Positions 1-64,000 of a stretch of DNA of 64,000 nt are shown piece after piece. The notes under the pieces are model-generated. The model did no database searches and was not told where the DNA came from. It saw nothing but the letters and a program-made list of their open reading frames with translations. The stretch is from Clostridiales bacterium Firm_04 (GTDB taxonomy: Bacteria; Bacillota; Clostridia; Oscillospirales; Ruminococcaceae), in contig LVAJ01000029.1 in the NCBI GenBank assembly GCA_001603005.1, positions 1-64,000 of the forward strand. The letters run 5' to 3'. A program made the translations under genes and the position numbers. Position 1 is the stretch's first letter; each line of letters begins with the position of its first letter.

Positions 1-77
1 CTTTCTCACGACTATCTCCTGAAAGTCTTTTTGGGGACTGATTCGTAAGCGATTGCCGTGGCGGGGGCTCCCCGCGC

Positions 78-106
78 TTGACAAATCGGATATCAGGGAG
101 TATAAT
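78..106 (+). promoter_or_regulatory. Promoter of the uracil permease operon
   Basis: Consensus -35 TTGACA at 78-83 and -10 TATAAT at 101-106 with a 17 bp spacer. It lies about 125 bp upstream of the permease start, leaving a leader of roughly 115 nt. Confidence 0.85.
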
Positions 107-112
107 AAAAAC

Positions 113-230
113 AATCACGCGGCGAACCCCGATGCAGACATTCTCGCATTGCCCATAGCAGCCGCAGCTGCCTTGTCTGCAAATTCAGACGGGGCTTTTT
201 TCTGCCGCGGAAAAAAGGAGGATTGTTTTC
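113..230 (+). promoter_or_regulatory. Leader with terminator/antiterminator ahead of uraA-upp
   Basis: Positions 171-190 form a 9 bp stem (CCTTGTCTG with CAGACGGGG, two G-U pairs) followed by CTTTTTT, an intrinsic terminator upstream of the first gene. The 5' arm can pair instead with GCAGACA at 134-140 (partner TGTCTGC at 174-180), enclosing a small GCAGC/GCTGC hairpin at 158-171. Mutually exclusive pairings of this kind are the layout of transcription attenuation. I see no clear PyrR binding loop, so the effector is unknown. Uracil nucleotide control is an inference from the genes behind it. Confidence 0.6.
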
Positions 231-1745
231 ATGAAGCTCACCTATGACATTGCGGACAAGCCGCGCGGCATCAAGCTGGTATTCTTCGCACTCCAGCAGA
301 TGCTTGCGATCCTTGCCGCGACCATCGCCGTCCCGATGATTGTCGGAAACGGTCTGACACCTGCTGCAGCGATGTTCGGCGCCGGCATCGGCACGATCGT
401 CTACCTGCTGTTCACGCAGTTCAAAAGTCCGGTATTCCTCGGTTCGTCATTCGCATTTCTCGGCTCGATGGCAGCGGCATTCGCCGGCGGCGTATCCATG
501 CAGCTCGGCATGCTCGGTCTCATCATCGGTGCCGCATTCGCCGGACTGGTCTATGTGCTGATCGCCCTGATCGTCAAGGCAGTCGGCGTCGGCTGGCTGA
601 ACAAGCTGATGCCGCCGGTCGTCATCGGACCGACCGTCGCGATCATCGGTCTGTCGCTCGCGGGCAACGCGGTCGGCGACCTGCAAAAGGGTGACGTCAG
701 CATCCTCATGGATGACGGCACAAGCATCATGGCAGCATCCCCGTATGCGGCGATCATCTGCGGACTGATCACGCTCGCAACTGTCATGCTCTGCTCGACC
801 TACGGCAAAAAAATGGGCAAGCTGATCCCGTTCATCATCGGCATTCTGGTCGGCTATGCGTCGGCGGCAGTGCTGACGCTGATCGGCAATGCATTGAGTC
901 TCAACGAGCTGAAACTGATTGATTTCAGCGTATTTTCGCAGTATATGATGCCGGACGGCAATGTCACGCTGCGCACATTCCTGAGCGTCCCCGACCTGAC
1001 CTTCATCAAGGCATTCAGCTGCACGGAGTCCGTTTCGAGCACCTATCTTGCAACGATCTTCGCGGCGTATGTTCCGGTCGCATTCGTGGTCTTTGCGGAG
1101 CATGTCGCTGACCACAAGAACCTCTCCTCGATCATCGGCAGAGATCTGCTGGAATCCCCCGGTCTGACGCGCACCCTGCTCGGTGACGGCATCGGCTCAA
1201 TGGTCGGCGCATTCTTCGGCGGCTGCCCGAACACCACCTACGGCGAATCCATTGCCTGCGTCGCGATCACCGGAAACGCCAGCACGCTGACGATCCTTGC
1301 AGCAGCATTCGGATGTATCCTGTTCTCGTTCATTACGCCGCTTGTCGCATTTGTCGATTCGATCCCGTCCTGCGTCATGGGCGGCGTTTGCATCGCATTG
1401 TACGGCTTCATTGCAGTATCCGGTCTGAAAATGCTCCAGAAGGTCAATCTGGACAGAAACCGCAATCTGTTTGTCGCATCGGTGATCCTGATTGCCGGCA
1501 TCGGCGGGCTGAGCCTGCATTTCGGTGAGATCACGATCACCGAGATCGCGACCGCGCTGATCCTCGGCATCCTGACGAACACCATGCTCGCAAAGGACAA
1601 GGAGCCGGAGCGCGCCGCGGAGATCCCCGCAAAGAATGCGGCACCGGCAGTCCATGCAGATGCGCCGCAGCAGCCCGCAAAGCAGTATCCGCAGCAGAAC
1701 AGAAAGCATAAAAAGGGCGGCAAGGGCAAGAAAAAGCGCAAATAA
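231..1745 (+). CDS. uraA: Uracil/xanthine permease, NCS2 family (UraA-like)
   Basis: A 504-residue polytopic membrane protein of the nucleobase:cation symporter-2 family, expected to import uracil across the cytoplasmic membrane. The N-terminal region has the family's QQMLAILAATIAVPMIVG segment and the FLGSSFAF motif around residue 70, followed by multiple membrane segments to about residue 450. GGAGG lies 8 bases before the ATG. It precedes upp by 57 bp, and permease plus phosphoribosyltransferase is the standard uracil salvage pair, which favours uracil over xanthine. Odd feature: the last 50 or so residues form an extra soluble tail rich in Ala, Pro and Gln that ends in a dense Lys/Arg stretch. 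This tail is not part of the family core, and its role is unknown. Confidence 0.9.
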   Translation: MKLTYDIADKPRGIKLVFFALQQMLAILAATIAVPMIVGNGLTPAAAMFGAGIGTIVYLLFTQFKSPVFLGSSFAFLGSMAAAFAGGVSMQLGMLGLIIGAAFAGLVYVLIALIVKAVGVGWLNKLMPPVVIGPTVAIIGLSLAGNAVGDLQKGDVSILMDDGTSIMAASPYAAIICGLITLATVMLCSTYGKKMGKLIPFIIGILVGYASAAVLTLIGNALSLNELKLIDFSVFSQYMMPDGNVTLRTFLSVPDLTFIKAFSCTESVSSTYLATIFAAYVPVAFVVFAEHVADHKNLSSIIGRDLLESPGLTRTLLGDGIGSMVGAFFGGCPNTTYGESIACVAITGNASTLTILAAAFGCILFSFITPLVAFVDSIPSCVMGGVCIALYGFIAVSGLKMLQKVNLDRNRNLFVASVILIAGIGGLSLHFGEITITEIATALILGILTNTMLAKDKEPERAAEIPAKNAAPAVHADAPQQPAKQYPQQNRKHKKGGKGKKKRK

Positions 1746-1802
1746 TTTCCATAACGGCAGATCGCTGCCGGACTGATACAAATACAGAAAGGACATGATA
1801 TT

Positions 1803-2432
1803 ATGGGAAAAACAGTCATTCTGGATCATCCGCTGATCCAGCACAAGATCACGCTGCTGCGTGACGAAAAGACCGGCACACGGGATTTCCGCATTCTGGT
1901 CGAGGAAATCGCGATGCTCATGGGTTATGAAGCGATGCGCGACCTACCGACAGAGCTGGTCGAGGTCAAGACGCCGATCGCGACAGCAATGGAGCCGATG
2001 CTCTCCGGCAAAAAGCTCGCAGTTGTGCCGATTCTGCGCGCCGGACTCGGCATGGTGGACGGCATTCTCGCGCTTGTGCCCTCGGCAAAGGTCGGTCACA
2101 TCGGACTGTACCGCGATGAGGTGACGCACGAGCCGCACGAATACTTCTGCAAGCTGCCCGGCGGCATTGACGAGCGTCTTGTCATTCTGCCGGATCCGAT
2201 GCTTGCGACCGGCGGCTCCGCGATTCAGGCAGTGGATTTCATCAAGGCAAAGGGCTGCACGAATATCAAGTTCATGTGTATCATTGCGGCGCCGGAAGGT
2301 CTGAAGGCATTGCAGGAAGCGCATCCGGACATTGACATTTACTGCGGATGCGTGGACAGTCATCTCAATGAGAACGCCTACATTGTTCCCGGTCTCGGCG
2401 ATGCGGGCGACCGCATCTTCGGCACGAAGTAA
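1803..2432 (+). CDS. upp: Uracil phosphoribosyltransferase
   Basis: This 209-residue cytosolic enzyme converts uracil and PRPP to UMP, completing salvage of the uracil imported by the preceding permease. Length matches the family. Visible landmarks are [14 protein letters not shown] around residue 75, which belongs to the uracil-binding half, and the PRPP-binding loop [10 protein letters not shown] around residue 131. The C-terminal stretch [12 protein letters not shown] is the family's uracil-binding tail. AAAGGACAT gives a ribosome binding site. No terminator separates it from uraA, so both are probably one transcript under the attenuator upstream. The stop codon is followed within a few bases by a long mosaic repeat. 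Confidence 0.96.
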
Positions 2433-2435
2433 AGA

Positions 2436-3096
2436 GGTATCGCTTTGCGATGATCTATAATGGGCTTTCAGCCCAAGCCTGCCCAAAGGGATTGCATCCC
2501 TTTGGGCGGGGAGCCCCCGCGGGCATATTCCTACGGAGTGCGGCAGCGTGGCTCGCCCAACAGTCGCAGTACACGCCGCTGGACGCGGCTTCTCATTCGT
2601 GACTGCTCCCAGCATGTTGCGCACCGCATACGCAGATAAGCGCACGACCGTGTTTCCGCAAACGCATCCGAGTAACGCACGGCGCTACCGGCGCGCACAG
2701 CATTCAAGTTTCGCTCAAGCCTTTTCAAAGGCTTGCAGGTCGAGGGCAGCGCCCTCGTCGCCCGTCGCAACGGGCGAAACTCCCCTAGCGTTCAAGAGCT
2801 TGGCGGGCTTGGGGACTTGCGATAGAAGCCCCATTCTATAATAGCATCCGCGAAGCGGATACTTCTTTGAGGACATGCAAACGAACATGCATCTGACATT
2901 CACATTTACATTCATATTGACATACAACCGGACACGCAAACAAAAAGTGAAAAGTGAATGGTGAATAACGAAAAGTGAAAAACAGCGGTATCGCTCCGCG
3001 ATAATTTTGAATGGGCTTCACGCACGCTTCGCTATGAGTTTGCAAGCAAACGCACCAAGCCTGACCAAAGGGATTGCGACATCCATTTGGAATCTC
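2436..3096. repeat. Mosaic repeat locus 1 (modules A, C, E, F, D, A)
   Basis: This roughly 700 bp spacer contains no credible gene. Module A (2436-2506) holds GGTATCGC..GCGATGA, GGGCTTTCAGCCC and a CCAAAGG..CCTTTGG hairpin. Module C (about 2507-2612) runs to the GCCGCTGGACGCGGC hairpin and CTGCTCCCAGC. Module E (2689-2880) is a hairpin string with stems at 2717-2734, 2741-2757 and 2759-2776. Module F (2875-2940) is degenerate ACATGCA/ACATTCA copies. Module D (2945-2985) is GTGAA-type heptads. A second, altered A copy covers 2986-3096. The same modules recur at six other spacers of the window. Confidence 0.85.
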
Positions 3097-3112
3097 ATTA
3101 TGATATAGAATT

Positions 3113-3147
3113 TGCCCCGAAGTGCGTTTGTTTCGCACTTCGGGGCA
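3113..3147 (-). terminator. Hairpin downstream of the sortase operon
   Basis: A perfect 14 bp stem (3113-3126 with 3134-3147, TGCCCCGAAGTGCG type) and a 7-base loop lie 31 bp past the last stop of the minus-strand operon. The following T tract is weak, so termination efficiency is uncertain. Confidence 0.6.
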
Positions 3148-3178
3148 TTGCTGTAAAAATGAATCACGCATCGCGCGG

Positions 3179-4078
3179 TCAGTGCTTTGCCTGCCTGATG
3201 CGTTCTTTGCGTCTGCGCAGACCGTGCAGCAGACCGAACAGCAGATAACAGCAGACCGCCGCTGCAATGCCGCCGATCGCCGTGACGATCACCGCATGCG
3301 TGCCGTGATAGAGATACCCGGTCACCGCCGCAAAGGTGTGATCCGCCTTGACCGCGAACCGGTCAAACCAGCGCGTCTGCTGGAGCCAGCATGCAGGGAT
3401 CAGCAGCAGCACCGATGCGATCAGCGCGCCCGTGCCGGTCCAGTACAGACCGGTTTCCGGCTCCCTGTGATTCGCGAAAAACAGCAGCACGATGAAGACC
3501 AGCACCGCTGCAAACGCCGCCGCGACCGCATAGCCCGCCCACGGAATGAACCGCTTTGCCGTATTCAGCACGCCGGTTTCCGAGAGCATCCCGAATCGGA
3601 ACACATCGCATGCGGAAAGGATCCGCTCCTCTGCATTTGCCTTTGCATTGCGCACTGCTTCGGAATAGGCATCGTCCTTTTCGACATGATGCTCCTTTGC
3701 ATAGATCTCAAAAAACTGTTCGATCTTGCCGTTGAGATCCTGAAAATCATGCGTAATTTCCAGCTTTGCGGTCTCGCCGCGCAGATAGGAAAAACCGTTT
3801 TTGATGCCGTCGCGGATCATCGGTTCGAGCTGCTCCGGCGTGATCGCATCCGCATACACCGAAGCGGAAATGCCGGTCGTGCTCTCCGCCGCACGGAAAT
3901 CCGCTTTCAGAGAGGCATGCACCTTCTCCGCAAGCTGCTGCTCTGCGACAAGCGGCAGAACGGCTTCCGTATGCAGCATCCGGAACCGCACAACGCCCGC
4001 AAGCGCCGCAAAAACACACGAAAAAATCAGAAAAATCGTCAGAATCACACCGGCAATATAGGTAGATGTTTTTTTCAA
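3179..4078 (-). CDS. Four-helix membrane protein of the sortase operon, unknown function
   Basis: A 299-residue protein I cannot assign to a family. One membrane segment lies at residues 8-30. It is followed by an extracytoplasmic domain of about 150 residues rich in charged helices, then three further membrane segments around 177-200, 212-230 and 255-280, and a basic Arg/Lys C-terminus. The start is TTG at 4076-4078: GGGGG precedes it by 8 bases and the N-terminus reads MKKTSTYIAGVILTIF. It is the last gene of the four-gene minus operon, 27 bp after the sortase, so it may be an accessory or another surface component. That role is inferred from position only. Confidence 0.75.
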   Translation of the reverse strand: MKKTSTYIAGVILTIFLIFSCVFAALAGVVRFRMLHTEAVLPLVAEQQLAEKVHASLKADFRAAESTTGISASVYADAITPEQLEPMIRDGIKNGFSYLRGETAKLEITHDFQDLNGKIEQFFEIYAKEHHVEKDDAYSEAVRNAKANAEERILSACDVFRFGMLSETGVLNTAKRFIPWAGYAVAAAFAAVLVFIVLLFFANHREPETGLYWTGTGALIASVLLLIPACWLQQTRWFDRFAVKADHTFAAVTGYLYHGTHAVIVTAIGGIAAAVCCYLLFGLLHGLRRRKERIRQAKH

Positions 4079-4105
4079 GTCGTAACCCCCGTTCCGTATC
4101 CTGCA

Positions 4106-4792
4106 TCATTCTGCCGGCGCATTGAACTTCTTGCTGACCGGTTTGCAGCGGACGCCGATCCGCTGATCCGCGCTGCCGATGACCTGCGGCGCGCAGGTGT
4201 AGAGCGTCAGCACCTCATCCTTTGTGACCGCGAGATAGCGCTTGTCATTCTTATCGAAGCTGATCGTCTCCGTCACCTGATAGGTGAAGCTGCCGTAATT
4301 GGTGTAGAGCACGATCTCGTCGCCGACTTTCAGCTTGCTGAGATCGGAAAAGTACGTATCAACATGCGCATCAATGACGGCATTGCCGGTCTCGCCGATG
4401 ATCGCGGACTGTGTGCTCTGGCATGCGCCGCGTTCCAGCAGCTCCGCATTGACGCCGTAATAGACGCCGACGGTCAGGTCGATCGCATCCGCCTCCAAAA
4501 CGGCATACTGCTCGCCGAACACCGGATACTTGATCGCGCCCTCGCTGTAGGTCTCGGAATCGGGCTTCTGCTCCGTGTCGATCTCGTTTTCAATGATATG
4601 CAGTCCGGCGGTGGTGCCGGTCGTTTTCAGGTTATCCATGAACGCAATGTTCAGGTATTTCTGCAAACTGTGTACCGGCGCAAGCGCATAGCACAGCACG
4701 AGAATGCCGCCGGTCAGCAGCAGAAGCAGCAGCGGCGTCAGCAGATATGCCGGCAGCGCGCTGCGTTTTTTGATCTGTTGTTCTTCAGCCAT
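4106..4792 (-). CDS. Sortase (LPxTG-type cysteine transpeptidase)
   Basis: This 228-residue membrane-anchored transpeptidase is expected to cleave sorting signals of secreted proteins and attach them to the cell wall or to each other. Residues 15-40 are a single N-terminal membrane anchor. The catalytic triad is visible as His143 in VIDAHVDTYF, Cys200 in TLYTC, and Arg211 or Arg215 in QRIGVRC. The TLYTC signature resembles class D-like sortases, but I cannot fix the class by eye. A longer frame begins at 4822, but GGAGG lies 7 bases before ATG 4790-4792, so that start is preferred. It overlaps the upstream substrate-like gene by 8 bp and sits in a tight operon with two paralogous candidate substrates. 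Confidence 0.9.
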   Translation of the reverse strand: MAEEQQIKKRSALPAYLLTPLLLLLLTGGILVLCYALAPVHSLQKYLNIAFMDNLKTTGTTAGLHIIENEIDTEQKPDSETYSEGAIKYPVFGEQYAVLEADAIDLTVGVYYGVNAELLERGACQSTQSAIIGETGNAVIDAHVDTYFSDLSKLKVGDEIVLYTNYGSFTYQVTETISFDKNDKRYLAVTKDEVLTLYTCAPQVIGSADQRIGVRCKPVSKKFNAPAE

Positions 4793-5597
4793 TGGTCGCC
4801 TCCTGTTTTCTGCTGCGGACACCGAGCCATGTCAGTCCGCCGATCGCTGCAAGCGTCATCATGCCGCCGCACAGCACCGGAACCGTCATGTCCCAGCCGG
4901 TCGGATCGACCGAAAGTCCGAGCGAAGATGCGTCCAGCAGATTGCCGTCGCTGTCGCGCACCGATATTTTCAGATTGCCGTCGGAGAGATCATCCACCGA
5001 AACATGCATGCCCATCTGGTCGGCAGTATCCGACATGCCCGCAACGATATCGCGTTTCCGGTCGGGATCCAGCTGCCGCAGAATGCTGTTGCGCTCCTCC
5101 GGCGAAAGCGTTCCGAGGAACGGCACCCGCTCATCTTCGGGCAGGCTGTCCACATAGGCGCGCTTTTCTTCGAGCGTCATTTCAGCGAACGGCTTCTCCG
5201 GCTTGACAGACGGCTCGAACGGCGCAGGTTCGTCTTTTTCGGGCGTATCATCCTGATCCGCGTATTTTTTGCGGTAATAATCCGCGAGTTTTTCCGGCGA
5301 AACGCCCATTTCCTCTGCGATCGCCGCCCAGACATAGGCTGCGCCGTTCTCATGGATCAGCGCCACCCATTCGTCATAGCTGCGGTACTGCCCGTTCATT
5401 TCCATGCCGTTTTCATCGTGCAGCATGTTCGGAAACTGATTGCGCGTATCCTGGATCATGCCGGCAGGCATCCCGACATCTTCCATTGCCTGATAGACGT
5501 CCTCGACAGTCGCCGCGGCAAAGGCGGGTACGGTCAGCAGCATTGCCGCCGCAGCCGCCGCACAGAAAGCCGCCGCAATGCGTTCAGACAGCTTCAT
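4785..5597 (-). CDS. Secreted membrane-tethered protein, candidate sortase substrate (paralog 2)
   Basis: A 270-residue protein with a signal peptide (cleavage likely after AFA, residues 24-26), an ectodomain, a C-terminal hydrophobic helix at about 237-260 and a basic RSRKQ end. This is the architecture of a sortase substrate. The ectodomain starts with VEDVYQAMEDVGMP, has an acidic/proline linker near 115-130, and a second conserved part (MTLEEKRAYVDSLPEDER, then SPEERNSILRQLDPD). Just before the helix stands VDPTGWDMTVPVL, where D-x-T-G aligns with LPxTG. It is paralogous along its length to the gene upstream. Its ATG overlaps the end of that gene by 14 bp, and it overlaps the sortase. Function of the ectodomain is unknown. 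Confidence 0.85.
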   Translation of the reverse strand: MKLSERIAAAFCAAAAAAMLLTVPAFAAATVEDVYQAMEDVGMPAGMIQDTRNQFPNMLHDENGMEMNGQYRSYDEWVALIHENGAAYVWAAIAEEMGVSPEKLADYYRKKYADQDDTPEKDEPAPFEPSVKPEKPFAEMTLEEKRAYVDSLPEDERVPFLGTLSPEERNSILRQLDPDRKRDIVAGMSDTADQMGMHVSVDDLSDGNLKISVRDSDGNLLDASSLGLSVDPTGWDMTVPVLCGGMMTLAAIGGLTWLGVRSRKQEATNG

Positions 5598-6408
5598 CGG
5601 AATACCCCTCTCTGCGGGAGCGCTTCGCCAGCAGCAGGAGCCCGCCCGCCGCCAGCAAGATCACGGCAGAGGAACCGAGCACGGGAACGGTCTTGTCCCA
5701 GCCGGTATCGTCCGCACCTGCGCTGACGGAATTGGAGTCGATCAGGTCGCCCTCGCTGTTCCGGACGGCATAGCTGATGCCGTTGCCGTCAAGCTGATCG
5801 ACCGAAATATGCATGCCGAGCTGCTCGCCGAGCCCGATGAATCCGCTCATGACATTCGCCTGACTGTCCGGCGCCATCTGCTTGATGATGCTGTTGCGCT
5901 CGGAATTGGAAAGCGATGCGAGAAATGCCGCGCGCTGGTCTTCCGGCAGGCTTGCCACATAGTCCTGCTTTTCCTGCAAGGTCATGTTGATGAACAGCTT
6001 GCCGTCCACGGTGACGGGCGCGGCAGTGGTCTGTGTCTGCTCCGGCTCATCGGGTGTTTCCGGTGCAGCGGTCTCCGTGGCTTTCATCTCCTCGCGGATA
6101 TCGGTTCCGGAGACATTGAACTGCTTGCCGACCTCGTCCCAGATATCGTCCTCGTAGAGCTCGATCATATCCGCCCAGACGTCATATGTGAAATAGGTGT
6201 CATTGATCTGCATGCCCTCGTCATCGTGCGGCGTGTTCTGATACTGTGTTTTTGCTTCCTGCACCATAGATTCGGGCATGCCGATCCGGCGCATGGCTGC
6301 GTATACGTCTTCGACGCTTCCCTCTGCAGAGCAGTGCAGCGAGCATGCGCCCATTGCAAGGAGCGCAGCCGGCAGTGCCGCAGAAAGACGCTTCCGGATT
6401 GTTTTCAT
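5584..6408 (-). CDS. Secreted membrane-tethered protein, candidate sortase substrate (paralog 1)
   Basis: A 274-residue protein that is the first gene of the sortase operon. It has a signal peptide (residues 1-28), then SVEDVYAAMRRIGMPESMVQ, an acidic Thr/Glu-rich linker near 125-145, the repeat-like MTLQEKQDYVASLPEDQR and SNSERNSIIKQMAPD segments, and a C-terminal helix followed by AKRSRRE. ADDTGWDKTVPVLG precedes the helix and matches VDPTGWDMTVPVL of its paralog, so TGWD-TVPVL is the best conserved segment outside the N-terminus. The second half resembles neither a lectin nor an enzyme that I recognise. Expression starts from the promoter at 6489-6517. Confidence 0.85.
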   Translation of the reverse strand: MKTIRKRLSAALPAALLAMGACSLHCSAEGSVEDVYAAMRRIGMPESMVQEAKTQYQNTPHDDEGMQINDTYFTYDVWADMIELYEDDIWDEVGKQFNVSGTDIREEMKATETAAPETPDEPEQTQTTAAPVTVDGKLFINMTLQEKQDYVASLPEDQRAAFLASLSNSERNSIIKQMAPDSQANVMSGFIGLGEQLGMHISVDQLDGNGISYAVRNSEGDLIDSNSVSAGADDTGWDKTVPVLGSSAVILLAAGGLLLLAKRSRREGYSDEAV

Positions 6409-6488
6409 AGGATCATCCTTTCGGTTGTTCCGGAAAAGCTCCGGCAGTTCGCCGGAACGGTTTCAGTACCGGATACGGTACATCTGCT

Positions 6489-6517
6489 ATTATACCACAA
6501 ATCGCAAGGAAATGCAA
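6489..6517 (-). promoter_or_regulatory. Promoter of the sortase operon
   Basis: On the minus strand TTGCAT (6512-6517) and TATAAT (6489-6494) are separated by 17 bp, about 80 bp upstream of the first start codon. The promoter abuts repeat module C. Confidence 0.8.
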
Positions 6518-6519
6518 GC

Positions 6520-7160
6520 AGCGCGGAGCCCGCGCCGGCATATTCCTCCGGGCGGGCAGTGCCCGCATCCAATCCCCTCCGGGAGCCGGCAGCGTGGCTC
6601 TCCCAACATTCGCAGTACACGCCGCTGATCGCGGCTTCTCATTCATGACTGCTCCCAGCGAAAAAAGTGAATGGTGAATAGTGAAGAATGAATAGTGAAA
6701 AACGGAACACATCGGGAGCATAAGCAGGCGGACGCGGACGGCGAAAGCGTTCAAGACAACTGAACCCCGAAGAATCCGAAACGGCAGCGGCGCGCACTTT
6801 AGAGAGGAGAGAGTAAGGAAAGAGGGAGCGCGAGGGGGAGAACCTTAGGGAGAGGGGAGACCGGAGCAGAGCGACGACTTCCCTCTTCCTATGGTGCTTC
6901 CCCTCGCATTCGCGCCCAGCGGGCAGTGCCCGCCTCCATTTCCCTCCGGGAGCCGGTTTCGCGGACTGTCCCCGCATTCGTAGCACACGCCGCTATTCGC
7001 GGCTTCTGTGGCGTGACTGTTCCCAATAGATAGAGTGAATGGTGAATGGTGAAAAATGAATAGTGAAAAACGGAACACATCGGGAGCATACGGCGCGGAC
7101 TGTCCCCGCATTTACTGTACGCGCCGCTGGACGCGGCTTCTCAATCGTATCTTCTCCCCG
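6520..7160. repeat. Mosaic repeat locus 2 (C, D, G, C, D, C)
   Basis: No credible gene lies here. Module C copies are at about 6537-6655, 6915-7026 and a shortened one at 7090-7150. Each carries GGGAGCC..GGCTC or a relic of it and a GCCGC..GCGGC hairpin whose loop varies (CTGATC, CTATTC, CTGGAC). Module D (GTGAATGGTGAATAGTGAA) follows at 6662-6705 and 7030-7075. A purine-rich module G (about 6795-6895) matches the opposite strand at 38.1 and 45.7 kb. The C-D-G order recurs inverted at those two places. Confidence 0.85.
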
Positions 7161-7177
7161 CAATTTGTTCACATACG

Positions 7178-7216
7178 AAAACGCACCGCAGATTGTTTCG
7201 CTCCGCGGTGCGTTTT
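7178..7216 (-). terminator. Terminator of the LRR/dockerin gene
   Basis: A 12 bp perfect stem (AAAACGCACCGC at 7178-7189 with GCGGTGCGTTTT at 7205-7216) begins 9 bp past the stop at 7226 and ends in T4 on either strand. Confidence 0.85.
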
Positions 7217-7225
7217 GATTTGCTG

Positions 7226-9430
7226 TTACGGTTTGTTCAGCAGATCATCCCATGTCAGCGATTTGCCTGCAACCGTATTTTCGGTGTAGTAGATCAGAAT
7301 ATACTGCGCGTCCTCGACCGTGAGTGCGCCGTCGCCGTTGACGTCTGCGGCTTTCATCTGTACGGCGTTCAGTCCGCTGTCATTGCCCGCAAACTGCTCC
7401 GTATACGCAATCAGCGCCGCCTGCGCATCGTCCACGCCGACCGTGCCGTTCCCGTTGAGGTCGCCGCGGATGTACTGCGTGACCGGTGCGGTCGTGACAG
7501 CCGCGGTGCTTGTGGTAACCGCATTGGTTGTGGCAAATGTATTCGTTGTGGCAACTGCCTTTGTCGTGGCGGCTGTATTCGTTGTGGCAACTGCCTTTGT
7601 CGTGGCGGCTGTATTCGTTGTGGTGGCTGTATTCGTCGTGGTAGCATTGGTCGTTGCAGTCGTAGCGGCGGAAGTTGTTACGGTCACGCTCCCTATAGCT
7701 TCAAATGGTATTTCGCATCTTTGAGCATATTCTTCAGCGGCTGATCCTGCATAACCTTTAATGACTTTCAAATCGGTACAATCGGATAAAGCATCTACAC
7801 CAATGCTGGTTACACCAGCCGGAATAGTAATGCTTGTCAAGCCAGTGCAGCCGATGAATGCATAATCACTAATAATTGTGACACTGTCCGGAATCGTGAT
7901 GTCAGTCAGGTTTATGCAATTTTGAAATGCTCCGGATTCAATATTCGTAACACTGTTCGGAATATCGATACTTGTCAGACTGATACAGTCCATAAATGCA
8001 TTGTCACCAATATTGGTAACACTGTTCGGAATTGTGATACTAGCCAATCCGGTACAATCACCAAATGCACATTCACCTATTTCAGTAACACTATTCGGAA
8101 TAGTAAAGCTTGTTAAACCGGTGCAACCGTAAAATGCACCATCACTAATAATTGCAACACCATCTGAGAGTGTGATACTTGTAAGATTCGGACAATCCAT
8201 AAATACGTTGTATCCAATTTTAGTGACACTACTGGGAATCGTGATTCCTGTCAATTTTGTACATTCATTGAATGCATAACTGCAAATACTTGTCACAGTA
8301 TCAGGAATAATGACATCCCCTTTACAAGGTTTTGCGTCAATCAGTATTCCGTTCACAATAACAAGCGGATATTCTTTCTGTCTTGCAAACAGCCAAGCTG
8401 TTCCTTCAAATGCATGTTCACTGATTTCCGTCACACTTTCCGGAATCGTGATATTCAGCAGATTGGTACAGTCGCAGAATGCTCGTGAACCGATACTGAT
8501 GACACCGTCCGAAATCACAGCACTCGTTAAGCCGTTGCATCCTTCAAACGCCGCTTTTTCGATGTTAGTGACACTTTCTGGAATGGTAATACTTGTTAAG
8601 CCAGCACATTTGCTGAATGCCATATCAATGATACTTGTTACACCGTCCGGAACAGAAATATCCCCCTTGCATGTGGTACCGTCAATCAATAACCCGTTCA
8701 CAATCACAAGCGGATTTTCACTCTGCCTTGCACGAAGCCACGGTGTACCCTTAAAAGAATCAGCACCAATGTGCTCAACGCTGTCCGGAATCGTAAGAGT
8801 GTATAAACCAGTACAGCCGCTGAAAGCACTGCTTCCAATGCTTGTGACACCGTCAGGAATCATGATTTCATTGATACCGGAACATCCGTAGAATGAATTA
8901 TATCCGATACTGGTTACACTGTTTGGAATAGAAATACTTCTTAGTCTTGAACACTTTTCAAATATTCTATTACCAATGTTTGTAACGCCATCTGGAATGT
9001 TAATGCTTGTCAATCCAGTACAGCCGGAAAAAGCGCTGTCACCAATACTTGTGACACTGTTCGGAATTGTAACGCTTGTCAATTCGGTGCAATCGGAAAA
9101 AGCGCTGTTTCCAATACTTGTGACACTATACGGAATCGTGATACTTGTCAGTCGTCTGCAGTTTGAAAATGCATTATAACGAATGCCGGTAACGGGAACA
9201 CCGTCAATCCATGATGAAATCTTAATTGTGCTTGCATCTGTAAAAAGACACTTTTCCACTTCCGCATAATCATCAAAAATACGATATCGGAGCAGACCAT
9301 CCTCTTGAGTCACCGATTCTGCGGCATAAGCAGTTCGCTGCGGCAGAGCATCCGCCGGCATTGCAGCAGAAACGGCGGTGAACGCCAGACATGCCGCGCA
9401 GAGCAGTGCGGGCTTTCGGAACTTTGTCAT
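7226..9430 (-). CDS. Secreted BspA-like leucine-rich-repeat protein with C-terminal dockerin-like module
   Basis: This 734-residue protein has a signal peptide (residues 1-36) and then about twenty LRR_5 repeats of 23 residues with the pattern SITIPNSVTSIGDSAFSGC. Two larger inserts with the motif WLxARQxExPLVIVNG break the solenoid. A Thr/Ala-rich linker follows, then two EF-hand-like dockerin segments (GDLNGNGTVGVDDAQAALIAY and DVNGDGALTVEDAQYILIYY) with a WDDLL end. LRR_5 proteins are surface adhesion or binding modules, and a dockerin would dock it to a cohesin. The start at 9430 is chosen because GGAG lies 7 bases before that ATG; the longer frame from 9457 has no such site. The repeat region is AT-richer than its neighbours. 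The ligand is unknown. Confidence 0.9.
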   Translation of the reverse strand: MTKFRKPALLCAACLAFTAVSAAMPADALPQRTAYAAESVTQEDGLLRYRIFDDYAEVEKCLFTDASTIKISSWIDGVPVTGIRYNAFSNCRRLTSITIPYSVTSIGNSAFSDCTELTSVTIPNSVTSIGDSAFSGCTGLTSINIPDGVTNIGNRIFEKCSRLRSISIPNSVTSIGYNSFYGCSGINEIMIPDGVTSIGSSAFSGCTGLYTLTIPDSVEHIGADSFKGTPWLRARQSENPLVIVNGLLIDGTTCKGDISVPDGVTSIIDMAFSKCAGLTSITIPESVTNIEKAAFEGCNGLTSAVISDGVISIGSRAFCDCTNLLNITIPESVTEISEHAFEGTAWLFARQKEYPLVIVNGILIDAKPCKGDVIIPDTVTSICSYAFNECTKLTGITIPSSVTKIGYNVFMDCPNLTSITLSDGVAIISDGAFYGCTGLTSFTIPNSVTEIGECAFGDCTGLASITIPNSVTNIGDNAFMDCISLTSIDIPNSVTNIESGAFQNCINLTDITIPDSVTIISDYAFIGCTGLTSITIPAGVTSIGVDALSDCTDLKVIKGYAGSAAEEYAQRCEIPFEAIGSVTVTTSAATTATTNATTTNTATTTNTAATTKAVATTNTAATTKAVATTNTFATTNAVTTSTAAVTTAPVTQYIRGDLNGNGTVGVDDAQAALIAYTEQFAGNDSGLNAVQMKAADVNGDGALTVEDAQYILIYYTENTVAGKSLTWDDLLNKP
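7545..7616 (-). repeat. 36 bp tandem repeat encoding the Thr/Ala linker
   Basis: Two exact 36 bp copies (7545-7580 and 7581-7616) with degenerate flanking copies encode the 12-residue unit ATTNTAATTKAV in the LRR/dockerin protein. The unit length keeps the frame, so the linker can expand or shrink without a frameshift. Confidence 0.9.
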
Positions 9431-9471
9431 TGTCAATCTCCTTTCGCGCAAGAACAATTCGGTACAACTCC

Positions 9472-9500
9472 ATTATAATACAAATCAAACAAAAATGCAA
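9472..9500 (-). promoter_or_regulatory. Promoter of the LRR/dockerin gene
   Basis: Minus-strand TTGCAT (9495-9500), 17 bp, TATAAT (9472-9477), about 42 bp before the start. It uses the same hexamers as the sortase operon promoter. Confidence 0.8.
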
Positions 9501-9598
9501 GACGGATCCGGCAGGAATACGGGAGCTGAAAATTCGGAGATCTTGCGCAGAATACAGGAGATCTCTCAAAAAGCGGATCTCATGCGAATCTCTCCGGT

Positions 9599-9958
9599 TC
9601 AGTTCAGCAGCTCTATTGTTTCTTTATACGGAACAGATGCAAAACCGGATTGCCATGTCAGTTTATAATAGGCAGTGACCAGTCTGCAATGCGATGCGTA
9701 ATATTTTTTGTATCCGCAGTTGGAGCAGGTATCATATTCCGTCTGCAGCTGCGTACTGACTTTGACCAGTGTCAGAAAAGAGCGTCGCTGACTGTTGTCA
9801 ATTTCTACCCAGCTGCCGAAAGAACTGTAATGCCTGCAATGATGATCGCATGCCGCATGTGCGGTGATGCTGCCGGTATTCCGGTACAGCACTGTGCCGG
9901 AGACGGTTACAAAAGCCATTGCTGCTGCGGCAATGCGTTTTTTCAGAGTGTTCTTCAT
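9599..9958 (-). CDS. Small secreted Cys-rich protein, paralog 2
   Basis: A 119-residue protein with a signal peptide ending near ITAHA. The mature part of about 85 residues has CDHHCRHYS at its start, then STQLQTEYDTCSNCGYKKYY and HCR. Cys and His are conserved with the upstream paralog (C-x2-HC, C-x2-C, HC), which could bind a metal or form disulfides. I do not recognise the family. It lies 45 bp after its paralog and is probably cotranscribed from the promoter at 10422-10450. Confidence 0.75.
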   Translation of the reverse strand: MKNTLKKRIAAAAMAFVTVSGTVLYRNTGSITAHAACDHHCRHYSSFGSWVEIDNSQRRSFLTLVKVSTQLQTEYDTCSNCGYKKYYASHCRLVTAYYKLTWQSGFASVPYKETIELLN

Positions 9959-10003
9959 ATGGATCGCTTCCTTTCTTTGATGTGTTCAGATATCCGGAAT
10001 GGT

Positions 10004-10357
10004 TCAGGAGAGTACCTCAATATATTCATAGCGATAGTATGCTTGGATGCCGCGCATCGGCGTGAGAACAGTGTTGACCTTTCTGCAATGCGTTGCGTAA
10101 TATTTTTTGTATCCGCAGTTGGAGCAGGTATCATATTCCGTTTGCAGCTGTGTGCTAACCTGAATCGGTGTCAGGAAATTGTAAATGAGGCGATTGTCAA
10201 TCTCTGTCCACTCACTGAAAGTGCTGTAATGTCTGCAATGGTGACTGCACGCTGCATGCGCGGTGATGCTGCCGGTTTGCCCGTACTGTGCTGTTCCGAG
10301 CACAGTTCCGAAAGCCATTGCTGCCGTGAGGATCCCCTTGACGATTTTGTGTTTCAT
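10004..10357 (-). CDS. Small secreted Cys-rich protein, paralog 1
   Basis: A 117-residue protein with a signal peptide (KGILTAAMAFGTVLGTAQ...TAHA) and a mature domain starting ACSHHCRHYSTFSEW. The block STQLQTEYDTCSNCGYKKYY is nearly identical in the neighbouring paralog, while the 30 C-terminal residues differ. This is a recent tandem duplication with a conserved core and a variable end, as seen in secreted peptides or toxins, but function is unknown. AAGGAAC precedes the ATG. A consensus promoter stands 65 bp upstream. Confidence 0.75.
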   Translation of the reverse strand: MKHKIVKGILTAAMAFGTVLGTAQYGQTGSITAHAACSHHCRHYSTFSEWTEIDNRLIYNFLTPIQVSTQLQTEYDTCSNCGYKKYYATHCRKVNTVLTPMRGIQAYYRYEYIEVLS

Positions 10358-10421
10358 GATTACTGTTCCTTTCCGTTAAAATAATATTAAGTTTTGGCAA
10401 TATATTGCCGCAACTAATTGC

Positions 10422-10450
10422 ATTATATAATAAACAAATCATTCTGTCAA
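10422..10450 (-). promoter_or_regulatory. Promoter of the Cys-rich secreted pair
   Basis: Perfect consensus on the minus strand: TTGACA (10445-10450), 17 bp, TATAAT (10422-10427). It suggests strong constitutive expression. The rest of the 261 bp divergent spacer holds the SDR promoter and nothing else I can name. Confidence 0.85.
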
Positions 10451-10534
10451 GCGGATTATGGAAAATGCGCAAAAAACGGATAAAAGTTCCGGGCGATCGC
10501 AAGGATGTTTTACGGATGCTGAATACACGCCCGC

Positions 10535-10563
10535 TTTACTTTTCCCGCAAAATGTTGTATACT
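10535..10563 (+). promoter_or_regulatory. Promoter of the SDR-HD-rnz-cca cluster
   Basis: TTTACT (10535-10540), 17 bp, TATACT (10558-10563), about 55 bp before the SDR start. Confidence 0.65.
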
Positions 10564-10618
10564 ATATCTGAAAGGCGGCTGCATGCCGCGACACCAGCTA
10601 TGACAAAGGAGAAACCCC

Positions 10619-11332
10619 ATGATTGCACTTGTGACCGGCGCTTCGCGCGGCATCGGCGCGGCTGCTGCAAAACGGCTCGCGGCGGACGGCTATACCGTCA
10701 TCGTTCACTGCCGGCAGGAGACCGGAAAAGCAGCGCAGATCGCCAAAGAGACCGGCGGCATCGTCATGCAGGCGGATCTCGGCGATTTTGCGCAGACCGA
10801 CCGCATGATTCAGGTAATCATACAGCAGTTCGGCGGGATCGACCTGCTCGTGAACAATGCCGGCATTGCGCTTTCCGGACTGTTTCAGGATATTTCCGAT
10901 GAAGATGCGATGCGGCTGTTCATGGTCGATCTCGGCGGCACCATGCATACGGCAAAGCGCGTCCTGCCGCACATGCTGCGGGCGCACCGCGGGTGCATCA
11001 TCAATGTCGCATCCGTCTGGGGCGAGGTCGGCGCCGCCTGCGAGGTGCATTATTCCGCGGCAAAGGCTGCGGTCATCGGCTTCACAAAGGCGCTTGCAAA
11101 AGAGGTCGGACCGTCCGGCATCCGCGTCAACTGCATCTCCCCCGGCGTCATCGACACCGACATGAACCGCATGCACGATGCCGAAACGATGCAGTGCCTT
11201 GCCGACGAAACACCGCTTTGCAGGATCGGTACGCCGGAGGATGCGGCGGAGGCGATCGCATTTCTCGCGTCTGAACGCGCCGGCTTTATCACCGGACAGA
11301 TCCTGCCCGTCAACGGAGGGTTCAACATATGA
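10619..11332 (+). CDS. Short-chain dehydrogenase/reductase, FabG-like
   Basis: A 237-residue NAD(P)H-dependent oxidoreductase of the classical SDR family, closest in look to 3-oxoacyl-ACP reductase. The Rossmann motif TGASRGIG is at 6-13, NNAG at 79-82, catalytic Ser132 in NVASVWG, and YSAAK gives Tyr145 and Lys149. The PG motif and GGFNI end are typical. It is not next to other fatty-acid synthesis genes, so the substrate cannot be assigned. AAAGGAG precedes the ATG. Its stop overlaps the next start (ATGA), so it is translationally coupled to the HD protein. Confidence 0.88.
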   Translation: MIALVTGASRGIGAAAAKRLAADGYTVIVHCRQETGKAAQIAKETGGIVMQADLGDFAQTDRMIQVIIQQFGGIDLLVNNAGIALSGLFQDISDEDAMRLFMVDLGGTMHTAKRVLPHMLRAHRGCIINVASVWGEVGAACEVHYSAAKAAVIGFTKALAKEVGPSGIRVNCISPGVIDTDMNRMHDAETMQCLADETPLCRIGTPEDAAEAIAFLASERAGFITGQILPVNGGFNI

Positions 11333-11925
11333 ATGATGCAGAAAAACAGCGATTTACCGAACAGATCCGGTTTCTCGTTGAAATGGATAAGATGAAGAAT
11401 ATCTACCGGCAGACGCGCGTGCTGCACGAGGACCGTGCGGAAAATGATGCGGAGCATGCGTGGCATCTCGCGATGCTGGCGCTCGTGCTCAGCGAATACG
11501 CAAATGAGCCGGTCGATCTGAAAAAGGTGCTCGCAACGGTGCTCATCCACGATGTCGTGGAGATCGACGCGGGCGATACCTATGCCTACGACGAAGCGGG
11601 CAATGCGACCAAGGCGGAGCGCGAACAGAAAGCAGCCGACCGGCTGTTCGGCATGCTGCCGGACGATCAGGCAAAGGAAATGCGGCAGCTCTGGGATGAA
11701 TTTGAAGCGTTTTCCACGCCGGAAGCGCGGTTTGCCAATGCGCTCGACCGCGTGCAGCCGCTCATGCTCAATTTCTGCAAGCACGGCGAATCGTGGAAAA
11801 CGCACGGCACAAAGCGCGAACAGGTCGAAAACCGCAACCGCGTTGTGCGGGACGGCTCGGAAGTGCTCGGCGATTTTGTCGCGGAGCTGATCCGCCGCGC
11901 TGCTGCGGAAGGACTGCTGAAATAA
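11329..11925 (+). CDS. HD-domain phosphohydrolase (YfbR-like)
   Basis: A 198-residue metal-dependent hydrolase of the HD_3 type, similar in layout to 5'-nucleotidase YfbR. Metal ligands visible are His43 in AEHAWHL, the HD pair at 74-75 in VLIHDVVEID, and a later Asp in ANALDRVQPL. Family members dephosphorylate (deoxy)nucleoside monophosphates. The exact substrate here is inferred only. It is coupled to the SDR by an ATGA overlap and is 16 bp from RNase Z. Confidence 0.85.
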   Translation: MNDAEKQRFTEQIRFLVEMDKMKNIYRQTRVLHEDRAENDAEHAWHLAMLALVLSEYANEPVDLKKVLATVLIHDVVEIDAGDTYAYDEAGNATKAEREQKAADRLFGMLPDDQAKEMRQLWDEFEAFSTPEARFANALDRVQPLMLNFCKHGESWKTHGTKREQVENRNRVVRDGSEVLGDFVAELIRRAAAEGLLK

Positions 11926-11941
11926 GCAAAGAGGAGTCAAA

Positions 11942-12850
11942 ATGTTAGATGTTGCATTACTCGGCACGGGCGGTACCATGCCGATGAAAAACCGCTGGCT
12001 GACCAGCTGCATGATCCGGAACGAGGGACAAAGCGTGCTGATCGACTGCGGAGAGGGCACGCAGATCGCCCTGAAATGCGCCGGCAGATCGGTGCAGAAG
12101 CTGGATCTGCTCTGCTTTACCCATTATCACGCCGACCACATCAGCGGACTGCCGGGGCTGCTGCTCTCAATGGGGCTGGAAGGCAGAACCGAGCCGCTGC
12201 TGCTCGCGGGGCCGCGCGGTCTGCGCAAAACGGTCGAGGGGCTGCGCGTCATTGCGCCGGAGCTGCCGTTCCCGCTCGAATATCTCGAATATGACAGCGA
12301 CGTAACGGAACTGCATGCCGCCGGACTGGAAATCACTGCATTTGCCGTGCAGCATACCCTGCCCTGCTGCGGCTACCGGCTGCATCTGCCGCGTGCCGGA
12401 AAATTCGATCCCGAACGCGCTAAGGCGGCGGGGATCCCGATGCGGCTCTGGGGCGTGCTCCAGAAGCAGGAGACTGCCGAGCTGGACGGCGTGACCTATC
12501 ATCAGTCGCAGGTGCTCGGTGCGCCGCGGCGCGGGCTGACCGTCACCTACTGCACCGATACGCGCCCTGTCCCCGCGATCACGAAGTATGCCGATGACGC
12601 GGATCTGCTCATTCTCGAAGGCATGTACGGCGAGCCGGAAAAGCTCGACAAGGCGCTCGAAACCAAGCATATGATGTTCACAGAGGCGGCGGAGATCGCA
12701 AAAGATGCCAATGCGCACCGGCTCTGGCTGACGCATTTTTCGCCGTCGCTGCCGAATCCGAAGGACTATCTGCCGCATGCTGCCGCGATCTTTCCCGAAA
12801 CGGTCATCCCCGATGACGGCAGGGAGATCGACCTGCAATTTACGGAGTGA
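11942..12850 (+). CDS. rnz: Ribonuclease Z, tRNA 3' processing endonuclease
   Basis: This 302-residue metallo-beta-lactamase-fold endonuclease cuts the 3' trailer from tRNA precursors. The zinc motif is THYHADH at 60-66, followed by ISGLPGLLLSMG, which is characteristic of RNase Z rather than other MBL hydrolases. Further metal ligands are His in FAVQHTLPCCGYR, Asp in TYCTDTRP and His in LWLTHFSPS. AAAGAGG precedes the ATG. It stands in the same direction as cca 1.3 kb downstream, so two enzymes that finish tRNA 3' ends lie in one gene cluster. Confidence 0.92.
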   Translation: MLDVALLGTGGTMPMKNRWLTSCMIRNEGQSVLIDCGEGTQIALKCAGRSVQKLDLLCFTHYHADHISGLPGLLLSMGLEGRTEPLLLAGPRGLRKTVEGLRVIAPELPFPLEYLEYDSDVTELHAAGLEITAFAVQHTLPCCGYRLHLPRAGKFDPERAKAAGIPMRLWGVLQKQETAELDGVTYHQSQVLGAPRRGLTVTYCTDTRPVPAITKYADDADLLILEGMYGEPEKLDKALETKHMMFTEAAEIAKDANAHRLWLTHFSPSLPNPKDYLPHAAAIFPETVIPDDGREIDLQFTE

Positions 12851-12856
12851 ATCCCC

Positions 12857-13387
12857 ATGAAAAAAGAACCGTATCCGCAAATGTCTCCGTATGCGGATGT
12901 GCCGCCGATTTTGTTCCGGCAGGTCACGGTTTATCCCGATGACGGGAACGGCAGACCGGATGATACCGTTCTGTTCACCGATTCTATCGGCAGAATCTGG
13001 CAGATCACGGATGCGGAAACCTGCTGCCTGCCGGACAGAGAACTGGCGATCCGGTTTGCAGCCGGCAGTCTGGACGGAAAAATAGAAGAAACCGGCTTTT
13101 GCAATGCAGCGGAATTGTACGGGCAATACGATCTGGTAATCGGAACGATTCTGCATCAGGGCATGCCGAAGATCGCCTGTCCGGAGACAGCGCCGGAAGC
13201 CGGAATCCCGCTGACCTTTTACTATGCAATGTATGATGAATACAATGCGCTGTACGGCGATGTGCGGGACGATATCGTGCGCGTATGCATCGGCACGGCG
13301 CACGGCGGGGTGCAGGATCCGGCGGACAATGAAACGGTCACAGCAGTCTGCAAATGGCTGATGACATCTGCACAGAAAAAGGAATGA
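12857..13387 (+). CDS. Hypothetical protein, 176 aa
   Basis: A soluble acidic protein without signal peptide or membrane segment, and I do not recognise a family. It contains ILFRQVTVYPDDGNGR and a tryptophan at IWQITD near its middle. It follows rnz by 6 bp, using a GGAGTGAAT ribosome site that overlaps the rnz stop, and is 7 bp from the next gene, so it belongs to the cluster transcript. Codon use resembles its neighbours. Confidence 0.7.
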   Translation: MKKEPYPQMSPYADVPPILFRQVTVYPDDGNGRPDDTVLFTDSIGRIWQITDAETCCLPDRELAIRFAAGSLDGKIEETGFCNAAELYGQYDLVIGTILHQGMPKIACPETAPEAGIPLTFYYAMYDEYNALYGDVRDDIVRVCIGTAHGGVQDPADNETVTAVCKWLMTSAQKKE

Positions 13388-13394
13388 TTCTCCT

Positions 13395-14153
13395 ATGGAT
13401 ATGAAAAAATTTTTTCGCCGGCTATGGAAAACGCTGCTCGGCATGGTGCTGTTCATGGGACTGAAGACCGGCTGTGCTATGCTCACGAGAGAGGGCGATT
13501 TTTCAACAGAAGCGAGGATCGCCGCGGAACATGTGCCGGCGGAGACCTATTATGCCGATCTGCTCGTGCAGCTGCCGCAAAATGACCGGCTGCGCACTGC
13601 GGATACCGGCGTGCGGCTCGACGGCGCGGAGATCAGCGAAAACAGCGAGATCTTCCGCTATGATACGGATAACTACGTCAGCGCGTCGCTGCATTATGGC
13701 TATGCGGAGCAGATCTCGTTTCCGGAGCATCCGGGTGAGAACCGACTGGAAACGAATATCCGGTTCAGCGGCAACACCAAAGACGGCAGATTCAGCCGCG
13801 GCAAATATTTTACGCAGATCCCGTCGTTCCGCATTGCCTATGTCAGTCAGGACGGCAGGGTGCTCGGCGTGACCGATCCGGCGGAAAAGAGAACGCATAT
13901 GCTGGATCTGTACGGCGTATCATTCCGGACGGACGGCAGCGCGGCGCATTATGACATCGTCATGGGCGATGACTGGAACACTGCGGCGACTGTGCTTGCA
14001 GTCGAAATGGTGCTGCTGACAATTTTCGTCATCATTGCGATTCCGGTCTATGCGATCGCTCGCGCGGTCAGCTGGCGCCGCAGCCGGAAAGCGATGACCG
14101 CAGAAATCGAACAGCATGCTGCGCAGGATCATGACAGCGGCGGACAGCCGTGA
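13395..14153 (+). CDS. Membrane protein with two helices and an extracytoplasmic domain, unknown
   Basis: A 252-residue protein with a basic start (MDMKKFFRRLWK), a hydrophobic segment at about 13-32, a soluble middle domain of about 165 residues and a second helix at about 200-225, then a charged cytosolic tail. The arrangement resembles DUF3592-type membrane proteins such as those at 34.4-36.1 kb, but I cannot confirm homology by eye. ATG 13401 is an alternative start. It lies between the unknown 176-residue gene and cca. Confidence 0.65.
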   Translation: MDMKKFFRRLWKTLLGMVLFMGLKTGCAMLTREGDFSTEARIAAEHVPAETYYADLLVQLPQNDRLRTADTGVRLDGAEISENSEIFRYDTDNYVSASLHYGYAEQISFPEHPGENRLETNIRFSGNTKDGRFSRGKYFTQIPSFRIAYVSQDGRVLGVTDPAEKRTHMLDLYGVSFRTDGSAAHYDIVMGDDWNTAATVLAVEMVLLTIFVIIAIPVYAIARAVSWRRSRKAMTAEIEQHAAQDHDSGGQP

Positions 14154-14174
14154 TTTTTCCGAAAGGACATTTTT

Positions 14175-15539
14175 ATGCCACAAATTCAGATCACACCGCC
14201 CGCGCCGGTGCAGACCGCACTCGATCTGCTCTGTGCGGCGGGCTTTGAAGCATTTGTCGTCGGCGGCTGCGTCCGCGATGCGCTGCGGGGTGCAGAGCCG
14301 CATGACTGGGACTGCACGACCAATGCAAAGCCCGATCAGATCTGCGCGTGTTTCCGCGATTTTCATGTGATCGAAACGGGCTTGCAGCACGGGACGGTCA
14401 CCGTCGTCATCGAGCACATGCCCATTGAGATCACGACCTACCGCATCGACGGCGTATATGCAGACCACCGGAGACCGGATTCCGTGTCGTTCACCGATTC
14501 GCTGACCGATGACCTTGCACGGCGCGATTTCACGGTCAATGCTATGGCGTTTCATCCGGAACGCGGGCTGATTGATCCGTTTCACGGCGCGGACGATCTC
14601 CGCGCGGGCATCATCCGCTGCGTCGGGAATCCGCGCGACCGATTCAATGAGGACGGGCTGCGCATTCTGCGGGCAATGCGGTTCGCGTCCGTGCTCGATA
14701 TCCGCATTGAACCGGAAACGGCGGCGGCGGTGCATGACCAGAAAGATCTGCTGCACCACATTTCCGCGGAGCGCATCGACACCGAACTGACAAAGCTCCT
14801 CTGCGGAACCGGCGCGGAACGCATTCTGACCGAATTTGCAGACGTGCTCTTTACCGTGCTGCCGGAGCTCGAACCGATGTACGGCTTTGACCAGAAAAAT
14901 CCGCATCATGATTATGATGTGTATACGCACACGCTGAAGGCTGTTGCGGCATGTCCGCCGGAGCCGGTTCTGCGCTGGGCGGCGCTGCTCCACGATACCG
15001 GCAAGCCGCATACCTTTACGCTTGACGAACGCGGCGGGCATTTCTACGGGCATGCCGTTGTTTCTGCGGAGATCGCAAAGCGCGCGCTCAAGGCGATGAA
15101 ATGTGACCGCAAGCGCTATGACCGCGTTCTGCTGCTCGTGGAGCGGCACGACACCGTGATGAACGGCACCGAAAAGCAGCTCAAACGCATCGTGCGGCAG
15201 ATCGGTGAGGAAGCCGCGGAGCAACTGCTGCTGCTGCACAAGGCGGATGTGACCGCGCAGGCTGCGTGTCACCGCGCCGAACGCATTGCCGAATCGGACA
15301 GGCTGCTCGGTCTGCTGGCGGAGCTGCGCGCGGCGGACGCCTGCATGAGTCTGAAGCAGCTTGCCGTCACCGGCGGCGATCTGCTGGCGCTCGGTATGCC
15401 GCAGGGAAAGGCGATCGGCGAGATGCTCAACCGGCTGCTGGAATGCGTCATGGAAGGCAGTCTGCCGAATGAAAAGGCGGCGCTGCTGGAAAAAGCGGTA
15501 TCGCTGCGGGGTGATAGAGGTGTCTCCGACGGATTCTGA
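14175..15539 (+). CDS. cca: CCA tRNA nucleotidyltransferase with HD domain
   Basis: This 454-residue class II nucleotidyltransferase adds or repairs the CCA end of tRNAs. The head domain shows FVVGGCVRDALRG around 27-39 and DWD at 44-46 (catalytic carboxylates), then RRDFTVNAMAF and the ERIDTEL region. An HD domain (LLHDTGKPHTF) lies near residue 276, as in many Firmicutes enzymes. GAAAGGAC precedes the ATG. The last 13 or so codons (AVSLRGDRGVSDGF) and the stop are supplied by repeat module A. The same GVSDGF ending occurs in the unrelated transporter at 20835, so the native C-terminus was replaced or extended by the repeat. Confidence 0.92.
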   Translation: MPQIQITPPAPVQTALDLLCAAGFEAFVVGGCVRDALRGAEPHDWDCTTNAKPDQICACFRDFHVIETGLQHGTVTVVIEHMPIEITTYRIDGVYADHRRPDSVSFTDSLTDDLARRDFTVNAMAFHPERGLIDPFHGADDLRAGIIRCVGNPRDRFNEDGLRILRAMRFASVLDIRIEPETAAAVHDQKDLLHHISAERIDTELTKLLCGTGAERILTEFADVLFTVLPELEPMYGFDQKNPHHDYDVYTHTLKAVAACPPEPVLRWAALLHDTGKPHTFTLDERGGHFYGHAVVSAEIAKRALKAMKCDRKRYDRVLLLVERHDTVMNGTEKQLKRIVRQIGEEAAEQLLLLHKADVTAQAACHRAERIAESDRLLGLLAELRAADACMSLKQLAVTGGDLLALGMPQGKAIGEMLNRLLECVMEGSLPNEKAALLEKAVSLRGDRGVSDGF

Positions 15540-15723
15540 ATGGGCTTCACGCACGCTTCGCTATGAGTTTGCAAGCAAACTCACCAAACCCGCCAAAGGG
15601 ATTGCATCCCTTTGGGCGGGGAGCCCCCGCTGGCATTTCCCTCCGGGCAGCGGCGGCGTGGCTCTCCCCACGTTCGCAGTACACGCCGCTGGACGCGGCT
15701 TCTCAAAGGTGACTGCTCCCAGC
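15499..15723. repeat. Mosaic repeat locus 3a: modules A and C at the 3' end of cca
   Basis: Module A begins inside cca at GGTATCGC, includes GTGTCTCCGACGGATTCTGA (which carries the stop), a GAGTTTGC..GCAAACTC hairpin in place of the usual GGGCTTTCAGCCC, and the CCAAAGG..CCTTTGG hairpin. Module C follows at 15618-15723. Confidence 0.85.
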
Positions 15724-15765
15724 GCATTGCGCTCTGCAGACGAAATCGAACGCGCAAACGCAACC

Positions 15766-16145
15766 GGCGCGCACAGTATTAAAGTTTTGATCGAACTTTT
15801 TCAAAAGTTCGCGGAGTCCAGAGGCAGAGCCTCTGGTCGCCCGTCGCAACGGGCGAAATTCCCCAGCGTTCAATTTCGGGAAGAAAAGGGCTTGGGAAAA
15901 GCCCCCCTTTCTAAAAGGGGCAGCTTGTCCCATTCTAAATAGCATCTGCGAAGCAGGCGGGGAGCCCCCGCTGGCATTTCCCTCCGGGCGGCGTGGCTCT
16001 CCCCACGTTCGCAGTACACGCCGCTGGACGCGGCTTGCGGGGAGTCCCCGCGGGCAATTTCCTCCGGAGTGCGGCAGCGTGGCTCTCCCAACTTTTGCTG
16101 TTCACGCCGCTAGACGCGGCTTCTCAAAGGTTACTGCACCCAGCG
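15766..16145. repeat. Mosaic repeat locus 3b: E then two C copies
   Basis: Module E copy 2 (15766-15962) has GAACTTTTTCAAAAGTTC, CCAGAGGCAGAGCCTCTGG and CGCCCGTCGCAACGGGCG stems, plus extra GGGCTTGGGAAAAGCCC and CCCCTTTCTAAAAGGGG hairpins. Two C copies follow back to back at about 15958-16037 and 16036-16145. No gene is credible here. Confidence 0.85.
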
Positions 16146-16220
16146 GATTGCGCTCCTCATACGAAGATGGGCGCACAACCGCGTTCTCGCAAACGTATCC
16201 GATTCACACACAACGCAACC

Positions 16221-16685
16221 GGCGCGCACCAGTATTAAAGTTTCGCTCAAGCCTTTTCAAAGGCTTGCAGGTCGAGGGCAGCGCCCTCGTCGCTCTCCGC
16301 AGAGAGCGAAACTCCCCCAGCGTTCAAGAGCTTGGCGGGCTTGGGGACTTGCGATAGAAGTCCCCATTCTATAATAGCATCCGCGAAGCGGATACTTCTT
16401 TGAGGACATGCATTTCGACATTCATATTCACATGCAAATGCGGACATTCATCCCGACATACAAACGCAACATTCATTCAACATGCAAACGGGCATACACA
16501 GATCAGACATGCATCCCGACATACTAACGGACATGCACAAACGGGACATGCACCAATCGGACATGCATCCCGACATACTAACGGACATGCATCTTCACAT
16601 TCATATTAACATGCACAAATCCGGCATACTAATAAACATGCAAAAAAGTGAATAATGAATGGTGAAGAATGAAAAGTGAATAGCG
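16221..16685. repeat. Mosaic repeat locus 3c: E, long F array, D
   Basis: Module E copy 3 (16221-16412) has AAGCC-type and CGAGGG-type stems and CGCTCTCCGCAGAGAGCG. Module F (16405-16640) is the longest array in the window: degenerate units around GACATGCA and GACATACTAACG, with one longer unit repeated twice near 16515-16590. Module D (GTGAA heptads) closes the locus at 16640-16685. Confidence 0.85.
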
Positions 16686-16819
16686 GGAAAGAGCGGGGAG
16701 ACAATGTGCTCCCTGTTTCGCGTATCAGAAACCGAAAGTGACGGAATTGTAATGAAAAAGTCACGGAAAAGAGAGATTCCCGTGCTATGATAAAAATACA
16801 AAGCAAGGGAGGTATTCAT

Positions 16820-17503
<684 letters not shown>

Positions 17504-17516
17504 GGGGGCATAAACC

Positions 17517-19871
17517 ATGAAATTTGAATCTTTGCTCGCGCGGCGCTACCTCATCGCACAGCGGCGGCATGCCGTGCTGACGGTCTGTGCGATCAGCATT
17601 GCAGTCGCGGTCATCGTGCTGATCTGCACCTGCTTTTCCACGATCACCGGTATCATCCGCGATGCAGCCCTCGATCAGCAGCCGTATCATGTGCTGGTCT
17701 ATTCGGTCACGGAAGCGCAGGGAAAACAGATCAGTCAGCTCAATCACATCGGAAGCTGCACCCTGACGGAGAATCCGGACGGGAAAACATACAGCGCGGC
17801 GATCCTCTTTGACAGCAACATCGGCAATCTGAACGAGTATATGCAAAACATGGAGCGCGCATGGAAGATCCGCAGCGAATACGAGGTCAATGACGAACTG
17901 GTCATGTTTGACGCAATCACATTTGACGGCGGCTACAAACGCGCCGTCATGTTCACGCTGTTTTTCATCTTCGTGATCTTCTTTGTGCTGGCGCTGCGCA
18001 TGATGATCGACACGGCATTCGAGGTCTCCTCAAAGGAGCGGGAACGGCAGTTCGGCGTGCTGCAGTCGATCGGCGCGACACCGAAGCAGATCGTCCGCAT
18101 CATGACGCATGAGGGACTGCTGCTCTCTGCTGCCGGCATCCCGATCGGCACAGTGCTCGGCATCGGGCTTTCTGTTCTGGTCTATCACGGCGTGCTCGCG
18201 ACCGGTGTTGCAGAAACCTTTTTCGATCACGAAAAAATGCAGCAGCTCGTGCATCTGCATGTCAGCCCGATGATGCTGCTGGCTGCGGCGGTCATCGGCT
18301 TTTTCTGGGTGTTCTTCTCCGCCTACGGCACCGGAATGCGCGTGATCAAAAAGCCGCCGATCCAGGTCATCACCGGACGGAGCAAATCGGTCAAACGCGT
18401 GAAAAAGCATTCGCTGCTCTCGCTGCTGTTCGGCTGGACCGGCAAGCTTGCATCGCGCAATGCAAGACGGGAGCCGAAGCGCTTTGCAATGACCGTCTTT
18501 GCGCTGACCGTTTCGCTGACACTGTTTGCATCGGTCAGCACGGTGTTCGGCAGCCTTCAGGACTTCGTACAGGTGACATTCGTCGGACGGGACAGCTTCG
18601 GAAAACCAGAATGGGACTTTTCTGTTCCGGTGCGGATGAATCCGAATGCGTTCCATAGCGATAAACATGAAGATCCCCTTTCCCACAGTGCCACATTTCA
18701 GCGGAGTCCGGAAAGCCCGACTGCCTATGCAGAAGGCGTAGCGGAGCTGGAACAATGCGGCTATTTCAAGGATCTGGATTACAGCATTTCACTAATGGGC
18801 AAGACCGATGATACAAACAATGCAAAATACGTCTACATTTATTATGTCAATGAAGGCTCCTATAACACCATGTTTGAAGGCAAAATGCCTGTGCCGTTCG
18901 GGGAACTGGCAAATTCCGGAAAAGCAGTTCTGGTCGGCAGAAAACAGCCGCTTTCGGAGATTCCGGTCGAATCGGATACGCTGACGCTCACAGTCCGGAC
19001 ACAGCAGACAGCCGATCTCACACAGGCAGAGTATCAGGCACTCACAAAGGATCTGACGGAGCAGGAACGCAAAAACAGCGGAAAATATCCGCAGGAAGAA
19101 AAGCAGTACGATGAAAACGGTGAGGAGATCGCACCGTTCTACTGGCAGGTCGGACAGAAGGAGATCTGCTATGACATTGCGGGAGAGTATGTCATGCCGG
19201 ATGAACCGGATCAATTCGGACATTATCTTAATTCGATTTATCTGATCCTCGCAGAGCCGTGTTACCGCGATACAGACTGGAAGCAGTACGGCGATGTGTC
19301 ATTCGGCATTGAAGTGAACTGCAATCTCGCGGACGGCGCGGAATACATGAAAGCCGTGCAATATCTGCAAACATCGCCGCATCTCATCTATGACGAAGTG
19401 ATGGACATTTACCGATACAGGCAGCGGACACGCACCGCACTCGCTGCGGTCAGCGTCGGGCTCAATTTCCTCACGGCGTTGATCGCGATGATCGCCGCCG
19501 TCAACATGATCAACATTGTTTCCACCGGCATCCTGAACCGGAAGCGCGAATTTGCCGCGCTCCAGTGCAGCGGCATGACAAGAGGACAGATGTACCGGCT
19601 GACCGTTGTTGAATGCCTGCAATTCACGCTCTGGGCGGCAATTGCGGCAAGTCTGCTCTGCTGCCTGCTGATCTATGCGACAAAGCAGTTCATGATCGGC
19701 ATGACGCTCACCGGCGCAGATACGCCGCCGCCGGTCGCCTATTCCGTACCGGTGCTGAAGGTCTGGCTTGCAAGCGCGGCGGCTTTCCTTGTCACGCTGC
19801 TCGCATCGCTCCTGCCGCTGCGCCGCATGCAGGAAGAACCGCTCGCTGAACAAATCCGTGCAACGGAATAA
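17517..19871 (+). CDS. FtsX-family ABC transporter permease
   Basis: A 784-residue permease with the duplicated FtsX/MacB layout: an N-terminal helix at about 20-45, a first three-helix bundle (about 140-275) after an extracellular stretch, a helix at about 320, a large extracellular domain (about 345-630) and a final helix set from about 640 to 770. It ends with the LRRMQEEPLAEQIRATE tail typical of the family. It follows the ATPase by 13 bp. The extracellular part (18600-19350) is less GC-rich than the helical parts. Peptide-antibiotic export or sensing is the usual role of this pair, and the substrate here is unknown. Confidence 0.88.
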   Translation: MKFESLLARRYLIAQRRHAVLTVCAISIAVAVIVLICTCFSTITGIIRDAALDQQPYHVLVYSVTEAQGKQISQLNHIGSCTLTENPDGKTYSAAILFDSNIGNLNEYMQNMERAWKIRSEYEVNDELVMFDAITFDGGYKRAVMFTLFFIFVIFFVLALRMMIDTAFEVSSKERERQFGVLQSIGATPKQIVRIMTHEGLLLSAAGIPIGTVLGIGLSVLVYHGVLATGVAETFFDHEKMQQLVHLHVSPMMLLAAAVIGFFWVFFSAYGTGMRVIKKPPIQVITGRSKSVKRVKKHSLLSLLFGWTGKLASRNARREPKRFAMTVFALTVSLTLFASVSTVFGSLQDFVQVTFVGRDSFGKPEWDFSVPVRMNPNAFHSDKHEDPLSHSATFQRSPESPTAYAEGVAELEQCGYFKDLDYSISLMGKTDDTNNAKYVYIYYVNEGSYNTMFEGKMPVPFGELANSGKAVLVGRKQPLSEIPVESDTLTLTVRTQQTADLTQAEYQALTKDLTEQERKNSGKYPQEEKQYDENGEEIAPFYWQVGQKEICYDIAGEYVMPDEPDQFGHYLNSIYLILAEPCYRDTDWKQYGDVSFGIEVNCNLADGAEYMKAVQYLQTSPHLIYDEVMDIYRYRQRTRTALAAVSVGLNFLTALIAMIAAVNMINIVSTGILNRKREFAALQCSGMTRGQMYRLTVVECLQFTLWAAIAASLLCCLLIYATKQFMIGMTLTGADTPPPVAYSVPVLKVWLASAAAFLVTLLASLLPLRRMQEEPLAEQIRATE

Positions 19872-19877
19872 GCACAC

Positions 19878-19906
19878 TTGCTTTTTTGCGGAATATGCAG
19901 TATAAT
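19878..19906 (+). promoter_or_regulatory. Promoter of the EamA transporter gene
   Basis: TTGCTT (19878-19883), 17 bp, TATAAT (19901-19906), 33 bp before the TTG start. Confidence 0.75.
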
Positions 19907-19938
19907 AACAGCATGTTCCAAAAGAAAGGGGTATCCGC

Positions 19939-20835
19939 TTGCAAACCCGTAAAAACTCCGACCGCAGGCTCGGCATCCTGTTCATCATCGGCTCGGCATT
20001 CTGCTTTGCCCTGATGAATCTGTTCATCCGGATGACGGGCGATGTGCCGACGCTGCAAAAATGCTTCTTCCGCAATTTCTTCGCCATGCTGATCGCAGGC
20101 GGCACGCTGCTGAAAAACCGCGTCCCGCTGAAAATCGGAAAGGGCAATCTCAAATATCTGCTCGCGCGGTCGATCGCCGGCTCGCTCGGCATGATCTGCA
20201 ATTTCTACGCGGTCGATCATCTCGTGATCTCCGATGCGTCGATCCTCAATAAGCTGTCGCCGTTTTTCGCGATCATCTTCTCGTATTTCATCCTCAATGA
20301 GCGCGCCTCGCTGACGGAATGGATCTCTGTCATTGCCGCGTTCATCGGCGCACTGTTCGTCGTCAAGCCGAGCTTCGGCATGGAAGCGGTTCCCGCATTT
20401 GCCGGTGCGCTCGGCGGGCTCGGCGCGGGGCTTGCCTATACCAATGTGCGAAAGCTCGGTCTGCGCGGCGAAAACAGCATGATTATCGTCGCATTTTTCT
20501 CCGCATTCACGACGCTCATGCTGCTGCCGAATCTGCTGCTGCATTATGTGCCGATGACCGCGAAGCAATGGGGCTTTCTCGTGCTGACCGGTCTTGCGGC
20601 TGCCGGCGGTCAGATCTTCATTACAAAGGCTTATGCGAAAGCGCCGGCAAAGGAGATCTCGGTCTACGATTTTTCCATTGTCATTTTCGCGGCGATCCTC
20701 GGTTTCTGCTTTCTTGGACAGATGCCGGATCTGTTCAGCGTCATCGGCTATATCATCATCATTGCGACCGCTGTCATCAAGTGGCGAAAGACGGTATCGC
20801 CGCGCGATGACAGAGGTGTCTCCGACGGATTCTGA
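19939..20835 (+). CDS. EamA/DMT-family transporter
   Basis: A 298-residue protein with about ten membrane helices in two EamA repeats. The drug/metabolite transporter superfamily exports amino acids, nucleosides or other metabolites, and the substrate cannot be told from sequence. It starts with TTG after GAAAGGGG (N-terminus MQTRKNSDRRLGILFIIG). The second repeat contains the typical ILGFCFLGQMPD stretch. The last 14 codons (KTVSPRDDRGVSDGF) come from repeat module A, as in cca, and the stop lies within the module. Confidence 0.88.
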   Translation: MQTRKNSDRRLGILFIIGSAFCFALMNLFIRMTGDVPTLQKCFFRNFFAMLIAGGTLLKNRVPLKIGKGNLKYLLARSIAGSLGMICNFYAVDHLVISDASILNKLSPFFAIIFSYFILNERASLTEWISVIAAFIGALFVVKPSFGMEAVPAFAGALGGLGAGLAYTNVRKLGLRGENSMIIVAFFSAFTTLMLLPNLLLHYVPMTAKQWGFLVLTGLAAAGGQIFITKAYAKAPAKEISVYDFSIVIFAAILGFCFLGQMPDLFSVIGYIIIIATAVIKWRKTVSPRDDRGVSDGF

Positions 20836-21030
20836 ATGGACTTTCAGCCCAAGCCTGACCAAAGGGATTGCATCCCTTTGGGCGGGGAGCCCCCGCGGGC
20901 ATTTCCCTCCGGGAGCCGGCAGCGCGGCTCTCCCCACATTCGCAGTTCACGCCGCGGGGCGGCTTCTCAATCGTGACTGCTCCCAGCGGAAAAGTGAATG
21001 GTGAATAGTGAAAAGTGAAGAACGGCGGTA
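20792..21030. repeat. Mosaic repeat locus 4a: A, C, D at the end of the EamA gene
   Basis: Module A starts within the coding sequence (GGTATCGC at 20791), carries GTGTCTCCGACGGATTCTGA with the stop, then the CCAAAGG..CCTTTGG hairpin. Module C spans about 20881-20990 and D about 20991-21025, followed by another GGTATCGC..GCGATGA. Confidence 0.85.
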
Positions 21031-21080
21031 TCGCTGCGCGATGATTTGAAAAGGTGCGCATAATTCCTGCTAACGCATCC

Positions 21081-21415
21081 GGCGCGCACCAGTATTAAAG
21101 TTTTGATCGAACTTTTTCAAAAGTTCGCGGAGTCCAGAGGCAGAGCCTCTGGTCGCGATCCGCAGATCGCGAAACTCCCCAGCGTTCAAGAGCTTGGCGG
21201 GCTTGGGGACTTGCGATAGAAGTCCCCATTCTATAATAATATCCGCGAAGCGGATACTTCTTTAAGGACATGCATACTTGCATTCAAATCTGACATGCAA
21301 ACGCGACATGCATTATGACATTCAAATGGATATGCATAAACAAGACATACAAACCTAACATACCAAAATCAGACATACACCCCGTCATGGACACAGAAAA
21401 GTGAAAAGTGAATAA
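21081..21415. repeat. Mosaic repeat locus 4b: E, F, D
   Basis: Module E copy 4 (21081-21272) shows stems at 21109-21126, 21134-21152 (CCAGAGG-type) and 21154-21171 (CGCGATCCGCAGATCGCG). Module F (21265-21395) consists of ACATGCA/ACATACA units, and D ends the locus just before the minus-strand gene. A CCCCGTGA..TCACGGGG hairpin (21422-21444) may terminate that gene. Confidence 0.8.
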
Positions 21416-21451
21416 CAAACGCCCCGTGAACCGAATCACGGGGCGTTCGCA

Positions 21452-23977
21452 TTATGCGGTTACGATGTTGTTTGCTTCGTGCAGATTGAGGTAATCGACC
21501 GCTTCCTCGCGCATCTTGTACTTCAGGATCTTGCCGGCTGCATTCATCGGGAATGCATCGACAAAACGGACATAGCGCGGCACCTTCGTCTTATCCATGT
21601 GCGAGCGGACATATTCCTTGAGGTCGTCCTCGGTGCAGGTCGCGCCCTCGTTGCGGATGACGCATGCCATTGCTTCCTCGCCGTACTGCTTATCCGGCAC
21701 GCCGATGACCTGTACATCGCGGACATCCGGATGCGTGTAGAGGAAGTCCTCGATCTCCTTCGGATAGAGGTTCTCGCCGCCGCGGATGATCATATCCTTG
21801 ATTCTGCCGGTGATCTTGAAATAGCCACTGTCGGGCAGTCTGCGCGCCAAGTCACCGGAATGCAGCCAGCCGTCCTCGTCGATGACTGCGGCTGTTGCTT
21901 CGGGCATCTTGTAATAGCCCTTCATGATGTTGTATCCGCGGGCACAGAACTCGCCGTCCACGCCGTCCGGCACTTCCTCGCCGGTCTCCGGATCGACAAT
22001 CTTGCACTCGACACCGAAGATCGGGCCGCCGACTGTATTGACACGCGCCTCGATCGAATCGGTCGTCTTGGACATTGTTGTTGCGGGAGATGCCTCGGTC
22101 TGACCGTAGGTAATGCAGATCTCCGGCATGTGCATCTTCTCGATGACTTCCTGCATCGTCTTGATCGGGCAGGGAGAGCCTGCCATGATGCCCGTGCGCA
22201 TGTGGGAGAAATCGGTCTGCGGGAAGTTTTCATGTCCGAGCATTGCAATGAACATGGTCGGAACGCCGTGGAAACAGGTGATCTTCTCCTGATTGATGCA
22301 GTGCAGTCCCTTGCGCGGCGAGAATGCCGTGATCGGAGACATCGTGACGGCATGCGTCACGGATGCGGTCATCGCGAGCACCATGCCGAAGCAGTGGAAC
22401 ATCGGCACCTGAATCATCATGCGGTCTTCCGAGGACAGATCCATGCAGTCGCCGATCGCCTTGCCGTTGTTGACGACATTGTAATGCGTGAGCATAACGC
22501 CCTTCGGGAAGCCGGTCGTGCCGGACGTATACTGCATGTTCGCAACATCGTCCTTTTTGATCGCACGGCGGCGGCGCTCGACCTCTGCGAGCGGCACTTC
22601 CTTATACTTCGCGACCGCCTCATCCCATGTGTAGCAGCCCGGCTGCTTGCTCTCGATCGTAATGACATTTTTCAGGAACGGGAACTTTTCGGATTCCAGC
22701 TTGCCCGGCTCGGACGTTGTGATCTCCGGGATCAGCGTGCGGATGATCTCGTTGTAATCGGTGCCCTTGTAGGCGTCGATCATGACGAGCGTGTGCGTAT
22801 CAGACTGTTTCAGCACATACTCTGTCTCGTGGATCTTGTTGCCGGTGTTGAACGTGACCAGCACCGCGCCGATCTTGGTCGTTGCCCAGAACGTGATGTA
22901 CCATGCAGGCACATTGGTCGCCCAGATCGCGACCTTGTCGCCGGCACCGACGCCCATTGCGATCAGGGCACGCGCAAAGGTATCCACATCGTCGCGGAAC
23001 TGCGGGTAGGTGCGGGTGTAGTCCAGCTCGGTGTAGCGGAATGCATACTGATTCGGGAACTGCTCGCAGATGCGGTCGAGCACATCCGGGAATGTGTAGT
23101 CGAGCAGGCGCTCCTTCGGCCACGGATAATAGCCGTTGCCGCGGTTGCTGACCTGCAGCTCATGCTTGTACTTGGTGCGGTATTTTGCCATGTAATCCGC
23201 GAACTGCGGGAACACGATGCCCGCATCGGAAAGCTCCGGCATCCAGCGCTTTACCCATTCGAGGGAAATGTAGCCCGTATAGTTGATGCCTGCGAGCGCT
23301 GCCATCATGTCATCGAGCGGCAGATCGCCCCTGCCCATCAGCTCATAGCGGAGCTTGCCGTCCTTGAACGAGCTGTCCTTTGTCTGCACGAACTTGATGT
23401 AATTGCCGAGCGTGCTGACCGTGGTTTCCGGCGATTCGCCGCCGTAGCGGTAGGGGTGGTGCATATCCCAGAGCGCTGCGACATGGATGCTGCCGATCTT
23501 GTCGAGCATGGCTTTCAGGCGCTTTGTATCGCTGAACACGCCGTTTGTCTCGACCAGCAGCGTCACATCATGTGCCTCTGCTTCGGGGATCAGGGAGGTC
23601 AGGACCGATGCAACATAGTCATCGTCCACAATGCCGGTCACTTCGCTGTAACGGTCGCCGAGCACGCGGATATACGGTGCGCCGACTGCCTGTGCAAGCT
23701 CCATGCACGCAAGCAGCTCGCGGCGGTTCTGCGCCTCATTCTCCTGCTCATTCAGGCAGCAGTTCGAGCTGACGCAGGGGATCTCCAGCTTGAGGGATTT
23801 CAGCTTTGCGACGGTCTTCGGCAGCAGTACACCGGTGAACGGCTTGGTGCGGTAGGGATCCGCCGGCAGACCGTAACAGCGCAGCTCGATGCCGTCAAAG
23901 CCGAGGTCCTTTGCCATGGAATAGACATCCGGCCATTCAAAATCCGGACAGCCCAGCGTGGAAAAACAGATCTTCAT
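21452..23977 (-). CDS. Fusion: sugar-phosphate isomerase/epimerase-like TIM barrel + acyl-CoA synthetase
   Basis: This 841-residue cytosolic protein joins two domains. Residues 1-265 form an AP-endonuclease-2/xylose-isomerase-like TIM barrel: LGCPDFEW, LRVLG-type strands, LLVETNG near 141 and ISLEWVKRW near 238 carry the usual metal-binding Glu/Asp/His positions. Residues 285-841 form an AMP-dependent synthetase/ligase of the FadD type, with P-loop MQYTSGTTGFPKGVMLTH near 481, ITYGQTEASP, and the C-terminal GGENLYPKEIE and lysine near AAGKILK. The start at ATG 23977 has GGAGG 8 bases upstream; the frame itself begins at 24001. The barrel may prepare or hydrolyse what the ligase activates, but this is inference. 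The gene is monocistronic behind a long structured leader. Confidence 0.88.
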   Translation of the reverse strand: MKICFSTLGCPDFEWPDVYSMAKDLGFDGIELRCYGLPADPYRTKPFTGVLLPKTVAKLKSLKLEIPCVSSNCCLNEQENEAQNRRELLACMELAQAVGAPYIRVLGDRYSEVTGIVDDDYVASVLTSLIPEAEAHDVTLLVETNGVFSDTKRLKAMLDKIGSIHVAALWDMHHPYRYGGESPETTVSTLGNYIKFVQTKDSSFKDGKLRYELMGRGDLPLDDMMAALAGINYTGYISLEWVKRWMPELSDAGIVFPQFADYMAKYRTKYKHELQVSNRGNGYYPWPKERLLDYTFPDVLDRICEQFPNQYAFRYTELDYTRTYPQFRDDVDTFARALIAMGVGAGDKVAIWATNVPAWYITFWATTKIGAVLVTFNTGNKIHETEYVLKQSDTHTLVMIDAYKGTDYNEIIRTLIPEITTSEPGKLESEKFPFLKNVITIESKQPGCYTWDEAVAKYKEVPLAEVERRRRAIKKDDVANMQYTSGTTGFPKGVMLTHYNVVNNGKAIGDCMDLSSEDRMMIQVPMFHCFGMVLAMTASVTHAVTMSPITAFSPRKGLHCINQEKITCFHGVPTMFIAMLGHENFPQTDFSHMRTGIMAGSPCPIKTMQEVIEKMHMPEICITYGQTEASPATTMSKTTDSIEARVNTVGGPIFGVECKIVDPETGEEVPDGVDGEFCARGYNIMKGYYKMPEATAAVIDEDGWLHSGDLARRLPDSGYFKITGRIKDMIIRGGENLYPKEIEDFLYTHPDVRDVQVIGVPDKQYGEEAMACVIRNEGATCTEDDLKEYVRSHMDKTKVPRYVRFVDAFPMNAAGKILKYKMREEAVDYLNLHEANNIVTA

Positions 23978-24250
23978 AATGATACCTCCCAGTATCTGCA
24001 CGAAAAAAACGGTGTGAAGCCGTCAGACCTCACACCGTTGATTCGCATGATTTCGGGTTTTCCGATTGCTCATCTGAAAACGCCCGTGCACAACGAAGCA
24101 GGCCTGTGACAATCTGCCAAGACCGTAAGTCGAAGGACGAGCGAAAATACATCGTGCATGGAAAACAACCCTTTCCGCCGGATGATGGATACAATTACCC
24201 TCTCCGGCACTTGATGTCGTTATTATAGCACACTCGGCGCAGTTTGTCAA
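23978..24250 (-). promoter_or_regulatory. Promoter and ~235 nt structured leader with attenuator
   Basis: The minus-strand promoter is perfect: TTGACA (24245-24250), 17 bp, TATAAT (24222-24227). The leader can fold a GCCGGA/TCCGGC helix containing a GGGTA/TATCC helix near its 5' end. It ends in an intrinsic terminator at 24003-24039 (AACGGTGTGA with TCACACCGTT, then T7) placed immediately before the ribosome binding site. That layout suggests a riboswitch or protein-controlled attenuator. I do not recognise a known riboswitch core and see no T-box TGGNACCGCG. Confidence 0.65.
24003..24039 (-). terminator. Attenuator terminator before the fusion gene
   Basis: A 10 bp perfect stem (24030-24039 with 24008-24017 on the minus strand) followed by seven T residues, about 26 bp upstream of the start codon. 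Confidence 0.8.
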
Positions 24251-24441
24251 GGATTTGTCAATCTCTTTTCCGGATTCCGTCACATTCCACAGTAATTTGA
24301 ATATTATACATCCGGATTTGCATAAAATTTGCGCGGATATGCCGCTTTCCGGCGCAGATTCGCGGAAATCCGCATGCCGCGCACATGCTGCCGCTCCATT
24401 TGTCAAATTATACCGGCAGAATAAAAAAACATGAAATCATA

Positions 24442-24470
24442 TTGACTTTTTGTGCAGTTTCGTGTATAAT
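24442..24470 (+). promoter_or_regulatory. Promoter of the DUF1508 gene
   Basis: TTGACT (24442-24447), 17 bp, TATAAT (24465-24470). The 24251-24441 stretch between the divergent promoters shows nothing else. Confidence 0.8.
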
Positions 24471-24522
24471 AAAAACAGCGGCTGATACAGCCGGAGATTT
24501 TGAAAACAGGAGGATCAAGGAA

Positions 24523-24894
24523 ATGGGCAAATATCTGATCAAACAAACCAAGACCGGTATTAAATTTGATCTGAAAGCCGGCAACGGCGAGGTGGTTGCA
24601 ACCTCTGAGGTCTATACGACCGAGAAGGCATGCCGCGCCGGTATCGAGAGCGTGCGGAAAAATGCACCGGCAGCAGCCGTTGAAAATCAGACCGCCGAGG
24701 GATTTGCAAAGGAAAAGCACCCGAAATTCGAGGTCTATACCGACAAGGCAGGCGAATTTCGCTTCCGCCTGAAAGCGACAAACGGTCAGATCATCGCGGT
24801 CAGCGAGGGCTATAAGGCGCTGAGCGGCTGCTTGAACGGCATCGAATCCGTGAAGAAGAATGCCGATTCCGAAATCGTGAAGCAGGAAGACTGA
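24523..24894 (+). CDS. DUF1508 (YegP-like) protein, two tandem domains
   Basis: A 123-residue soluble protein built of two copies of the about 50-residue DUF1508 fold: residues 2-50 (FDLKAGNGEVVATSEVYTT...GIESVRKNA) and 64-115 (FRLKATNGQIIAVSEGY...GIESVKKNA). YegP-like proteins are small and of unknown biochemical role. ATG 24523 has AGGAGG 8 bases upstream; the open frame extends further upstream without a ribosome site. The gene lies 39 bp from the next small gene, probably as one unit. Confidence 0.88.
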   Translation: MGKYLIKQTKTGIKFDLKAGNGEVVATSEVYTTEKACRAGIESVRKNAPAAAVENQTAEGFAKEKHPKFEVYTDKAGEFRFRLKATNGQIIAVSEGYKALSGCLNGIESVKKNADSEIVKQED

Positions 24895-24933
24895 TTCCTG
24901 TATATACAGGCTTTTCAAGGAGGAACACATACA

Positions 24934-25203
24934 ATGGATATCAAGGCTGAGATCGAAAAGATCATTGCACAGGTCACAAAGGACGGCGACCTGAAAGAAA
25001 AGTTCATGAAGGATCCGGCAGCGACCGTGCGCGGTCTGGTCGGCGATCAGGCAGACGATGATACGATCAAGAAGATCATCGACATGGTCAAGGACGCGAT
25101 CGGCAAGGGCGGTCTGAGCAGCATCGGCGATAAGATCTCCGATGTGCTGGGCGGCATCTTCGGCAAGAAGGACGACGATAAGGAAGAAAAGAAGGACGAG
25201 TGA
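24934..25203 (+). CDS. Small helical acidic protein, 89 aa, unknown
   Basis: A helix-rich protein with LKEKFMKDPAATVRGLVGDQ near the N-terminus, a Gly-rich hinge (GKGGLSSIGDKISDVLGGIFG) and a KKDDDKEEKKDE tail. The first part resembles small helical proteins of Firmicutes with an FxxDP motif (Nif11-like leader helices look similar), but there are no peptide-modification genes nearby. AAGGAGG precedes the ATG. A bidirectional terminator follows. Confidence 0.75.
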   Translation: MDIKAEIEKIIAQVTKDGDLKEKFMKDPAATVRGLVGDQADDDTIKKIIDMVKDAIGKGGLSSIGDKISDVLGGIFGKKDDDKEEKKDE

Positions 25204-25238
25204 TCCTGCTTTCCTGATCTTTCCGATATACAAAAAAT

Positions 25239-25267
25239 CCGCATCTGTTCTTTGAGAGCAGATGCGG
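25239..25267. terminator. Bidirectional terminator between converging genes
   Basis: CCGCATCTG (25239-25247) pairs with CAGATGCGG (25259-25267) and is flanked by A6 and a T-rich tract. It serves the small gene on plus and the AraC gene on minus. Confidence 0.85.
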
Positions 25268-25284
25268 TTTGTTTTTCTTTCAGA

Positions 25285-26184
25285 TTACAGCTCATCCTTC
25301 GGCAGCGGCCCGTGCAGACGGCTGTGCGCGACGCTTTCCGCCGGCAAAGAGAGATCCCGCCGGAATACGCGCGGCGAAACACCCATGACCTTCTGAAACG
25401 CCTTTGCAAATTTGCTGCCGTTGTCATAGCCGAAATCGCCGGCAATATCCAGAACCGTGCGGTTGCTGCTGCGGAGCTTCTCGGCGGCTGCAAGCATCTT
25501 CTGGGCGCGGACATAGGCATAGACCGAATCGCCGTAGATCAGGCGGAAGCTGTTTTTCAGATGCGTCGGCGAAATTTGCAGTTCATCTGCAAGCTGCTCG
25601 ATCGAAATGTGCAGTGCCGGCTGCGCATACATCCGCGCAAATGCGTCGGCTGCCATGCGGAGCTGCGACGGCGCACAGACATGCGATTCCGCAGACCGGC
25701 AGTCCGCTGCAGTATAGGCTGCGGCAAGCTGTGCGGCAAGGCGCCGGATCTCGTGCTCCGGAATCTGTTCCGCGGCAGAAAGCAGTGCCTCTGCCGGTGC
25801 CTGTGCATCCGGCGCACAAAGCACCGCTGCCGGATCCGGCGCGGAAAATGCCCCCTCCGGCAGACAGAGCGCCGCCGCAGAAAAATTGCCCGTCGGTGTC
25901 AGAAATGCAGCTCCGGCAGTTCCGTTCAGCAGCAGCGCTTCTCCGGCGCCGGTGAGATAGACCTGTTTTCCGCGGCGGCAGGCAAGTCTGCCGGAGCAGA
26001 CATGCAGGATCGTCAGCGGCTTGCGCGCAGAAAAGGAAAGCCGCATGCTGCACGCCGGTTCCGCAATGATCCGGAATGCGGTCATCTGCTGGGTATCGCA
26101 AAGCTCTTTTTGCCGCACCGCGCGCGATGCGGATCTCATAGGCTTCAAGGGCGGTTCCGCCTCCTTCGTCAGTCTGGTTAGCAT
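25285..26184 (-). CDS. AraC-family transcriptional regulator
   Basis: A 299-residue DNA-binding regulator. The N-terminal two thirds resemble an AraC-type sensor domain, but it is divergent. The C-terminal 100 residues hold two helix-turn-helix motifs (IEQLADELQISPTHLKNSF and VLDIAGDFGYDNGSKFAKAF) and the family's GVSPRVFRRD. The start is uncertain. ATG 26182-26184 lies inside the first operator repeat and lacks a ribosome site, while GGAGG at about 26155-26159 stands 11 bases before an in-frame TTG (residue 13) and 20 before ATG (residue 16). The gene is probably self-regulated through the three palindromes upstream. The target genes are unknown. Confidence 0.85.
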   Translation of the reverse strand: MLTRLTKEAEPPLKPMRSASRAVRQKELCDTQQMTAFRIIAEPACSMRLSFSARKPLTILHVCSGRLACRRGKQVYLTGAGEALLLNGTAGAAFLTPTGNFSAAALCLPEGAFSAPDPAAVLCAPDAQAPAEALLSAAEQIPEHEIRRLAAQLAAAYTAADCRSAESHVCAPSQLRMAADAFARMYAQPALHISIEQLADELQISPTHLKNSFRLIYGDSVYAYVRAQKMLAAAEKLRSSNRTVLDIAGDFGYDNGSKFAKAFQKVMGVSPRVFRRDLSLPAESVAHSRLHGPLPKDEL

Positions 26185-26234
26185 TCGCTAAGTATATGTT
26201 AGCATTCGCTAAGTCTAGGTTAGCATTCGCTAAC
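26177..26234. promoter_or_regulatory. Three operator palindromes at 21 bp period
   Basis: Three copies of GTTAGCATTCGCTAA (26177-26191, 26198-26212, 26219-26234) recur exactly every 21 bp, two helical turns. The third is a full GTTAGC-N4-GCTAAC palindrome. They lie just downstream of the minus-strand promoter, between it and the AraC reading frame, a position suited to autorepression. Confidence 0.7.
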
Positions 26235-26245
26235 CGTTCACTGTT

Positions 26246-26274
26246 ATGATAACGCTTTTTTTGCAGAAAGTCAA
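26246..26274 (-). promoter_or_regulatory. Promoter of the AraC-family gene
   Basis: Minus-strand TTGACT (26269-26274), 17 bp, TATCAT (26246-26251). Transcription would start at or just before the first operator palindrome. Confidence 0.75.
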
Positions 26275-26406
26275 GCGGTTTTGCCGTTCTTTGCCGGATT
26301 TCAGCGAATCGACCGTATTTTGAATCCGTTCAGACACAAAATCATTCATTTCTCTTGCGCCGATATTACAGTATATGCGCTTGCCGGGGAATCGGTTTCG
26401 GCGCTG

Positions 26407-27126
26407 ATGAGATCAGGTCGGATCCGGAACAGCGAAATCCGCCGGCACGACAACTGCGGCTGCACCGTGACCTTTGAGAACGGCAGCAAGCGCACGTTTT
26501 CCTGCGGAAAACTGCGCAGTTTTGCTCTGCAAAACGTGCGGCAGGATGTGTGGAGCAAGCGGGAATGGGAAGCGCCGGAGCAGGGCACGGGCGCTGGGGA
26601 TCCGATTGTATTGACGAAGGAGCAGGCGGAGAAGTTACAGGCAGAACATGGCTTGACAAAGCCTGTTGAAAGTGGTAGAATAAATGCAAAGATTCAGCAT
26701 AGAATGATGAATTTCTATGATGAAGATTTTTATAATCCGTATACTAGTGATGAAATCGAAAGAGAATTGCAATTTTCTCCGATCGGTCGCTATGTGTCCC
26801 ATTGGATTGGGTATGATGGCTTTTCGCTTTCGATGAATTATGACAAGAACACACCCGCAACCTATGTGGAGAAATTAGAGATAAGAGTATTACGGTTTAT
26901 CCAAGAAATCACGATAATGCGCAGGAGATTTCTGAAACAATTATTCACGAGTTTGCACATGAGAAGTTTGAATGGGTAGATACTCAGGAGAATGAAGTAA
27001 ATTGCAGAATATATGAGTATTTGCATTCACATGACCCCATCTCAAAAGATCAGATTTCAGAAATCGTAAAGTTTGTAAAAGAAGAATACAGCGAATTGCC
27101 GGAAGGAGATTTATATGGCTATTGAT
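26407..27126 (+). pseudogene. Frameshifted phage-capsid-like/metallopeptidase remnant
   Basis: The first part (RRHDNCGCTVTFENGSKRT ... WEAPEQGTG ... VLTKEQAEKLQAEHGL) reads like the C-terminus of a phage minor capsid/head protein, with no preceding body. After about 26700 the frame encodes a different domain (MMNFYDEDFYNPY...). Around 26860-26880 the frame shifts by one: the continuing frame reads GEIRDKSITVYPRN, then ETIIHEFAHEKFEW with a HExxH-type zinc motif, and ends at TGA 27124-27126. Base composition is clearly more AT-rich than the neighbours. The best explanation is a decayed prophage or integrative-element fragment. Confidence 0.6.
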
Positions 27127-27291
27127 GCAAGACGCCTTCTGAATGGCGAAGAAGTGATTTGCGATAAATGTCACAAAGGCAGACTGAAGCCACGGTTTAC
27201 GGACGATCCTACGAAAGCATCATCGTTTGTATGTCCTGAATGCGGAACAATAGTCCGATATAATTTCAAATCTAAAAAGCCGTCTGAATAA
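27115..27291 (+). CDS. Small zinc-ribbon protein, 58 aa
   Basis: ATG at 27115 follows GGAAGGAG by 8 bases. The 58-residue product has CDKCHKGRLKP and CPECGTIVRY, two CxxC knuckles forming a zinc ribbon. It overlaps the end of the metallopeptidase frame by 12 bp and its stop lies in the loop of a terminator hairpin, so it looks like a real last gene of the decayed island. Function is unknown; such ribbons occur in phage and element-borne small proteins. Confidence 0.65.
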   Translation: MAIDARRLLNGEEVICDKCHKGRLKPRFTDDPTKASSFVCPECGTIVRYNFKSKKPSE

Positions 27292-27304
27292 TCAGGCGGT
27301 TTTC
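27276..27304 (+). terminator. Terminator overlapping the zinc-ribbon stop codon
   Basis: GCCGTCTGA (27279-27287) pairs with TCAGGCGGT (27292-27300) with two G-U pairs, extended by A/T pairs and ending TTTT. A second T-tailed hairpin (GCACTC/GGGTGC) lies at about 27324-27347. Confidence 0.8.
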
Positions 27305-27429
27305 TCATACCCCAATATCAATCAGCACTCTGCAAAGGGTGCTTTTTTCATGCCGGCAGACGGCATCCGTCCTGAAAGGAGCTGCTCTCGAACCGGCTGC
27401 TGCCGCTGACATTTGACTGGAAGTCTGAA

Positions 27430-28410
27430 TCATCTGCGCGCGCGTTTTCGTCCCTGCTGCTTCTTTTGCAGCTTATCGGAGCGCACGATCAATATGTCAT
27501 GCTCCTGCACCGTCAGCTCCGGACGCGGCAGAACGGTCAGATCCCCGCGCAGCAGCAGCAGGATCATCATGCCGTATTCCGCACGGATCTCCCCGATCTC
27601 CATGCCGCAGAGCTCGTTTTCTTTGTCGATCAGGATCTCCCCGACCTCGGAAACATCCTGAAATGCTGCCGATGCATGCTCATTCTTGGAATACTGCTCC
27701 ACGAAGCCCGCGCTGATGATACCGGTCGGGATCGCGACCGCGCCGACACCGAGAAATGCGATCACAATTGCCATTGCCTTGCCGACCGCCGTCACCGGAT
27801 AGATGTCGCCGTAACCGACCGTCAGCAGCGTGGACATGCTCCACCAGATGCCCGAAAACGCATTGCGGAAATGCTCCGGCTGCGCGTCATGCTCCACGCC
27901 GTACATGCAGAGCGAGGACGCAAGCATCAGCACGATGATGATGAACAGCGAGGAAAGGATCTGATTGCGCTTTTCGTAAAGAACGCCCGTGATGACCTGA
28001 AATGAATCGTACTGCGCATTGATGCGGAACAGATGAAAGATCCGCACGACGCGCAGCATCCGGAAGACGATGAAGCCGTCCAGCAGAAAGACCGGCAGGA
28101 TCGTCAGCAGATCCACCACGCCGTCAAATGAGCGCAGAAACCGCAGCCGCGCCTTTGCGGGCGAACGGTCGGGATAGAGCAGATCCGCCGTCCAGATGCG
28201 CAGCACGTACTCCACGCAGAAAATACCCGTTGTCACAAGCTCGATGACGCGCAGCAGCGGATAAACCGGCGCCATTGCGTCAAAGGTTTTCAGGAACATG
28301 GTGAGGATGTTCAGAATGATGACTGCCACAATGAACCAGTCGAACAAGCGGCTCGGCACATCCTCGGTATTGCCGATCTGAATGATATCAAAGATCCGCT
28401 TTTTTGTCAT
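27430..28410 (-). CDS. Voltage-gated-type K+ channel with TrkA-C-like domain
   Basis: A 326-residue membrane protein with six helices in the first 230 residues, including a charged S4-like segment (MLRVVRIFHLFRINA), and the potassium selectivity filter TVGYGD near residue 195. A cytosolic C-terminal domain (IGEIRAEYGMMILLLLRGD ... VQEHDILIVRSDKL) resembles RCK_C/TrkA-C ligand domains. It is expected to conduct K+ and be gated by voltage and/or a bound ligand. AAAGGAG precedes the ATG. It follows the phosphodiesterase by 51 bp and may share its transcript. Confidence 0.9.
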   Translation of the reverse strand: MTKKRIFDIIQIGNTEDVPSRLFDWFIVAVIILNILTMFLKTFDAMAPVYPLLRVIELVTTGIFCVEYVLRIWTADLLYPDRSPAKARLRFLRSFDGVVDLLTILPVFLLDGFIVFRMLRVVRIFHLFRINAQYDSFQVITGVLYEKRNQILSSLFIIIVLMLASSLCMYGVEHDAQPEHFRNAFSGIWWSMSTLLTVGYGDIYPVTAVGKAMAIVIAFLGVGAVAIPTGIISAGFVEQYSKNEHASAAFQDVSEVGEILIDKENELCGMEIGEIRAEYGMMILLLLRGDLTVLPRPELTVQEHDILIVRSDKLQKKQQGRKRARR

Positions 28411-28461
28411 GAAGCAGGCTCCTTTCTGCGCAGATCTGAAGTATGCTGTTTGTATGTCAGG

Positions 28462-29007
28462 TTAGACTGCACGCCATGTGCGGTAGGGCGTGCCGTCAAT
28501 CTCTTTCCACGTAAAAACGCCGTTTTCAAGCGTCATATAGCTGTGCGGGGAATCCGCCTTCGGGATCGAGACCGATCCGGGATTCAGCACAAAATGCCCG
28601 TCATGCTCCTCGCAGACCGGAATGTGCGTATGCCCGTGCAGCAGAATGTCGCCCTTTCGCAGCGGCGGCATATGCTCCGCGTTCCAGATATGTCCGTGCG
28701 TTGCAAAGATCTGCACATCACCCTCGGAGATCAACGCATAATCCGCGAGCACGGGGAAATCCAGCACCATCTGATCGACCTCTGCCTCGCAGTTGCCGCG
28801 CACGCAGAGGATCAGATCCGCCAGCGGATTGAGCAGCGCGATCACCGTTTTCGGCGCGTACTCCTGCGGCAGATCATTGCGCGGACCGTGATAGAGCAGG
28901 TCGCCGAGCAGCAGCAGACGGTCCGCCCGCTCCGCTGCAAAGCGCTCTGTCAGCAGTCTGCAAAAATGCGCAGAACCGTGAATATCCGATGCGATCAGCC
29001 ATTTCAT
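28462..29007 (-). CDS. yfcE: YfcE-family metallophosphoesterase
   Basis: A 181-residue phosphodiesterase of the calcineurin-like YfcE/MJ0936 family. Metal-binding motifs: SDIHGS near 7, LLLGDLLYHGPRN near 34, VRGNCE near 69, ATHGH near 102 and LHGHTHIP near 123. YfcE hydrolyses bis-pNPP-like phosphodiesters, and its natural substrate is unsettled. It lies 16 bp after the SUKH-like gene, so it is probably cotranscribed from upstream. Confidence 0.9.
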   Translation of the reverse strand: MKWLIASDIHGSAHFCRLLTERFAAERADRLLLLGDLLYHGPRNDLPQEYAPKTVIALLNPLADLILCVRGNCEAEVDQMVLDFPVLADYALISEGDVQIFATHGHIWNAEHMPPLRKGDILLHGHTHIPVCEEHDGHFVLNPGSVSIPKADSPHSYMTLENGVFTWKEIDGTPYRTWRAV

Positions 29008-29023
29008 TGATTTGCTCCTTTCC

Positions 29024-29941
29024 TCATTCAGCTGTCATATTCAGACAGCGAAAAGCGCTGATATTGTCTCGGATTTTTTGAATGAAGGCTTCACCAAACA
29101 CATAAACCGTGTCTCCAACGGTAAACCAGCCCCATTCCCTAACCATATCCATGATTGCGGTTTTATCCCGGTAGATGTTCAGTCCGATTTGATTGGAAAG
29201 TTGTTTATCCATCCCGGGAGTATATACATACAATTCGCTTTCACTGTACACTAAAACAGAACTGATCTCAGTCAGCATTTCCTGCAAAACCGGTACTAAA
29301 TACGGCAAGCAGTTTTCTTCATTCACATTCGGTTTGATCCTGTACCGAACATACCGGTCTGTTTTCAGTGAATACTTTGTAACATCCTTGAACGGGAAAC
29401 TCTCTTCAATCAAGTTTACTATAGCAGTACTCCAGGAATCGTGAAGCCACGGATTGGCAAAGTGTTCCTTGATCTCCACCATTTCGTTGTATGCACAAAT
29501 CATAAATTTCGACAACGGAACCGGCTCGGCAGGTTCCTCCTGAATTGCTACATTATCAACGGAATATACCAGCGGATCGAGTTTCCCGTCAAGGCGGATA
29601 AAGAAATACTGCACACCGTTGTTATTCAGAAAGAACAGGCAATCCTTGTAATCAAAGCCGTATTTCTGAAATCTGCGGTCAAGCGTTTCGTCCTCCCGAA
29701 CCTCCTCGCCGTAATCAATGAAACAGCCTGTTTCGTCAACCAGTTTATAATCAAATCCTTGCCACGGACTGAAATAGTTTCCTGCTGTACGCAGATAGTA
29801 TGTAAACAGTTCGGGAAGCTGCGGAACATGCAGGGCTGTGCATACCGTGCTGATTTCCGCGTCAGACATCGGTTCCAGATCATTCTCGTTCATAAACCGG
29901 AACAGCGCGTCAAGCTGATCCCCGTGAAATCTTTCCATCAT
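29024..29941 (-). CDS. SMI1/KNR4 (SUKH)-like protein, 305 aa
   Basis: This protein has the look of the SUKH superfamily, whose bacterial members are immunity proteins against secreted nuclease or other toxins. The N-terminal part has LPELFTYYLRTAGNYF, an LPxxF..Y type motif, and later FLNNNGVQYFFIRLDG. Assignment is by pattern only. ATG 29939-29941 is used because AAAGGAAT precedes it; the reading frame itself begins further upstream. Its first roughly 100 bp are repeated at 30513-30616. It is more AT-rich than flanking housekeeping genes, which fits horizontal acquisition. No toxin gene is seen in the window. Confidence 0.7.
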   Translation of the reverse strand: MMERFHGDQLDALFRFMNENDLEPMSDAEISTVCTALHVPQLPELFTYYLRTAGNYFSPWQGFDYKLVDETGCFIDYGEEVREDETLDRRFQKYGFDYKDCLFFLNNNGVQYFFIRLDGKLDPLVYSVDNVAIQEEPAEPVPLSKFMICAYNEMVEIKEHFANPWLHDSWSTAIVNLIEESFPFKDVTKYSLKTDRYVRYRIKPNVNEENCLPYLVPVLQEMLTEISSVLVYSESELYVYTPGMDKQLSNQIGLNIYRDKTAIMDMVREWGWFTVGDTVYVFGEAFIQKIRDNISAFRCLNMTAE

Positions 29942-30006
29942 ATTCCTTTCTGACGTCACGCATATGATTTCGTTATACAAGTTTTATCTGCATGGATTAT
30001 TCTGAA

Positions 30007-30468
30007 TCAAAACAGCATGGACATAAACTCTGAAAAAGTATCGGCAACCTTTTCCGTCACCGGTTCCCATTCACCTGATTCCTCATGGAACCAAACGCAT
30101 ACACTCGGTATAGCAGATGCTCTGTAGTCAAGGCATAGCAAGTCACCGGCAAACAGTGCAGCAATCGGGATAATCTCATATCCTAACCGATCTGGATCTG
30201 CAATAATTCTTTCATCAACCTGTGTCAACACAACATTGATGTCATACGCAGCGTAGTCTTCATCCGTCCCTTTTTCTTTGATACAGAGAAACCGCTCGAT
30301 CATTCGTGTCTGTCGACCGCATTGAAATTCTCTCTTTTCAGGAATCCCGCCATTGTATTCCATTAACAAAGAACGAAATTCGTCAGGCAGTTTTACTCTC
30401 CATTTCCTTTCAACATCAGCCATTCTTTCACTGTCAGGTCTGTATGTATATCCGTTTGACAGTTTCAT
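30007..30468 (-). CDS. SMI1/KNR4 (SUKH-1) immunity-like protein, 153 aa
   Basis: A small soluble protein with the SUKH-1 hallmarks LPDEFRSLLMEYNGGIPE near residue 25 and the glycine/aspartate-rich FAGDLLCLDYR region near 105, followed by VCVWFHEE. SUKH-1 proteins neutralise polymorphic toxins or act as general interaction modules. ATG 30466-30468 has GGAG 9 bases upstream; an alternative ATG two codons earlier is too close to it. It is flanked by a second SUKH-like gene and a truncated copy of that gene's 5' end. Confidence 0.8.
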   Translation of the reverse strand: MKLSNGYTYRPDSERMADVERKWRVKLPDEFRSLLMEYNGGIPEKREFQCGRQTRMIERFLCIKEKGTDEDYAAYDINVVLTQVDERIIADPDRLGYEIIPIAALFAGDLLCLDYRASAIPSVCVWFHEESGEWEPVTEKVADTFSEFMSMLF

Positions 30469-30512
30469 AATCATTCTCTCCTTCGTTTTTAGTAAGTCAA
30501 TAGTGCCAATAT

Positions 30513-30616
30513 AGTGTGCATACCGTGCTGATTTCCGCGTCAGACATCGGTTCCAGATCAATCTCGTTCATGAACCGGAACAGCTCGTCAAGCTGATCCC
30601 CGTGAAATCTTTCCAT
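30513..30616 (-). pseudogene. Truncated 5' copy of the SUKH-like gene
   Basis: This 104 bp stretch nearly repeats 29836-29941 and would encode the same N-terminus (MERFHGDQLD...DAEISTVCT) before running out of homology. A few substitutions separate the copies. It marks recombination between tandem SUKH genes that removed the rest of a former copy. Confidence 0.8.
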
Positions 30617-30625
30617 TGCAAAACC

Positions 30626-31246
30626 TCATGCTTTCCGGATCGGCAGCCGGATCACCGTTTTCAGCTTTTCCGGCGCAGTCTTTCGCGGATCGGACAGATA
30701 GATCTCATGATGCAGCCGACCGTCCGCAAAGTCGGTCTGATACCCGTTTTCCTGCATGAACTGTTCCATGCGGGCAATGGTCGCCGGCTCGTCATCGTAG
30801 CTGCCCTGATGCAGGATCTGCACGCAAAGCCCCTCGTCCACCCGCCGGAACGTCACATCCGCGCAGTCCAGCATTTTCTTTTTCGCAGCGGTTTCCTTTG
30901 CCCACTGCACATGCTCCGGCGTAATGAAATCCGGAAGGCGGATCACGGAGATCCATTCCAGCTTCGATTTATCCGTCAGCATTTTGCCTTCCAGCCGCCA
31001 GAATCCTTCCAGCGGCGGCACAACATATTCAAAAAAGCCCGCGATGCGATAATCTGTCTTATAGCTCATCTTCAATGTATATGCGACCGCATAGAGCTTC
31101 GCTAGCGCCTGCTGATAGGCACCGTCCGGCGTATTCGGATCGCCCGTACCCGTCACTGCGAGGAAATTCGCGGCGGGAACCGTCACAACAGACGGCACAT
31201 TCTTCGGCAGATAGTATTCCTTGTACTCTTTTTTGAAATCAAACAT
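30626..31246 (-). CDS. GyrI-like small-molecule-binding protein
   Basis: A 206-residue soluble protein of the GyrI/SbmC-like superfamily: MFDFKKEYKEYYLPKN at the start, VPAANFLAVTGTGDPN near 25, LEGFWRLEG near 77 and CVQILHQGSYDDEPATIARM near 147. These domains bind hydrophobic or cationic small molecules and are often found alone or fused to regulators. It is second in the minus-strand transcript that begins with the gene at 32650. The stop is directly followed by the SUKH fragment. Confidence 0.85.
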   Translation of the reverse strand: MFDFKKEYKEYYLPKNVPSVVTVPAANFLAVTGTGDPNTPDGAYQQALAKLYAVAYTLKMSYKTDYRIAGFFEYVVPPLEGFWRLEGKMLTDKSKLEWISVIRLPDFITPEHVQWAKETAAKKKMLDCADVTFRRVDEGLCVQILHQGSYDDEPATIARMEQFMQENGYQTDFADGRLHHEIYLSDPRKTAPEKLKTVIRLPIRKA

Positions 31247-31267
31247 GATGCCGCATTCCTTTCTGTA

Positions 31268-32650
31268 TCACCGCAGCTGCTCCAGCACGGCTGTCAGCTC
31301 GGCGACCGCCTGTGCAGGGAGTCCGCGCTCCGCGTAGCGGTCTGTGTGATAGGCTTCTGTGACCGCGTCCAGCGCATGCGCCGGCGTGTGGTGGCAGAGC
31401 CATTTGCCGCGGATCTCGCGCACGGTATCCGAATCGCGCAGCTCGTCCTGTTCCCAGACCGGCGATTCCAGCAGCAGCGCATAGCCCGCGTAGAATTTCT
31501 CCTGTGTATCCGGCAGCTTTTTCCATGCATGCAGCTTCTGCCGCCATTTGCGCCGCTGCTTTCGTGCAGAGAGCGGCTTTTCCGCGGTTGTCTCGGTATC
31601 GTAATATTCATCGGAATCCGGCACGATCCGGTAAACGCCGTCTTTCAGCCGTTTGCCGCGCAGGATCGCCAGCAGCCGCGACAGTGCATCGCGGATCACA
31701 TCCGCCCACTCCGACAGCAGATTCCGCCAGATGTACCATGTCACCAGAATGATCGGGATCCAGAACACCAGCCAGAGCGGACTGAATGTGCCCTCCGGCG
31801 GCTGCTCCGGCGGCATCCCGTCCGGTTCCGTTTCGTAATAGTCCTCGCCGAGCAGCTTTCCCATTGCGCGCGTCAGCATCCGGATCAGAAAGATCACGGA
31901 TTTTGCCGCAAGATCGCGCATATTCGCAAGCAAAGTAATCAGCTGCTCCCGGAACAGAAAGACCGCAGCCCCCAGCAGCAGGATCCCCGCGACCATGAGC
32001 AGATTGCCGCGCCGGATCTCCCGCGGGACTTCCAGCTCCGCATTGCTGCGCCGGTTCACGAGCCGCATCAGCATGAACTGATTGCGCTGGAGCAGATACA
32101 GCACCGAAACCGTAGCCGTGACGGTCAGATACCAGTTCATATGTACCGGCAGCGCTGCGGCTTGCAGCATGATTGCCGTGATGACATCAATCGTCAGGAA
32201 TGCAACAAAATGCGGGCGCTCAAAGAGCTTGTCCGGTTCGCGGTCAATTCCGTGCAGCGGCGAAAGAACCGCAGCCGCCGTCAGCAGCAGCGCAATGAAC
32301 ATGCCGCCGTTCAGCCGATAAACCGCAAGCGTAGTAAGCACCGCCGCAGGGATCGCAGCGGCAGTTTTCAGCAGCAGAACTCTGCGCGGCAGCGTCCGGA
32401 AACGCTGTCCGACTGCGCGGGCGATGAGCTGAAAAATAAAGGACATGCAGCAGACAAATGCAGCAGGCAAAAGCACCTGCTTCTCTGAATCCAACGGGAT
32501 CAGTGCGCCGTTTAAAAACGCCTTCACGAACCGGAGTTCGCCTTCCTGCGCACGCAGCGACGGCAGCAGGATGCAGACCGGAAACCATGCCAGCGCCCTG
32601 CAAAGGATCGCCGCAGCGGTCAGCAGCTGCTTTCGTGTGTTTGTGTGCAT
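31268..32650 (-). CDS. Multi-helix membrane protein with DUF4129-like C-terminus
   Basis: A 460-residue protein with seven or eight membrane helices within residues 1-310 and a cytosolic region of about 150 residues ending in VREIRGKWLCHHTP ... LDAVTEAYHTDRYAERG, which resembles the DUF4129 helical domain found with transglutaminase-like proteins. No transglutaminase gene is next to it, so its partner is unknown. It is the first gene of the minus-strand group, 21 bp before the GyrI-like gene, with its own consensus promoter. Confidence 0.7.
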   Translation of the reverse strand: MHTNTRKQLLTAAAILCRALAWFPVCILLPSLRAQEGELRFVKAFLNGALIPLDSEKQVLLPAAFVCCMSFIFQLIARAVGQRFRTLPRRVLLLKTAAAIPAAVLTTLAVYRLNGGMFIALLLTAAAVLSPLHGIDREPDKLFERPHFVAFLTIDVITAIMLQAAALPVHMNWYLTVTATVSVLYLLQRNQFMLMRLVNRRSNAELEVPREIRRGNLLMVAGILLLGAAVFLFREQLITLLANMRDLAAKSVIFLIRMLTRAMGKLLGEDYYETEPDGMPPEQPPEGTFSPLWLVFWIPIILVTWYIWRNLLSEWADVIRDALSRLLAILRGKRLKDGVYRIVPDSDEYYDTETTAEKPLSARKQRRKWRQKLHAWKKLPDTQEKFYAGYALLLESPVWEQDELRDSDTVREIRGKWLCHHTPAHALDAVTEAYHTDRYAERGLPAQAVAELTAVLEQLR

Positions 32651-32691
32651 ATGCGCGCCCCCCTCTCTCCTGTTATTGCTGTTACAGCTTC

Positions 32692-32720
32692 ATTTTACCA
32701 TAACGCGCGGGGTTTGTCAA
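32692..32720 (-). promoter_or_regulatory. Promoter of the DUF4129/GyrI/SUKH transcript
   Basis: Minus-strand TTGACA (32715-32720), 17 bp, TAAAAT (32692-32697), about 40 bp before the start. Confidence 0.75.
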
Positions 32721-32772
32721 CGGCAGGAACGCGGTGGGGAGTGGCTGTTCAGGGATTTATGATTACGCATCC

Positions 32773-32966
32773 GGCGCGCACCAGTATTAAAGTTTTGATC
32801 GAACTTTTTCAAAAGTTCGCGGGTTCTTAGGGCAGAGCCCTAAGCCGCTCTCCGCAGAGAGCGGAACACCCCGGCGTTCTGTTTCGGGAAGAAAAGGGCT
32901 TGGGAAAAGCCCACCTTTCTGAAAGGGGCAGCTTTTCCCATTCAAAATAGCATCCGCGAAGCGGAT
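32773..32966. repeat. Mosaic repeat module E, copy 5
   Basis: It has the same hairpin order as the other E copies but with a different second stem (TTAGGGCAGAGCCCTAA) and third stem (CCGCTCTCCGCAGAGAGCGG), the GGGCTTGG..AAGCCC and CCTTTCTGAAAGG hairpins, and ATCCGCGAAGCGGAT at the end. Confidence 0.85.
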
Positions 32967-32980
32967 TCCTCTTTTTTATG

Positions 32981-33150
32981 ACTCCCTGTTTCGACCACTC
33001 CCATTTGCAGGCTGTAAATCCCTTTGCCGGCTTTCACTTCCCGCATCGCTGAAACGCATTGAAAAGGATGCTTTTCAGGATTGTGAAGCACTGCCGGAGC
33101 TCGTGATCCCGAATGGCTGTGAAGTGCATCCAAAGGCTTTCAGCAGATAA
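32981..33150 (+). pseudogene. 3' fragment of a BspA-like LRR gene
   Basis: From 33001 the plus strand reads PFAGCKSLCRLSLPASLKRI, then EKDAFQDCEALPELVIPNG and a stop at 33148-33150. This is two LRR_5 repeats without start or signal peptide, clearly a truncated relative of the LRR genes at 7-9 and 57-64 kb. Homology begins just after module E copy 5, so a rearrangement at the repeat may have removed the 5' part. A terminator-like hairpin follows. Confidence 0.7.
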
Positions 33151-33199
33151 ATGTGCTTTCTGCTTCTGACAGCCCGCAGCCCTGAATCTGCCGGCACAT

Positions 33200-33234
33200 G
33201 CACCGCGGAGCGAAACACTCTGCGGTGCTGTTTT
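33200..33234 (+). terminator. Terminator left behind the LRR fragment
   Basis: GCACCGC (33200-33206) pairs with GCGGTGC (33222-33228), followed by TGTTTTT. Sequence and spacing resemble the terminator of the 7.2 kb LRR gene. Confidence 0.7.
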
Positions 33235-33255
33235 TCTGTCTGCGCGCATATTTTA

Positions 33256-33337
33256 TAGCGGTATCGCTTCGCGATGATCTGTCATGGGGACGCTGTCCCC
33301 AAGCCCCTGTCGGGGATGCAATCCCCGAACCCCATTT
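33256..33337. repeat. Mosaic repeat module A variant with changed stems
   Basis: GGTATCGCTTCGCGATGA is followed by GGGGACGCTGTCCCC where other copies have GGGCTTTCAGCCC, and by CGGGGATGCAATCCCCG where others have CCAAAGGGATTGCATCCCTTTGG. Both stems differ in sequence yet keep pairing. Confidence 0.8.
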
Positions 33338-33372
33338 TTTGCATTTCCGCAAAATTCATGCAGCTTCTCCCA

Positions 33373-33401
33373 TTGCACTTTTCAGTAGAATATGCTATAA
33401 T
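33373..33401 (+). promoter_or_regulatory. Promoter of fruK
   Basis: TTGCAC (33373-33378), 17 bp, TATAAT (33396-33401). The sequence around the -35 (TGCAGCTTCTCCCATTGCAC) is shared with the DUF5662 promoter at about 45.0 kb. Confidence 0.8.
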
Positions 33402-33477
33402 AAAGGCGGTATTTGTCGAATCCGGCGCAGGGGCGTTTCCGGACGGCTTACCCACCACAACATAAAGGAGTATCTCC

Positions 33478-34410
33478 ATGATTGCAACCGTAACCATGAA
33501 TCCCGCAGTGGACTATACCGTTCTGCTCGAAGAACCGCTGGTGCGCGACAGCGTCAACCGCACCTCGCATGAGCGGATCACCGCAGGCGGCAAGGGCGTC
33601 AATGTCTCGCTGATCTTGCAGCAGCTCCAGATCCCCACGACCGTTTACGGCTACCTTTCCGGCACGACCGGCACCATGATCGCGGAACAGCTCCAGCGGA
33701 CACAGATCCCGACGGACTGGACTGTGCTGCCCAATCAGATGAACCGCATCAATGTCAAGGTCAAGGATCACGAAGCCGTCACCGAGCTCAACGGCAGAGG
33801 CATTGTCGTTTCCGCCGGCGATACGGAGCTGCTGCTCAATAAGCTGCGCAAATACGGTCCGGATGACTTTATCGTGCTGGCAGGCTCCGTTCCGGCAGGC
33901 GCACCGGCAACGCATTACGCCGATGTGATGCGGGCACTCGCCGATACCGGCGTCCGCTTTGCCGTGGATGCAGAGGGCGAGGCGCTCTGCGAGGCACTGG
34001 CGCAGCATCCGTTCGTGGTCAAGCCGAATCTGCGCGAAATGTGCTCCGTCTTCGGCATTGATCCGGTCGAAACATGGTGGGATGCACTCCCCTACGGTCA
34101 GAAAATGATCGACATGGGCGCACAGAATGTGCTGCTCTCGCTCGGCGCTGGCGGCGCACTGCTGTTCAATGAGCAGAAGCGCGTCTGGCATCTCTCCGCA
34201 CCGCGCGGCGAGGTGAAAAATGCAGTCGGCTCCGGCGATTCGATGCTCGGCGGCTTCCTCGCGGGCTGCGCATCCGGCAAAGAACTGACCGAATCGCTGC
34301 GCATGGGCATTGCGGCAGGCTCCGCGACCGCATTCAGCGAATGGATCGCCACCCGCTCCCGCATGGAGAATCTGCTGAAAACGCTGCCCTATCCGACCGA
34401 GCTGTTATGA
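33478..34410 (+). CDS. fruK: 1-phosphofructokinase-type PfkB sugar kinase
   Basis: This 310-residue ribokinase-fold kinase most resembles 1-phosphofructokinase/tagatose-6-phosphate kinase and would phosphorylate fructose 1-phosphate with ATP. Family landmarks: N-terminal TVTMNPAVDYTV, AGGKGVNVSLILQQL near 37, VKPNLREMCSVFG near 180, and the anion-hole/catalytic motif VGSGDSMLGGFLAG near 245 with Asp as base. GGAG precedes the ATG. No fruA or fruR lies next to it, which is unusual. Its stop overlaps the next start (ATGA). Confidence 0.85.
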   Translation: MIATVTMNPAVDYTVLLEEPLVRDSVNRTSHERITAGGKGVNVSLILQQLQIPTTVYGYLSGTTGTMIAEQLQRTQIPTDWTVLPNQMNRINVKVKDHEAVTELNGRGIVVSAGDTELLLNKLRKYGPDDFIVLAGSVPAGAPATHYADVMRALADTGVRFAVDAEGEALCEALAQHPFVVKPNLREMCSVFGIDPVETWWDALPYGQKMIDMGAQNVLLSLGAGGALLFNEQKRVWHLSAPRGEVKNAVGSGDSMLGGFLAGCASGKELTESLRMGIAAGSATAFSEWIATRSRMENLLKTLPYPTELL

Positions 34411-35234
34411 TCACGCTGATCCTCGCCGCTGTCCTGATTCTGCCGGTCATCTGCTGCATCCAAAAGCAGATCGCTGCGATCCGCGAAATATTCCGGCGCA
34501 GCAGCTATGACGGCAGATGCAGCGGCATCGTGGTTTCGCGGGAGCAGGTCGGATTATTCTCCCCGCGCCGCTGGGAATATACCGTCAAATATACGGTGAA
34601 CGGCGATGACTTCACATTCAGCTTCCGGCATCATGAACCGGAGGATCCGCTGCAGACCGGTGCGGAACTGCCGGTGATCTATCCCGCCGGGAACCCTGCC
34701 TGCGGCTGTGCGCTGCATGATACCGAATGCTTTCAGCAGCGGACAGACGCTCTGATACGCCGGGGCTTTCTGATTGCAGCAGAGGCGTTTCTCTGCATGC
34801 TGCTCGGCACCGTGCTGCCGTCGCGCATTCAGCTGATCGCGGTGAACACCTGCCTGGCGATTTTCATTCTTTCGCTGCTGCTGATCGGCATCTTCTTCAT
34901 CGGGCTGCGCATCTACTGGCTCAGGCAGAGCATCCGGACGACCGGCACAGTGCTGGCATGCAGCCGCGGATTCGGAAGGCAGCAGATGATCCGGACAGTC
35001 GGCTATGAAGCGGACGGCGAATCCTTTGTCTTTACCGATACGAATACGGCAGATCATATGCACATATATCAGTTCGGTGATCCCATGCCGATCCGGTATC
35101 TCAGGCGCGCACATTTCATCGCAAGATGTGCCGACCAATCCGTTTTCCTGACGGTAACCCGCATTCTGCTGGTTCTGCTGTATATCGGCGTGCTGCTGTA
35201 TTTTCTGATCAGAGTTATCGCGGAGATTCGCTAA
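34407..35234 (+). CDS. DUF3592-like membrane protein, paralog 1
   Basis: A 275-residue protein with an N-terminal helix (ITLILAAVLILPVICC), a beta-rich soluble part containing YTVKYTVNGDDFTFSFRHHEPEDP, two central helices around 130-175, a second beta-rich part and a C-terminal helix. This is the layout of DUF3592 proteins, of unknown function. Start ATG 34407 overlaps the fruK stop. A tandem paralog follows after 12 bp. Confidence 0.75.
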   Translation: MITLILAAVLILPVICCIQKQIAAIREIFRRSSYDGRCSGIVVSREQVGLFSPRRWEYTVKYTVNGDDFTFSFRHHEPEDPLQTGAELPVIYPAGNPACGCALHDTECFQQRTDALIRRGFLIAAEAFLCMLLGTVLPSRIQLIAVNTCLAIFILSLLLIGIFFIGLRIYWLRQSIRTTGTVLACSRGFGRQQMIRTVGYEADGESFVFTDTNTADHMHIYQFGDPMPIRYLRRAHFIARCADQSVFLTVTRILLVLLYIGVLLYFLIRVIAEIR

Positions 35235-35246
35235 GGAGCACATGCC

Positions 35247-36068
35247 ATGATTATTATGGGTATCATCTGCATTGTGCTCGCCGCAGAGATTTTTTTCATG
35301 ATCCGGCAGTTCATGACACTGTGGGAGATCCTGCGGCGCAGCACATATCCCTGCCGCACGCGCGGTTCCGTCACAGAATGCAAAAAGATCAAAGACGACG
35401 AGGTCCCGCTGTTTCGCTATACCGTGCGCTTTCTCGCTGACGAGCAGCCGTATCAGTTCCGGTTTGAACGCCAAGCGCCCGACAATCCGATCGCGGTCGG
35501 CAAACGCATCGTGGTTTATTATCCGGAAGGAAAGCCCGCTGCGGCATATGCAGCACTCGAAACAGACCGGTTCCAGAAGCAGTACGGGCTGACACTGGCG
35601 CACATTGCGCTGCTGGGACTGACGGCATTCGGTTCCGTCTTAGTCTCCGAATTTCTGCCGAAAAGCCTGCGGATGCCTGCTGCGCGGGGCATTCTGACGA
35701 TCTGGATCGCAGCATGGCTGCTGTTCGCTGCATTTCTCATCTGGCATCGCATCTATATGCGGACGCAGAGCGCAAGCACCGAGGGCGTTGTGCTGCGGTC
35801 TGTGTACCACAGCTACAGAAGCAGTGTATCGTACCGTCAGACAATCCGCTATACGGTCGGCAGCGAGACATATATCTTTACGCAAACCCAGACCGGCTGG
35901 TTTTCCAAATCGCACCGTCAGGGCGAACGCATCCCGATCCGGTATCTGAAAAAAGCGCCGTTCGCCGCGGAATGTGCAGATCATACAGAACTGCTGCCGT
36001 GGTACGGCGTCTTCTGGGCACTGTTTTTTCCGGCGCTGATGCTGTTCTGGTATCTGACCGGCGCATAA
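35247..36068 (+). CDS. DUF3592-like membrane protein, paralog 2
   Basis: A 273-residue protein with the same layout as its upstream neighbour: an N-terminal helix, [24 protein letters not shown], two central helices (about 115-165), [18 protein letters not shown] and a final helix. Sequence identity between the pair is modest, so the duplication is old. AAGGAGCACATGCC precedes the ATG. Function is unknown; it is probably cotranscribed with fruK. Confidence 0.75.
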
Positions 36069-36088
36069 ATGCGAATGCGGCGAAATAC

Positions 36089-36117
36089 TTGACATTTTTC
36101 CCATTCTGCATTATAAT
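36089..36117 (+). promoter_or_regulatory. Promoter of glyS
   Basis: TTGACA (36089-36094), 17 bp, TATAAT (36112-36117), 34 bp before the start. The leader is too short for a T-box. Confidence 0.85.
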
Positions 36118-36150
36118 AGAAGGGCATATTATGGAAAGGCGGTTTTTCGC

Positions 36151-37545
36151 ATGAAAAATACGGATAAGCAAATGGATCAGCTCGTTGCGCTCTGTCAGGG
36201 GCGCGGCTTTGTGTATGCAGGCTCCGAGATCTACGGCGGTCTCGCAAACACATGGGACTACGGTCCGCTCGGCGTCGAGCTGAAAAACAATATCAAAAAG
36301 GCATGGTGGCATTTCTTTGTGCAGGCAAATCCGCACAATGTCGGTCTGGACAGCGCGATCCTCATGAACCCGCAGACATGGGTGGCATCCGGTCACCTCG
36401 GCGGCTTCTCCGATCCGCTCATGGACTGCCGCGAGTGCAAAACGCGTCACCGTGCAGATAACCTGATCGAAGACTTCGACGGCACCAATGTCGCCGGCTG
36501 GACGAATCAGCAGATGACCGACTACATCAAGGAAAAGGGCATCGTCTGCCCGAACTGCGGCAAGGCAAACTTCACCGATATCCGTCAGTTCAACCTGATG
36601 TTCAAGACCTTCCAGGGCGTCACCGAGGACAGCAAGTCCGAGCTGTATCTCCGTCCGGAAACGGCACAGGGCATCTTCGTCAACTTCGCAAATATCCAGC
36701 GCACCACGCGCCGCAAGATCCCGTTCGGCGTCGGTCAGATCGGCAAATCCTTCCGCAATGAGATCACGCCCGGCAACTTCATCTTCCGCGTGCGCGAATT
36801 TGAGCAGATGGAGCTGGAGTTCTTCTGCAAGCCCGGCACCGACCTCGAATGGTTCCAGTACTGGCGCGGCTACTGCAAGGACTTCCTGCTGCGCATCGGT
36901 CTGAAAGAGGAGAACCTGCGTCTGCGCGATCACTCCGCAGAGGAGCTGTGCTTCTACTCCAAGGCAACGACCGACTTTGAGTATCTGTTCCCGTTCGGCT
37001 GGGGCGAGCTCTGGGGCGTTGCGGACAGAACCGATTACGACCTCACCCAGCACAGCAATACGTCCGGCAAGACTCTCGATTACTTCGATCCGGAGACCAA
37101 CGAGCGCTATATCCCGTATGTCATTGAGCCGTCGCTCGGCGTAGAGCGTCTGTTCCTCTCGATCCTGACGGAAGCCTATGACAACGAGGTACTCGGCACG
37201 GATGACAAGGGCAAAGAGGATGTGCGTACCGTCATGCACTTCCACCCGATGCTCGCGCCGTTCAAGTGCGCGGTGCTGCCGCTCTCCAAGAAGCTTTCCG
37301 AGAAGGCGCGCGAAGTCTACGATATGCTCTCGCAGTATTTCATGGTCGATTTCGACGACACCGGTTCGATCGGCAAGCGCTATCGCCGTGAGGACGAGAT
37401 CGGTACGCCGTTCTGCGTGACCTACGATTTCGAGACCGCAGAAAGCGACAACTGCGTGACCGTCCGCGACCGCGACACGATGGAACAGGTCCGCATCCCG
37501 ATCACGGAGCTTGTTGCATATCTTCAGGACAAGATCAAGTATTGA
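36151..37545 (+). CDS. glyS: Glycyl-tRNA synthetase, alpha2 type
   Basis: This 464-residue class II aminoacyl-tRNA synthetase charges tRNA-Gly. It is the homodimeric type common in Gram-positives and archaea, not the alpha2beta2 form. Seen: [24 protein letters not shown] at the N-terminus with an intervening [16 protein letters not shown] and VCPNCG (zinc-binding cysteines), motif 2 [21 protein letters not shown] near 209, and motif 3 [11 protein letters not shown] near 328, followed by the anticodon-binding domain. AAAGGCGG precedes the ATG. It has its own promoter and a strong terminator. Confidence 0.96.
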
Positions 37546-37565
37546 TCCGGACAAAATCATAATCC

Positions 37566-37603
37566 GTGCAGCCGGTATGCAGAAGCGTGCCGGCTGCACT
37601 TTT
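37566..37603 (+). terminator. glyS terminator
   Basis: GTGCAGCCGG (37566-37575) pairs perfectly with CCGGCTGCAC (37590-37599), followed by TTTT. Confidence 0.85.
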
Positions 37604-37661
37604 GTCTGATGCCGGATCATTCAAATCATACAATAGGTCAGTGATTGGATATGAAATATCA

Positions 37662-37860
37662 TTGCATGATTTGGCAAAATGGTGTATGATAATATCGGAA
37701 ACCGGATTAAAAAGACTGCCGTCTGATCTGCCGTCTCCCCCAAAGATGCAGCAGACGGACAGTCCCTTCCCCAATGCAAACCCAAAATGATCAAACCCCA
37801 CAATTCTGAACCTCATGCACGAGGAAAAGCAGGTGCTGTGCTGCGCCTGCTTTATTTTTT
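37662..37860 (+). ncRNA. Candidate small RNA of ~160 nt with own promoter and terminator
   Basis: Promoter TTGCAT (37662-37667), 17 bp, TATGAT (37685-37690) is followed by a region with a long imperfect hairpin (GACTGCCGTCTG pairs with CAGACGG-A-CAGTC near 37710-37763) and a T-rich terminator (37827-37836 with 37843-37852, then TTTATTTTTTT). No ribosome-bound ORF is seen between them. Identity is unknown; it does not look like 6S, tmRNA or RNase P. Confidence 0.5.
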
Positions 37861-38030
37861 TGCATGTTTGCTTTTTGTATGACGGATTTGTGCATGCCGC
37901 GGGTGTAAGTTGTTGTATGTCGTGTTTGCATGTCGGATTTGAATGTCAGTTCTGTATGTCGGGATGCATGTCTGATTTGTGTATGTCGGATTTGTATGTC
38001 AGTTCTGTGTGTCGGGATGCATGACTTGGC
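37860..38030. repeat. Mosaic repeat module F, inverted
   Basis: Units of GTATGTC/GCATGTC alternate with GGATTTG and AGTTCTG spacers; this is the reverse complement of the ACATGCA arrays at 2.9, 16.4 and 21.3 kb. One unit (TGTATGTCAGTTCTGT-like) occurs twice. Confidence 0.8.
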
Positions 38031-38097
38031 TGGGTGCGGGAATGCTTCTTCGTTTTTTGTTCTTTATCTTTTGTCCGATGTATGATTTGACTGGGCG

Positions 38098-38480
38098 CGG
38101 GGCGCGGGTGCGAGAGACAACCACAAGAGCGAGGGGAAGTCGTCGCTGCGCTCCGGTCTCCCCCTCTCTCTTAAGGTTTTCTCTCGCGCTCTCTTTCCTT
38201 ATCTCTCACCCTCTTTGTTGCGCACCACAGTCGTTGCCTGTTTTTTGGGGCATAGTCGCTTGCTTCCCGCTCGTTCCTTGAAGTCGCCTGCTTATGCTCC
38301 CGAAAAGGATTGCGGGCGTTTGTATGCACTTTTCACTTTTCATTCTTCACTATTCATCATTCACTCTATCCATTGGGAGCAGTCACCTTTGAGAAGCCGC
38401 GTCCAGCGGCGTGTACTACGAACGTGGGGAGAGCCACGCCGCCGCCGCCCGGAGGAAAACGGCAGCGGGCACTGCCCGCC
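38098..38480. repeat. Composite G-D-C repeat, inverted (locus 6)
   Basis: Module G (about 38098-38215) is pyrimidine-rich here and matches 45665-45795 closely and the other strand at 6795-6895. A GGGAGCATA-type linker, module D (38328-38366) and module C (38370-38480) follow. The composite ends against the terminator of the xylanase-like gene. Confidence 0.85.
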
Positions 38481-38514
38481 AAAGGGCGCTCCCGAAAAAT
38501 CGGGAGCGCCCTTT
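38481..38514 (-). terminator. Terminator of the xylanase-like multidomain gene
   Basis: A 15 bp perfect stem (38481-38495 with 38500-38514) and 4-base loop, 12 bp past the stop at 38526. Confidence 0.85.
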
Positions 38515-38525
38515 TTGCTGAATAT

Positions 38526-41500
38526 TCAGAGTTTCTCAATTCTCGCAATGACGCGGAGCATCTTGGTGATATCATCCGTATCAATGCTGCCGTTCGCGTT
38601 CAGGTCTGTATTGCGCACACCGGCATCGCTGATCTTTGCAGACTTGTCTTCGTTCACAAATCTCGCTGCAAGCACCGCATCGGAAACATCCAGTACGCCG
38701 TCGCAGTTCGTATCGCCGCTCGCAACCGGCTTCACATCAGACTTCGCCGCAGCGCCGATCTCGCTCGAAGATTCACCCGAATATTGCTCGATCGGGAACG
38801 GATCGCGCACCGTCATCGCATCAGCGAAAATCTCCGCATGATCTGCAAGATAACCCGGCAGATTGATGTCTTTCAGCCAGTGCGGTCCGTCGAGCATCCC
38901 GCCGTAATCCGCGAGCGTGACAAAGGAGATCAGATCTGCATTGTGCATCAGGATCTCGAACAGCTCTGCATAATGCTCGCATCTTTCCGCATCACGGTAG
39001 ATCTGCCGCATGTTAACCCACAGATCCGTGATCTGCAGATCCAGTCCGCCGATCGAAGCAAGCTTCTGGATGCCGAGGTCAAATCCGCTCAGGATCTCAT
39101 TGCAGTTGTCGTAGAACGGGATCTCGCCTTCCATGCCGATGCCGTCGATCAGATCTTCCTTCTGAAGCTGCATTGCGAGCGCCGCGAAGCCCTCAACCTT
39201 TCTTTCAAGGAACAGGCTGTGATCTTTCAGATAAAGCGCCGCGCATTTCGGTGCATATTTTCTCGCATATCTGTATGCATTGAAAATGTATCTCGTGCTG
39301 TCCGCGCCGTAAACGCATGCCCACGGGTTTGTCTTTTCGGAATTGCCGTCACTGCCGAGGATCGTGCCGTATTCATCGAGCAGATCCGCGCAGACATCGA
39401 CCGCAAAGACTTCCAGATTCGGATAGTATTCCGCGATCTGTGCAAAGGTCATGCGGATCATCTGTTCCAGTCTGACGTCCATTTCGTCCGGCGTCAGATA
39501 ATTGCCCGCGCTGTCTTGCAGGAACCATCTCGGAACACTCGGCTGCAGGAGCGAACCGATGCGGACAGCCAGATGATTCTCCTCACAGAATTTCAGATTG
39601 AGGTCATTTTTGTTCAGTTCGACCGTAAAGCCGTATTCGCTGTCGGGCGCCTGTTTGAGCAGCGTAAACGGAGTCAGCGCATTGTATTCCGCCGCGAAAT
39701 CATAGTTCTGCTTCATGAAATTCGCAGCCTTCACGCCCTGCGCACTCTCCGACGGATTCAGAGTGATGCAAGCCGCGCCGCCGATCTTGAAGGAATCCGC
39801 GAACAGTCCTTTCAGCGTCTGATCCGCCGCAGAGGATGCCTTCCGGATCACGGTGTCGTTCTTCGTGATGCTGAACTGACCGTTGTTTTCCGGTTTTTCG
39901 CTGTAATCCCAGATCTCGCACATCACAGCAGCAGATTCCACATCCGGCACATTCATGCCGAGCTTTTCCCATTCTGTAAAGTGCTCGAGCAGCGAGACAT
40001 TGTTCTCCATCGGATTTTCAGCGTCATCCGAGATCAGATTGTCATTGCGGACACTCCAATAGTGATAGATGACCGGTGCAGCCATCGGTACGCAGAGACC
40101 GGTCACACAGTCCTTATAGACGACATATTTCTCGCCGCCGACCACAATCGAGCCGACCGGTGTTTGGTCCTGACACAGCTTATAGCCGTTCCAGCCGTCC
40201 ACGATATCAAAGATCACGGTCGTGGATTTGTTCCTTGCGATGCCGGTCACGCCGATCCAGCCGCTGCCCTCGATCTCGGCGGTTGCCTGATAGCTGATAT
40301 CGAAGGTCTCGCAGGCTTTCCAGTCGATCGGCTTGCTCAGTGCCTTTCCGACGCTGGAAGAAGCCGTTTTCGCATTTCTGAAATCCGCCTGGAATACGCC
40401 GTTGCCGTCAATGCTCAGCCCGACCATGTCGTAAGGCGCCTCGCCGTGATTGGTCGTCACATAGCCGTCTGCTGTCTTGTGATTCTGCGTGAAATCCTGA
40501 TCCGGATACAGGTTCCGGCAGGTCGTCGAATTGGTGGTCAGATCAATGCTGCCGTTTGCCAGATAGGAATGTACATAGAAATCAAGCGCGCACACCTTTC
40601 CGAGCGGACGCTCCTCGTCCTCGATCAGTTTCAGAATGTCATAGACATTCACATGTCCGATCAGATCTGCATTTGCAGTCTGCTCCGTCTGGGATGTCTT
40701 TGCCACACACCAGTATTCGGAATCGCCGGTCTTGCAGAGGTCATACTCGACGCCCTCAACCGTAAATGACTTGATGTATGCGGCATTTTCCACTTCGCGC
40801 ACACCCAGCATGCCATAGGAATTGATGATATAGAGCCGCATGCCTGGATCAACGAGATCGCAGACAACACCTGCATACACATTGTCGCGCAGGTCGATCG
40901 TGCCGCGATAGTAATATGCAAGATCCTGATTCTCCTCCGGATCCAGCGGCTCCGGAATCTCATAGCCGAGGCGATAATCAAAATGCGTCGTATCGTTCGT
41001 CCAGTCCGCTTTGAAGGAACCGCTGTTGCGGTATTCCGGATGCACCGCTTCCCCGCCGACGGTCATCTGCTGCACGTACCCGTCCGGTGTGCTGGTATTC
41101 ATTGCAGCCGTACCGACCACATTTTCCGCTGCCGTCAGCTGATTCTTCGTGAAGTCCGCGGAACCGGTGTGTTCGCTGCCGTCAGTGCTGCCGTATGCAT
41201 ACGCAAACAGCGAGAGATTGGTCGGCGCTGCGGCAACAAGACCGAGCTTTCTCCACTGTGCCTGATGTGCAGTCATCTCGATCGTGCCGCCGACTTCGGT
41301 TTCCGCACCGGCTGTCAGCTGTCCGTCTGTCCGCACGCAGAGATAATTGACCGGCTGCGGCGCACCGATGCAGCCCTGCTGCACCGGATAGCTGCTGAGC
41401 TCATAGGTATGCCCGTCCAGCTCATAGCTTCCGAGCACATTCGGCGCGGCAGGCTTCTCGCCTGCATAGCCGTCGATCAGCCAGACATATGCAAGCTGAC

Positions 41501-42500
41501 CGGACAGAAGCGGATAGGTCCCGTGAATGCCGATCTGATCGCCGTCTGCGAGCGTCGCCTTGCCGGCGTAGCTGTAAGAAAGCGTATCATAGCCGAACTC
41601 CGTCTTTGCAAGATCCTTGCCCTCGCGGAAGCATGCTTCCACAACATTTGACCAGTTTGCAGAGAAACCGTCCGTTTCATGGATCTGCATATCGGATGTG
41701 CCGAGATGATTGACATGCCAGTGCTCCCACATTCTGCCGTCCGGTGTTGTGCCGCAGTCTGCGAACGCCGCAGCCGGCATCTGTGAAAAGCAGTTCCGGA
41801 TCGCGTTCACATAGCCCGTTGCGTCATCGCCTGCGTGCACATAAGCGCCGATCCGGCTGACAGAAGACGGGCACGCGATGCCGAGTGTCTCCCAAGCTGC
41901 AAACTGCTCCGTCAGGTTCACGCAATAGCCTGCACCGTCTGTGATCTCCTCGAGCGTGTTCTTCTGTCTGATGCTCCAGACCTGTGTAACAGTCTTTTCC
42001 TTGCCTTCGCTGTCCTTCACGACGGCGTCCGTCTGATAAACATCGTACACGACCGGTATCGCCGCGATGGTCATCGTCACTTCGCCCGTCTTGGTTCCGA
42101 CAGCCGGACGCTCTCCGCGCCAGCCCTCGATGATGTAAAATTCCTTGTCTTCGCCGTCGAATGCACCGCTGACGCCGAGCGCACTGTCACCCTGCAGGGC
42201 AAATTCACTCGTGAACTCATATTGCAGCGTGTCATTTCTCCAGTTTGCAGGCGCAGCCGGATAGGTGCCGACGCCGAAATCGACATCCGATACGTCGCTC
42301 CAGTCCGCGCGGAAACAGCCGTTTTCCCCGCGGTCGAGCGCTGCCTCACCGTCATCGGAATGATTGACCGTCTGCCAGTAGATGCCGTTATCATCGACTT
42401 CAAAGTCCGACAGCGCGGTCGCTGAGATCTGGGGAACCGGTACGGATGTGCAAATCATTGCCAGCGCGCCGGCAAGTCCCACAATACGTTTGTGATTCAT
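38526..42500 (-). CDS. Secreted multidomain protein: four GH11-like and one GH10-like domain with altered catalytic residues, plus dockerin
   Basis: A 1324-residue protein with a signal peptide (1-29). Four beta-jelly-roll domains resembling GH11 xylanases span about 35-240, 250-455, 470-660 and 670-885, each with a GCFRADWS-like strand, an EFYIIEGW-like strand and LTEQFAAWETLG-like region. A GH10-like barrel spans about 895-1235 (FKIGGAA, PRWF, DGIGMEGE). A type I dockerin covers 1261-1324. By eye, no GH11-like domain keeps both catalytic Glu: domain 1 has the nucleophile (Glu120) but not the acid/base, domain 4 the reverse. In the GH10-like part the DVVNE and ITELD motifs read DVCAD and ITDLW, Glu to Asp at both. 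It is probably binding or structural rather than hydrolytic. The start ATG 42500 has AGGGGG upstream; the frame extends to 42617. Confidence 0.8.
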   Translation of the reverse strand: MNHKRIVGLAGALAMICTSVPVPQISATALSDFEVDDNGIYWQTVNHSDDGEAALDRGENGCFRADWSDVSDVDFGVGTYPAAPANWRNDTLQYEFTSEFALQGDSALGVSGAFDGEDKEFYIIEGWRGERPAVGTKTGEVTMTIAAIPVVYDVYQTDAVVKDSEGKEKTVTQVWSIRQKNTLEEITDGAGYCVNLTEQFAAWETLGIACPSSVSRIGAYVHAGDDATGYVNAIRNCFSQMPAAAFADCGTTPDGRMWEHWHVNHLGTSDMQIHETDGFSANWSNVVEACFREGKDLAKTEFGYDTLSYSYAGKATLADGDQIGIHGTYPLLSGQLAYVWLIDGYAGEKPAAPNVLGSYELDGHTYELSSYPVQQGCIGAPQPVNYLCVRTDGQLTAGAETEVGGTIEMTAHQAQWRKLGLVAAAPTNLSLFAYAYGSTDGSEHTGSADFTKNQLTAAENVVGTAAMNTSTPDGYVQQMTVGGEAVHPEYRNSGSFKADWTNDTTHFDYRLGYEIPEPLDPEENQDLAYYYRGTIDLRDNVYAGVVCDLVDPGMRLYIINSYGMLGVREVENAAYIKSFTVEGVEYDLCKTGDSEYWCVAKTSQTEQTANADLIGHVNVYDILKLIEDEERPLGKVCALDFYVHSYLANGSIDLTTNSTTCRNLYPDQDFTQNHKTADGYVTTNHGEAPYDMVGLSIDGNGVFQADFRNAKTASSSVGKALSKPIDWKACETFDISYQATAEIEGSGWIGVTGIARNKSTTVIFDIVDGWNGYKLCQDQTPVGSIVVGGEKYVVYKDCVTGLCVPMAAPVIYHYWSVRNDNLISDDAENPMENNVSLLEHFTEWEKLGMNVPDVESAAVMCEIWDYSEKPENNGQFSITKNDTVIRKASSAADQTLKGLFADSFKIGGAACITLNPSESAQGVKAANFMKQNYDFAAEYNALTPFTLLKQAPDSEYGFTVELNKNDLNLKFCEENHLAVRIGSLLQPSVPRWFLQDSAGNYLTPDEMDVRLEQMIRMTFAQIAEYYPNLEVFAVDVCADLLDEYGTILGSDGNSEKTNPWACVYGADSTRYIFNAYRYARKYAPKCAALYLKDHSLFLERKVEGFAALAMQLQKEDLIDGIGMEGEIPFYDNCNEILSGFDLGIQKLASIGGLDLQITDLWVNMRQIYRDAERCEHYAELFEILMHNADLISFVTLADYGGMLDGPHWLKDINLPGYLADHAEIFADAMTVRDPFPIEQYSGESSSEIGAAAKSDVKPVASGDTNCDGVLDVSDAVLAARFVNEDKSAKISDAGVRNTDLNANGSIDTDDITKMLRVIARIEKL

Positions 42501-42573
42501 AGTTAACCCCCTTCTGCTGAGTTTCTTCGTAATTCGATGTGCTGCTTTGGCAGAGACAAACCCCGCCATTCTC

Positions 42574-42602
42574 AATATAACATATTTTGTCCAATATTTC
42601 AA
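42574..42602 (-). promoter_or_regulatory. Promoter of the xylanase-like multidomain gene
   Basis: Minus-strand TTGAAA (42597-42602), 17 bp, TATATT (42574-42579), about 70 bp before the start. Confidence 0.65.
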
Positions 42603-42720
42603 GTGGTTTTGGCGCATTTGCTCCGTCCGTCATAAATTTTTAAGATTCAGGCATATGCTGAAAAAAATGCGCCCGCAGGCGGATTTCGGAAACCGCAGCG
42701 GACGCACGGGCATATGGGAT

Positions 42721-43197
42721 CTACGGATTCAGCAGCCGGACACCGATCGCAAGATAAGCCGCAAACAGGCTCCAGAGCAGATAGGGCAGGTTCATCCATG
42801 CGGCAAGGCGCCGGACCTTTGCAAAGCGCACGATCATCACCGCGACCAGCAGTGCCAGCAGGACGGCAACCGCAGCCGCGGTCCCGAACAGCCGGAACCG
42901 GAAGAACAGAATGCTCCACGAGAAATTGACCGCAAGCTGCACCACATATGCCGTCAGTGCGCGGCTGCGCAGAACACCGGCATCTGTTTCCGCATAGACC
43001 AGATAGGACGAGATGCCCATGACCGCATAGAGAATCACCCAGACGACCGGAAACACAAAGCCCGGCGGCGAAAACGGCGGCTGCACGATTTCGCGGTAAA
43101 AGCCTGCGAATCCCCCTGCGAGCAATGCCGAGAGCGCACCGACCAGCTCCGCTGCGACAACAGAGATCAGCATTTCCGTGAGATTGAATTTTTTCAT
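42721..43197 (-). CDS. tspO: TspO/MBR family protein
   Basis: A 158-residue protein with five membrane helices of the tryptophan-rich sensory protein/peripheral benzodiazepine receptor family, which bind porphyrins and other tetrapyrroles. Conserved segments: PPFSPPGFVFPVVWVILYAVMG near 40-60 and NFSWSILFFRFR near 95, and the WMNLPYLLWSLFAAYL helix near 135. AAGGGG precedes the ATG. It follows rpsI on the same strand, but the rpsI terminator separates them. Confidence 0.93.
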   Translation of the reverse strand: MKKFNLTEMLISVVAAELVGALSALLAGGFAGFYREIVQPPFSPPGFVFPVVWVILYAVMGISSYLVYAETDAGVLRSRALTAYVVQLAVNFSWSILFFRFRLFGTAAAVAVLLALLVAVMIVRFAKVRRLAAWMNLPYLLWSLFAAYLAIGVRLLNP

Positions 43198-43254
43198 AGC
43201 GGCACCCCTTTTCCGATATTGCTGTATTTTATGCGGCAGCGCGCGGAAATATGC

Positions 43255-43288
43255 AAAAAAGCAGCCTGTTCCCTGCGGAACAGACTGC
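43255..43288 (-). terminator. Terminator of rplM-rpsI
   Basis: GCAGCCTGTTCC (43261-43272) pairs with GGAACAGACTGC (43277-43288) with one mismatch, followed on the minus strand by six T residues. Confidence 0.85.
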
Positions 43289-43328
43289 GTTTCTGTTTGT
43301 ATCTTGCTTGATGAAGTATCGAAGAAGA

Positions 43329-43745
43329 TCAGCGCTTCGAGAACTGCGGTGCACGACGAGCAGCCTTGAGACCGTACTTCTTTCTTTCCTTCATTCTCGG
43401 ATCGCGCGTGAGGTAGCCAGCCTTCTTCAGAGCCGGACGGAGCTCAGCATTGAACTGGAGCAGTGCGCGTGCGACACCGTGACGGATCGCACCAGCCTGA
43501 CCGGTGACACCGCCGCCTGCAACGGTGCAGACGATATCGAACTGTGCAGCGGTCTCGGTCAGCTCAAGCGGCTGACGAACGATCAGCTTCAGCGTTTCGA
43601 GACCGAAGTACTCGTCGATGCTTCTGCCGTTGATCGTGACATTGCCGGAACCCGGATAAAGGCGAACGCGTGCAACGGAATGCTTTCTTCTGCCGGTGCC
43701 GTAGAACGACTTCAGCTTTGCTTCGTAAGAAACTGTTTCACTCAT
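43329..43745 (-). CDS. rpsI: 30S ribosomal protein S9
   Basis: This 138-residue small-subunit protein contacts tRNA in the P site through its C-terminal tail. Characteristic [19 protein letters not shown] near 16-34, [15 protein letters not shown] near 80 and the [25 protein letters not shown] end match the family. It follows rplM by 16 bp, the universal L13-S9 operon order. Confidence 0.97.
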
Positions 43746-43761
43746 TGTTCAGGCTCCTTTC

Positions 43762-44190
43762 TTACAGTGTCCACAGCTCAGGCTTCTGAGCGGCGTTCTT
43801 GTGCTCTGCATCTGCGTAAACGCGAAGACGCTTCATCGAGGTTCTGCCGATGTGGTTATGCGGCAGCATGCCCTCGACAGCAATGTACATTGCGTGCTCC
43901 GGCTTCTTCTCCATCAGGTCGCGGTAGGAGACCTTCTTGAGGTGACCGATCCAGCCGGTGTGCCAGATCTCGAACTTCTGGTCGAGCTTCTTGCCGGTGA
44001 GAACTGCCTTTGCGCAGTTGATGATGATGACATGGTCACCGCAATCGACATTCGGCGTAAAATCGACCTTGTGCTTGCCGCGGAGAATCGCAGCTGCCTT
44101 CGCAGCGGTACGGCCGAGCGGCTGACCTGCTGCGTCAATGATATACCATTTCCGGTTGATCTCAGCAACCTTCGGCATAGTGGTTGACAT
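43762..44190 (-). CDS. rplM: 50S ribosomal protein L13
   Basis: This 142-residue large-subunit assembly protein has KWYIIDAAGQPLGRTAAKAAAILRGKHK near 12-39, NVDCGDHVIIINCAKAVLTGKKLDQK near 45 and GMLPHNHIGRTSMKRLRVYADAEH near 110. ATG 44188-44190 is chosen because GGAGG lies 8 bases upstream; the frame opens six codons earlier. It starts the operon with rpsI behind a structured leader. Confidence 0.97.
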   Translation of the reverse strand: MSTTMPKVAEINRKWYIIDAAGQPLGRTAAKAAAILRGKHKVDFTPNVDCGDHVIIINCAKAVLTGKKLDQKFEIWHTGWIGHLKKVSYRDLMEKKPEHAMYIAVEGMLPHNHIGRTSMKRLRVYADAEHKNAAQKPELWTL

Positions 44191-44308
44191 AGTATGTTCC
44201 TCCATCAAAATTTTTAGGTAGCCGGAGTGCGGGGCGATCCACGGGGCTGGATCATGACCGATTTCCGGCGTGCTTTATCATTATACACATTTTGCAAGGG
44301 CTTGTCAA
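44191..44308 (-). promoter_or_regulatory. rplM promoter and structured leader (L13 leader-like)
   Basis: The promoter is consensus: TTGACA (44303-44308), 17 bp, TATAAT (44280-44285). The leader of about 85 nt folds a GCCGGA/TCCGGC helix (44264-44269 with 44221-44226) enclosing a perfect GATCCA/TGGATC hairpin (44236-44253). A CTCCGGCTACCT stretch follows before the ribosome site. Firmicute rplM leaders are known autoregulatory RNAs, and this may be one; membership needs a covariance search. Confidence 0.65.
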
Positions 44309-44394
44309 TCGGCAAAATGCCGAATTTTCAAAATATATCGTTCATTCTCTTGTTTTCTCTGGATATCTCTCCGGATTGCTCGTTTTCTCGTGTT

Positions 44395-44952
44395 TCATTT
44401 CATTTTCGGCGCATGCCGTTTCCGGTCGGCTTTCCGCATACGCCGGATATAGGCAAAGGTCTTGTCCTCGCCCTGTTCCGCGAGCATTTTGAGCAGAAAA
44501 TGGAGTTTTTTCGCCGTTTTCGGATGAATGGGGCGTTTGCGCTTCATGCCCATGAGGAAGTAGTCGAGCGGATCGCTGTTTTTATAATGTTCGCCGCGGT
44601 AGATCTTGGAAGCGGCAACGCGGTCGCAGAACATCTCGATGAGGTAGCGCGTGGGCATCTCGACGGGCTCATAGACTTTGGTGGCGGGGTTGATGTCGTT
44701 CCAGTATTCAAAATGGTGTTTATTGCGTCCCTTGTGGTGCATCCACGCTTCGGAATAGCCGAACAGCTCCCGTTCCTTTTCGTTCGGGCTGCGCGTCCCC
44801 TGCCAGTAGAGCATACCGGGGATAAACTCGGTCGGGGTAAACTTGGAGAGGTCATGCAGCAGTCCCTGCAGCGGGATACCGGCTTTGATGCAGTGCCGCA
44901 GGACCATATGCCGGTGGCGGGTAATGGTGCGGAAATGTTCGATGGGGTGCAT
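44395..44952 (-). CDS. DUF5662 family protein
   Basis: A 185-residue soluble protein of the uncharacterised DUF5662 family found in Firmicutes and phages. Conserved blocks: HFRTITRHRHMVLRHC near the start, GLLHDLSKFTPTEF near 30 with an HD-like His-Asp, HHKGRNKHHFEYW near 70, MPTRYLIEMFCDRVAASKIY near 95. The His/Asp pattern suggests a metal-dependent HD-type fold, but no activity is known. ATG 44950-44952 has GAGGCG upstream. Confidence 0.85.
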   Translation of the reverse strand: MHPIEHFRTITRHRHMVLRHCIKAGIPLQGLLHDLSKFTPTEFIPGMLYWQGTRSPNEKERELFGYSEAWMHHKGRNKHHFEYWNDINPATKVYEPVEMPTRYLIEMFCDRVAASKIYRGEHYKNSDPLDYFLMGMKRKRPIHPKTAKKLHFLLKMLAEQGEDKTFAYIRRMRKADRKRHAPKMK

Positions 44953-44988
44953 ATGATTCGCCTCGGTTCTATCGGATTTGACAGTACT

Positions 44989-45017
44989 ATTATAACATAT
45001 ATCCGCAAAAAGCGCAA
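44989..45017 (-). promoter_or_regulatory. Promoter of the DUF5662 gene
   Basis: Minus-strand TTGCGC (45012-45017), 17 bp, TATAAT (44989-44994). The upstream TGCATCCTCTCCCATTGCGC box is repeated with a third promoter-like copy at 45085-45113 (TTGCGC, 17 bp, TATAAG). Confidence 0.7.
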
Positions 45018-45084
45018 TGGGAGAGGATGCAAAAAAATTGGCTTTTCGCTTCATGGGCGTTATCACGGCGGCGGGCACTGCCCG

Positions 45085-45584
45085 CTTATAACATATTATG
45101 CTGAAAAGCGCAATGGGAGAGGATGCAAAATTATTGTGTGATGTTTCACAGGAACAATCACAGCGGCAGGCGCGATCCGGTCGCGCATTTTATACTATTA
45201 TAATGGTTATTATTCTTTCGATTTCATTCATATGAGTATTTTGCTTAATATATGGGATATTTTGCGATTTTTCAGCATAATTATGAAGATTTGATTACAA
45301 TTTGGTACTAGTTGCACGGAAACGTGCAAAAAATCGCGATTTGCGCACTATTAGTAGAGGGCGCTGTGCAGCAGGGGTGCATTCGCGGTTGACCGGAGCG
45401 GTCACGAATGCGGAGCCGAATGCTGCGGTCCAGTAGGCAGAACCGGCAGCGCAATGAGGTGTCCGACCAAAGTAAGCCGAAGTCACAACGCGCCTGGAAT
45501 CTTGAAAATTTCATATTGGCGGGCTGCATATTGGCGTAAACAGCCCGTCAAATATTTTTGCATATCAGGTTTTTTATCCGTCTG
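45085..45584. other. AT-rich spacer with hairpin and no assured gene
   Basis: The stretch 45180-45310 is AT-rich without recognisable function. TTGCACGGAAACGTGCAAAAAA (about 45313-45334 within the plus strand) forms a terminator-like hairpin. A 63-codon minus-strand frame (45295-45486) containing AAGSAYWTAAFGSAFV has a GTG start and no ribosome site; I do not call it a gene. Confidence 0.4.
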
Positions 45585-46050
45585 TATGACTTGACTGGGC
45601 GCGGGTGTAAGAGCGCACTTTCGTCATCCTCTCTTGATCTTGTGTCCGACGTCAGATTTGTCTGGGCGCGGGGCGCGGGTGCGAGAGACAACCACAAGAG
45701 GTAGGGGAAGTCGTCGCTGCGCTCCGGTCTCCCCCTCCCTCTTAAGGTTTTCTCTCGCGCTCTCTTTCCTTATCTCTCTCCCTCTCTGGTGCGCGCCACT
45801 GTCATTTCGTGTTTTTCGGGTTCAACCGCTTGCTTCGCATTCGCCGTCCGCGCTCGCCTGCGTATGCTCCCGATGCACTCCGTTTTCACTATTCACCATT
45901 CATTTTTCACTATTCACCATTCACTTGATCCGCTGGGAGCAGTCACGCCACAGAAGCCGCGTCTAGCGGCGTGAACTACGAATGTTGGGCGAGCCACGCT
46001 GCCGGCTCCCGGAGGGAAATGGAGGCGGGCACTGCCCGCTGCCCGCGCGG
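45585..46050. repeat. Composite G-D-C repeat, inverted (locus 7)
   Basis: Module G (about 45665-45795) is nearly identical to 38098-38215. A linker with GTATGCTCCCGA, module D (45885-45930) and module C (45930-46040) follow, ending against the promoter of the CotH-like gene. Confidence 0.85.
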
Positions 46051-46068
46051 GCTCCGCGCCCGCCCGAC

Positions 46069-46097
46069 TTGACAAATTTGCCAATCTGTTATACAAT
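46069..46097 (+). promoter_or_regulatory. Promoter of the CotH-like gene
   Basis: TTGACA (46069-46074), 17 bp, TACAAT (46092-46097), about 57 bp before the start and directly after repeat module C. Confidence 0.75.
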
Positions 46098-46153
46098 AGA
46101 ACAAGCACTTTCCGCATAAGATCCGCACTATGATTCTGAACGGAGATGAAAAA

Positions 46154-47779
46154 ATGAAAAGTACACACAAAATCCTGTTTCCCCTGCTGCTCTGCGGTCT
46201 GCTCTGCGGCTGCACCGCCACCCCGCAGCAAAGCGCGCAGGAATCCGAATCCAAAGCTGAATCACAGCCAAAATCCGAAACCCCATTGCCCGAAGTAGAG
46301 ATCCTTCCGGCAGTCGGTCCGGAAATGCCCACGCTGGCGATCAACACCGTCAGCCGCGATCCCGATATCATGGATTTCGTGACGAAGCCTGTCGCAAGAC
46401 ATGTCGCCGAAGCGATCGCATCGTGGACACCGGGCTACGTCATCCCGCCGGAGCCGTACTATGAAACATGTCAGGTCTATCTGACAGAAATGAAGGACAG
46501 CGGTCTGCCCGTGCCCGCCGAGGCAGAGGTCAAGGTGCGCGGCAACTGGACGACCACCTATGACAAAAAGCCGCTGCGCATCAAATTCACAGAAAAGCAG
46601 AACCTCGGCGGTCTGCACGACGGCGAAGCCTTCCGGAACTGGCTGCTTCTCGCGGGCTATAAGGACGGCTCTCTGCTGCGCGACAAAGCGGCGCTGCAAA
46701 TGGCGCGCGGCATCCTCGGTCCGGACGGGCTCTATGCCGCCGACGCAAAGCTCACCGAGGTCACGGTCAACGGCGAATACTGGGGCGTCTATCTGCTGAC
46801 AGAGCCCAATTCCGTCAACGACGCGCGCATCGCCCTGACGGAGCCGGAAGAAGGCTACACCGGCACGGATATCGGCTATCTGCTGGAATTTGACGGCTAT
46901 TTCTTCAACGAGGACGACCTGCACCAGTTCCATGTGGACTATGCGGACAATGCCCCGCTGAAACCCTATGACGGCAATGACGGCAGCGGCAGAACGATCA
47001 CATGTCTGCCGAAAGGCATGTTCGATGAAAAGCAGGATGTCGGCATGTCGATCAAGAGCGATATCTATTCTAAGGAACAGCATGATTTCATCGCAGACTA
47101 TGTCAACAATGTCTACCGCATTCTCTATTCGGCAGCCTATGAGGACAAAGCGTATCAGTTCAATGCGGATTACACGAAGATCACGGAGACTGACGATCTG
47201 ACGCCGCAGCAGGCAGTCGAGCAGGCGATCAATGTCGATTCGCTCGCAGATGCGTACCTGATTGCCGAGCTAACCTGTGATGCGGATATCTACTGGTCAA
47301 GCTTCTACATGGATGCCGATTTCGGCGCAGACGGCGACAAAAAGCTGACCTTTGAAGCGCCGTGGGACTTTGATTCTTCTATGGGCAACAAGGATCGCTG
47401 CGCGGACGGCACGGGCTTCTACGCCGGCAATATTGTGCCCGATGTGGACGGCGTCCGCTATGAGACCTGCAACCCGTGGCTGACCGTGCTGATGTACGAG
47501 GACTGGTTCCAGGACGTCATCCGCGAAAAATGGACAAAAGCCTATGACAGCGGTCTGTTCAAGGATACGATCGACCAGATCCGCACGGATACGGAAACAT
47601 GTCAGGAAGCGTTCAAGCGCAACTATAAAAAGTGGAACAATCTCATTGACAACGAGATTTTTGCGAACGAACTCGCGCCGAAATCCAAGCTCTGCAAAAC
47701 GCACGAAGCTGCTGCGGAATATCTGGCGGACTGGCTCGAAAAGCGCGTTGCATTCCTGAATGACGCATGGCACAGCTGA
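46154..47779 (+). CDS. CotH-like kinase-fold lipoprotein
   Basis: A 541-residue exported lipoprotein: a lipobox LLCGC places the lipidated Cys at residue 20, followed by a Ser/Gln/Glu-rich linker. The remainder matches the CotH family: VKVRGNWTTTYDKKPLRIKF near 125, RNWLLLAGYKDGSLLRDKAAL near 155, VNGEYWGVYLLTE near 203, and the active-site-like EAPWDFDSSMGN near 400. CotH proteins are atypical protein kinases in spore formers, but many anaerobes carry surface versions of unknown target. GGAGA precedes the ATG. After the TGA stop the frame stays open for 14 more codons (QHTLDGIGLTEQLK). Confidence 0.85.
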   Translation: MKSTHKILFPLLLCGLLCGCTATPQQSAQESESKAESQPKSETPLPEVEILPAVGPEMPTLAINTVSRDPDIMDFVTKPVARHVAEAIASWTPGYVIPPEPYYETCQVYLTEMKDSGLPVPAEAEVKVRGNWTTTYDKKPLRIKFTEKQNLGGLHDGEAFRNWLLLAGYKDGSLLRDKAALQMARGILGPDGLYAADAKLTEVTVNGEYWGVYLLTEPNSVNDARIALTEPEEGYTGTDIGYLLEFDGYFFNEDDLHQFHVDYADNAPLKPYDGNDGSGRTITCLPKGMFDEKQDVGMSIKSDIYSKEQHDFIADYVNNVYRILYSAAYEDKAYQFNADYTKITETDDLTPQQAVEQAINVDSLADAYLIAELTCDADIYWSSFYMDADFGADGDKKLTFEAPWDFDSSMGNKDRCADGTGFYAGNIVPDVDGVRYETCNPWLTVLMYEDWFQDVIREKWTKAYDSGLFKDTIDQIRTDTETCQEAFKRNYKKWNNLIDNEIFANELAPKSKLCKTHEAAAEYLADWLEKRVAFLNDAWHS

Positions 47780-47840
47780 CAGCACACGCTTGACGGCATC
47801 GGTCTGACGGAACAGCTGAAATAAAAAAGGAGCGATGTCC

Positions 47841-49715
47841 ATGCCCCCGCCCGGCGGAAGACTCGGACCGGGATTTCTGTCCGAGGAAGAAAAAAACAAC
47901 AAGCCAAAGGTCACGAAAGCGCTGCTTCTGCGCATCTTTTCGTATCTGAAACCCTACTGGAAGCAGATGCTTCTGGTGCTGATCGCGATTCTCGCATCAG
48001 CCGTCCTGACGCTGCTGCCCTCTGTCCTGACCGGAAGGATCGTGGACGAGGGACTGATCGCGAAGAACCTGCAAAAGCTGATCCTGTATATCGTGCTGTC
48101 GTTCACTGTCACGCTGCTTGCAAACCTCATCGGCATTGCGGAAAGCTATCTGAACACATGGATCGCCCAGCACATCACCTATGACATGCGCAATACCATG
48201 TACCGGCATCTGCAAAGCATGTCGCAGCGGTTCTTCACATCCAACAATCAGGGCGATATCATCACGCGCATGACCAGCGATATCTCCGGCGTGCAGCAGA
48301 TCATCACCGGCACGCTGACCAGCATCCTTTCCAATTCGATCACGCTGATCGTCGCGCTCGTCATCATGTTCCGCGAAAACTGGGTGCTCGCGCTGGTCGG
48401 CGTCATGATCGTGCCGCTGTTCACGATCCCGACACGCAGCGCCGGCAAAACGCGCTGGACGATCACGAAGGAATCGCAGGCATGCAGCGACGAGATCAAC
48501 GGCATCCTCAATGAGACCATGTCCGTCAGCGGACAGCTCCTCGTGAAGCTGTTCGGCATGGAGCAGCGGGAATACGACCGCTACGAGTCGGTCAACCGCC
48601 GCATGATCAGGCTGAACATCCGCGAGAGCATGGCGGGACGCTGGTTCCGCATGGCGCTCAACACGTTCACGAACATCGGCCCGATGCTGATCTATCTGGT
48701 CGGCGGCATCATCATGATGCGCGTCGATCCGACGGTCACGGTCGGTCAGATCACCGTGCTGGTCGCGCTGCTCGGCAAAATGTACGGGCCGGTCAATCAA
48801 CTGCTGAACATTCAGGTGGACTGGATCCGTTCGATGGCACTTTTCACGCGTATTTTCGAGTATTACGATATGCCGGCGGAAATTGAGAACGCACCCGATG
48901 CGCTGACGCCCGATTCCGCGCGCGGCGAGGTCGAATTTCAGCATGTGCGCTTCTATTACGATCCGGAGCGCGAGATCCTCAAGGATGTCAGCTTCCGGCT
49001 GGAGCAGGGGCGCTGCATCGCGATCGTCGGGCCGTCCGGCTCCGGCAAAAGCACGCTCATCAACCTGATCCCGCGCCTTTACGACGTCATCGGCGGGCAG
49101 GTGCTCTTTGACGGCACCGATGTCCGCAAACTCGACCTCGGATTTCTCCGGCAGCACATCGGCATCGTCAGTCAGGAGACCTACCTGTTCAACGGCACGA
49201 TCCGCGAGAATCTGCTCTATGCAAAGCCGGATGCGACCGAGGACGAACTGATCGAAGCATGCAGACGCGCGAACATCTACGACTTCATCTCCTCGCAGGA
49301 GACCGGACTGGATACCGTCGTCGGCAACCGCGGGCTCAAGCTTTCCGGCGGCGAAAAGCAGCGCATTTCGATCGCGCGGATCCTGCTGAAAGATCCGGAG
49401 CTGATGATCTTTGACGAGGCGACTTCCGCGCTGGATTCGATCTCCGAGCAGAAGATCCAGGATGCGATCGAGCCGCTGATCGCAACGCGCACGAGCATTC
49501 TGATCGCACACCGCCTCTCCACGGTGCTTGCCGCGGACGAGATCCTCGTGATCCGGGACGGGAAGATCGCAGAGCGCGGCACACACAGCGAGCTGGTCGG
49601 CAGGGGCGGCGTCTACACGCAGCTCTATGAGACACAGTTCAGCCGCGCGGCAGAACCGCAGCCCGCACCGGTACAGAGCTATACCGAGGGCGAAAGCGAT
49701 ACCGGCACCGAATAA
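47841..49715 (+). CDS. ABC exporter, fused permease and ATPase (MsbA-like half transporter)
   Basis: A 624-residue half transporter. Six membrane helices lie in residues 30-330. The ATPase domain follows with Walker A GPSGSGKST near 395, Q-loop IVSQETYLF, signature LSGGEKQRIS near 497 and Walker B LMIFDEATSALD. It works as a dimer to export lipids, peptides or drugs; the substrate is unknown. ATG 47841 sits 8 bases from GGAG; ATG 47835 is too close. It is 61 bp from the CotH-like gene, possibly cotranscribed. Confidence 0.92.
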   Translation: MPPPGGRLGPGFLSEEEKNNKPKVTKALLLRIFSYLKPYWKQMLLVLIAILASAVLTLLPSVLTGRIVDEGLIAKNLQKLILYIVLSFTVTLLANLIGIAESYLNTWIAQHITYDMRNTMYRHLQSMSQRFFTSNNQGDIITRMTSDISGVQQIITGTLTSILSNSITLIVALVIMFRENWVLALVGVMIVPLFTIPTRSAGKTRWTITKESQACSDEINGILNETMSVSGQLLVKLFGMEQREYDRYESVNRRMIRLNIRESMAGRWFRMALNTFTNIGPMLIYLVGGIIMMRVDPTVTVGQITVLVALLGKMYGPVNQLLNIQVDWIRSMALFTRIFEYYDMPAEIENAPDALTPDSARGEVEFQHVRFYYDPEREILKDVSFRLEQGRCIAIVGPSGSGKSTLINLIPRLYDVIGGQVLFDGTDVRKLDLGFLRQHIGIVSQETYLFNGTIRENLLYAKPDATEDELIEACRRANIYDFISSQETGLDTVVGNRGLKLSGGEKQRISIARILLKDPELMIFDEATSALDSISEQKIQDAIEPLIATRTSILIAHRLSTVLAADEILVIRDGKIAERGTHSELVGRGGVYTQLYETQFSRAAEPQPAPVQSYTEGESDTGTE

Positions 49716-49724
49716 AACAGAAAA

Positions 49725-49764
49725 GCACCCTATACGGCAAGGATGAAACCGTACAGGGTGCTTT
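49725..49764 (+). terminator. Terminator of the ABC exporter gene
   Basis: GCACCCTATACGG (49725-49737) pairs with CCGTACAGGGTGC (49749-49761), followed by TTT. The rest of the spacer to 50160 has only a small ACGGGTAT/ATACCCGT hairpin at about 49809-49830 and AT-rich sequence. Confidence 0.85.
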
Positions 49765-50160
49765 CCCATTGCCCGATTTTTGGGATTTGGGAAGGGGGAT
49801 GTATTTAGAACGGGTATGGGGGATACCCGTGCGGGGGGCATGATCCGATCATTTCAGGATCCGGAACGCCGCAGAAAATGTGCTGCAAAGCGGTAAAAAT
49901 CACTCCGGACGTATATAATATAACATATTCCGGATATGAAATCTAGTCTTATATTGCGATGTTATTCCGTGTCATTGCGATGCCGGATTTGTAATAATTC
50001 AACGATAAAAGCATCATAACCGGTTAAAAATCATTGCTGATTCAGAGAAATTCACGGCATTTCCTTTGAGATCGTGAGAATCCTTAATTATTACAAGCCG
50101 CAATAATTGAGCAGAATAAACCATTTTGAATAAAAGCAACATTTTCCCGTTCAAATTTTT

Positions 50161-50193
50161 CGGCGGACATTCCGCATTGCAGAATATCCGCCG
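50161..50193 (-). terminator. Terminator of the ABC ATPase/permease pair
   Basis: CGGCGGACATTCC and GGAATATCCGCCG-type arms (50161-50193) form a long stem with a small internal mismatch; the minus strand continues with AAAAATTT. Confidence 0.7.
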
Positions 50194-50205
50194 ATGTTGC
50201 ACGAT

Positions 50206-51786
50206 TCAATTGTGGATCTTGAATGTTTTCGGGGCAAATTTGTAGACCAGCGCGCAGGCGATCAGGAAGTACGCTGCGCAGAACACGATGCACACCAGCC
50301 CGAAGCCGAAGGTCGGGAGCGTTGCACGCATCATGAAATAGCAGAACATATAAGTGCCTGTTGCGAGGATGCTGTACATGCCGCCCTTCATGACCGAGCC
50401 CGCCGTATAGGGCTGGAACAGGTAGTAGAGCATGAGAAAATGCACCGAAAAGAACATGTTGATCGCAATGGGCGCGAGCAGCAGCACCAGATAATTGACC
50501 GGCTGCTCCGTGCCGCCCGTCATCGCAAGCATCAGCGTCATGCCCGCACCGATGATGCCCGCAGGCAGCGCATTGATCTTGATCAGCTCCCGCAGCCGGA
50601 TCCGGAACAGCTTCAGGATGCTGCCGGGCTTTTTGAAGAACGGATAGGTCAGCATTGCGTTGTCGCAGTTCATGAAGCATGCCTGCGTAAAGCCGGCGCT
50701 GCGGTTGATCGCATAGAGCACGATCCAGAGCACGGACGTTCTCGTCAGCAGCATGTCATTTATGACCGCACGAGAGGGCGGCACAAACCGGATGACCGAA
50801 ATCAGGATCGCAAGCAGGACTGCCAGCACCGCCGAAACCTTCAGCGTGGCGCCCCAGAGCAGCTTGCGGTGCCGCTTGACAAACAGCTCGTTCAGGAACT
50901 CAAATCCGGAGCGGCTGCTGGTCTGCGTGACATCCGCGGTGATCTGCTTCTGCATCGTGACTTTGATGCGGTTCTTGTTCGTGTCCATCTGCTGTCTGGT
51001 GTGGCTCAGAATGGATTGATTGACCTCTTTGTACTTCCGGAACCGGATGACCGGCAGGACGGACAGCGCGCCGAGCGGGATCATTGCAAGCAGAATGCCT
51101 GCGGAGACCGTCGGCGGCACGATTCTGCCTGTGATCGGCGGGATATACGCGGCAAGCAGCAGGATAATCCATACCGGCAGCAGCACCCATGTCGCCTTTG
51201 CGTCATCCGCGACAATGCCGATGCGATTGTAGCTGAAAATATTCAGCGCAGCGAACACAAGCTTTGTGCCGACAATCGCGAGCGGCAGCAGCAGGCAGAG
51301 CCATACCGGTACGTCCGACAGAATGCCGAACAGCAGCATGAACGGCAGAAAGCTCAGCGCCGTGCAGAGCAGATAGTAGATGAAATTGGAGAGCGTGAAC
51401 CTGCGCGCATCCATTTGCAGCAGGTTGATTGCCTGATACGACCGTTCATCGCCCTTGAACAAATTGATGTTGACGATGCCGCCGATCAGCGTCAGGAACA
51501 GCAGAATGTGCAGGAAAACGGTTGATTTCGGGACTTCGTGCTGCGTCGCGACCGGCACAACGGGCAGCGCGACCATAATGCCGAGATAGGCAAGCTTGCC
51601 GAGCACGAACTTTCCGATCTCAAAAAGCAGAATGACGATCTTCGCAAAGATCTTGAGCGCCGGCTCGGAATAGGCTGTCTCCGGGATCAGCTTTTTGATG
51701 ATCGGGATCTTTTTGAGCGCGAACAGAAACATATTCGCGTTCGCGGTACATCGCAGCGAGAACGACTGCCGGAATGTCTCAAACAT
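50206..51786 (-). CDS. ABC transporter permease-like membrane protein
   Basis: A 526-residue protein with about a dozen predicted helices, including FLHILLFLTLIGGIVNINLF and WVLLPVWIILLLAAYIPP, separated near residue 280-310 by a charged cytosolic loop. Its gene overlaps the ATPase gene by 8 bp, so it is the membrane partner. I do not recognise a narrower family; the layout resembles large ABC-2-type permeases of Firmicutes. ATG 51786 has GGAAG close upstream; the frame extends to 51810. Confidence 0.75.
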   Translation of the reverse strand: MFETFRQSFSLRCTANANMFLFALKKIPIIKKLIPETAYSEPALKIFAKIVILLFEIGKFVLGKLAYLGIMVALPVVPVATQHEVPKSTVFLHILLFLTLIGGIVNINLFKGDERSYQAINLLQMDARRFTLSNFIYYLLCTALSFLPFMLLFGILSDVPVWLCLLLPLAIVGTKLVFAALNIFSYNRIGIVADDAKATWVLLPVWIILLLAAYIPPITGRIVPPTVSAGILLAMIPLGALSVLPVIRFRKYKEVNQSILSHTRQQMDTNKNRIKVTMQKQITADVTQTSSRSGFEFLNELFVKRHRKLLWGATLKVSAVLAVLLAILISVIRFVPPSRAVINDMLLTRTSVLWIVLYAINRSAGFTQACFMNCDNAMLTYPFFKKPGSILKLFRIRLRELIKINALPAGIIGAGMTLMLAMTGGTEQPVNYLVLLLAPIAINMFFSVHFLMLYYLFQPYTAGSVMKGGMYSILATGTYMFCYFMMRATLPTFGFGLVCIVFCAAYFLIACALVYKFAPKTFKIHN

Positions 51787-52486
51787 GGTCTTCCTCCCGC
51801 AGCGCTGCAATGATCTTTTCGCGGAACTCGTGGCTGTCGAGGTTTTCCTTTTCGACCGGTTCCAGAACGCCGTGGCTCAGCAGCACGATCTCGTCGCAGA
51901 GGTCGAGCGCGAGGTCAAGGATGTGCGTCGAGAGAATGATGATCCTGCCGTCCTTCTGGGCGCGCAGCAGCTCCTTCATCTCCTCTGCCACGACCACGTC
52001 CAGCGAGGTCAGCGGCTCATCCAGCAGCAGCAGATTCGGCTCCGCGATGATGTTGACGATCATCTGCATTTTGTTCTTCATGCCGTGGGAATAATCTTTC
52101 AGCAGCTTGTCGCGGTCCTCCGGCTGAATGCTCATGTAATCGAAATAGGCATCCGGATCCTGAAGCTGTTTGATGCGGCTCTTGTTGATATCGCAGAAGA
52201 ATTTGAGAAATTCTCTGCCGGTGAGAAACTCCGGAACGGTCGGCGTCGAGAGCACATAGCCGATGTCGTCGCTGTTCATGCTGCGCTGCTGCCCGTTTTC
52301 CTCAAGCATGAAGCTGCCGCTGTCCGGTTTCAGGTCGCTGTTGATGCAGTTGAACAGCGTCGTCTTGCCGGCGCCGTTTCTGCCGAGCAGACCGTAGATC
52401 TTGCCGGCTTCAAATGTAAAATCAATGTCTCTGAGCACTTCTTTTTTCTCAAAGCTTTTTGCAATATGTGAAATGACAAACTTCAT
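51779..52486 (-). CDS. ABC transporter ATP-binding protein
   Basis: A 235-residue ATPase of the ABC-2-associated type: Walker A GRNGAGKTT near 34, signature KDYSHGMKNKMQM near 130 (YSHG in place of LSGG), Walker B LLLLDEPLTSLD near 153. The YSHGM variant is typical of export/resistance ATPases such as the BcrA group. It drives the permease that overlaps its 3' end. Confidence 0.9.
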   Translation of the reverse strand: MKFVISHIAKSFEKKEVLRDIDFTFEAGKIYGLLGRNGAGKTTLFNCINSDLKPDSGSFMLEENGQQRSMNSDDIGYVLSTPTVPEFLTGREFLKFFCDINKSRIKQLQDPDAYFDYMSIQPEDRDKLLKDYSHGMKNKMQMIVNIIAEPNLLLLDEPLTSLDVVVAEEMKELLRAQKDGRIIILSTHILDLALDLCDEIVLLSHGVLEPVEKENLDSHEFREKIIAALREEDHV

Positions 52487-52689
52487 CGCAATTTCTGCTC
52501 CTTCATCATCAAATTGCTCTCATTATATCATAGAGCGAAGCGTTATGATATAATCGCCCGATATGCAGGGAGCAGATCTCTGATCTGCGGATCTGCAAGG
52601 GCATTTAGATGGATTATATTATATCATATTTTGTTAGGCTCTGCAAGATTCTTCATAAAAATATAAGAATATACATGATACCGGCTTGT

Positions 52690-52731
52690 CGATAAAGGGA
52701 AAGCAACCATTTGGAATCCGTCGGAGACACT
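52690..52731. repeat. Partial repeat module A at the 3' end of the CPBP gene
   Basis: On the minus strand GTGTCTCCGACGGATTC follows the TAA stop by 2 bases, the same sequence that carries the stops of cca and the EamA gene. The copy is short and is not followed by the other modules. Confidence 0.75.
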
Positions 52732-53478
52732 TTACGGATCCGGATACGGCGCGGCAGTCAGCGGGCAGTCGTTCCGGTGTGCGTACAGCAGATAGGTGCC
52801 GTATGCAAGATCAATCAAACAGACCGGAATCAGCAGCCAGTTCCGCTCTGTTTCCGATGCGCCGATGAAGCTGAGCGAATTTTGCAGCATATGGATGAAA
52901 ACACACGGAAGCAGGCTCTTTCCCGTATACAGCAGCGCACCTGTGCAGAAGCCGAAGCAGCATGCAAAGCCTACCTGCGCCAATGTATCCGGAACCGGTC
53001 TTCCGTAGGCAATATTCACCAGATGCCCGATGCCGAAGCTCAATGCCGCAAACCAGAAGCCGCGCCGCGTGTTCGTTTTCGCGACCGCACGGAACAGGAT
53101 GCTCCGCAGGATCAGTTCCTCCAGAAACGGCGCGATGATGCCGATCGCCAGTATGCCCAGCAGATTTGCTGCGGCGGTCTCCTCACGCATGCCGAAGCCC
53201 GACCAGAGATTGTCTGTCGCGGCAAGCAGCGGCGGCAGCAGATACAGAAAGTGCTTCCGGTCGCCGCGGAACCGGCACAGCCCGAAATGTTCTGCAAGCC
53301 GGTTCTTCCGGATGAACAGCAGCAGCACCCCTGCGATCACCAGCCCGACCGCGCTCTGGATCGCGTAATTCAGCGCCGGCTGCTCCGTCTGGATGCCCGC
53401 AGAGCCGAATCCGACCACATAGACCACGATCCAGATCACCGCAAACAGCACCGGCTTTTTCTCATACAAATTCTTCAT
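52732..53478 (-). CDS. CPBP-family intramembrane glutamic endopeptidase
   Basis: A 248-residue protein with about eight helices and the Abi/CPBP (Rce1-like) motifs: PFLEELILRSILFR near 135 (EExxxR), FGIGHL near 163 and FIHMLQN near 217. The family cleaves membrane or prenylated peptides; in Firmicutes it is often tied to bacteriocin immunity. It overlaps the TetR gene by 4 bp, so it is probably controlled by that regulator. Confidence 0.88.
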   Translation of the reverse strand: MKNLYEKKPVLFAVIWIVVYVVGFGSAGIQTEQPALNYAIQSAVGLVIAGVLLLFIRKNRLAEHFGLCRFRGDRKHFLYLLPPLLAATDNLWSGFGMREETAAANLLGILAIGIIAPFLEELILRSILFRAVAKTNTRRGFWFAALSFGIGHLVNIAYGRPVPDTLAQVGFACCFGFCTGALLYTGKSLLPCVFIHMLQNSLSFIGASETERNWLLIPVCLIDLAYGTYLLYAHRNDCPLTAAPYPDP

Positions 53479-54053
53479 GTTCCGCTCCTTTCACTGCGCA
53501 TTGCATACACCGCGCCGTCCAGACTGCGCATCAGGAGCGCTGCACAGGACGCCGCATCATACGCCATGCCCCCGCCCGCAATCAGGCAGGCGCAGCCGTG
53601 TGCCGTCAGAAAGATCTGCGTGAACACATCCGCTGCCTGCGCCTGCGTCAGACCGGTCTGCGCTGCCGTGATCTCCAGCAGCGGCGCGGTCTCCGGCGCG
53701 GCGATCAGCGCTTGCAGCTGCATCGCGGGCAGCATCCCCGACTGAAACAGAAACCGGAACAGATTCCCCTCCTCCGCAGCAAAGCGGATGTACCGCAGAC
53801 CGATTCCGAGCAGCGGGTTTTCGTCCGCGGCATCCGGCTGCATCAGATATGCCGTGTGAAATGCATCCGCCTGCTCATACACGGCAGCTTTCAGCGCGGC
53901 TGCTGTCTTATAATGGTACATGACCGGCTGCGTCGAACAGCCGAGCGCGGCTGCGGCACTGCGGACGTTCAGCCGCTCATGCCCCTGCTCCCGCACAAGC
54001 TCCATACCTGCCTGCGCGATCATGTCCGGTGTGATTTTTCCTTTCGGCGGCAT
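53475..54053 (-). CDS. TetR-family transcriptional regulator
   Basis: A 192-residue repressor with N-terminal helix-turn-helix (ITPDMIAQAGMELVREQG ... VRSAAAALGCSTQPVMYHYK, residues 8-50) and a helical ligand-binding domain. It shares a transcript with the CPBP gene (4 bp overlap) and lies behind a promoter overlapped by a 28 bp palindrome, so it likely represses itself, the CPBP gene and perhaps the divergent ABC gene. GAAAGGAGC precedes the ATG. Confidence 0.9.
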   Translation of the reverse strand: MPPKGKITPDMIAQAGMELVREQGHERLNVRSAAAALGCSTQPVMYHYKTAAALKAAVYEQADAFHTAYLMQPDAADENPLLGIGLRYIRFAAEEGNLFRFLFQSGMLPAMQLQALIAAPETAPLLEITAAQTGLTQAQAADVFTQIFLTAHGCACLIAGGGMAYDAASCAALLMRSLDGAVYAMRSERSGT

Positions 54054-54068
54054 CAGAATGCTCCTTTC

Positions 54069-54123
54069 ATAACAGATGTTATATAACGCTTGTTATTATA
54101 AAACAGCCCGAACGGAAAGTCAA
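54069..54123 (-). promoter_or_regulatory. TetR promoter with overlapping palindromic operator
   Basis: Minus-strand TTGACT (54118-54123), 17 bp, TATAAT (54095-54100). The 28 bp imperfect palindrome 54069-54096 (ATAACA..TGTTAT outer arms, GTTATATAAC centre) overlaps the -10 end and transcription start, as expected for TetR autorepression. Confidence 0.75.
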
Positions 54124-54303
54124 GCATTTGCCTGCCAATTTGTAATGTTGTATAAATTTCAACAGCCGTTCTTGTCTCTTTGCACAAAACGCCGAAATCC
54201 GTTCCGTATCACAGAACATACACATTTTTATGCTATACTCCCTTCGTATTTTGGGATATTACGGGTTGTTCCGGAATGCAATTCTTTGAAAGGTTGTGAT
54301 GAT

Positions 54304-57300
54304 TTGCTCGGATTAAAGGGGATCACCAAAAATTATCTCGCGGGAGATAATGAGGTGCATGCACTTAAGGGCATTGACATCCAGTTCCGTCAGAATGAGT
54401 TCGTCGCCGTGCTGGGACCGTCCGGCTGCGGCAAGACCACGCTGCTCAACATCATCGGCGGACTCGACAGATACACAGAGGGCGATCTGACGATCGCGGA
54501 CAAATCCACCAAGGAGTACAAGGACAGAGACTGGGACCACTACCGGAACCACACGATCGGCTTCGTGTTCCAGACCTACAATCTGATCCCGCATCAGACC
54601 GTGCTCTCCAATGTCGAGCTGGCGCTGACGCTCTCCGGCATCTCCAAAGCCGAGCGGCGGGAGCGTGCCAAGAAAATGCTCGAACGCGTCGGACTCGGCG
54701 ATCAGATCAATAAAAAGCCGAATCAGATGTCCGGCGGTCAGATGCAGCGCGTCGCAATTGCGCGTGCGCTCATCAATGATCCGGAGATCCTGCTCGCAGA
54801 CGAACCGACCGGCGCACTCGATACCGAGACCAGCGTGCAGATCATGGATCTGCTGAAGGAGATCGCAAAAGACCGCCTTGTCATCATGGTCACGCACAAT
54901 CCGGAGCTCGCAGAACAGTATGCGACGCGCATCATCCGGCTGCTCGACGGCAAGGTGCAGAGCGATTCCAAGCCCTACTCCGAAAAGCAGGCGGTCGCTG
55001 ACCGCAAGGCTGCGCTCAAGAAAAAGGAAAAGGAAGAAGCTGCTGCCGGCAATACCAAGAAGAACAAAAAGGTCTCCATGAGCGGCGCGACGGCGTTCTC
55101 GCTCTCGCTGAACAATCTGCTGACAAAAAAGGGCAGAACGATCCTCACCGCGTTCGCGGGCAGCATCGGCATCATCGGCATCTCGCTGATCCTCTCGCTC
55201 TCCGACGGCTTCCAGACCTTCATCAACGACGTGCAGGAGAACACGCTTTCCTCGTATCCGCTGACCATTCTTTCGCGGTCGGTCGATCTTTCCGGTCTGA
55301 TCGAAAATGTGACCGGTCAGGCGGAGCACAAGGATGAACACCCGCTCGACAAGGTCTATGCGACCGGTCAGCATGCCGAAATGCTCAATGCGATGATCTC
55401 CGAGGTCAAGCAGAACGATATGGAAGGCTTCAAGCACTATATCGAGGATCACAGCGAGGAGCTCGGCAATTATAATATCGAATACAACTACAACATTCAG
55501 CCGCAGGTCTTTCTTGCCGATACCAGCGAGAAGATCACGCCGGTCAACCCGAATCCGCTCGTCGATGCTTATTATAACATGCTCGGCTATGACATGAACA
55601 CCATGTCGTCCTCATATTCGCAGATCATGTCCATGAGCACGGACGGCATGGACGTCTGGACGCTGCTCTACGGTGACAGGGAACTGCTCGATCAGCAGTA
55701 CGACGTCATCAGCGGTCACTGGCCGGAGAACATGAACGAGGTCATCCTCGTGGTCGATGAGTACAACGAGATCAACGGCATGACGCTCTACGGTCTCGGT
55801 CTGCGCGATCCGGACGAGATCTCCGAAATGGCGGCGCAGATCATGGCGGGCGAGCCGATCAAGGCGGAATCCGCAAGCTACAACTACAATGACCTCATGA
55901 ACATGCAGTTCAGCGTCATTCTCAATACCGATTACTACGAATTTGACAAGACGGAGAACTGCTGGAAAGACCGCACCCGCGATGACGAATATATGGCAGG
56001 CGTCGTGGACGAGGGCATTCCGGTGCATATCTCCGGTATCGTGCGGAAGAAGTCCGGCGCGGTCAGCGGTGCGCTGCTGCCCGGTACGATCTGCTACACG
56101 CAGGAGCTCGTTGACAAGCTGCTCGATGATATCGCGGAAAGCGAGATCGTCAAGGCACAGCAGGAGAAACCCGACATCGACGTTTTCACCGGCTATGAGT
56201 TCGAGGATCATGACGATGTGACGACCGAGGACGTCTATGCCTATATCGACAACATGAGCGATCAGGAATTTACCGTATTGCAGGGCATGTTCTCCCAGAT
56301 GTACGGCGATTCCATTACGCCGGAAGACGTCATCAAATCCCTGAACGATATGGACGACGATGCGCTGGTCGCTGCCGTTGCACCGACCATGCTTGAAAAC
56401 ATCACGCTCGACGATGCGAAGAAATTCGCCGCGACCGAGCAGGGACAGGGCGCGCTGATGACGGTGCTCGCCGAGCAGGCAGGCACGGAGCCGGATCCCG
56501 CTATGCTTGCAGGACTCGACGACGACACGCTGCTCACGCTCTACCGCGGCATCATGGAATCCCAGCTGACTGCCGACGCGATCCGCGCACAGATCAAGGA
56601 AATGCCGGAAGAACAGGTCAGTGCAATGGCGGAGTCGCTCAACCCCGCCAAGGACAGAGACAGCATGAAGGCTGCGCTCAAAACGATGGATCAGGAGATG
56701 CTGCTCAAGATCTTCAAGGAGCAGATCCTCGCGCAGTCCACTGACAACACCTATGACGGCAATTTGCAGAAGCTCGGTCTGCGCGATCCCGACAGCCCGT
56801 TCGCGATCCAAATCTACTCCCAGAGCTTTGCCGCAAAAGAGGACTTCGAGGCGTTCATTCAGCGCTATAATGACGAACAGGCGGACGATGACGGGAAGAT
56901 CGAATACACCGACTATATCGGGCTGCTGCTGCGTCAGGTCACGAAGATCATCAACATGGTCTCCTATGTGCTGATCGGCTTTGTTTCGATCTCGCTGGTC
57001 GTTTCGTCGATCATGATCGGCATTATCACCTATATCTCGGTGCTGGAGCGCACGAAAGAGATCGGTATTCTCCGCTCGATCGGCGCTTCCAAGCGCGACG
57101 TCAGCCATGTGTTCAATGCGGAGACATTCATCGTCGGACTGGTCGCCGGTCTGATCGGCGTGGCAGTCACCGTGCTGCTCGATATCCCGATCAACATGAT
57201 CATCGAGAAGGTCTCCGGCGTGCCGCATGTCGCATTCCTGCGTCCGGTCTACGCACTCATTCTCGTGGCGATCTCCGTGCTGCTGACGCTGATCGCAGGC

Positions 57301-57360
57301 ATCATCCCTGCAAGACTCGCAGCGAAAAAAGATCCGGTCATCGCACTCCGGACAGAATAA
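54304..57360 (+). CDS. ABC transporter with fused ATPase and FtsX-like permease (MacB-like)
   Basis: A 1018-residue protein. Residues 1-230 are a LolD/MacB-type ATPase (Walker A GPSGCGKTT 38-46, signature MSGGQMQRVA, Walker B ILLADEPTGALD). A Lys/Glu-rich linker near 240-262 leads to a membrane helix near 285. A very large extracytoplasmic region of about 580 residues follows, rich in Asp, Glu and Met, then three helices near 885-1010 with the FtsX signature VSSIMIGIITYISVLERTKEIGILRSIGASKRDV. The start is TTG 54304 after GAAAGG; the open frame extends upstream to 54076 but crosses the TetR promoter. The role is probably efflux or mechanotransmission; the substrate is unknown. Confidence 0.85.
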   Translation: MLGLKGITKNYLAGDNEVHALKGIDIQFRQNEFVAVLGPSGCGKTTLLNIIGGLDRYTEGDLTIADKSTKEYKDRDWDHYRNHTIGFVFQTYNLIPHQTVLSNVELALTLSGISKAERRERAKKMLERVGLGDQINKKPNQMSGGQMQRVAIARALINDPEILLADEPTGALDTETSVQIMDLLKEIAKDRLVIMVTHNPELAEQYATRIIRLLDGKVQSDSKPYSEKQAVADRKAALKKKEKEEAAAGNTKKNKKVSMSGATAFSLSLNNLLTKKGRTILTAFAGSIGIIGISLILSLSDGFQTFINDVQENTLSSYPLTILSRSVDLSGLIENVTGQAEHKDEHPLDKVYATGQHAEMLNAMISEVKQNDMEGFKHYIEDHSEELGNYNIEYNYNIQPQVFLADTSEKITPVNPNPLVDAYYNMLGYDMNTMSSSYSQIMSMSTDGMDVWTLLYGDRELLDQQYDVISGHWPENMNEVILVVDEYNEINGMTLYGLGLRDPDEISEMAAQIMAGEPIKAESASYNYNDLMNMQFSVILNTDYYEFDKTENCWKDRTRDDEYMAGVVDEGIPVHISGIVRKKSGAVSGALLPGTICYTQELVDKLLDDIAESEIVKAQQEKPDIDVFTGYEFEDHDDVTTEDVYAYIDNMSDQEFTVLQGMFSQMYGDSITPEDVIKSLNDMDDDALVAAVAPTMLENITLDDAKKFAATEQGQGALMTVLAEQAGTEPDPAMLAGLDDDTLLTLYRGIMESQLTADAIRAQIKEMPEEQVSAMAESLNPAKDRDSMKAALKTMDQEMLLKIFKEQILAQSTDNTYDGNLQKLGLRDPDSPFAIQIYSQSFAAKEDFEAFIQRYNDEQADDDGKIEYTDYIGLLLRQVTKIINMVSYVLIGFVSISLVVSSIMIGIITYISVLERTKEIGILRSIGASKRDVSHVFNAETFIVGLVAGLIGVAVTVLLDIPINMIIEKVSGVPHVAFLRPVYALILVAISVLLTLIAGIIPARLAAKKDPVIALRTE

Positions 57361-57390
57361 ACAGCAGCAGATCCGCTGCAAAAACAGTCC

Positions 57391-57434
57391 GCCGCAGGAC
57401 TTCCGGTACAATCGCCGGAAGTCCTGCGGCTTTT
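57391..57434 (+). terminator. Terminator of the fused ABC gene
   Basis: A 16 bp perfect stem (57391-57406 with 57415-57430) followed by TTTT. Confidence 0.9.
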
Positions 57435-57437
57435 CTC

Positions 57438-57466
57438 TTGACAAAAGCTGCGCCGTGTGCTATGAT
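57438..57466 (+). promoter_or_regulatory. Promoter of the first LRR gene of the 3' cluster
   Basis: TTGACA (57438-57443), 17 bp, TATGAT (57461-57466). The 130 nt leader has an ACGGAA/TTCCGT hairpin (about 57482-57506) and nothing else recognised. Confidence 0.8.
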
Positions 57467-57600
57467 CGGGATAGAGAAAGAAACGGAAACCGGTATTTTT
57501 TCCGTTCAGGCGTTACCTGTTCCGGAAAAAATCCGTCCTTATGACTGAGGGGGAAAGCACACTGCCCTGCATCATAAATGTTACAGAAAGGAAGATCCGA

Positions 57601-58764
57601 ATGAAAAACACAAACGCAATCGCCTGTTCACTCGTGCTGCTCTGCGCAGCCGGCATGACCGCTGCCGGCACATCCGCGCTGCTGCCCGCTCCGGCGCCGG
57701 TCTCTGCACTGTCCGTCACGGACGGCGAGACTGTCACCACGGAGCATTTTGTCTTTGCCGTATACGAAGATCATGCTGCACTCTCCCAATGCCTCAAGGT
57801 CTCCGGCATGGAGATCCCCGCAGAGATCAGCGGCGTGCCGGTCACGGAAATCGCGGATCAGGCATTTGAAGATCTCTCGGATCTGGAAACGGTCGTCATT
57901 CCCCCGAATATCAGACGCATCGGGGATTTTGCATTCAACAGATGCAACTGCCTTGAATCCGTGACCTTTTCAGAGGGGCTGACAACGCTCGGCAAATGCG
58001 CATTCGCAAACTGCGCATCGCTGAAAACCGTGCATCTGCCGGATTCCCTGACAACGATCGGCGATTATGTGTTCTATTGCTGCTGGCTGCTGGAGGACGT
58101 CAATATTCCGGAACATGTTACGGCATTCGGCGAACGCGTGTTCAACAGCAACGTATCCCTGACGTCCTTTACGGTGCCGGAAACGCTCACCTCGGTCAAG
58201 CCGTGGATGTTCGCAAGCTGCAAGTGTCTGGAGCGCGCGGATCTGCAGGACGGCATTCAGAGCATTGATCCGTTCGCGTTCCTCGGCTGCTCGGCGCTGC
58301 GGCATGTCACGATCCCGGAAAGCACAAAAACCATCAGCGAGCATGCATTCGCGGAGTGTACTGCCCTGCGGTTCCTGACCGTTCCGGCAGGCGTCACCGA
58401 GATTGATCCGACCGCGTTCGACCGCATCGAAACGCTGACGCTGCGTGCAGCAAAAGGCTCCGCCGCAGAAGCATTTGCAAAAGAACACGGCATCCCCTGC
58501 TGCATCATAGAACCGGATCAGCTGACCGGCGACCTCAACAATGACAAAAAAGTAGACAGCACGGATGCGCAGCACGCGCTGATCGCGGCGACCGAATCCC
58601 TCGCAGGAAATGGCAGCGGACTCTCCGAGATCCAGCTCCATGCCGCGGACATCAACGGCAGCGGGACTGCGGATGTTTCGGATGCACAGTATATCCTGAT
58701 CTATTATACGGAAAAGGAGCTCTCCGGCAATGACTTCACATGGGATGATGCGGCGAACCGGTAA
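57601..58764 (+). CDS. Secreted LRR_5 protein with dockerin-like C-terminus, 387 aa
   Basis: The signal peptide ends near residue 35. About eight LRR_5 repeats (VFNSNVSLTSFTVPETLTSV type) fill residues 70-285. A dockerin-like pair follows: GDLNNDKKVDSTDAQHALIA and DINGSGTADVSDAQYILIYY, ending FTWDDAANR. It is shorter than the 7.2 kb relative and lacks the Thr linker. Start ATG 57601 has AAAGGAAG upstream; the frame opens at 57541. It is first of three tandem LRR genes, each with its own promoter. Confidence 0.9.
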   Translation: MKNTNAIACSLVLLCAAGMTAAGTSALLPAPAPVSALSVTDGETVTTEHFVFAVYEDHAALSQCLKVSGMEIPAEISGVPVTEIADQAFEDLSDLETVVIPPNIRRIGDFAFNRCNCLESVTFSEGLTTLGKCAFANCASLKTVHLPDSLTTIGDYVFYCCWLLEDVNIPEHVTAFGERVFNSNVSLTSFTVPETLTSVKPWMFASCKCLERADLQDGIQSIDPFAFLGCSALRHVTIPESTKTISEHAFAECTALRFLTVPAGVTEIDPTAFDRIETLTLRAAKGSAAEAFAKEHGIPCCIIEPDQLTGDLNNDKKVDSTDAQHALIAATESLAGNGSGLSEIQLHAADINGSGTADVSDAQYILIYYTEKELSGNDFTWDDAANR

Positions 58765-58820
58765 ATTCAGCGCCTGCTCCCTGCTGACGGACATGCCGTC
58801 AGACTTCTGCATCTGCCGTC

Positions 58821-58849
58821 TTGCTTTTTGTTTGAAAATGTGCTAGAAT
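58821..58849 (+). promoter_or_regulatory. Promoter of the second LRR gene
   Basis: TTGCTT (58821-58826), 17 bp, TAGAAT (58844-58849). A CTGACGG/CCGTCAG hairpin at about 58785-58801 precedes it and may terminate the first LRR gene weakly. Confidence 0.7.
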
Positions 58850-58889
58850 ATAGGGAGCCGGAAATCCGGCAGAATCAGGAGGTATTACC

Positions 58890-60902
58890 ATGAAGCTTGC
58901 AAAACTGACGGCAGTCCTCTGCGCTGCTGCGCTCACCGTGACCGGTCTGAATGCGTCTGCGGCAGCACCGGCACCGTATTCCCTGCGCACGGAAAGCGCC
59001 GGCATCCGCATATACGATGAAAATGAGGATACCATGATCGTCGGCGGCTATGAGGGCGAAGTGCCTGCAAATCTCGTCATTCCGGCGGTCTATGACGGCA
59101 AAAAGGTCATCGGAATTGAATCCTATGTGTTCTGCGGCAACCGCAATATCATTTCGCTCACGCTCGCCGGCACCATTGAATCTGTCGGTCGGGAAGCGTT
59201 CGCATCCTGCCGCAGAATGGAATCGCTCACGCTGGAAGAAGGCGTCGGGGCACTTGGACAATCTGCCTTTGAAAACTGCGATGCGCTCAAATCGCTCACA
59301 CTCCCGAAATCCGTCGAGAGCATCGGCACCTATGCATTCCGCGGATGCAGCGCGATGCAGACGCTCGTGATACCGGAAGGCAAACTGCGCAGAATCAGTA
59401 CATGTGCTTTTGAACACTGCTCCTCGCTGACAGACGTTACGGTCCCTGCCTGCGTCAGCTGCATCGAGGATTATGCATTCAACCGCTGCACAAACCTGAA
59501 AAGCATCACGATCCTCAATCCGAAATGTGAGATCCGCGACTATGCGACAACGATCTGCAATACGTCGGACGGTCCTGTCAAGGGAACCTATACCGGCGTG
59601 ATCCGCGGCTATGTCGGCTCGACCGCCGAGAAATACGCAAAAGCGAATGATTACAACTTTGTGCCGCTGGATCCCGAAAACATCGTCACGACCGTCACGA
59701 CCGCAAGACCGGACTACATCTTCGAGGAGAACGGTCTGATCGTCAACGGACAGAACCCCACGCTTTGCAGCATTGCGGGCACCGTGGACGGCGTCGATGA
59801 GGAGCTCGTGATCCCGACTGTCATCCGCGGCAAAGCCGTCGCCGTAATCGAAACGCTGAAAGGCAGCAACAGCAAAATCCGCTCGATCGTCGTGCCGGAA
59901 ACCGTCGGCGCGCTCTACATGGAAGCGTTTGCCAATATGCCGGCGCTGGAAAGCGTGACCTTCCTGAGCGCCACGACACGCATTCCGGATGATAACGGCG
60001 CGATCTGCAATGATCTCTACACCAAAACGCCTTCCTTTAACGGCGTGATCCGCGGCTATGCAGGCTCCACGGCGCAGAAATATGCAGAAAAATTCGGCAG
60101 AAAATTCGAGGAGATCAAAAAAGAGCAGATCACCGGAACGCCCGCTGTCACAACAACGGCGGCGGCTTCCGAAACTGTGGTCATGTCGCTGAATACCGGC
60201 ACGACAACCTCGACCGTCACGGTCTCGGATACGGCGTTCGACAAGGACGGGCTCTGCCTCGTGAACGGCATCCGCTACAGGAATGCGGGCAATTCTGCCG
60301 AAGTCGTCGGCTATGACAGCACACAGATCTCCGCAAGCATGCAGCTCGCGGACGAGGTCAACGGACTGCCGGTCCGCGTAATCGCAAAGGGTGCGCTTTC
60401 CGGCTGCAAGGGCGTCAAGGAATGGGTGATCCCCCTCAGCGTCATCGGTGTTGATACCGATGCATTCCGGAACTCCCCCGACCTGCGGAACATCAAGTTC
60501 CTGAATCCCACCTGCGGCTTCACGGATCCGACGACCATGATCAGCAATACCGAAACCGACGGAAAGCTCGAATATGCCGGCATGATCACCAGCTTTGAAG
60601 GCTCGCCGATCCAGAACTATGCGCTTGCATTCGGCGTTCCGTTCCTGCCGATCGCACTTCTCAAGGGCGATTTCACATTCGACGGCGCGGTCGGTCTGGA
60701 CGATGCGCAGCTCGTTCTGCGCGCCTATACCGAGCAGATGTCCGGAAAAGAGATCATGCTCACATCGCAGCAGATCGAGGTCGCCGACACAGATCTCAGT
60801 GGCACGCTCAATGTCGGGGATGCCCAGCTGATCCTCATGTACTATACCAATCGCTCTGTCGCCGGAAAGGACATCACATGGAATGACCTGCTCGGCAAAT
60901 AA
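58890..60902 (+). CDS. Secreted LRR_5 protein with dockerin-like C-terminus, 670 aa
   Basis: Signal peptide 1-27. Two or three blocks of LRR_5 repeats are each closed by a RGYxGSTAEKYAK-like cap (GVIRGYVGSTAEKYA near 236, GVIRGYAGSTAQKYA near 390, MITSFEGSPIQNYA near 570), suggesting three domain-level repeats. Short Thr-rich linkers separate them. The dockerin-like end is GDFTFDGAVGLDDAQLVLRAY and DTDLSGTLNVGDAQLILMYY with ITWNDLLGK; the first segment has Phe where the calcium-binding Asn usually stands. AGGAGG precedes the ATG. Adhesion or cohesin docking is inferred. Confidence 0.9.
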   Translation: MKLAKLTAVLCAAALTVTGLNASAAAPAPYSLRTESAGIRIYDENEDTMIVGGYEGEVPANLVIPAVYDGKKVIGIESYVFCGNRNIISLTLAGTIESVGREAFASCRRMESLTLEEGVGALGQSAFENCDALKSLTLPKSVESIGTYAFRGCSAMQTLVIPEGKLRRISTCAFEHCSSLTDVTVPACVSCIEDYAFNRCTNLKSITILNPKCEIRDYATTICNTSDGPVKGTYTGVIRGYVGSTAEKYAKANDYNFVPLDPENIVTTVTTARPDYIFEENGLIVNGQNPTLCSIAGTVDGVDEELVIPTVIRGKAVAVIETLKGSNSKIRSIVVPETVGALYMEAFANMPALESVTFLSATTRIPDDNGAICNDLYTKTPSFNGVIRGYAGSTAQKYAEKFGRKFEEIKKEQITGTPAVTTTAAASETVVMSLNTGTTTSTVTVSDTAFDKDGLCLVNGIRYRNAGNSAEVVGYDSTQISASMQLADEVNGLPVRVIAKGALSGCKGVKEWVIPLSVIGVDTDAFRNSPDLRNIKFLNPTCGFTDPTTMISNTETDGKLEYAGMITSFEGSPIQNYALAFGVPFLPIALLKGDFTFDGAVGLDDAQLVLRAYTEQMSGKEIMLTSQQIEVADTDLSGTLNVGDAQLILMYYTNRSVAGKDITWNDLLGK

Positions 60903-60919
60903 ACAGAATATCATCAGAA

Positions 60920-60957
60920 CGGGAGCGGCTGTCCGTGCGGCAGCGCTCCCGCTTTTT
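60920..60957 (+). terminator. Terminator of the second LRR gene
   Basis: CGGGAGCG (60920-60927) pairs with CGCTCCCG (60944-60951), followed by CTTTTTT. Confidence 0.85.
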
Positions 60958-60996
60958 TGCCCGCAGCGCGCATTCTTTAAGAATTTCTGAATATGC

Positions 60997-61025
60997 TTGC
61001 CTATATGCCGGAATTGTGGTATAAT
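60997..61025 (+). promoter_or_regulatory. Promoter and leader of the third LRR gene
   Basis: TTGCCT (60997-61002), 17 bp, TATAAT (61020-61025). The leader of about 160 nt contains an ACCGATTC/GAATCGGT hairpin (about 61057-61094) with a U-run in its loop. Confidence 0.75.
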
Positions 61026-61192
61026 AGAAGTGCTTAAACGTTTAATTATTACAAAAACCGATTCTGCTGTAACTTTTTTCTCCGGAATCGGTCTATCTGT
61101 ATAGAGGCGGCGATCGCTGCCCGCATCCTCCATTCTGACCATCCCATACCATCCATCTATAAAATCCCCATTTACAGAAAGGCAGGTACACA

Positions 61193-64000
61193 ATGAACGC
61201 AAAACGCACAATCTCATTCCTGAGCGCATTATGTCTCGCGCTGACAGGACCGGCGGCAAGCCTCGATGCTGCTGCTGCGACCGCGCCGCCGAAGGACGGC
61301 ACAGGCACCTATGAGGGCATGAAGTACGAAATCATGAGCGGAAAATGCTACATCAAGGGCTATACCTCTAAACTGGCGGAAGAACTGGTCATCCCGTCCG
61401 AGATCAAGAACGCAAAGGTCGTCTGGATCGACAATGCCGCGTTCAAGGACTGCAAAACGCTGAAATCCGTTACGATCCCCGAAACTGTTACGCTGCTGAA
61501 CGCCAGCTGCTTCTACAATTGTTCTGCGCTGGAAACGGTCTCGATTCCGAAAGCCAACGATGAGCTGCGCATCCACGGCAATCCGTTCCGCGGGACTGCT
61601 TGGTTCAAAAACAAGCAGGCAACGGATCCGCTGGTCACGCTCGGTAAGTTTGTCATTGACGGCTCTGCCTGCACCGGCAGCGTCACCATTCCGGAAGGCA
61701 TCGAACGGATCAGTCCGGACGCTTTCAGCGACAATGACAACATCACGGATGTTTCCTTCCCGAATACACTTGTGTACATGGGCGACGGTGCGTTCATGGA
61801 CTGTGACGGGCTGAAATCGCTCACGATCCCCGGCAGTCTGACGGAGATTCCTTCACATGCATTCCAGAATAGTGATAAACTGGAATCCGTTACATTTGAA
61901 GAAGGCGTTGAAAAGATCAGTATGGAATCGTTCATGAGATGTACCGCTCTGAAAAACATTCAGTTTCCGGATACGCTGAATCACATCAATCTGTGTGCGT
62001 TCCAGAAATGCAGCGCACTGGAAGAAGTGACGCTCCCGGAAAGACTGCAGACGATCGGTGCCGGCGCCTTTGCAGAGTGCACCGCACTGAAGGATATCTC
62101 GTTCCTGAATTACTTCACGGCGATCACCGTGCAGCTTCCGGAGCCGGATTCCAATCTCGACTACGGCATCACGATCAGCAACAAGGGCGAATACACCAAA
62201 GAAGCTTCCTATTCCGGTGTGATTCACGGCTATAAAGGCTCTCCGGCGGAGACCTATGCAAAGACACTCGGTCTGAATTTCATTTCGCTCGGCGATGTGC
62301 CGACTTCCGGCAAGTGCGGCGACAGCATGACATGGCAGCTCACCGGCGATACCCTGACATTCAGCGGCAGCGGCGAGATGTATAATTATCAGTGGCCGAC
62401 AAAGTTCAACGGCGAATACAGTGCAGAGAGCTTCCAGAGCACGCCGATGTGGTTTGCACACCGCGACAGCATCAAAAACGCTGTGATCGGCGAGGAAATC
62501 AGCAAGATCAGCGGCGGCGCACTGTATTTCATGCCGGTTCTCGAATCCGTAACGGTCTATTCAAAGGAACTGATCATTCCGCGCGCTTTCAACGGCAGCA
62601 GCATCAACAACAGCATGAATGAGGAGCAGAGCCCGTACCGTACCGTCTATAACGGTGTGATCCGCGGCTATGCGGATTCGACCGCACAGGCATATGCAGA
62701 GGAGTACGCGTTCCCGTTTGAGGTGATCGACGGAAAGCCTGCCGAAACAACGACGACGGCACCTGTTACATCAGCAGCCACCAAGCCGACCGAAACCTCT
62801 ACGACCGGCCCTGCCGTCACCGGCAGCGGCAAGCCCACCGAAGCACCTCCGGCAAACCTGACCACGACTGTTCCGGCGACCACGACAACGGTACCGGTGA
62901 CTACAACAATCATCGGTAACCACGAGGAAACGACAACTGCTGCGGTCACAACAACAGCCGATACAACAACAGTGCCCCAGACCACCGCGCCGGACGACAC
63001 AATCCGCGGCACATGCGGCGAACATGCAACATGGGCATTCAACATTGTGCTGCAGGAGCTCGCGATCGAAGGCGAGGGCGCAACGGCGGATTATGACATT
63101 GATCAGCATGAATCTGCGCCGTGGTATGAATATTCAGGCTTTGAAGATGATGTGACACAGCGCATCCGTCACATCCGGATCGGCAGCGGCATCACACAGA
63201 TCGGTGACGGCGCATTCTTCGGCTGCGACAGCGTGGAAAATGCTGTCATTCCGGAAAACGTTGCGGGTGTCGGTCAGAACGCATTCTACCTCTGCAGCGG
63301 ACTCGATACGATCACATTCCTCAATCCGGAATGCCAGATCGCTGACACAGAATGGACAATCAGCAGCGGCATCGAGAAAAATCACGCATTCTTCACCGGC
63401 AAGATCCGCGGCTTCAAGGATTCCACCGCGCAGAAATATGCGGAAAAATACGGCTATCAGTTCGAGGAACTCGATCCGAAAACACTCACCCCGCCGGAAG
63501 CATTTTCGCTCTCCCTCAAGGTCGTGCCGTATCTGAATACAGACGGCTATACCGATGCGGAAAAGGCGGAATATCAGAAAAAAGCCGATGAACTCATGAA
63601 AAAGGTCAGGAAGATCACCGCAGAAGGCTCCTTCCTCACGGCAGACGCGAGCGCTCCCGAAGTGAAGACGTTCCAGAATACCGAAGATTATCTCGTGACG
63701 GACAGCGCAGACAATATTGCGGCACTCGCAAACTATGACAGCGCGCCGCTGACCGTGCAGCCGGAAATGCAGGCGAACTATAGTCCGGATTCCGGCAGCG
63801 CATCCGCAGTGTTCAGCTTCCGCGATGAAAACGGAACCGAACTGCTCCGCATCAGCACAGATGCCGCTGCATGGATCACCAAAGACCAGATCAAAACCTA
63901 TTTTGACAAGGCAATGGTCGTGCTCGATCTGAGCAAGTGCACGGCGGAGAACGCGCTCGATTCCGAGGGCGCTGTGATCCCTGTTGCTTCCAAGACTGCC
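61193..64000 (+). CDS. Secreted LRR_5 protein, partial at the window end (936 codons seen)
   Basis: ATG 61193 follows AAAGGCAG. Signal peptide 1-28. LRR_5 block 1 covers about 45-310 and ends with the cap GVIHGYKGSPAETYAK. A second block with a CGDSMTWQLTGDTLTFSGSG strand motif covers 378-520. A long Thr/Val/Pro linker (about 520-600) follows, then a second CGEHATWAF.. copy and a short LRR block with GKIRGFKDSTAQKYAEKYGY. The last 170 residues are a non-repeat region rich in Ala, Asp and Lys that is cut at the window end. No dockerin is reached. The reading frame is open to base 64000. Confidence 0.9.
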   Translation, partial: MNAKRTISFLSALCLALTGPAASLDAAAATAPPKDGTGTYEGMKYEIMSGKCYIKGYTSKLAEELVIPSEIKNAKVVWIDNAAFKDCKTLKSVTIPETVTLLNASCFYNCSALETVSIPKANDELRIHGNPFRGTAWFKNKQATDPLVTLGKFVIDGSACTGSVTIPEGIERISPDAFSDNDNITDVSFPNTLVYMGDGAFMDCDGLKSLTIPGSLTEIPSHAFQNSDKLESVTFEEGVEKISMESFMRCTALKNIQFPDTLNHINLCAFQKCSALEEVTLPERLQTIGAGAFAECTALKDISFLNYFTAITVQLPEPDSNLDYGITISNKGEYTKEASYSGVIHGYKGSPAETYAKTLGLNFISLGDVPTSGKCGDSMTWQLTGDTLTFSGSGEMYNYQWPTKFNGEYSAESFQSTPMWFAHRDSIKNAVIGEEISKISGGALYFMPVLESVTVYSKELIIPRAFNGSSINNSMNEEQSPYRTVYNGVIRGYADSTAQAYAEEYAFPFEVIDGKPAETTTTAPVTSAATKPTETSTTGPAVTGSGKPTEAPPANLTTTVPATTTTVPVTTTIIGNHEETTTAAVTTTADTTTVPQTTAPDDTIRGTCGEHATWAFNIVLQELAIEGEGATADYDIDQHESAPWYEYSGFEDDVTQRIRHIRIGSGITQIGDGAFFGCDSVENAVIPENVAGVGQNAFYLCSGLDTITFLNPECQIADTEWTISSGIEKNHAFFTGKIRGFKDSTAQKYAEKYGYQFEELDPKTLTPPEAFSLSLKVVPYLNTDGYTDAEKAEYQKKADELMKKVRKITAEGSFLTADASAPEVKTFQNTEDYLVTDSADNIAALANYDSAPLTVQPEMQANYSPDSGSASAVFSFRDENGTELLRISTDAAAWITKDQIKTYFDKAMVVLDLSKCTAENALDSEGAVIPVASKTA

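What the first reader, a model, noticed from the sequence alone, without database searches (positions are those of the whole stretch)
2689..32966. Dispersed hairpin-string repeat (module E) with compensatory stem changes
Five copies (2689-2880, 15766-15962, 16221-16412, 21081-21272, 32773-32966) keep the same order of hairpins while stem sequences differ and still pair. First stem: AAGCCTTTTCAAAGGCTT or GAACTTTTTCAAAAGTTC. Second: CGAGGGCAGCGCCCTCG, CCAGAGGCAGAGCCTCTGG or TTAGGGCAGAGCCCTAA. Third: CGCCCGTCGCAACGGGCG, CGCTCTCCGCAGAGAGCG or CGCGATCCGCAGATCGCG. Loops and linkers are nearly constant. Covarying stems with fixed loops are what selection on RNA or single-stranded DNA folding leaves behind. 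I do not know a described family with this layout; it could be a mobile structured RNA, a non-autonomous element, or a regulatory array.
Basis: partly seen in the sequence, partly recalled or inferred. Interest (0 to 1): 0.82.

Follow-up and report, generated by a model that had tools for sequence, protein, structure and literature searches.

The report
Clostridial hairpin-string repeat with swapped stems
Some gut and rumen Clostridia carry dozens to more than a hundred copies of a non-coding repeat made of short, almost perfectly paired hairpins whose loops stay fixed while whole stems are exchanged between copies, and in one cultured species two copies usually sit tail to tail with differing stems, which looks like an undescribed DNA-level mobile repeat rather than an ordinary RNA.

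Summary
The five copies are real, the three copies folded beat shuffles, one only weakly, the stems covary strongly, and no Rfam family matches. The window's genome has 64 copies. The repeat is patchy in Clostridia: 11 of 291 class genomes, with at least 150 copies each in Butyricicoccus pullicaecorum DSM 23266 and Pseudoruminococcus massiliensis.

Three results shift the reading. (1) G-T pairs are nearly absent: 2 of 1076 free cells in B. pullicaecorum, against 6% in tRNAs and terminator-like hairpins. (2) Stems behave as cassettes: few alleles, many combinations, rare chimeras split at a loop. (3) Close neighbours are tail to tail (17 to 0; 41 to 1 in B. pullicaecorum), and there the arms share stems less than chance allows (15 of 114, 34 expected). 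Listed P. massiliensis copies and most window-genome copies do not show doublets.

Best explanation: a non-autonomous DNA element that behaves like REPINs or BOX but is longer, multi-hairpin and without RAYT. Enzyme, target duplication and any transcript are unknown. Selection on RNA is not favoured but not excluded.

The parts
2689..2880 (+). Copy 1 (short 3' half): stem 1 2716-2735, stem 2 2741-2757, stem 3 2758-2777, stem 4 2811-2832, end hairpin 2846-2860
   Evidence: sequence; stem coordinates; core hit 2705-2791, 105.8 bits
15766..15962 (+). Copy 2 (long 3' half): stem 1 15792-15811, stem 2 15818-15836, stem 3 15837-15856, 3' hairpin starting 15888, end hairpin 15943-15957
   Evidence: core hit 15781-15869, 96.3 bits
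16221..16412 (+). Copy 3 (short 3' half), same direction as copy 2: stem 1 16248-16267, stem 2 16273-16289, stem 3 16290-16309, stem 4 16343-16365, end hairpin 16379-16393
   Evidence: core hit 16237-16323, 109.8 bits
21081..21272 (+). Copy 4 (short 3' half): stem 1 21108-21127, stem 2 21134-21152, stem 3 21153-21172, stem 4 21205-21227, end hairpin 21241-21255
   Evidence: core hit 21097-21185, 96.8 bits; fold z -4.6 RNA, -6.5 DNA
32773..32966 (+). Copy 5 (long 3' half): stem 1 32800-32819, stem 2 32827-32843, stem 3 32845-32864, 3' hairpin starting 32896, end hairpin 32952-32966
   Evidence: core hit 32789-32877, 96.5 bits

Best explanation
The repeat is one arm of a non-autonomous, interspersed DNA element of Clostridia. 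Each arm starts at a sharp AAAGTTT edge and is a string of short hairpins whose loops and linkers are fixed and whose stems are interchangeable cassettes. In Butyricicoccus pullicaecorum most sampled arms stand as doublets, tail to tail, 321-346 nt between the outward edges in eight read in full; the window's genome holds mostly single arms. SHOWN: copy number and patchy spread, the covariation, near-absence of G-T pairs and mismatches, reshuffled stem alleles with chimeras split at a loop, the tail-to-tail bias among close neighbours, and under-sharing of stems by the two arms of B. pullicaecorum doublets. INFERRED: the element spreads as DNA through an enzyme encoded elsewhere; copies exchange hairpins by recombination at their shared loops and linkers; each hairpin is kept perfect because it must fold as DNA (single strand or cruciform); and arms with matching stems are lost or do not work, because they would form one long palindrome instead of a branched structure.
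For: 64 matches in own genome; 11 of 291 class genomes in 8 families. Not at conserved sites: model hits at 4 of 18 upp loci (one weak) and 1 of 26 CCA-transferase loci of the genus, some loci being cut by contig ends. Four copies in a contig with phage terminase, portal and capsid genes. Sharp 5' edge over 138 copies. Orientation to genes near random: 26, 25, 20, 17 of 88. Pairing, cells not fixed by the search motif: class loci stem 3, 437 of 441 Watson-Crick, 3 G-T, 1 mismatch (from the table; one search counts 374 of 378 on its own matches); B. pullicaecorum stems 2 and 3, 1071 of 1076, 2 G-T, 3 mismatches; genus alignment, 14 variable pairs, 549 of 560, 2 G-T, 9 unpaired. Controls: tRNA 17 of 291 G-T, 77 terminator-like hairpins 42 of 680 G-T. 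Cassettes: 35 three-stem combinations in 51 parsed own-genome copies, chimeras L039, L254, L260; 67 four-stem combinations in 83 arms. Doublets: 17 tail-to-tail, 0 head-to-head within 1 kb; 41 and 1 in 378,223 sampled bases, 82 of 111 arms. Shared stems between arms 15 of 114, expected 34.4, 0 of 20,000 re-pairings as low.
Against: No clean empty site or target-site duplication: sister genomes G021 and G329 differ by whole mosaic blocks at the compared sites, and flanks of 17 doublets show no consistent direct repeat. No enzyme was identified; Y1_Tnp was the only transposase family searched for. Doublets are not general: own genome 3 tail-to-tail pairs within 1 kb, 1 same-direction, and 2 head-to-head at 1.7 and 2.2 kb; among the 57 listed P. 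massiliensis copies no tail-to-tail pair but 6 same-direction ones; beyond 1 kb in class loci head-to-head neighbours are the more frequent, 12 to 7. Arm avoidance is not universal: outside Butyricicoccus stem 1 is the same by eye in 4 of 8 comparable doublets (parser 3 of 3, stem 2 in 0 of 4); in B. pullicaecorum stem 2 is the same in 10 of 30. Stems 1 and 2 are associated in the own genome. Stem 2 in class loci has 20 G-T and 69 unpaired of 596 cells at positions 4-7 from the loop, partly because stem length varies. Copies share alleles by descent, so cells are not independent. A conserved GCAAGAG/GCGATAG-like loop in stem 5 and a possible CCCC/GGGG helix with G-U pairs would suit an RNA.
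Confidence: 0.53

Rival explanations
1. A multi-copy structured RNA: the string is transcribed and folding of the RNA is what selection keeps.
For: Strong covariation; conserved loops, including a GCAAGAG/GCGATAG-like loop of stem 5; stable RNA folds; two promoter-like matches (0.6 expected, sd 0.9) both lie inside the repeat at the same point of copies 2 and 3, minus strand, 15775-15804 and 16231-16260.
Against: G-T pairs, which RNA tolerates, are 0.2-0.8% of free cells against 6% in tRNAs and terminator-like hairpins; orientation to genes near random; symmetric tail-to-tail doublets; the promoter-like matches are not clearly above chance and copy 1 has none inside it; no Rfam match.
Confidence: 0.16
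2. Perfect pairing is mutational, not selected: replication template switching within hairpins copies one arm onto the other, and gene conversion spreads the results; the element is a passive repeat.
For: Explains near-zero G-T pairs and mismatches without function; unmatched chimeric stems exist and are tolerated (L039, L254, L260); an orthologous site in sister species has stem 1 changed on both arms.
Against: Does not explain why loops, linkers and hairpin order stay fixed across a class, why close pairs are tail to tail, or why the arms of a doublet share few stems.
Confidence: 0.14
3. Gene-end modules kept by the host: bidirectional transcription terminators or insulators between genes.
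For: 139 of 171 copies do not overlap a long ORF (crude gene picks); window copies 1 and 3 end in a terminator-like hairpin with a T-rich tail; the centre of B. pullicaecorum doublets resembles a terminator.
Against: Positions are not conserved between species of the genus; 20 of 88 copies lie between divergent genes, where no terminator is needed; a terminator does not need several further hairpins; patchy presence.
Confidence: 0.12
4. A REP/REPIN element moved by a RAYT (Y1) transposase.
For: Extragenic, high copy, inverted doublets plus singlets, hairpin-forming, as REPINs are described (PMC3116915, passages).
Against: No Y1_Tnp match in the window's genome and in 3 of 26 genus genomes only; none in B. 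pullicaecorum DSM 23266, P. massiliensis, B. pullicaecorum ET57 or Clostridiaceae strain 9, partial matches in Ruminococcus sp. FC2018; arms are hairpin strings that share few stems, whereas the two REPs of a REPIN pair with each other.
Confidence: 0.03

Closest known systems
REPINs / REP sequences (RAYT-associated; PMC3116915, passages read)
   Same: High-copy extragenic repeats; inverted doublets as the likely unit with singlets as remnants; hairpin-forming; compensatory changes reported in the REPIN hairpin.
   Different: [quoted passage not shown] Here each arm is a string of several hairpins, arms share few stems in B. pullicaecorum, and Y1_Tnp was not found in the highest-copy genomes tested.
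BOX elements of streptococci (PMC3049150, passages read)
   Same: Modular, interspersed, strongly folded, modules vary between copies.
   Different: BOX varies by number of boxB modules; here the modules are hairpins whose stems are swapped. No tail-to-tail doublet organisation was in the passages read.
MITEs in general, BIMEs, Correia elements (definitions as quoted in passages)
   Same: Small, interspersed, inverted ends in doublets, strong folding.
   Different: No target-site duplication and no related insertion sequence found; the inverted repeats are hairpin strings rather than simple ends.
Hairpin elements of organelle genomes (double-hairpin elements, GC clusters, RHE; search listing only)
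   Same: Dispersed hairpin elements; nesting of hairpins inside others is recalled for them and seen here.
   Different: Organelle genomes, one or two hairpins per unit (recalled); no cassette-swapped string is known to me.

Membership tests
REPIN / RAYT system | RAYT (Y1_Tnp) transposase in the genome | tested here: not met
   0 matches in own genome (a draft, 89% complete), 3 of 26 genus genomes; 0 in 4 of 5 named isolate genomes, partial matches in the fifth
REPIN / RAYT system | Inverted doublets as the prevalent close arrangement | tested here: met
   17 tail-to-tail, 0 head-to-head, 5 same-direction within 1 kb in class loci; 41, 1 and 2 in B. pullicaecorum stretches. Not met among the listed P. 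massiliensis copies
REPIN / RAYT system | The two ends pair with each other into one long hairpin | tested here: not met
   Stems of the two arms shared in 15 of 114 comparisons, expected 34.4; three folds keep local hairpins with linkers pairing across
MITE | Terminal inverted repeats | tested here: met
   Doublets begin AAAGTTT-like and end with its reverse complement, which follows from being two inverted arms; single arms do not show this
MITE | Target-site duplication | tested here: inconclusive
   No consistent direct repeat in 17 doublets; no clean empty site at the upp site or at three further sites, two of them with a copy
MITE | Ends shared with an autonomous insertion sequence | tested here: inconclusive
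   Longest ORFs between 4 of the 7 far tail-to-tail pairs were looked at by eye, no transposase recognised; no search by ends was made
BOX element | boxA, boxB, boxC sequences | not tested
   No BOX sequence was compared; only passages of the paper were read
Any Rfam 15 family | Score at or above the gathering threshold | tested here: not met
   0 in the window; only an unrelated T-box in 10 other loci; three matches far below their gathering scores at E <= 10 around copy 1
Intrinsic terminator | GC-rich hairpin directly followed by a T run | tested here: inconclusive
   End hairpins at 2846-2860 and 16379-16393 pass a simple scan with an ACTTCTTT tail; the other hairpins of copies 1-3 do not (copies 4 and 5 not scanned)

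The most novel reading that the evidence does not exclude
A mobile DNA element that obeys two opposing rules at once: every small hairpin must be a perfect Watson-Crick palindrome, and the two arms must not be complementary to each other. Swapping whole stems between copies at fixed loops satisfies both, so that the unit folds as a ladder of opposed hairpins (a row of four-way junctions) which an unknown, non-RAYT, structure-reading enzyme copies and pastes.
Probability: 0.22. Interest if true: 0.87.

Novelty: new variant of a known kind. Interest (0 to 1): 0.7.

Why it matters
Covariation is usually read as a sign of a functional RNA. Here a family with textbook covariation almost lacks G-T pairs, swaps whole stems and, in some genomes, stands in symmetric doublets, so it is a warning for covariation-based RNA discovery and offers a G-T test to tell RNA from DNA folding. 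If the arm-avoidance rule is general, it shows how a repeat built of palindromes can live at more than 100 copies per genome without becoming one long, unstable palindrome. Copies abound in cultured gut bacteria, so the question can be put to experiment.

Tried and rejected
Rfam at gathering and at E <= 10: nothing relevant. RAYT association: rejected. Autonomous version between distant tail-to-tail arms: longest ORFs of four of the seven such pairs looked at by eye, no transposase recognised. Empty sites between sister genomes G021 and G329: intergenic regions are replaced as whole blocks, so no clean insertion was seen. TA target duplication: not consistent. Phage and plasmid records: no match for the window copy; for a copy from another genus two unannotated faecal phage records matched over 43% and 38% of the query and no plasmid. 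Of two further virus scans one gave L187 again and one added two contigs that were not examined (L284, L285). Idea that the CGTC-tagged REPs of PMC3733652 apply: dropped, as the CG before TC is not constant; of that paper I saw the start of the abstract in a listing and a term search with 0 mentions of Firmicutes, Clostridi, Ruminococc or Faecalibacterium. A possible CCCC/GGGG helix with G-U pairs could not be tested, since its 3' strand hardly varies (a script that stopped with an error at the 24th of 25 rows; the 23 printed rows were used). Nine literature searches, one with six stretches of the repeat as text (0 papers): no listed title or abstract start describes this repeat. Lists were cut (20 of 42, 10 of 22, 12 of 805, 10 of 216 shown), and that library lacks preprints and most subscription journals.

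Rows dropped before counts: one search left 15 of 66 own-genome pieces unparsed (several are nested copies, halves of one copy or cut by a locus end; L254 among them is used as a chimera by eye). One search read stem 3 in 147 and stem 2 in 149 of 166 hits; its stem-3 total of 1176 cells (1170 Watson-Crick, 3 G-T, 3 mismatches) includes pairs fixed by the search pattern, so only the 441 free cells are quoted as evidence. One search left out 51 hits at locus edges and 32 overlapping a long ORF, of 171. One search used 30 of the 38 doublets; there stems 1 and 4 were located by their pairing and stems 2 and 3 by motifs that fix some pairs, so recounted only free pairs of stems 2 and 3. The terminator control admits no mismatches, only G-T. 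The G330 stretches were chosen because they hold copies, so density there is not a genome average.

Full report
What was checked. The five copies are present at the stated places and every quoted stem was found there. A covariance model R1 of the three-hairpin core, built from 40 copies of the genus, finds the five at 96-110 bits and nothing else above 16 bits in the window. Folds beat shuffles, more so with DNA than RNA parameters for 21081-21272 (z -6.5 and -4.6); copy 5 has z -4.0; copy 1 is weaker (z -2.1; its complement -3.4). Two 3' halves alternate.

Extent. BLAST gives 52 pieces in the window's genome, the model 64 matches. By BLAST the repeat is in 22 of 25 genomes of the genus, the own one included, and 0 of 16 from other families of the order. 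With the model, 11 of 291 genomes of the class have it, the own one included, in 8 families; that scan used strict filters, scored 15 candidates per genome and rests on one genus, so it is a lower bound. In named isolates the model finds at least 150 copies in B. pullicaecorum DSM 23266 and P. massiliensis (150 was the number scored), 85 in Clostridiaceae strain 9, 16 in B. pullicaecorum ET57, 9 in Ruminococcus sp. FC2018, and 4 in phage contig L187. The genus of the window includes the MAG Ruminococcus sp. Phil11: contig C32 of G021 has the length of MSGZ01000032.1 and the same copy.

Covariation, and what kind. On 40 genus copies, 12 of 23 pairs change on both sides, 99.0% of 920 cells pair, against 85.3% in shuffles and 25-51% when slid; one-sided changes are 2 cells, unpaired 9. 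The pattern left three base pairs of stem 3 free: of 126 matches 122 pair at all three; 374 of 378 cells are Watson-Crick, 3 G-T, 1 mismatch, with 24 different triplet combinations, the broken ones included. Counted over the 147 copies readable by anchors, these three pairs give 437 of 441, 3 G-T, 1 mismatch (table); the outer pairs of stem 3 are fixed by the pattern and say nothing. Stem 2 is less tidy in the class loci (20 G-T, 69 unpaired of 596 cells at positions 4-7). In B. pullicaecorum, where arms were found by sequence profile, the free pairs of stems 2 and 3 give 1071 of 1076 Watson-Crick, 2 G-T, 3 mismatches. Controls: 14 tRNAs from the fetched loci, 17 G-T of 291; 77 terminator-like hairpins outside the repeat in the same B. 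pullicaecorum DNA, 42 G-T of 680. Fisher P for B. pullicaecorum is 3e-10 against tRNAs and 9e-16 against terminator-like hairpins, to be taken loosely because copies are related. RNA helices under selection pass easily through G-U; these stems hardly do. Inference: what is preserved is perfect Watson-Crick pairing, that is DNA folding, or a copying process that makes arms match.

Stems as cassettes. In the window's genome each stem has a few alleles: stem 3 mainly TCT, GAT and CCG-T types; 51 parsed copies show 35 combinations of three stems. Stem 3 assorts almost freely with stems 1 and 2, whereas stems 1 and 2 are associated. L039 has the left half of one stem-3 allele and the right half of another; L254 and L260 do the same in stem 2, in opposite senses, around a nested hairpin. 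Such breakpoints at the loop are what recombination between copies would leave. At the upp site of sister genomes G021 and G329 stem 1 differs on both arms, and G329 has an extra hairpin nested in stem 2. Further hairpins are nested at recurrent points.

Movement. At orthologous places the repeat comes and goes: model hits at 4 of 18 upp loci, one of them weak, and 1 of 26 CCA-transferase loci of the genus; several loci are cut by contig ends. Contig L187 carries terminase, portal and capsid genes and four copies. The 5' edge is sharp at AAAGTTT over 138 copies. Orientation to neighbouring genes is near random (26, 25, 20, 17; upstream neighbour co-directed 51, opposed 37, P 0.17; gene calls are crude ORF picks). 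No empty site or target duplication could be shown.

The larger unit. Neighbouring copies within 1 kb are tail to tail: 17 against 0 head to head and 5 same-direction ones, mostly fragments, in the class loci; beyond 1 kb head-to-head neighbours are more frequent, 12 to 7. In the window's genome there are 3 tail-to-tail and 1 same-direction pair within 1 kb (the window's copies 2 and 3), and 2 head-to-head pairs at 1.7 and 2.2 kb. In 378,223 bases of B. pullicaecorum there are 111 arms, 41 tail-to-tail neighbours, 1 head-to-head, 2 same-direction; 82 of the 111 arms are in tail-to-tail pairs. P. massiliensis differs: among its 57 listed copies there are 6 same-direction neighbours, mostly one array, and no tail-to-tail pair. 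Eight B. pullicaecorum doublets read in full have outward edges 321-346 nt apart and mostly one of two outer caps; in them all 32 stem comparisons differ by eye. In the larger set shared stems are 1 of 32 (expected 8.0) for stem 1, 10 of 30 (15.5) for stem 2, 0 of 30 (3.1) for stem 3, 1 of 30 (6.6) for stem 4; re-pairing whole arms gives 15 of 114 shared against 34.4 expected, 0 of 20,000 as low (allele definitions differ slightly between the two calls). Three folds show local hairpins with linkers pairing across. In the own-genome doublets 8 of 9 stem comparisons differ by eye. Elsewhere outside Butyricicoccus stem 1 is the same by eye in 4 of 8 comparable doublets, and by parser in 3 of 3, stem 2 in 0 of 4, so the rule is not absolute.

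Reading. The parts fit a non-autonomous DNA element whose small hairpins must fold and whose arms, where doubled, should not pair. It works like REPINs (inverted doublet, singlet remnants; PMC3116915, passages) and is modular like BOX (PMC3049150, passages). It is not a REPIN by the test of its transposase: Y1_Tnp was not found in the window's genome nor in four of five isolate genomes. That long palindromes are unstable through SbcCD is recalled knowledge, not tested here. The enzyme, the target and any transcript are unknown. The window's five copies are single arms, possibly remnants, most of them in long intergenic mosaics of other repeated modules.

Noticed in passing
window 2433-3121, 6505-7160, 15540-16786, 20836-21451: Long intergenic regions built as mosaics of other repeated modules: hairpins such as GCGGGGAGCCCCCGC and GGTATCGCTTCGCGATGAT, arrays of GACATGCAT-like units and of AAAGTGAATAGTGAA-like units.
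   Followed up: no
window 3025-3051 and 15554-15580: A hairpin (CGCTTCGCTATGAGTTTGCAAGCAAAC) free in the window whose reverse complement, with small changes, is nested in the stem-2 loop of ten own-genome pieces of the repeat: a second, smaller mobile-looking hairpin.
   Followed up: partly
window 15775-15804 and 16231-16260, - strand: Promoter-like matches (TTGAAA, 18 nt, AATACT) at the same point inside copies 2 and 3, pointing out of the repeat; not clearly above chance.
   Followed up: no
L286 (Pseudoruminococcus massiliensis contig): Five copies in a same-direction array with alternating spacing, unlike the doublets of Butyricicoccus.
   Followed up: partly
L287-L294: The centre of B. pullicaecorum doublets is a hairpin with TTCG or GAAA-like loops that resembles terminators lying just outside some doublets.
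   Followed up: no
window 7226-9457, - strand: BspA-type leucine-rich-repeat protein with a weak dockerin match.
   Followed up: no
window 21452-24001, - strand: ORF joining a xylose-isomerase-like TIM barrel and an AMP-binding enzyme.
   Followed up: no
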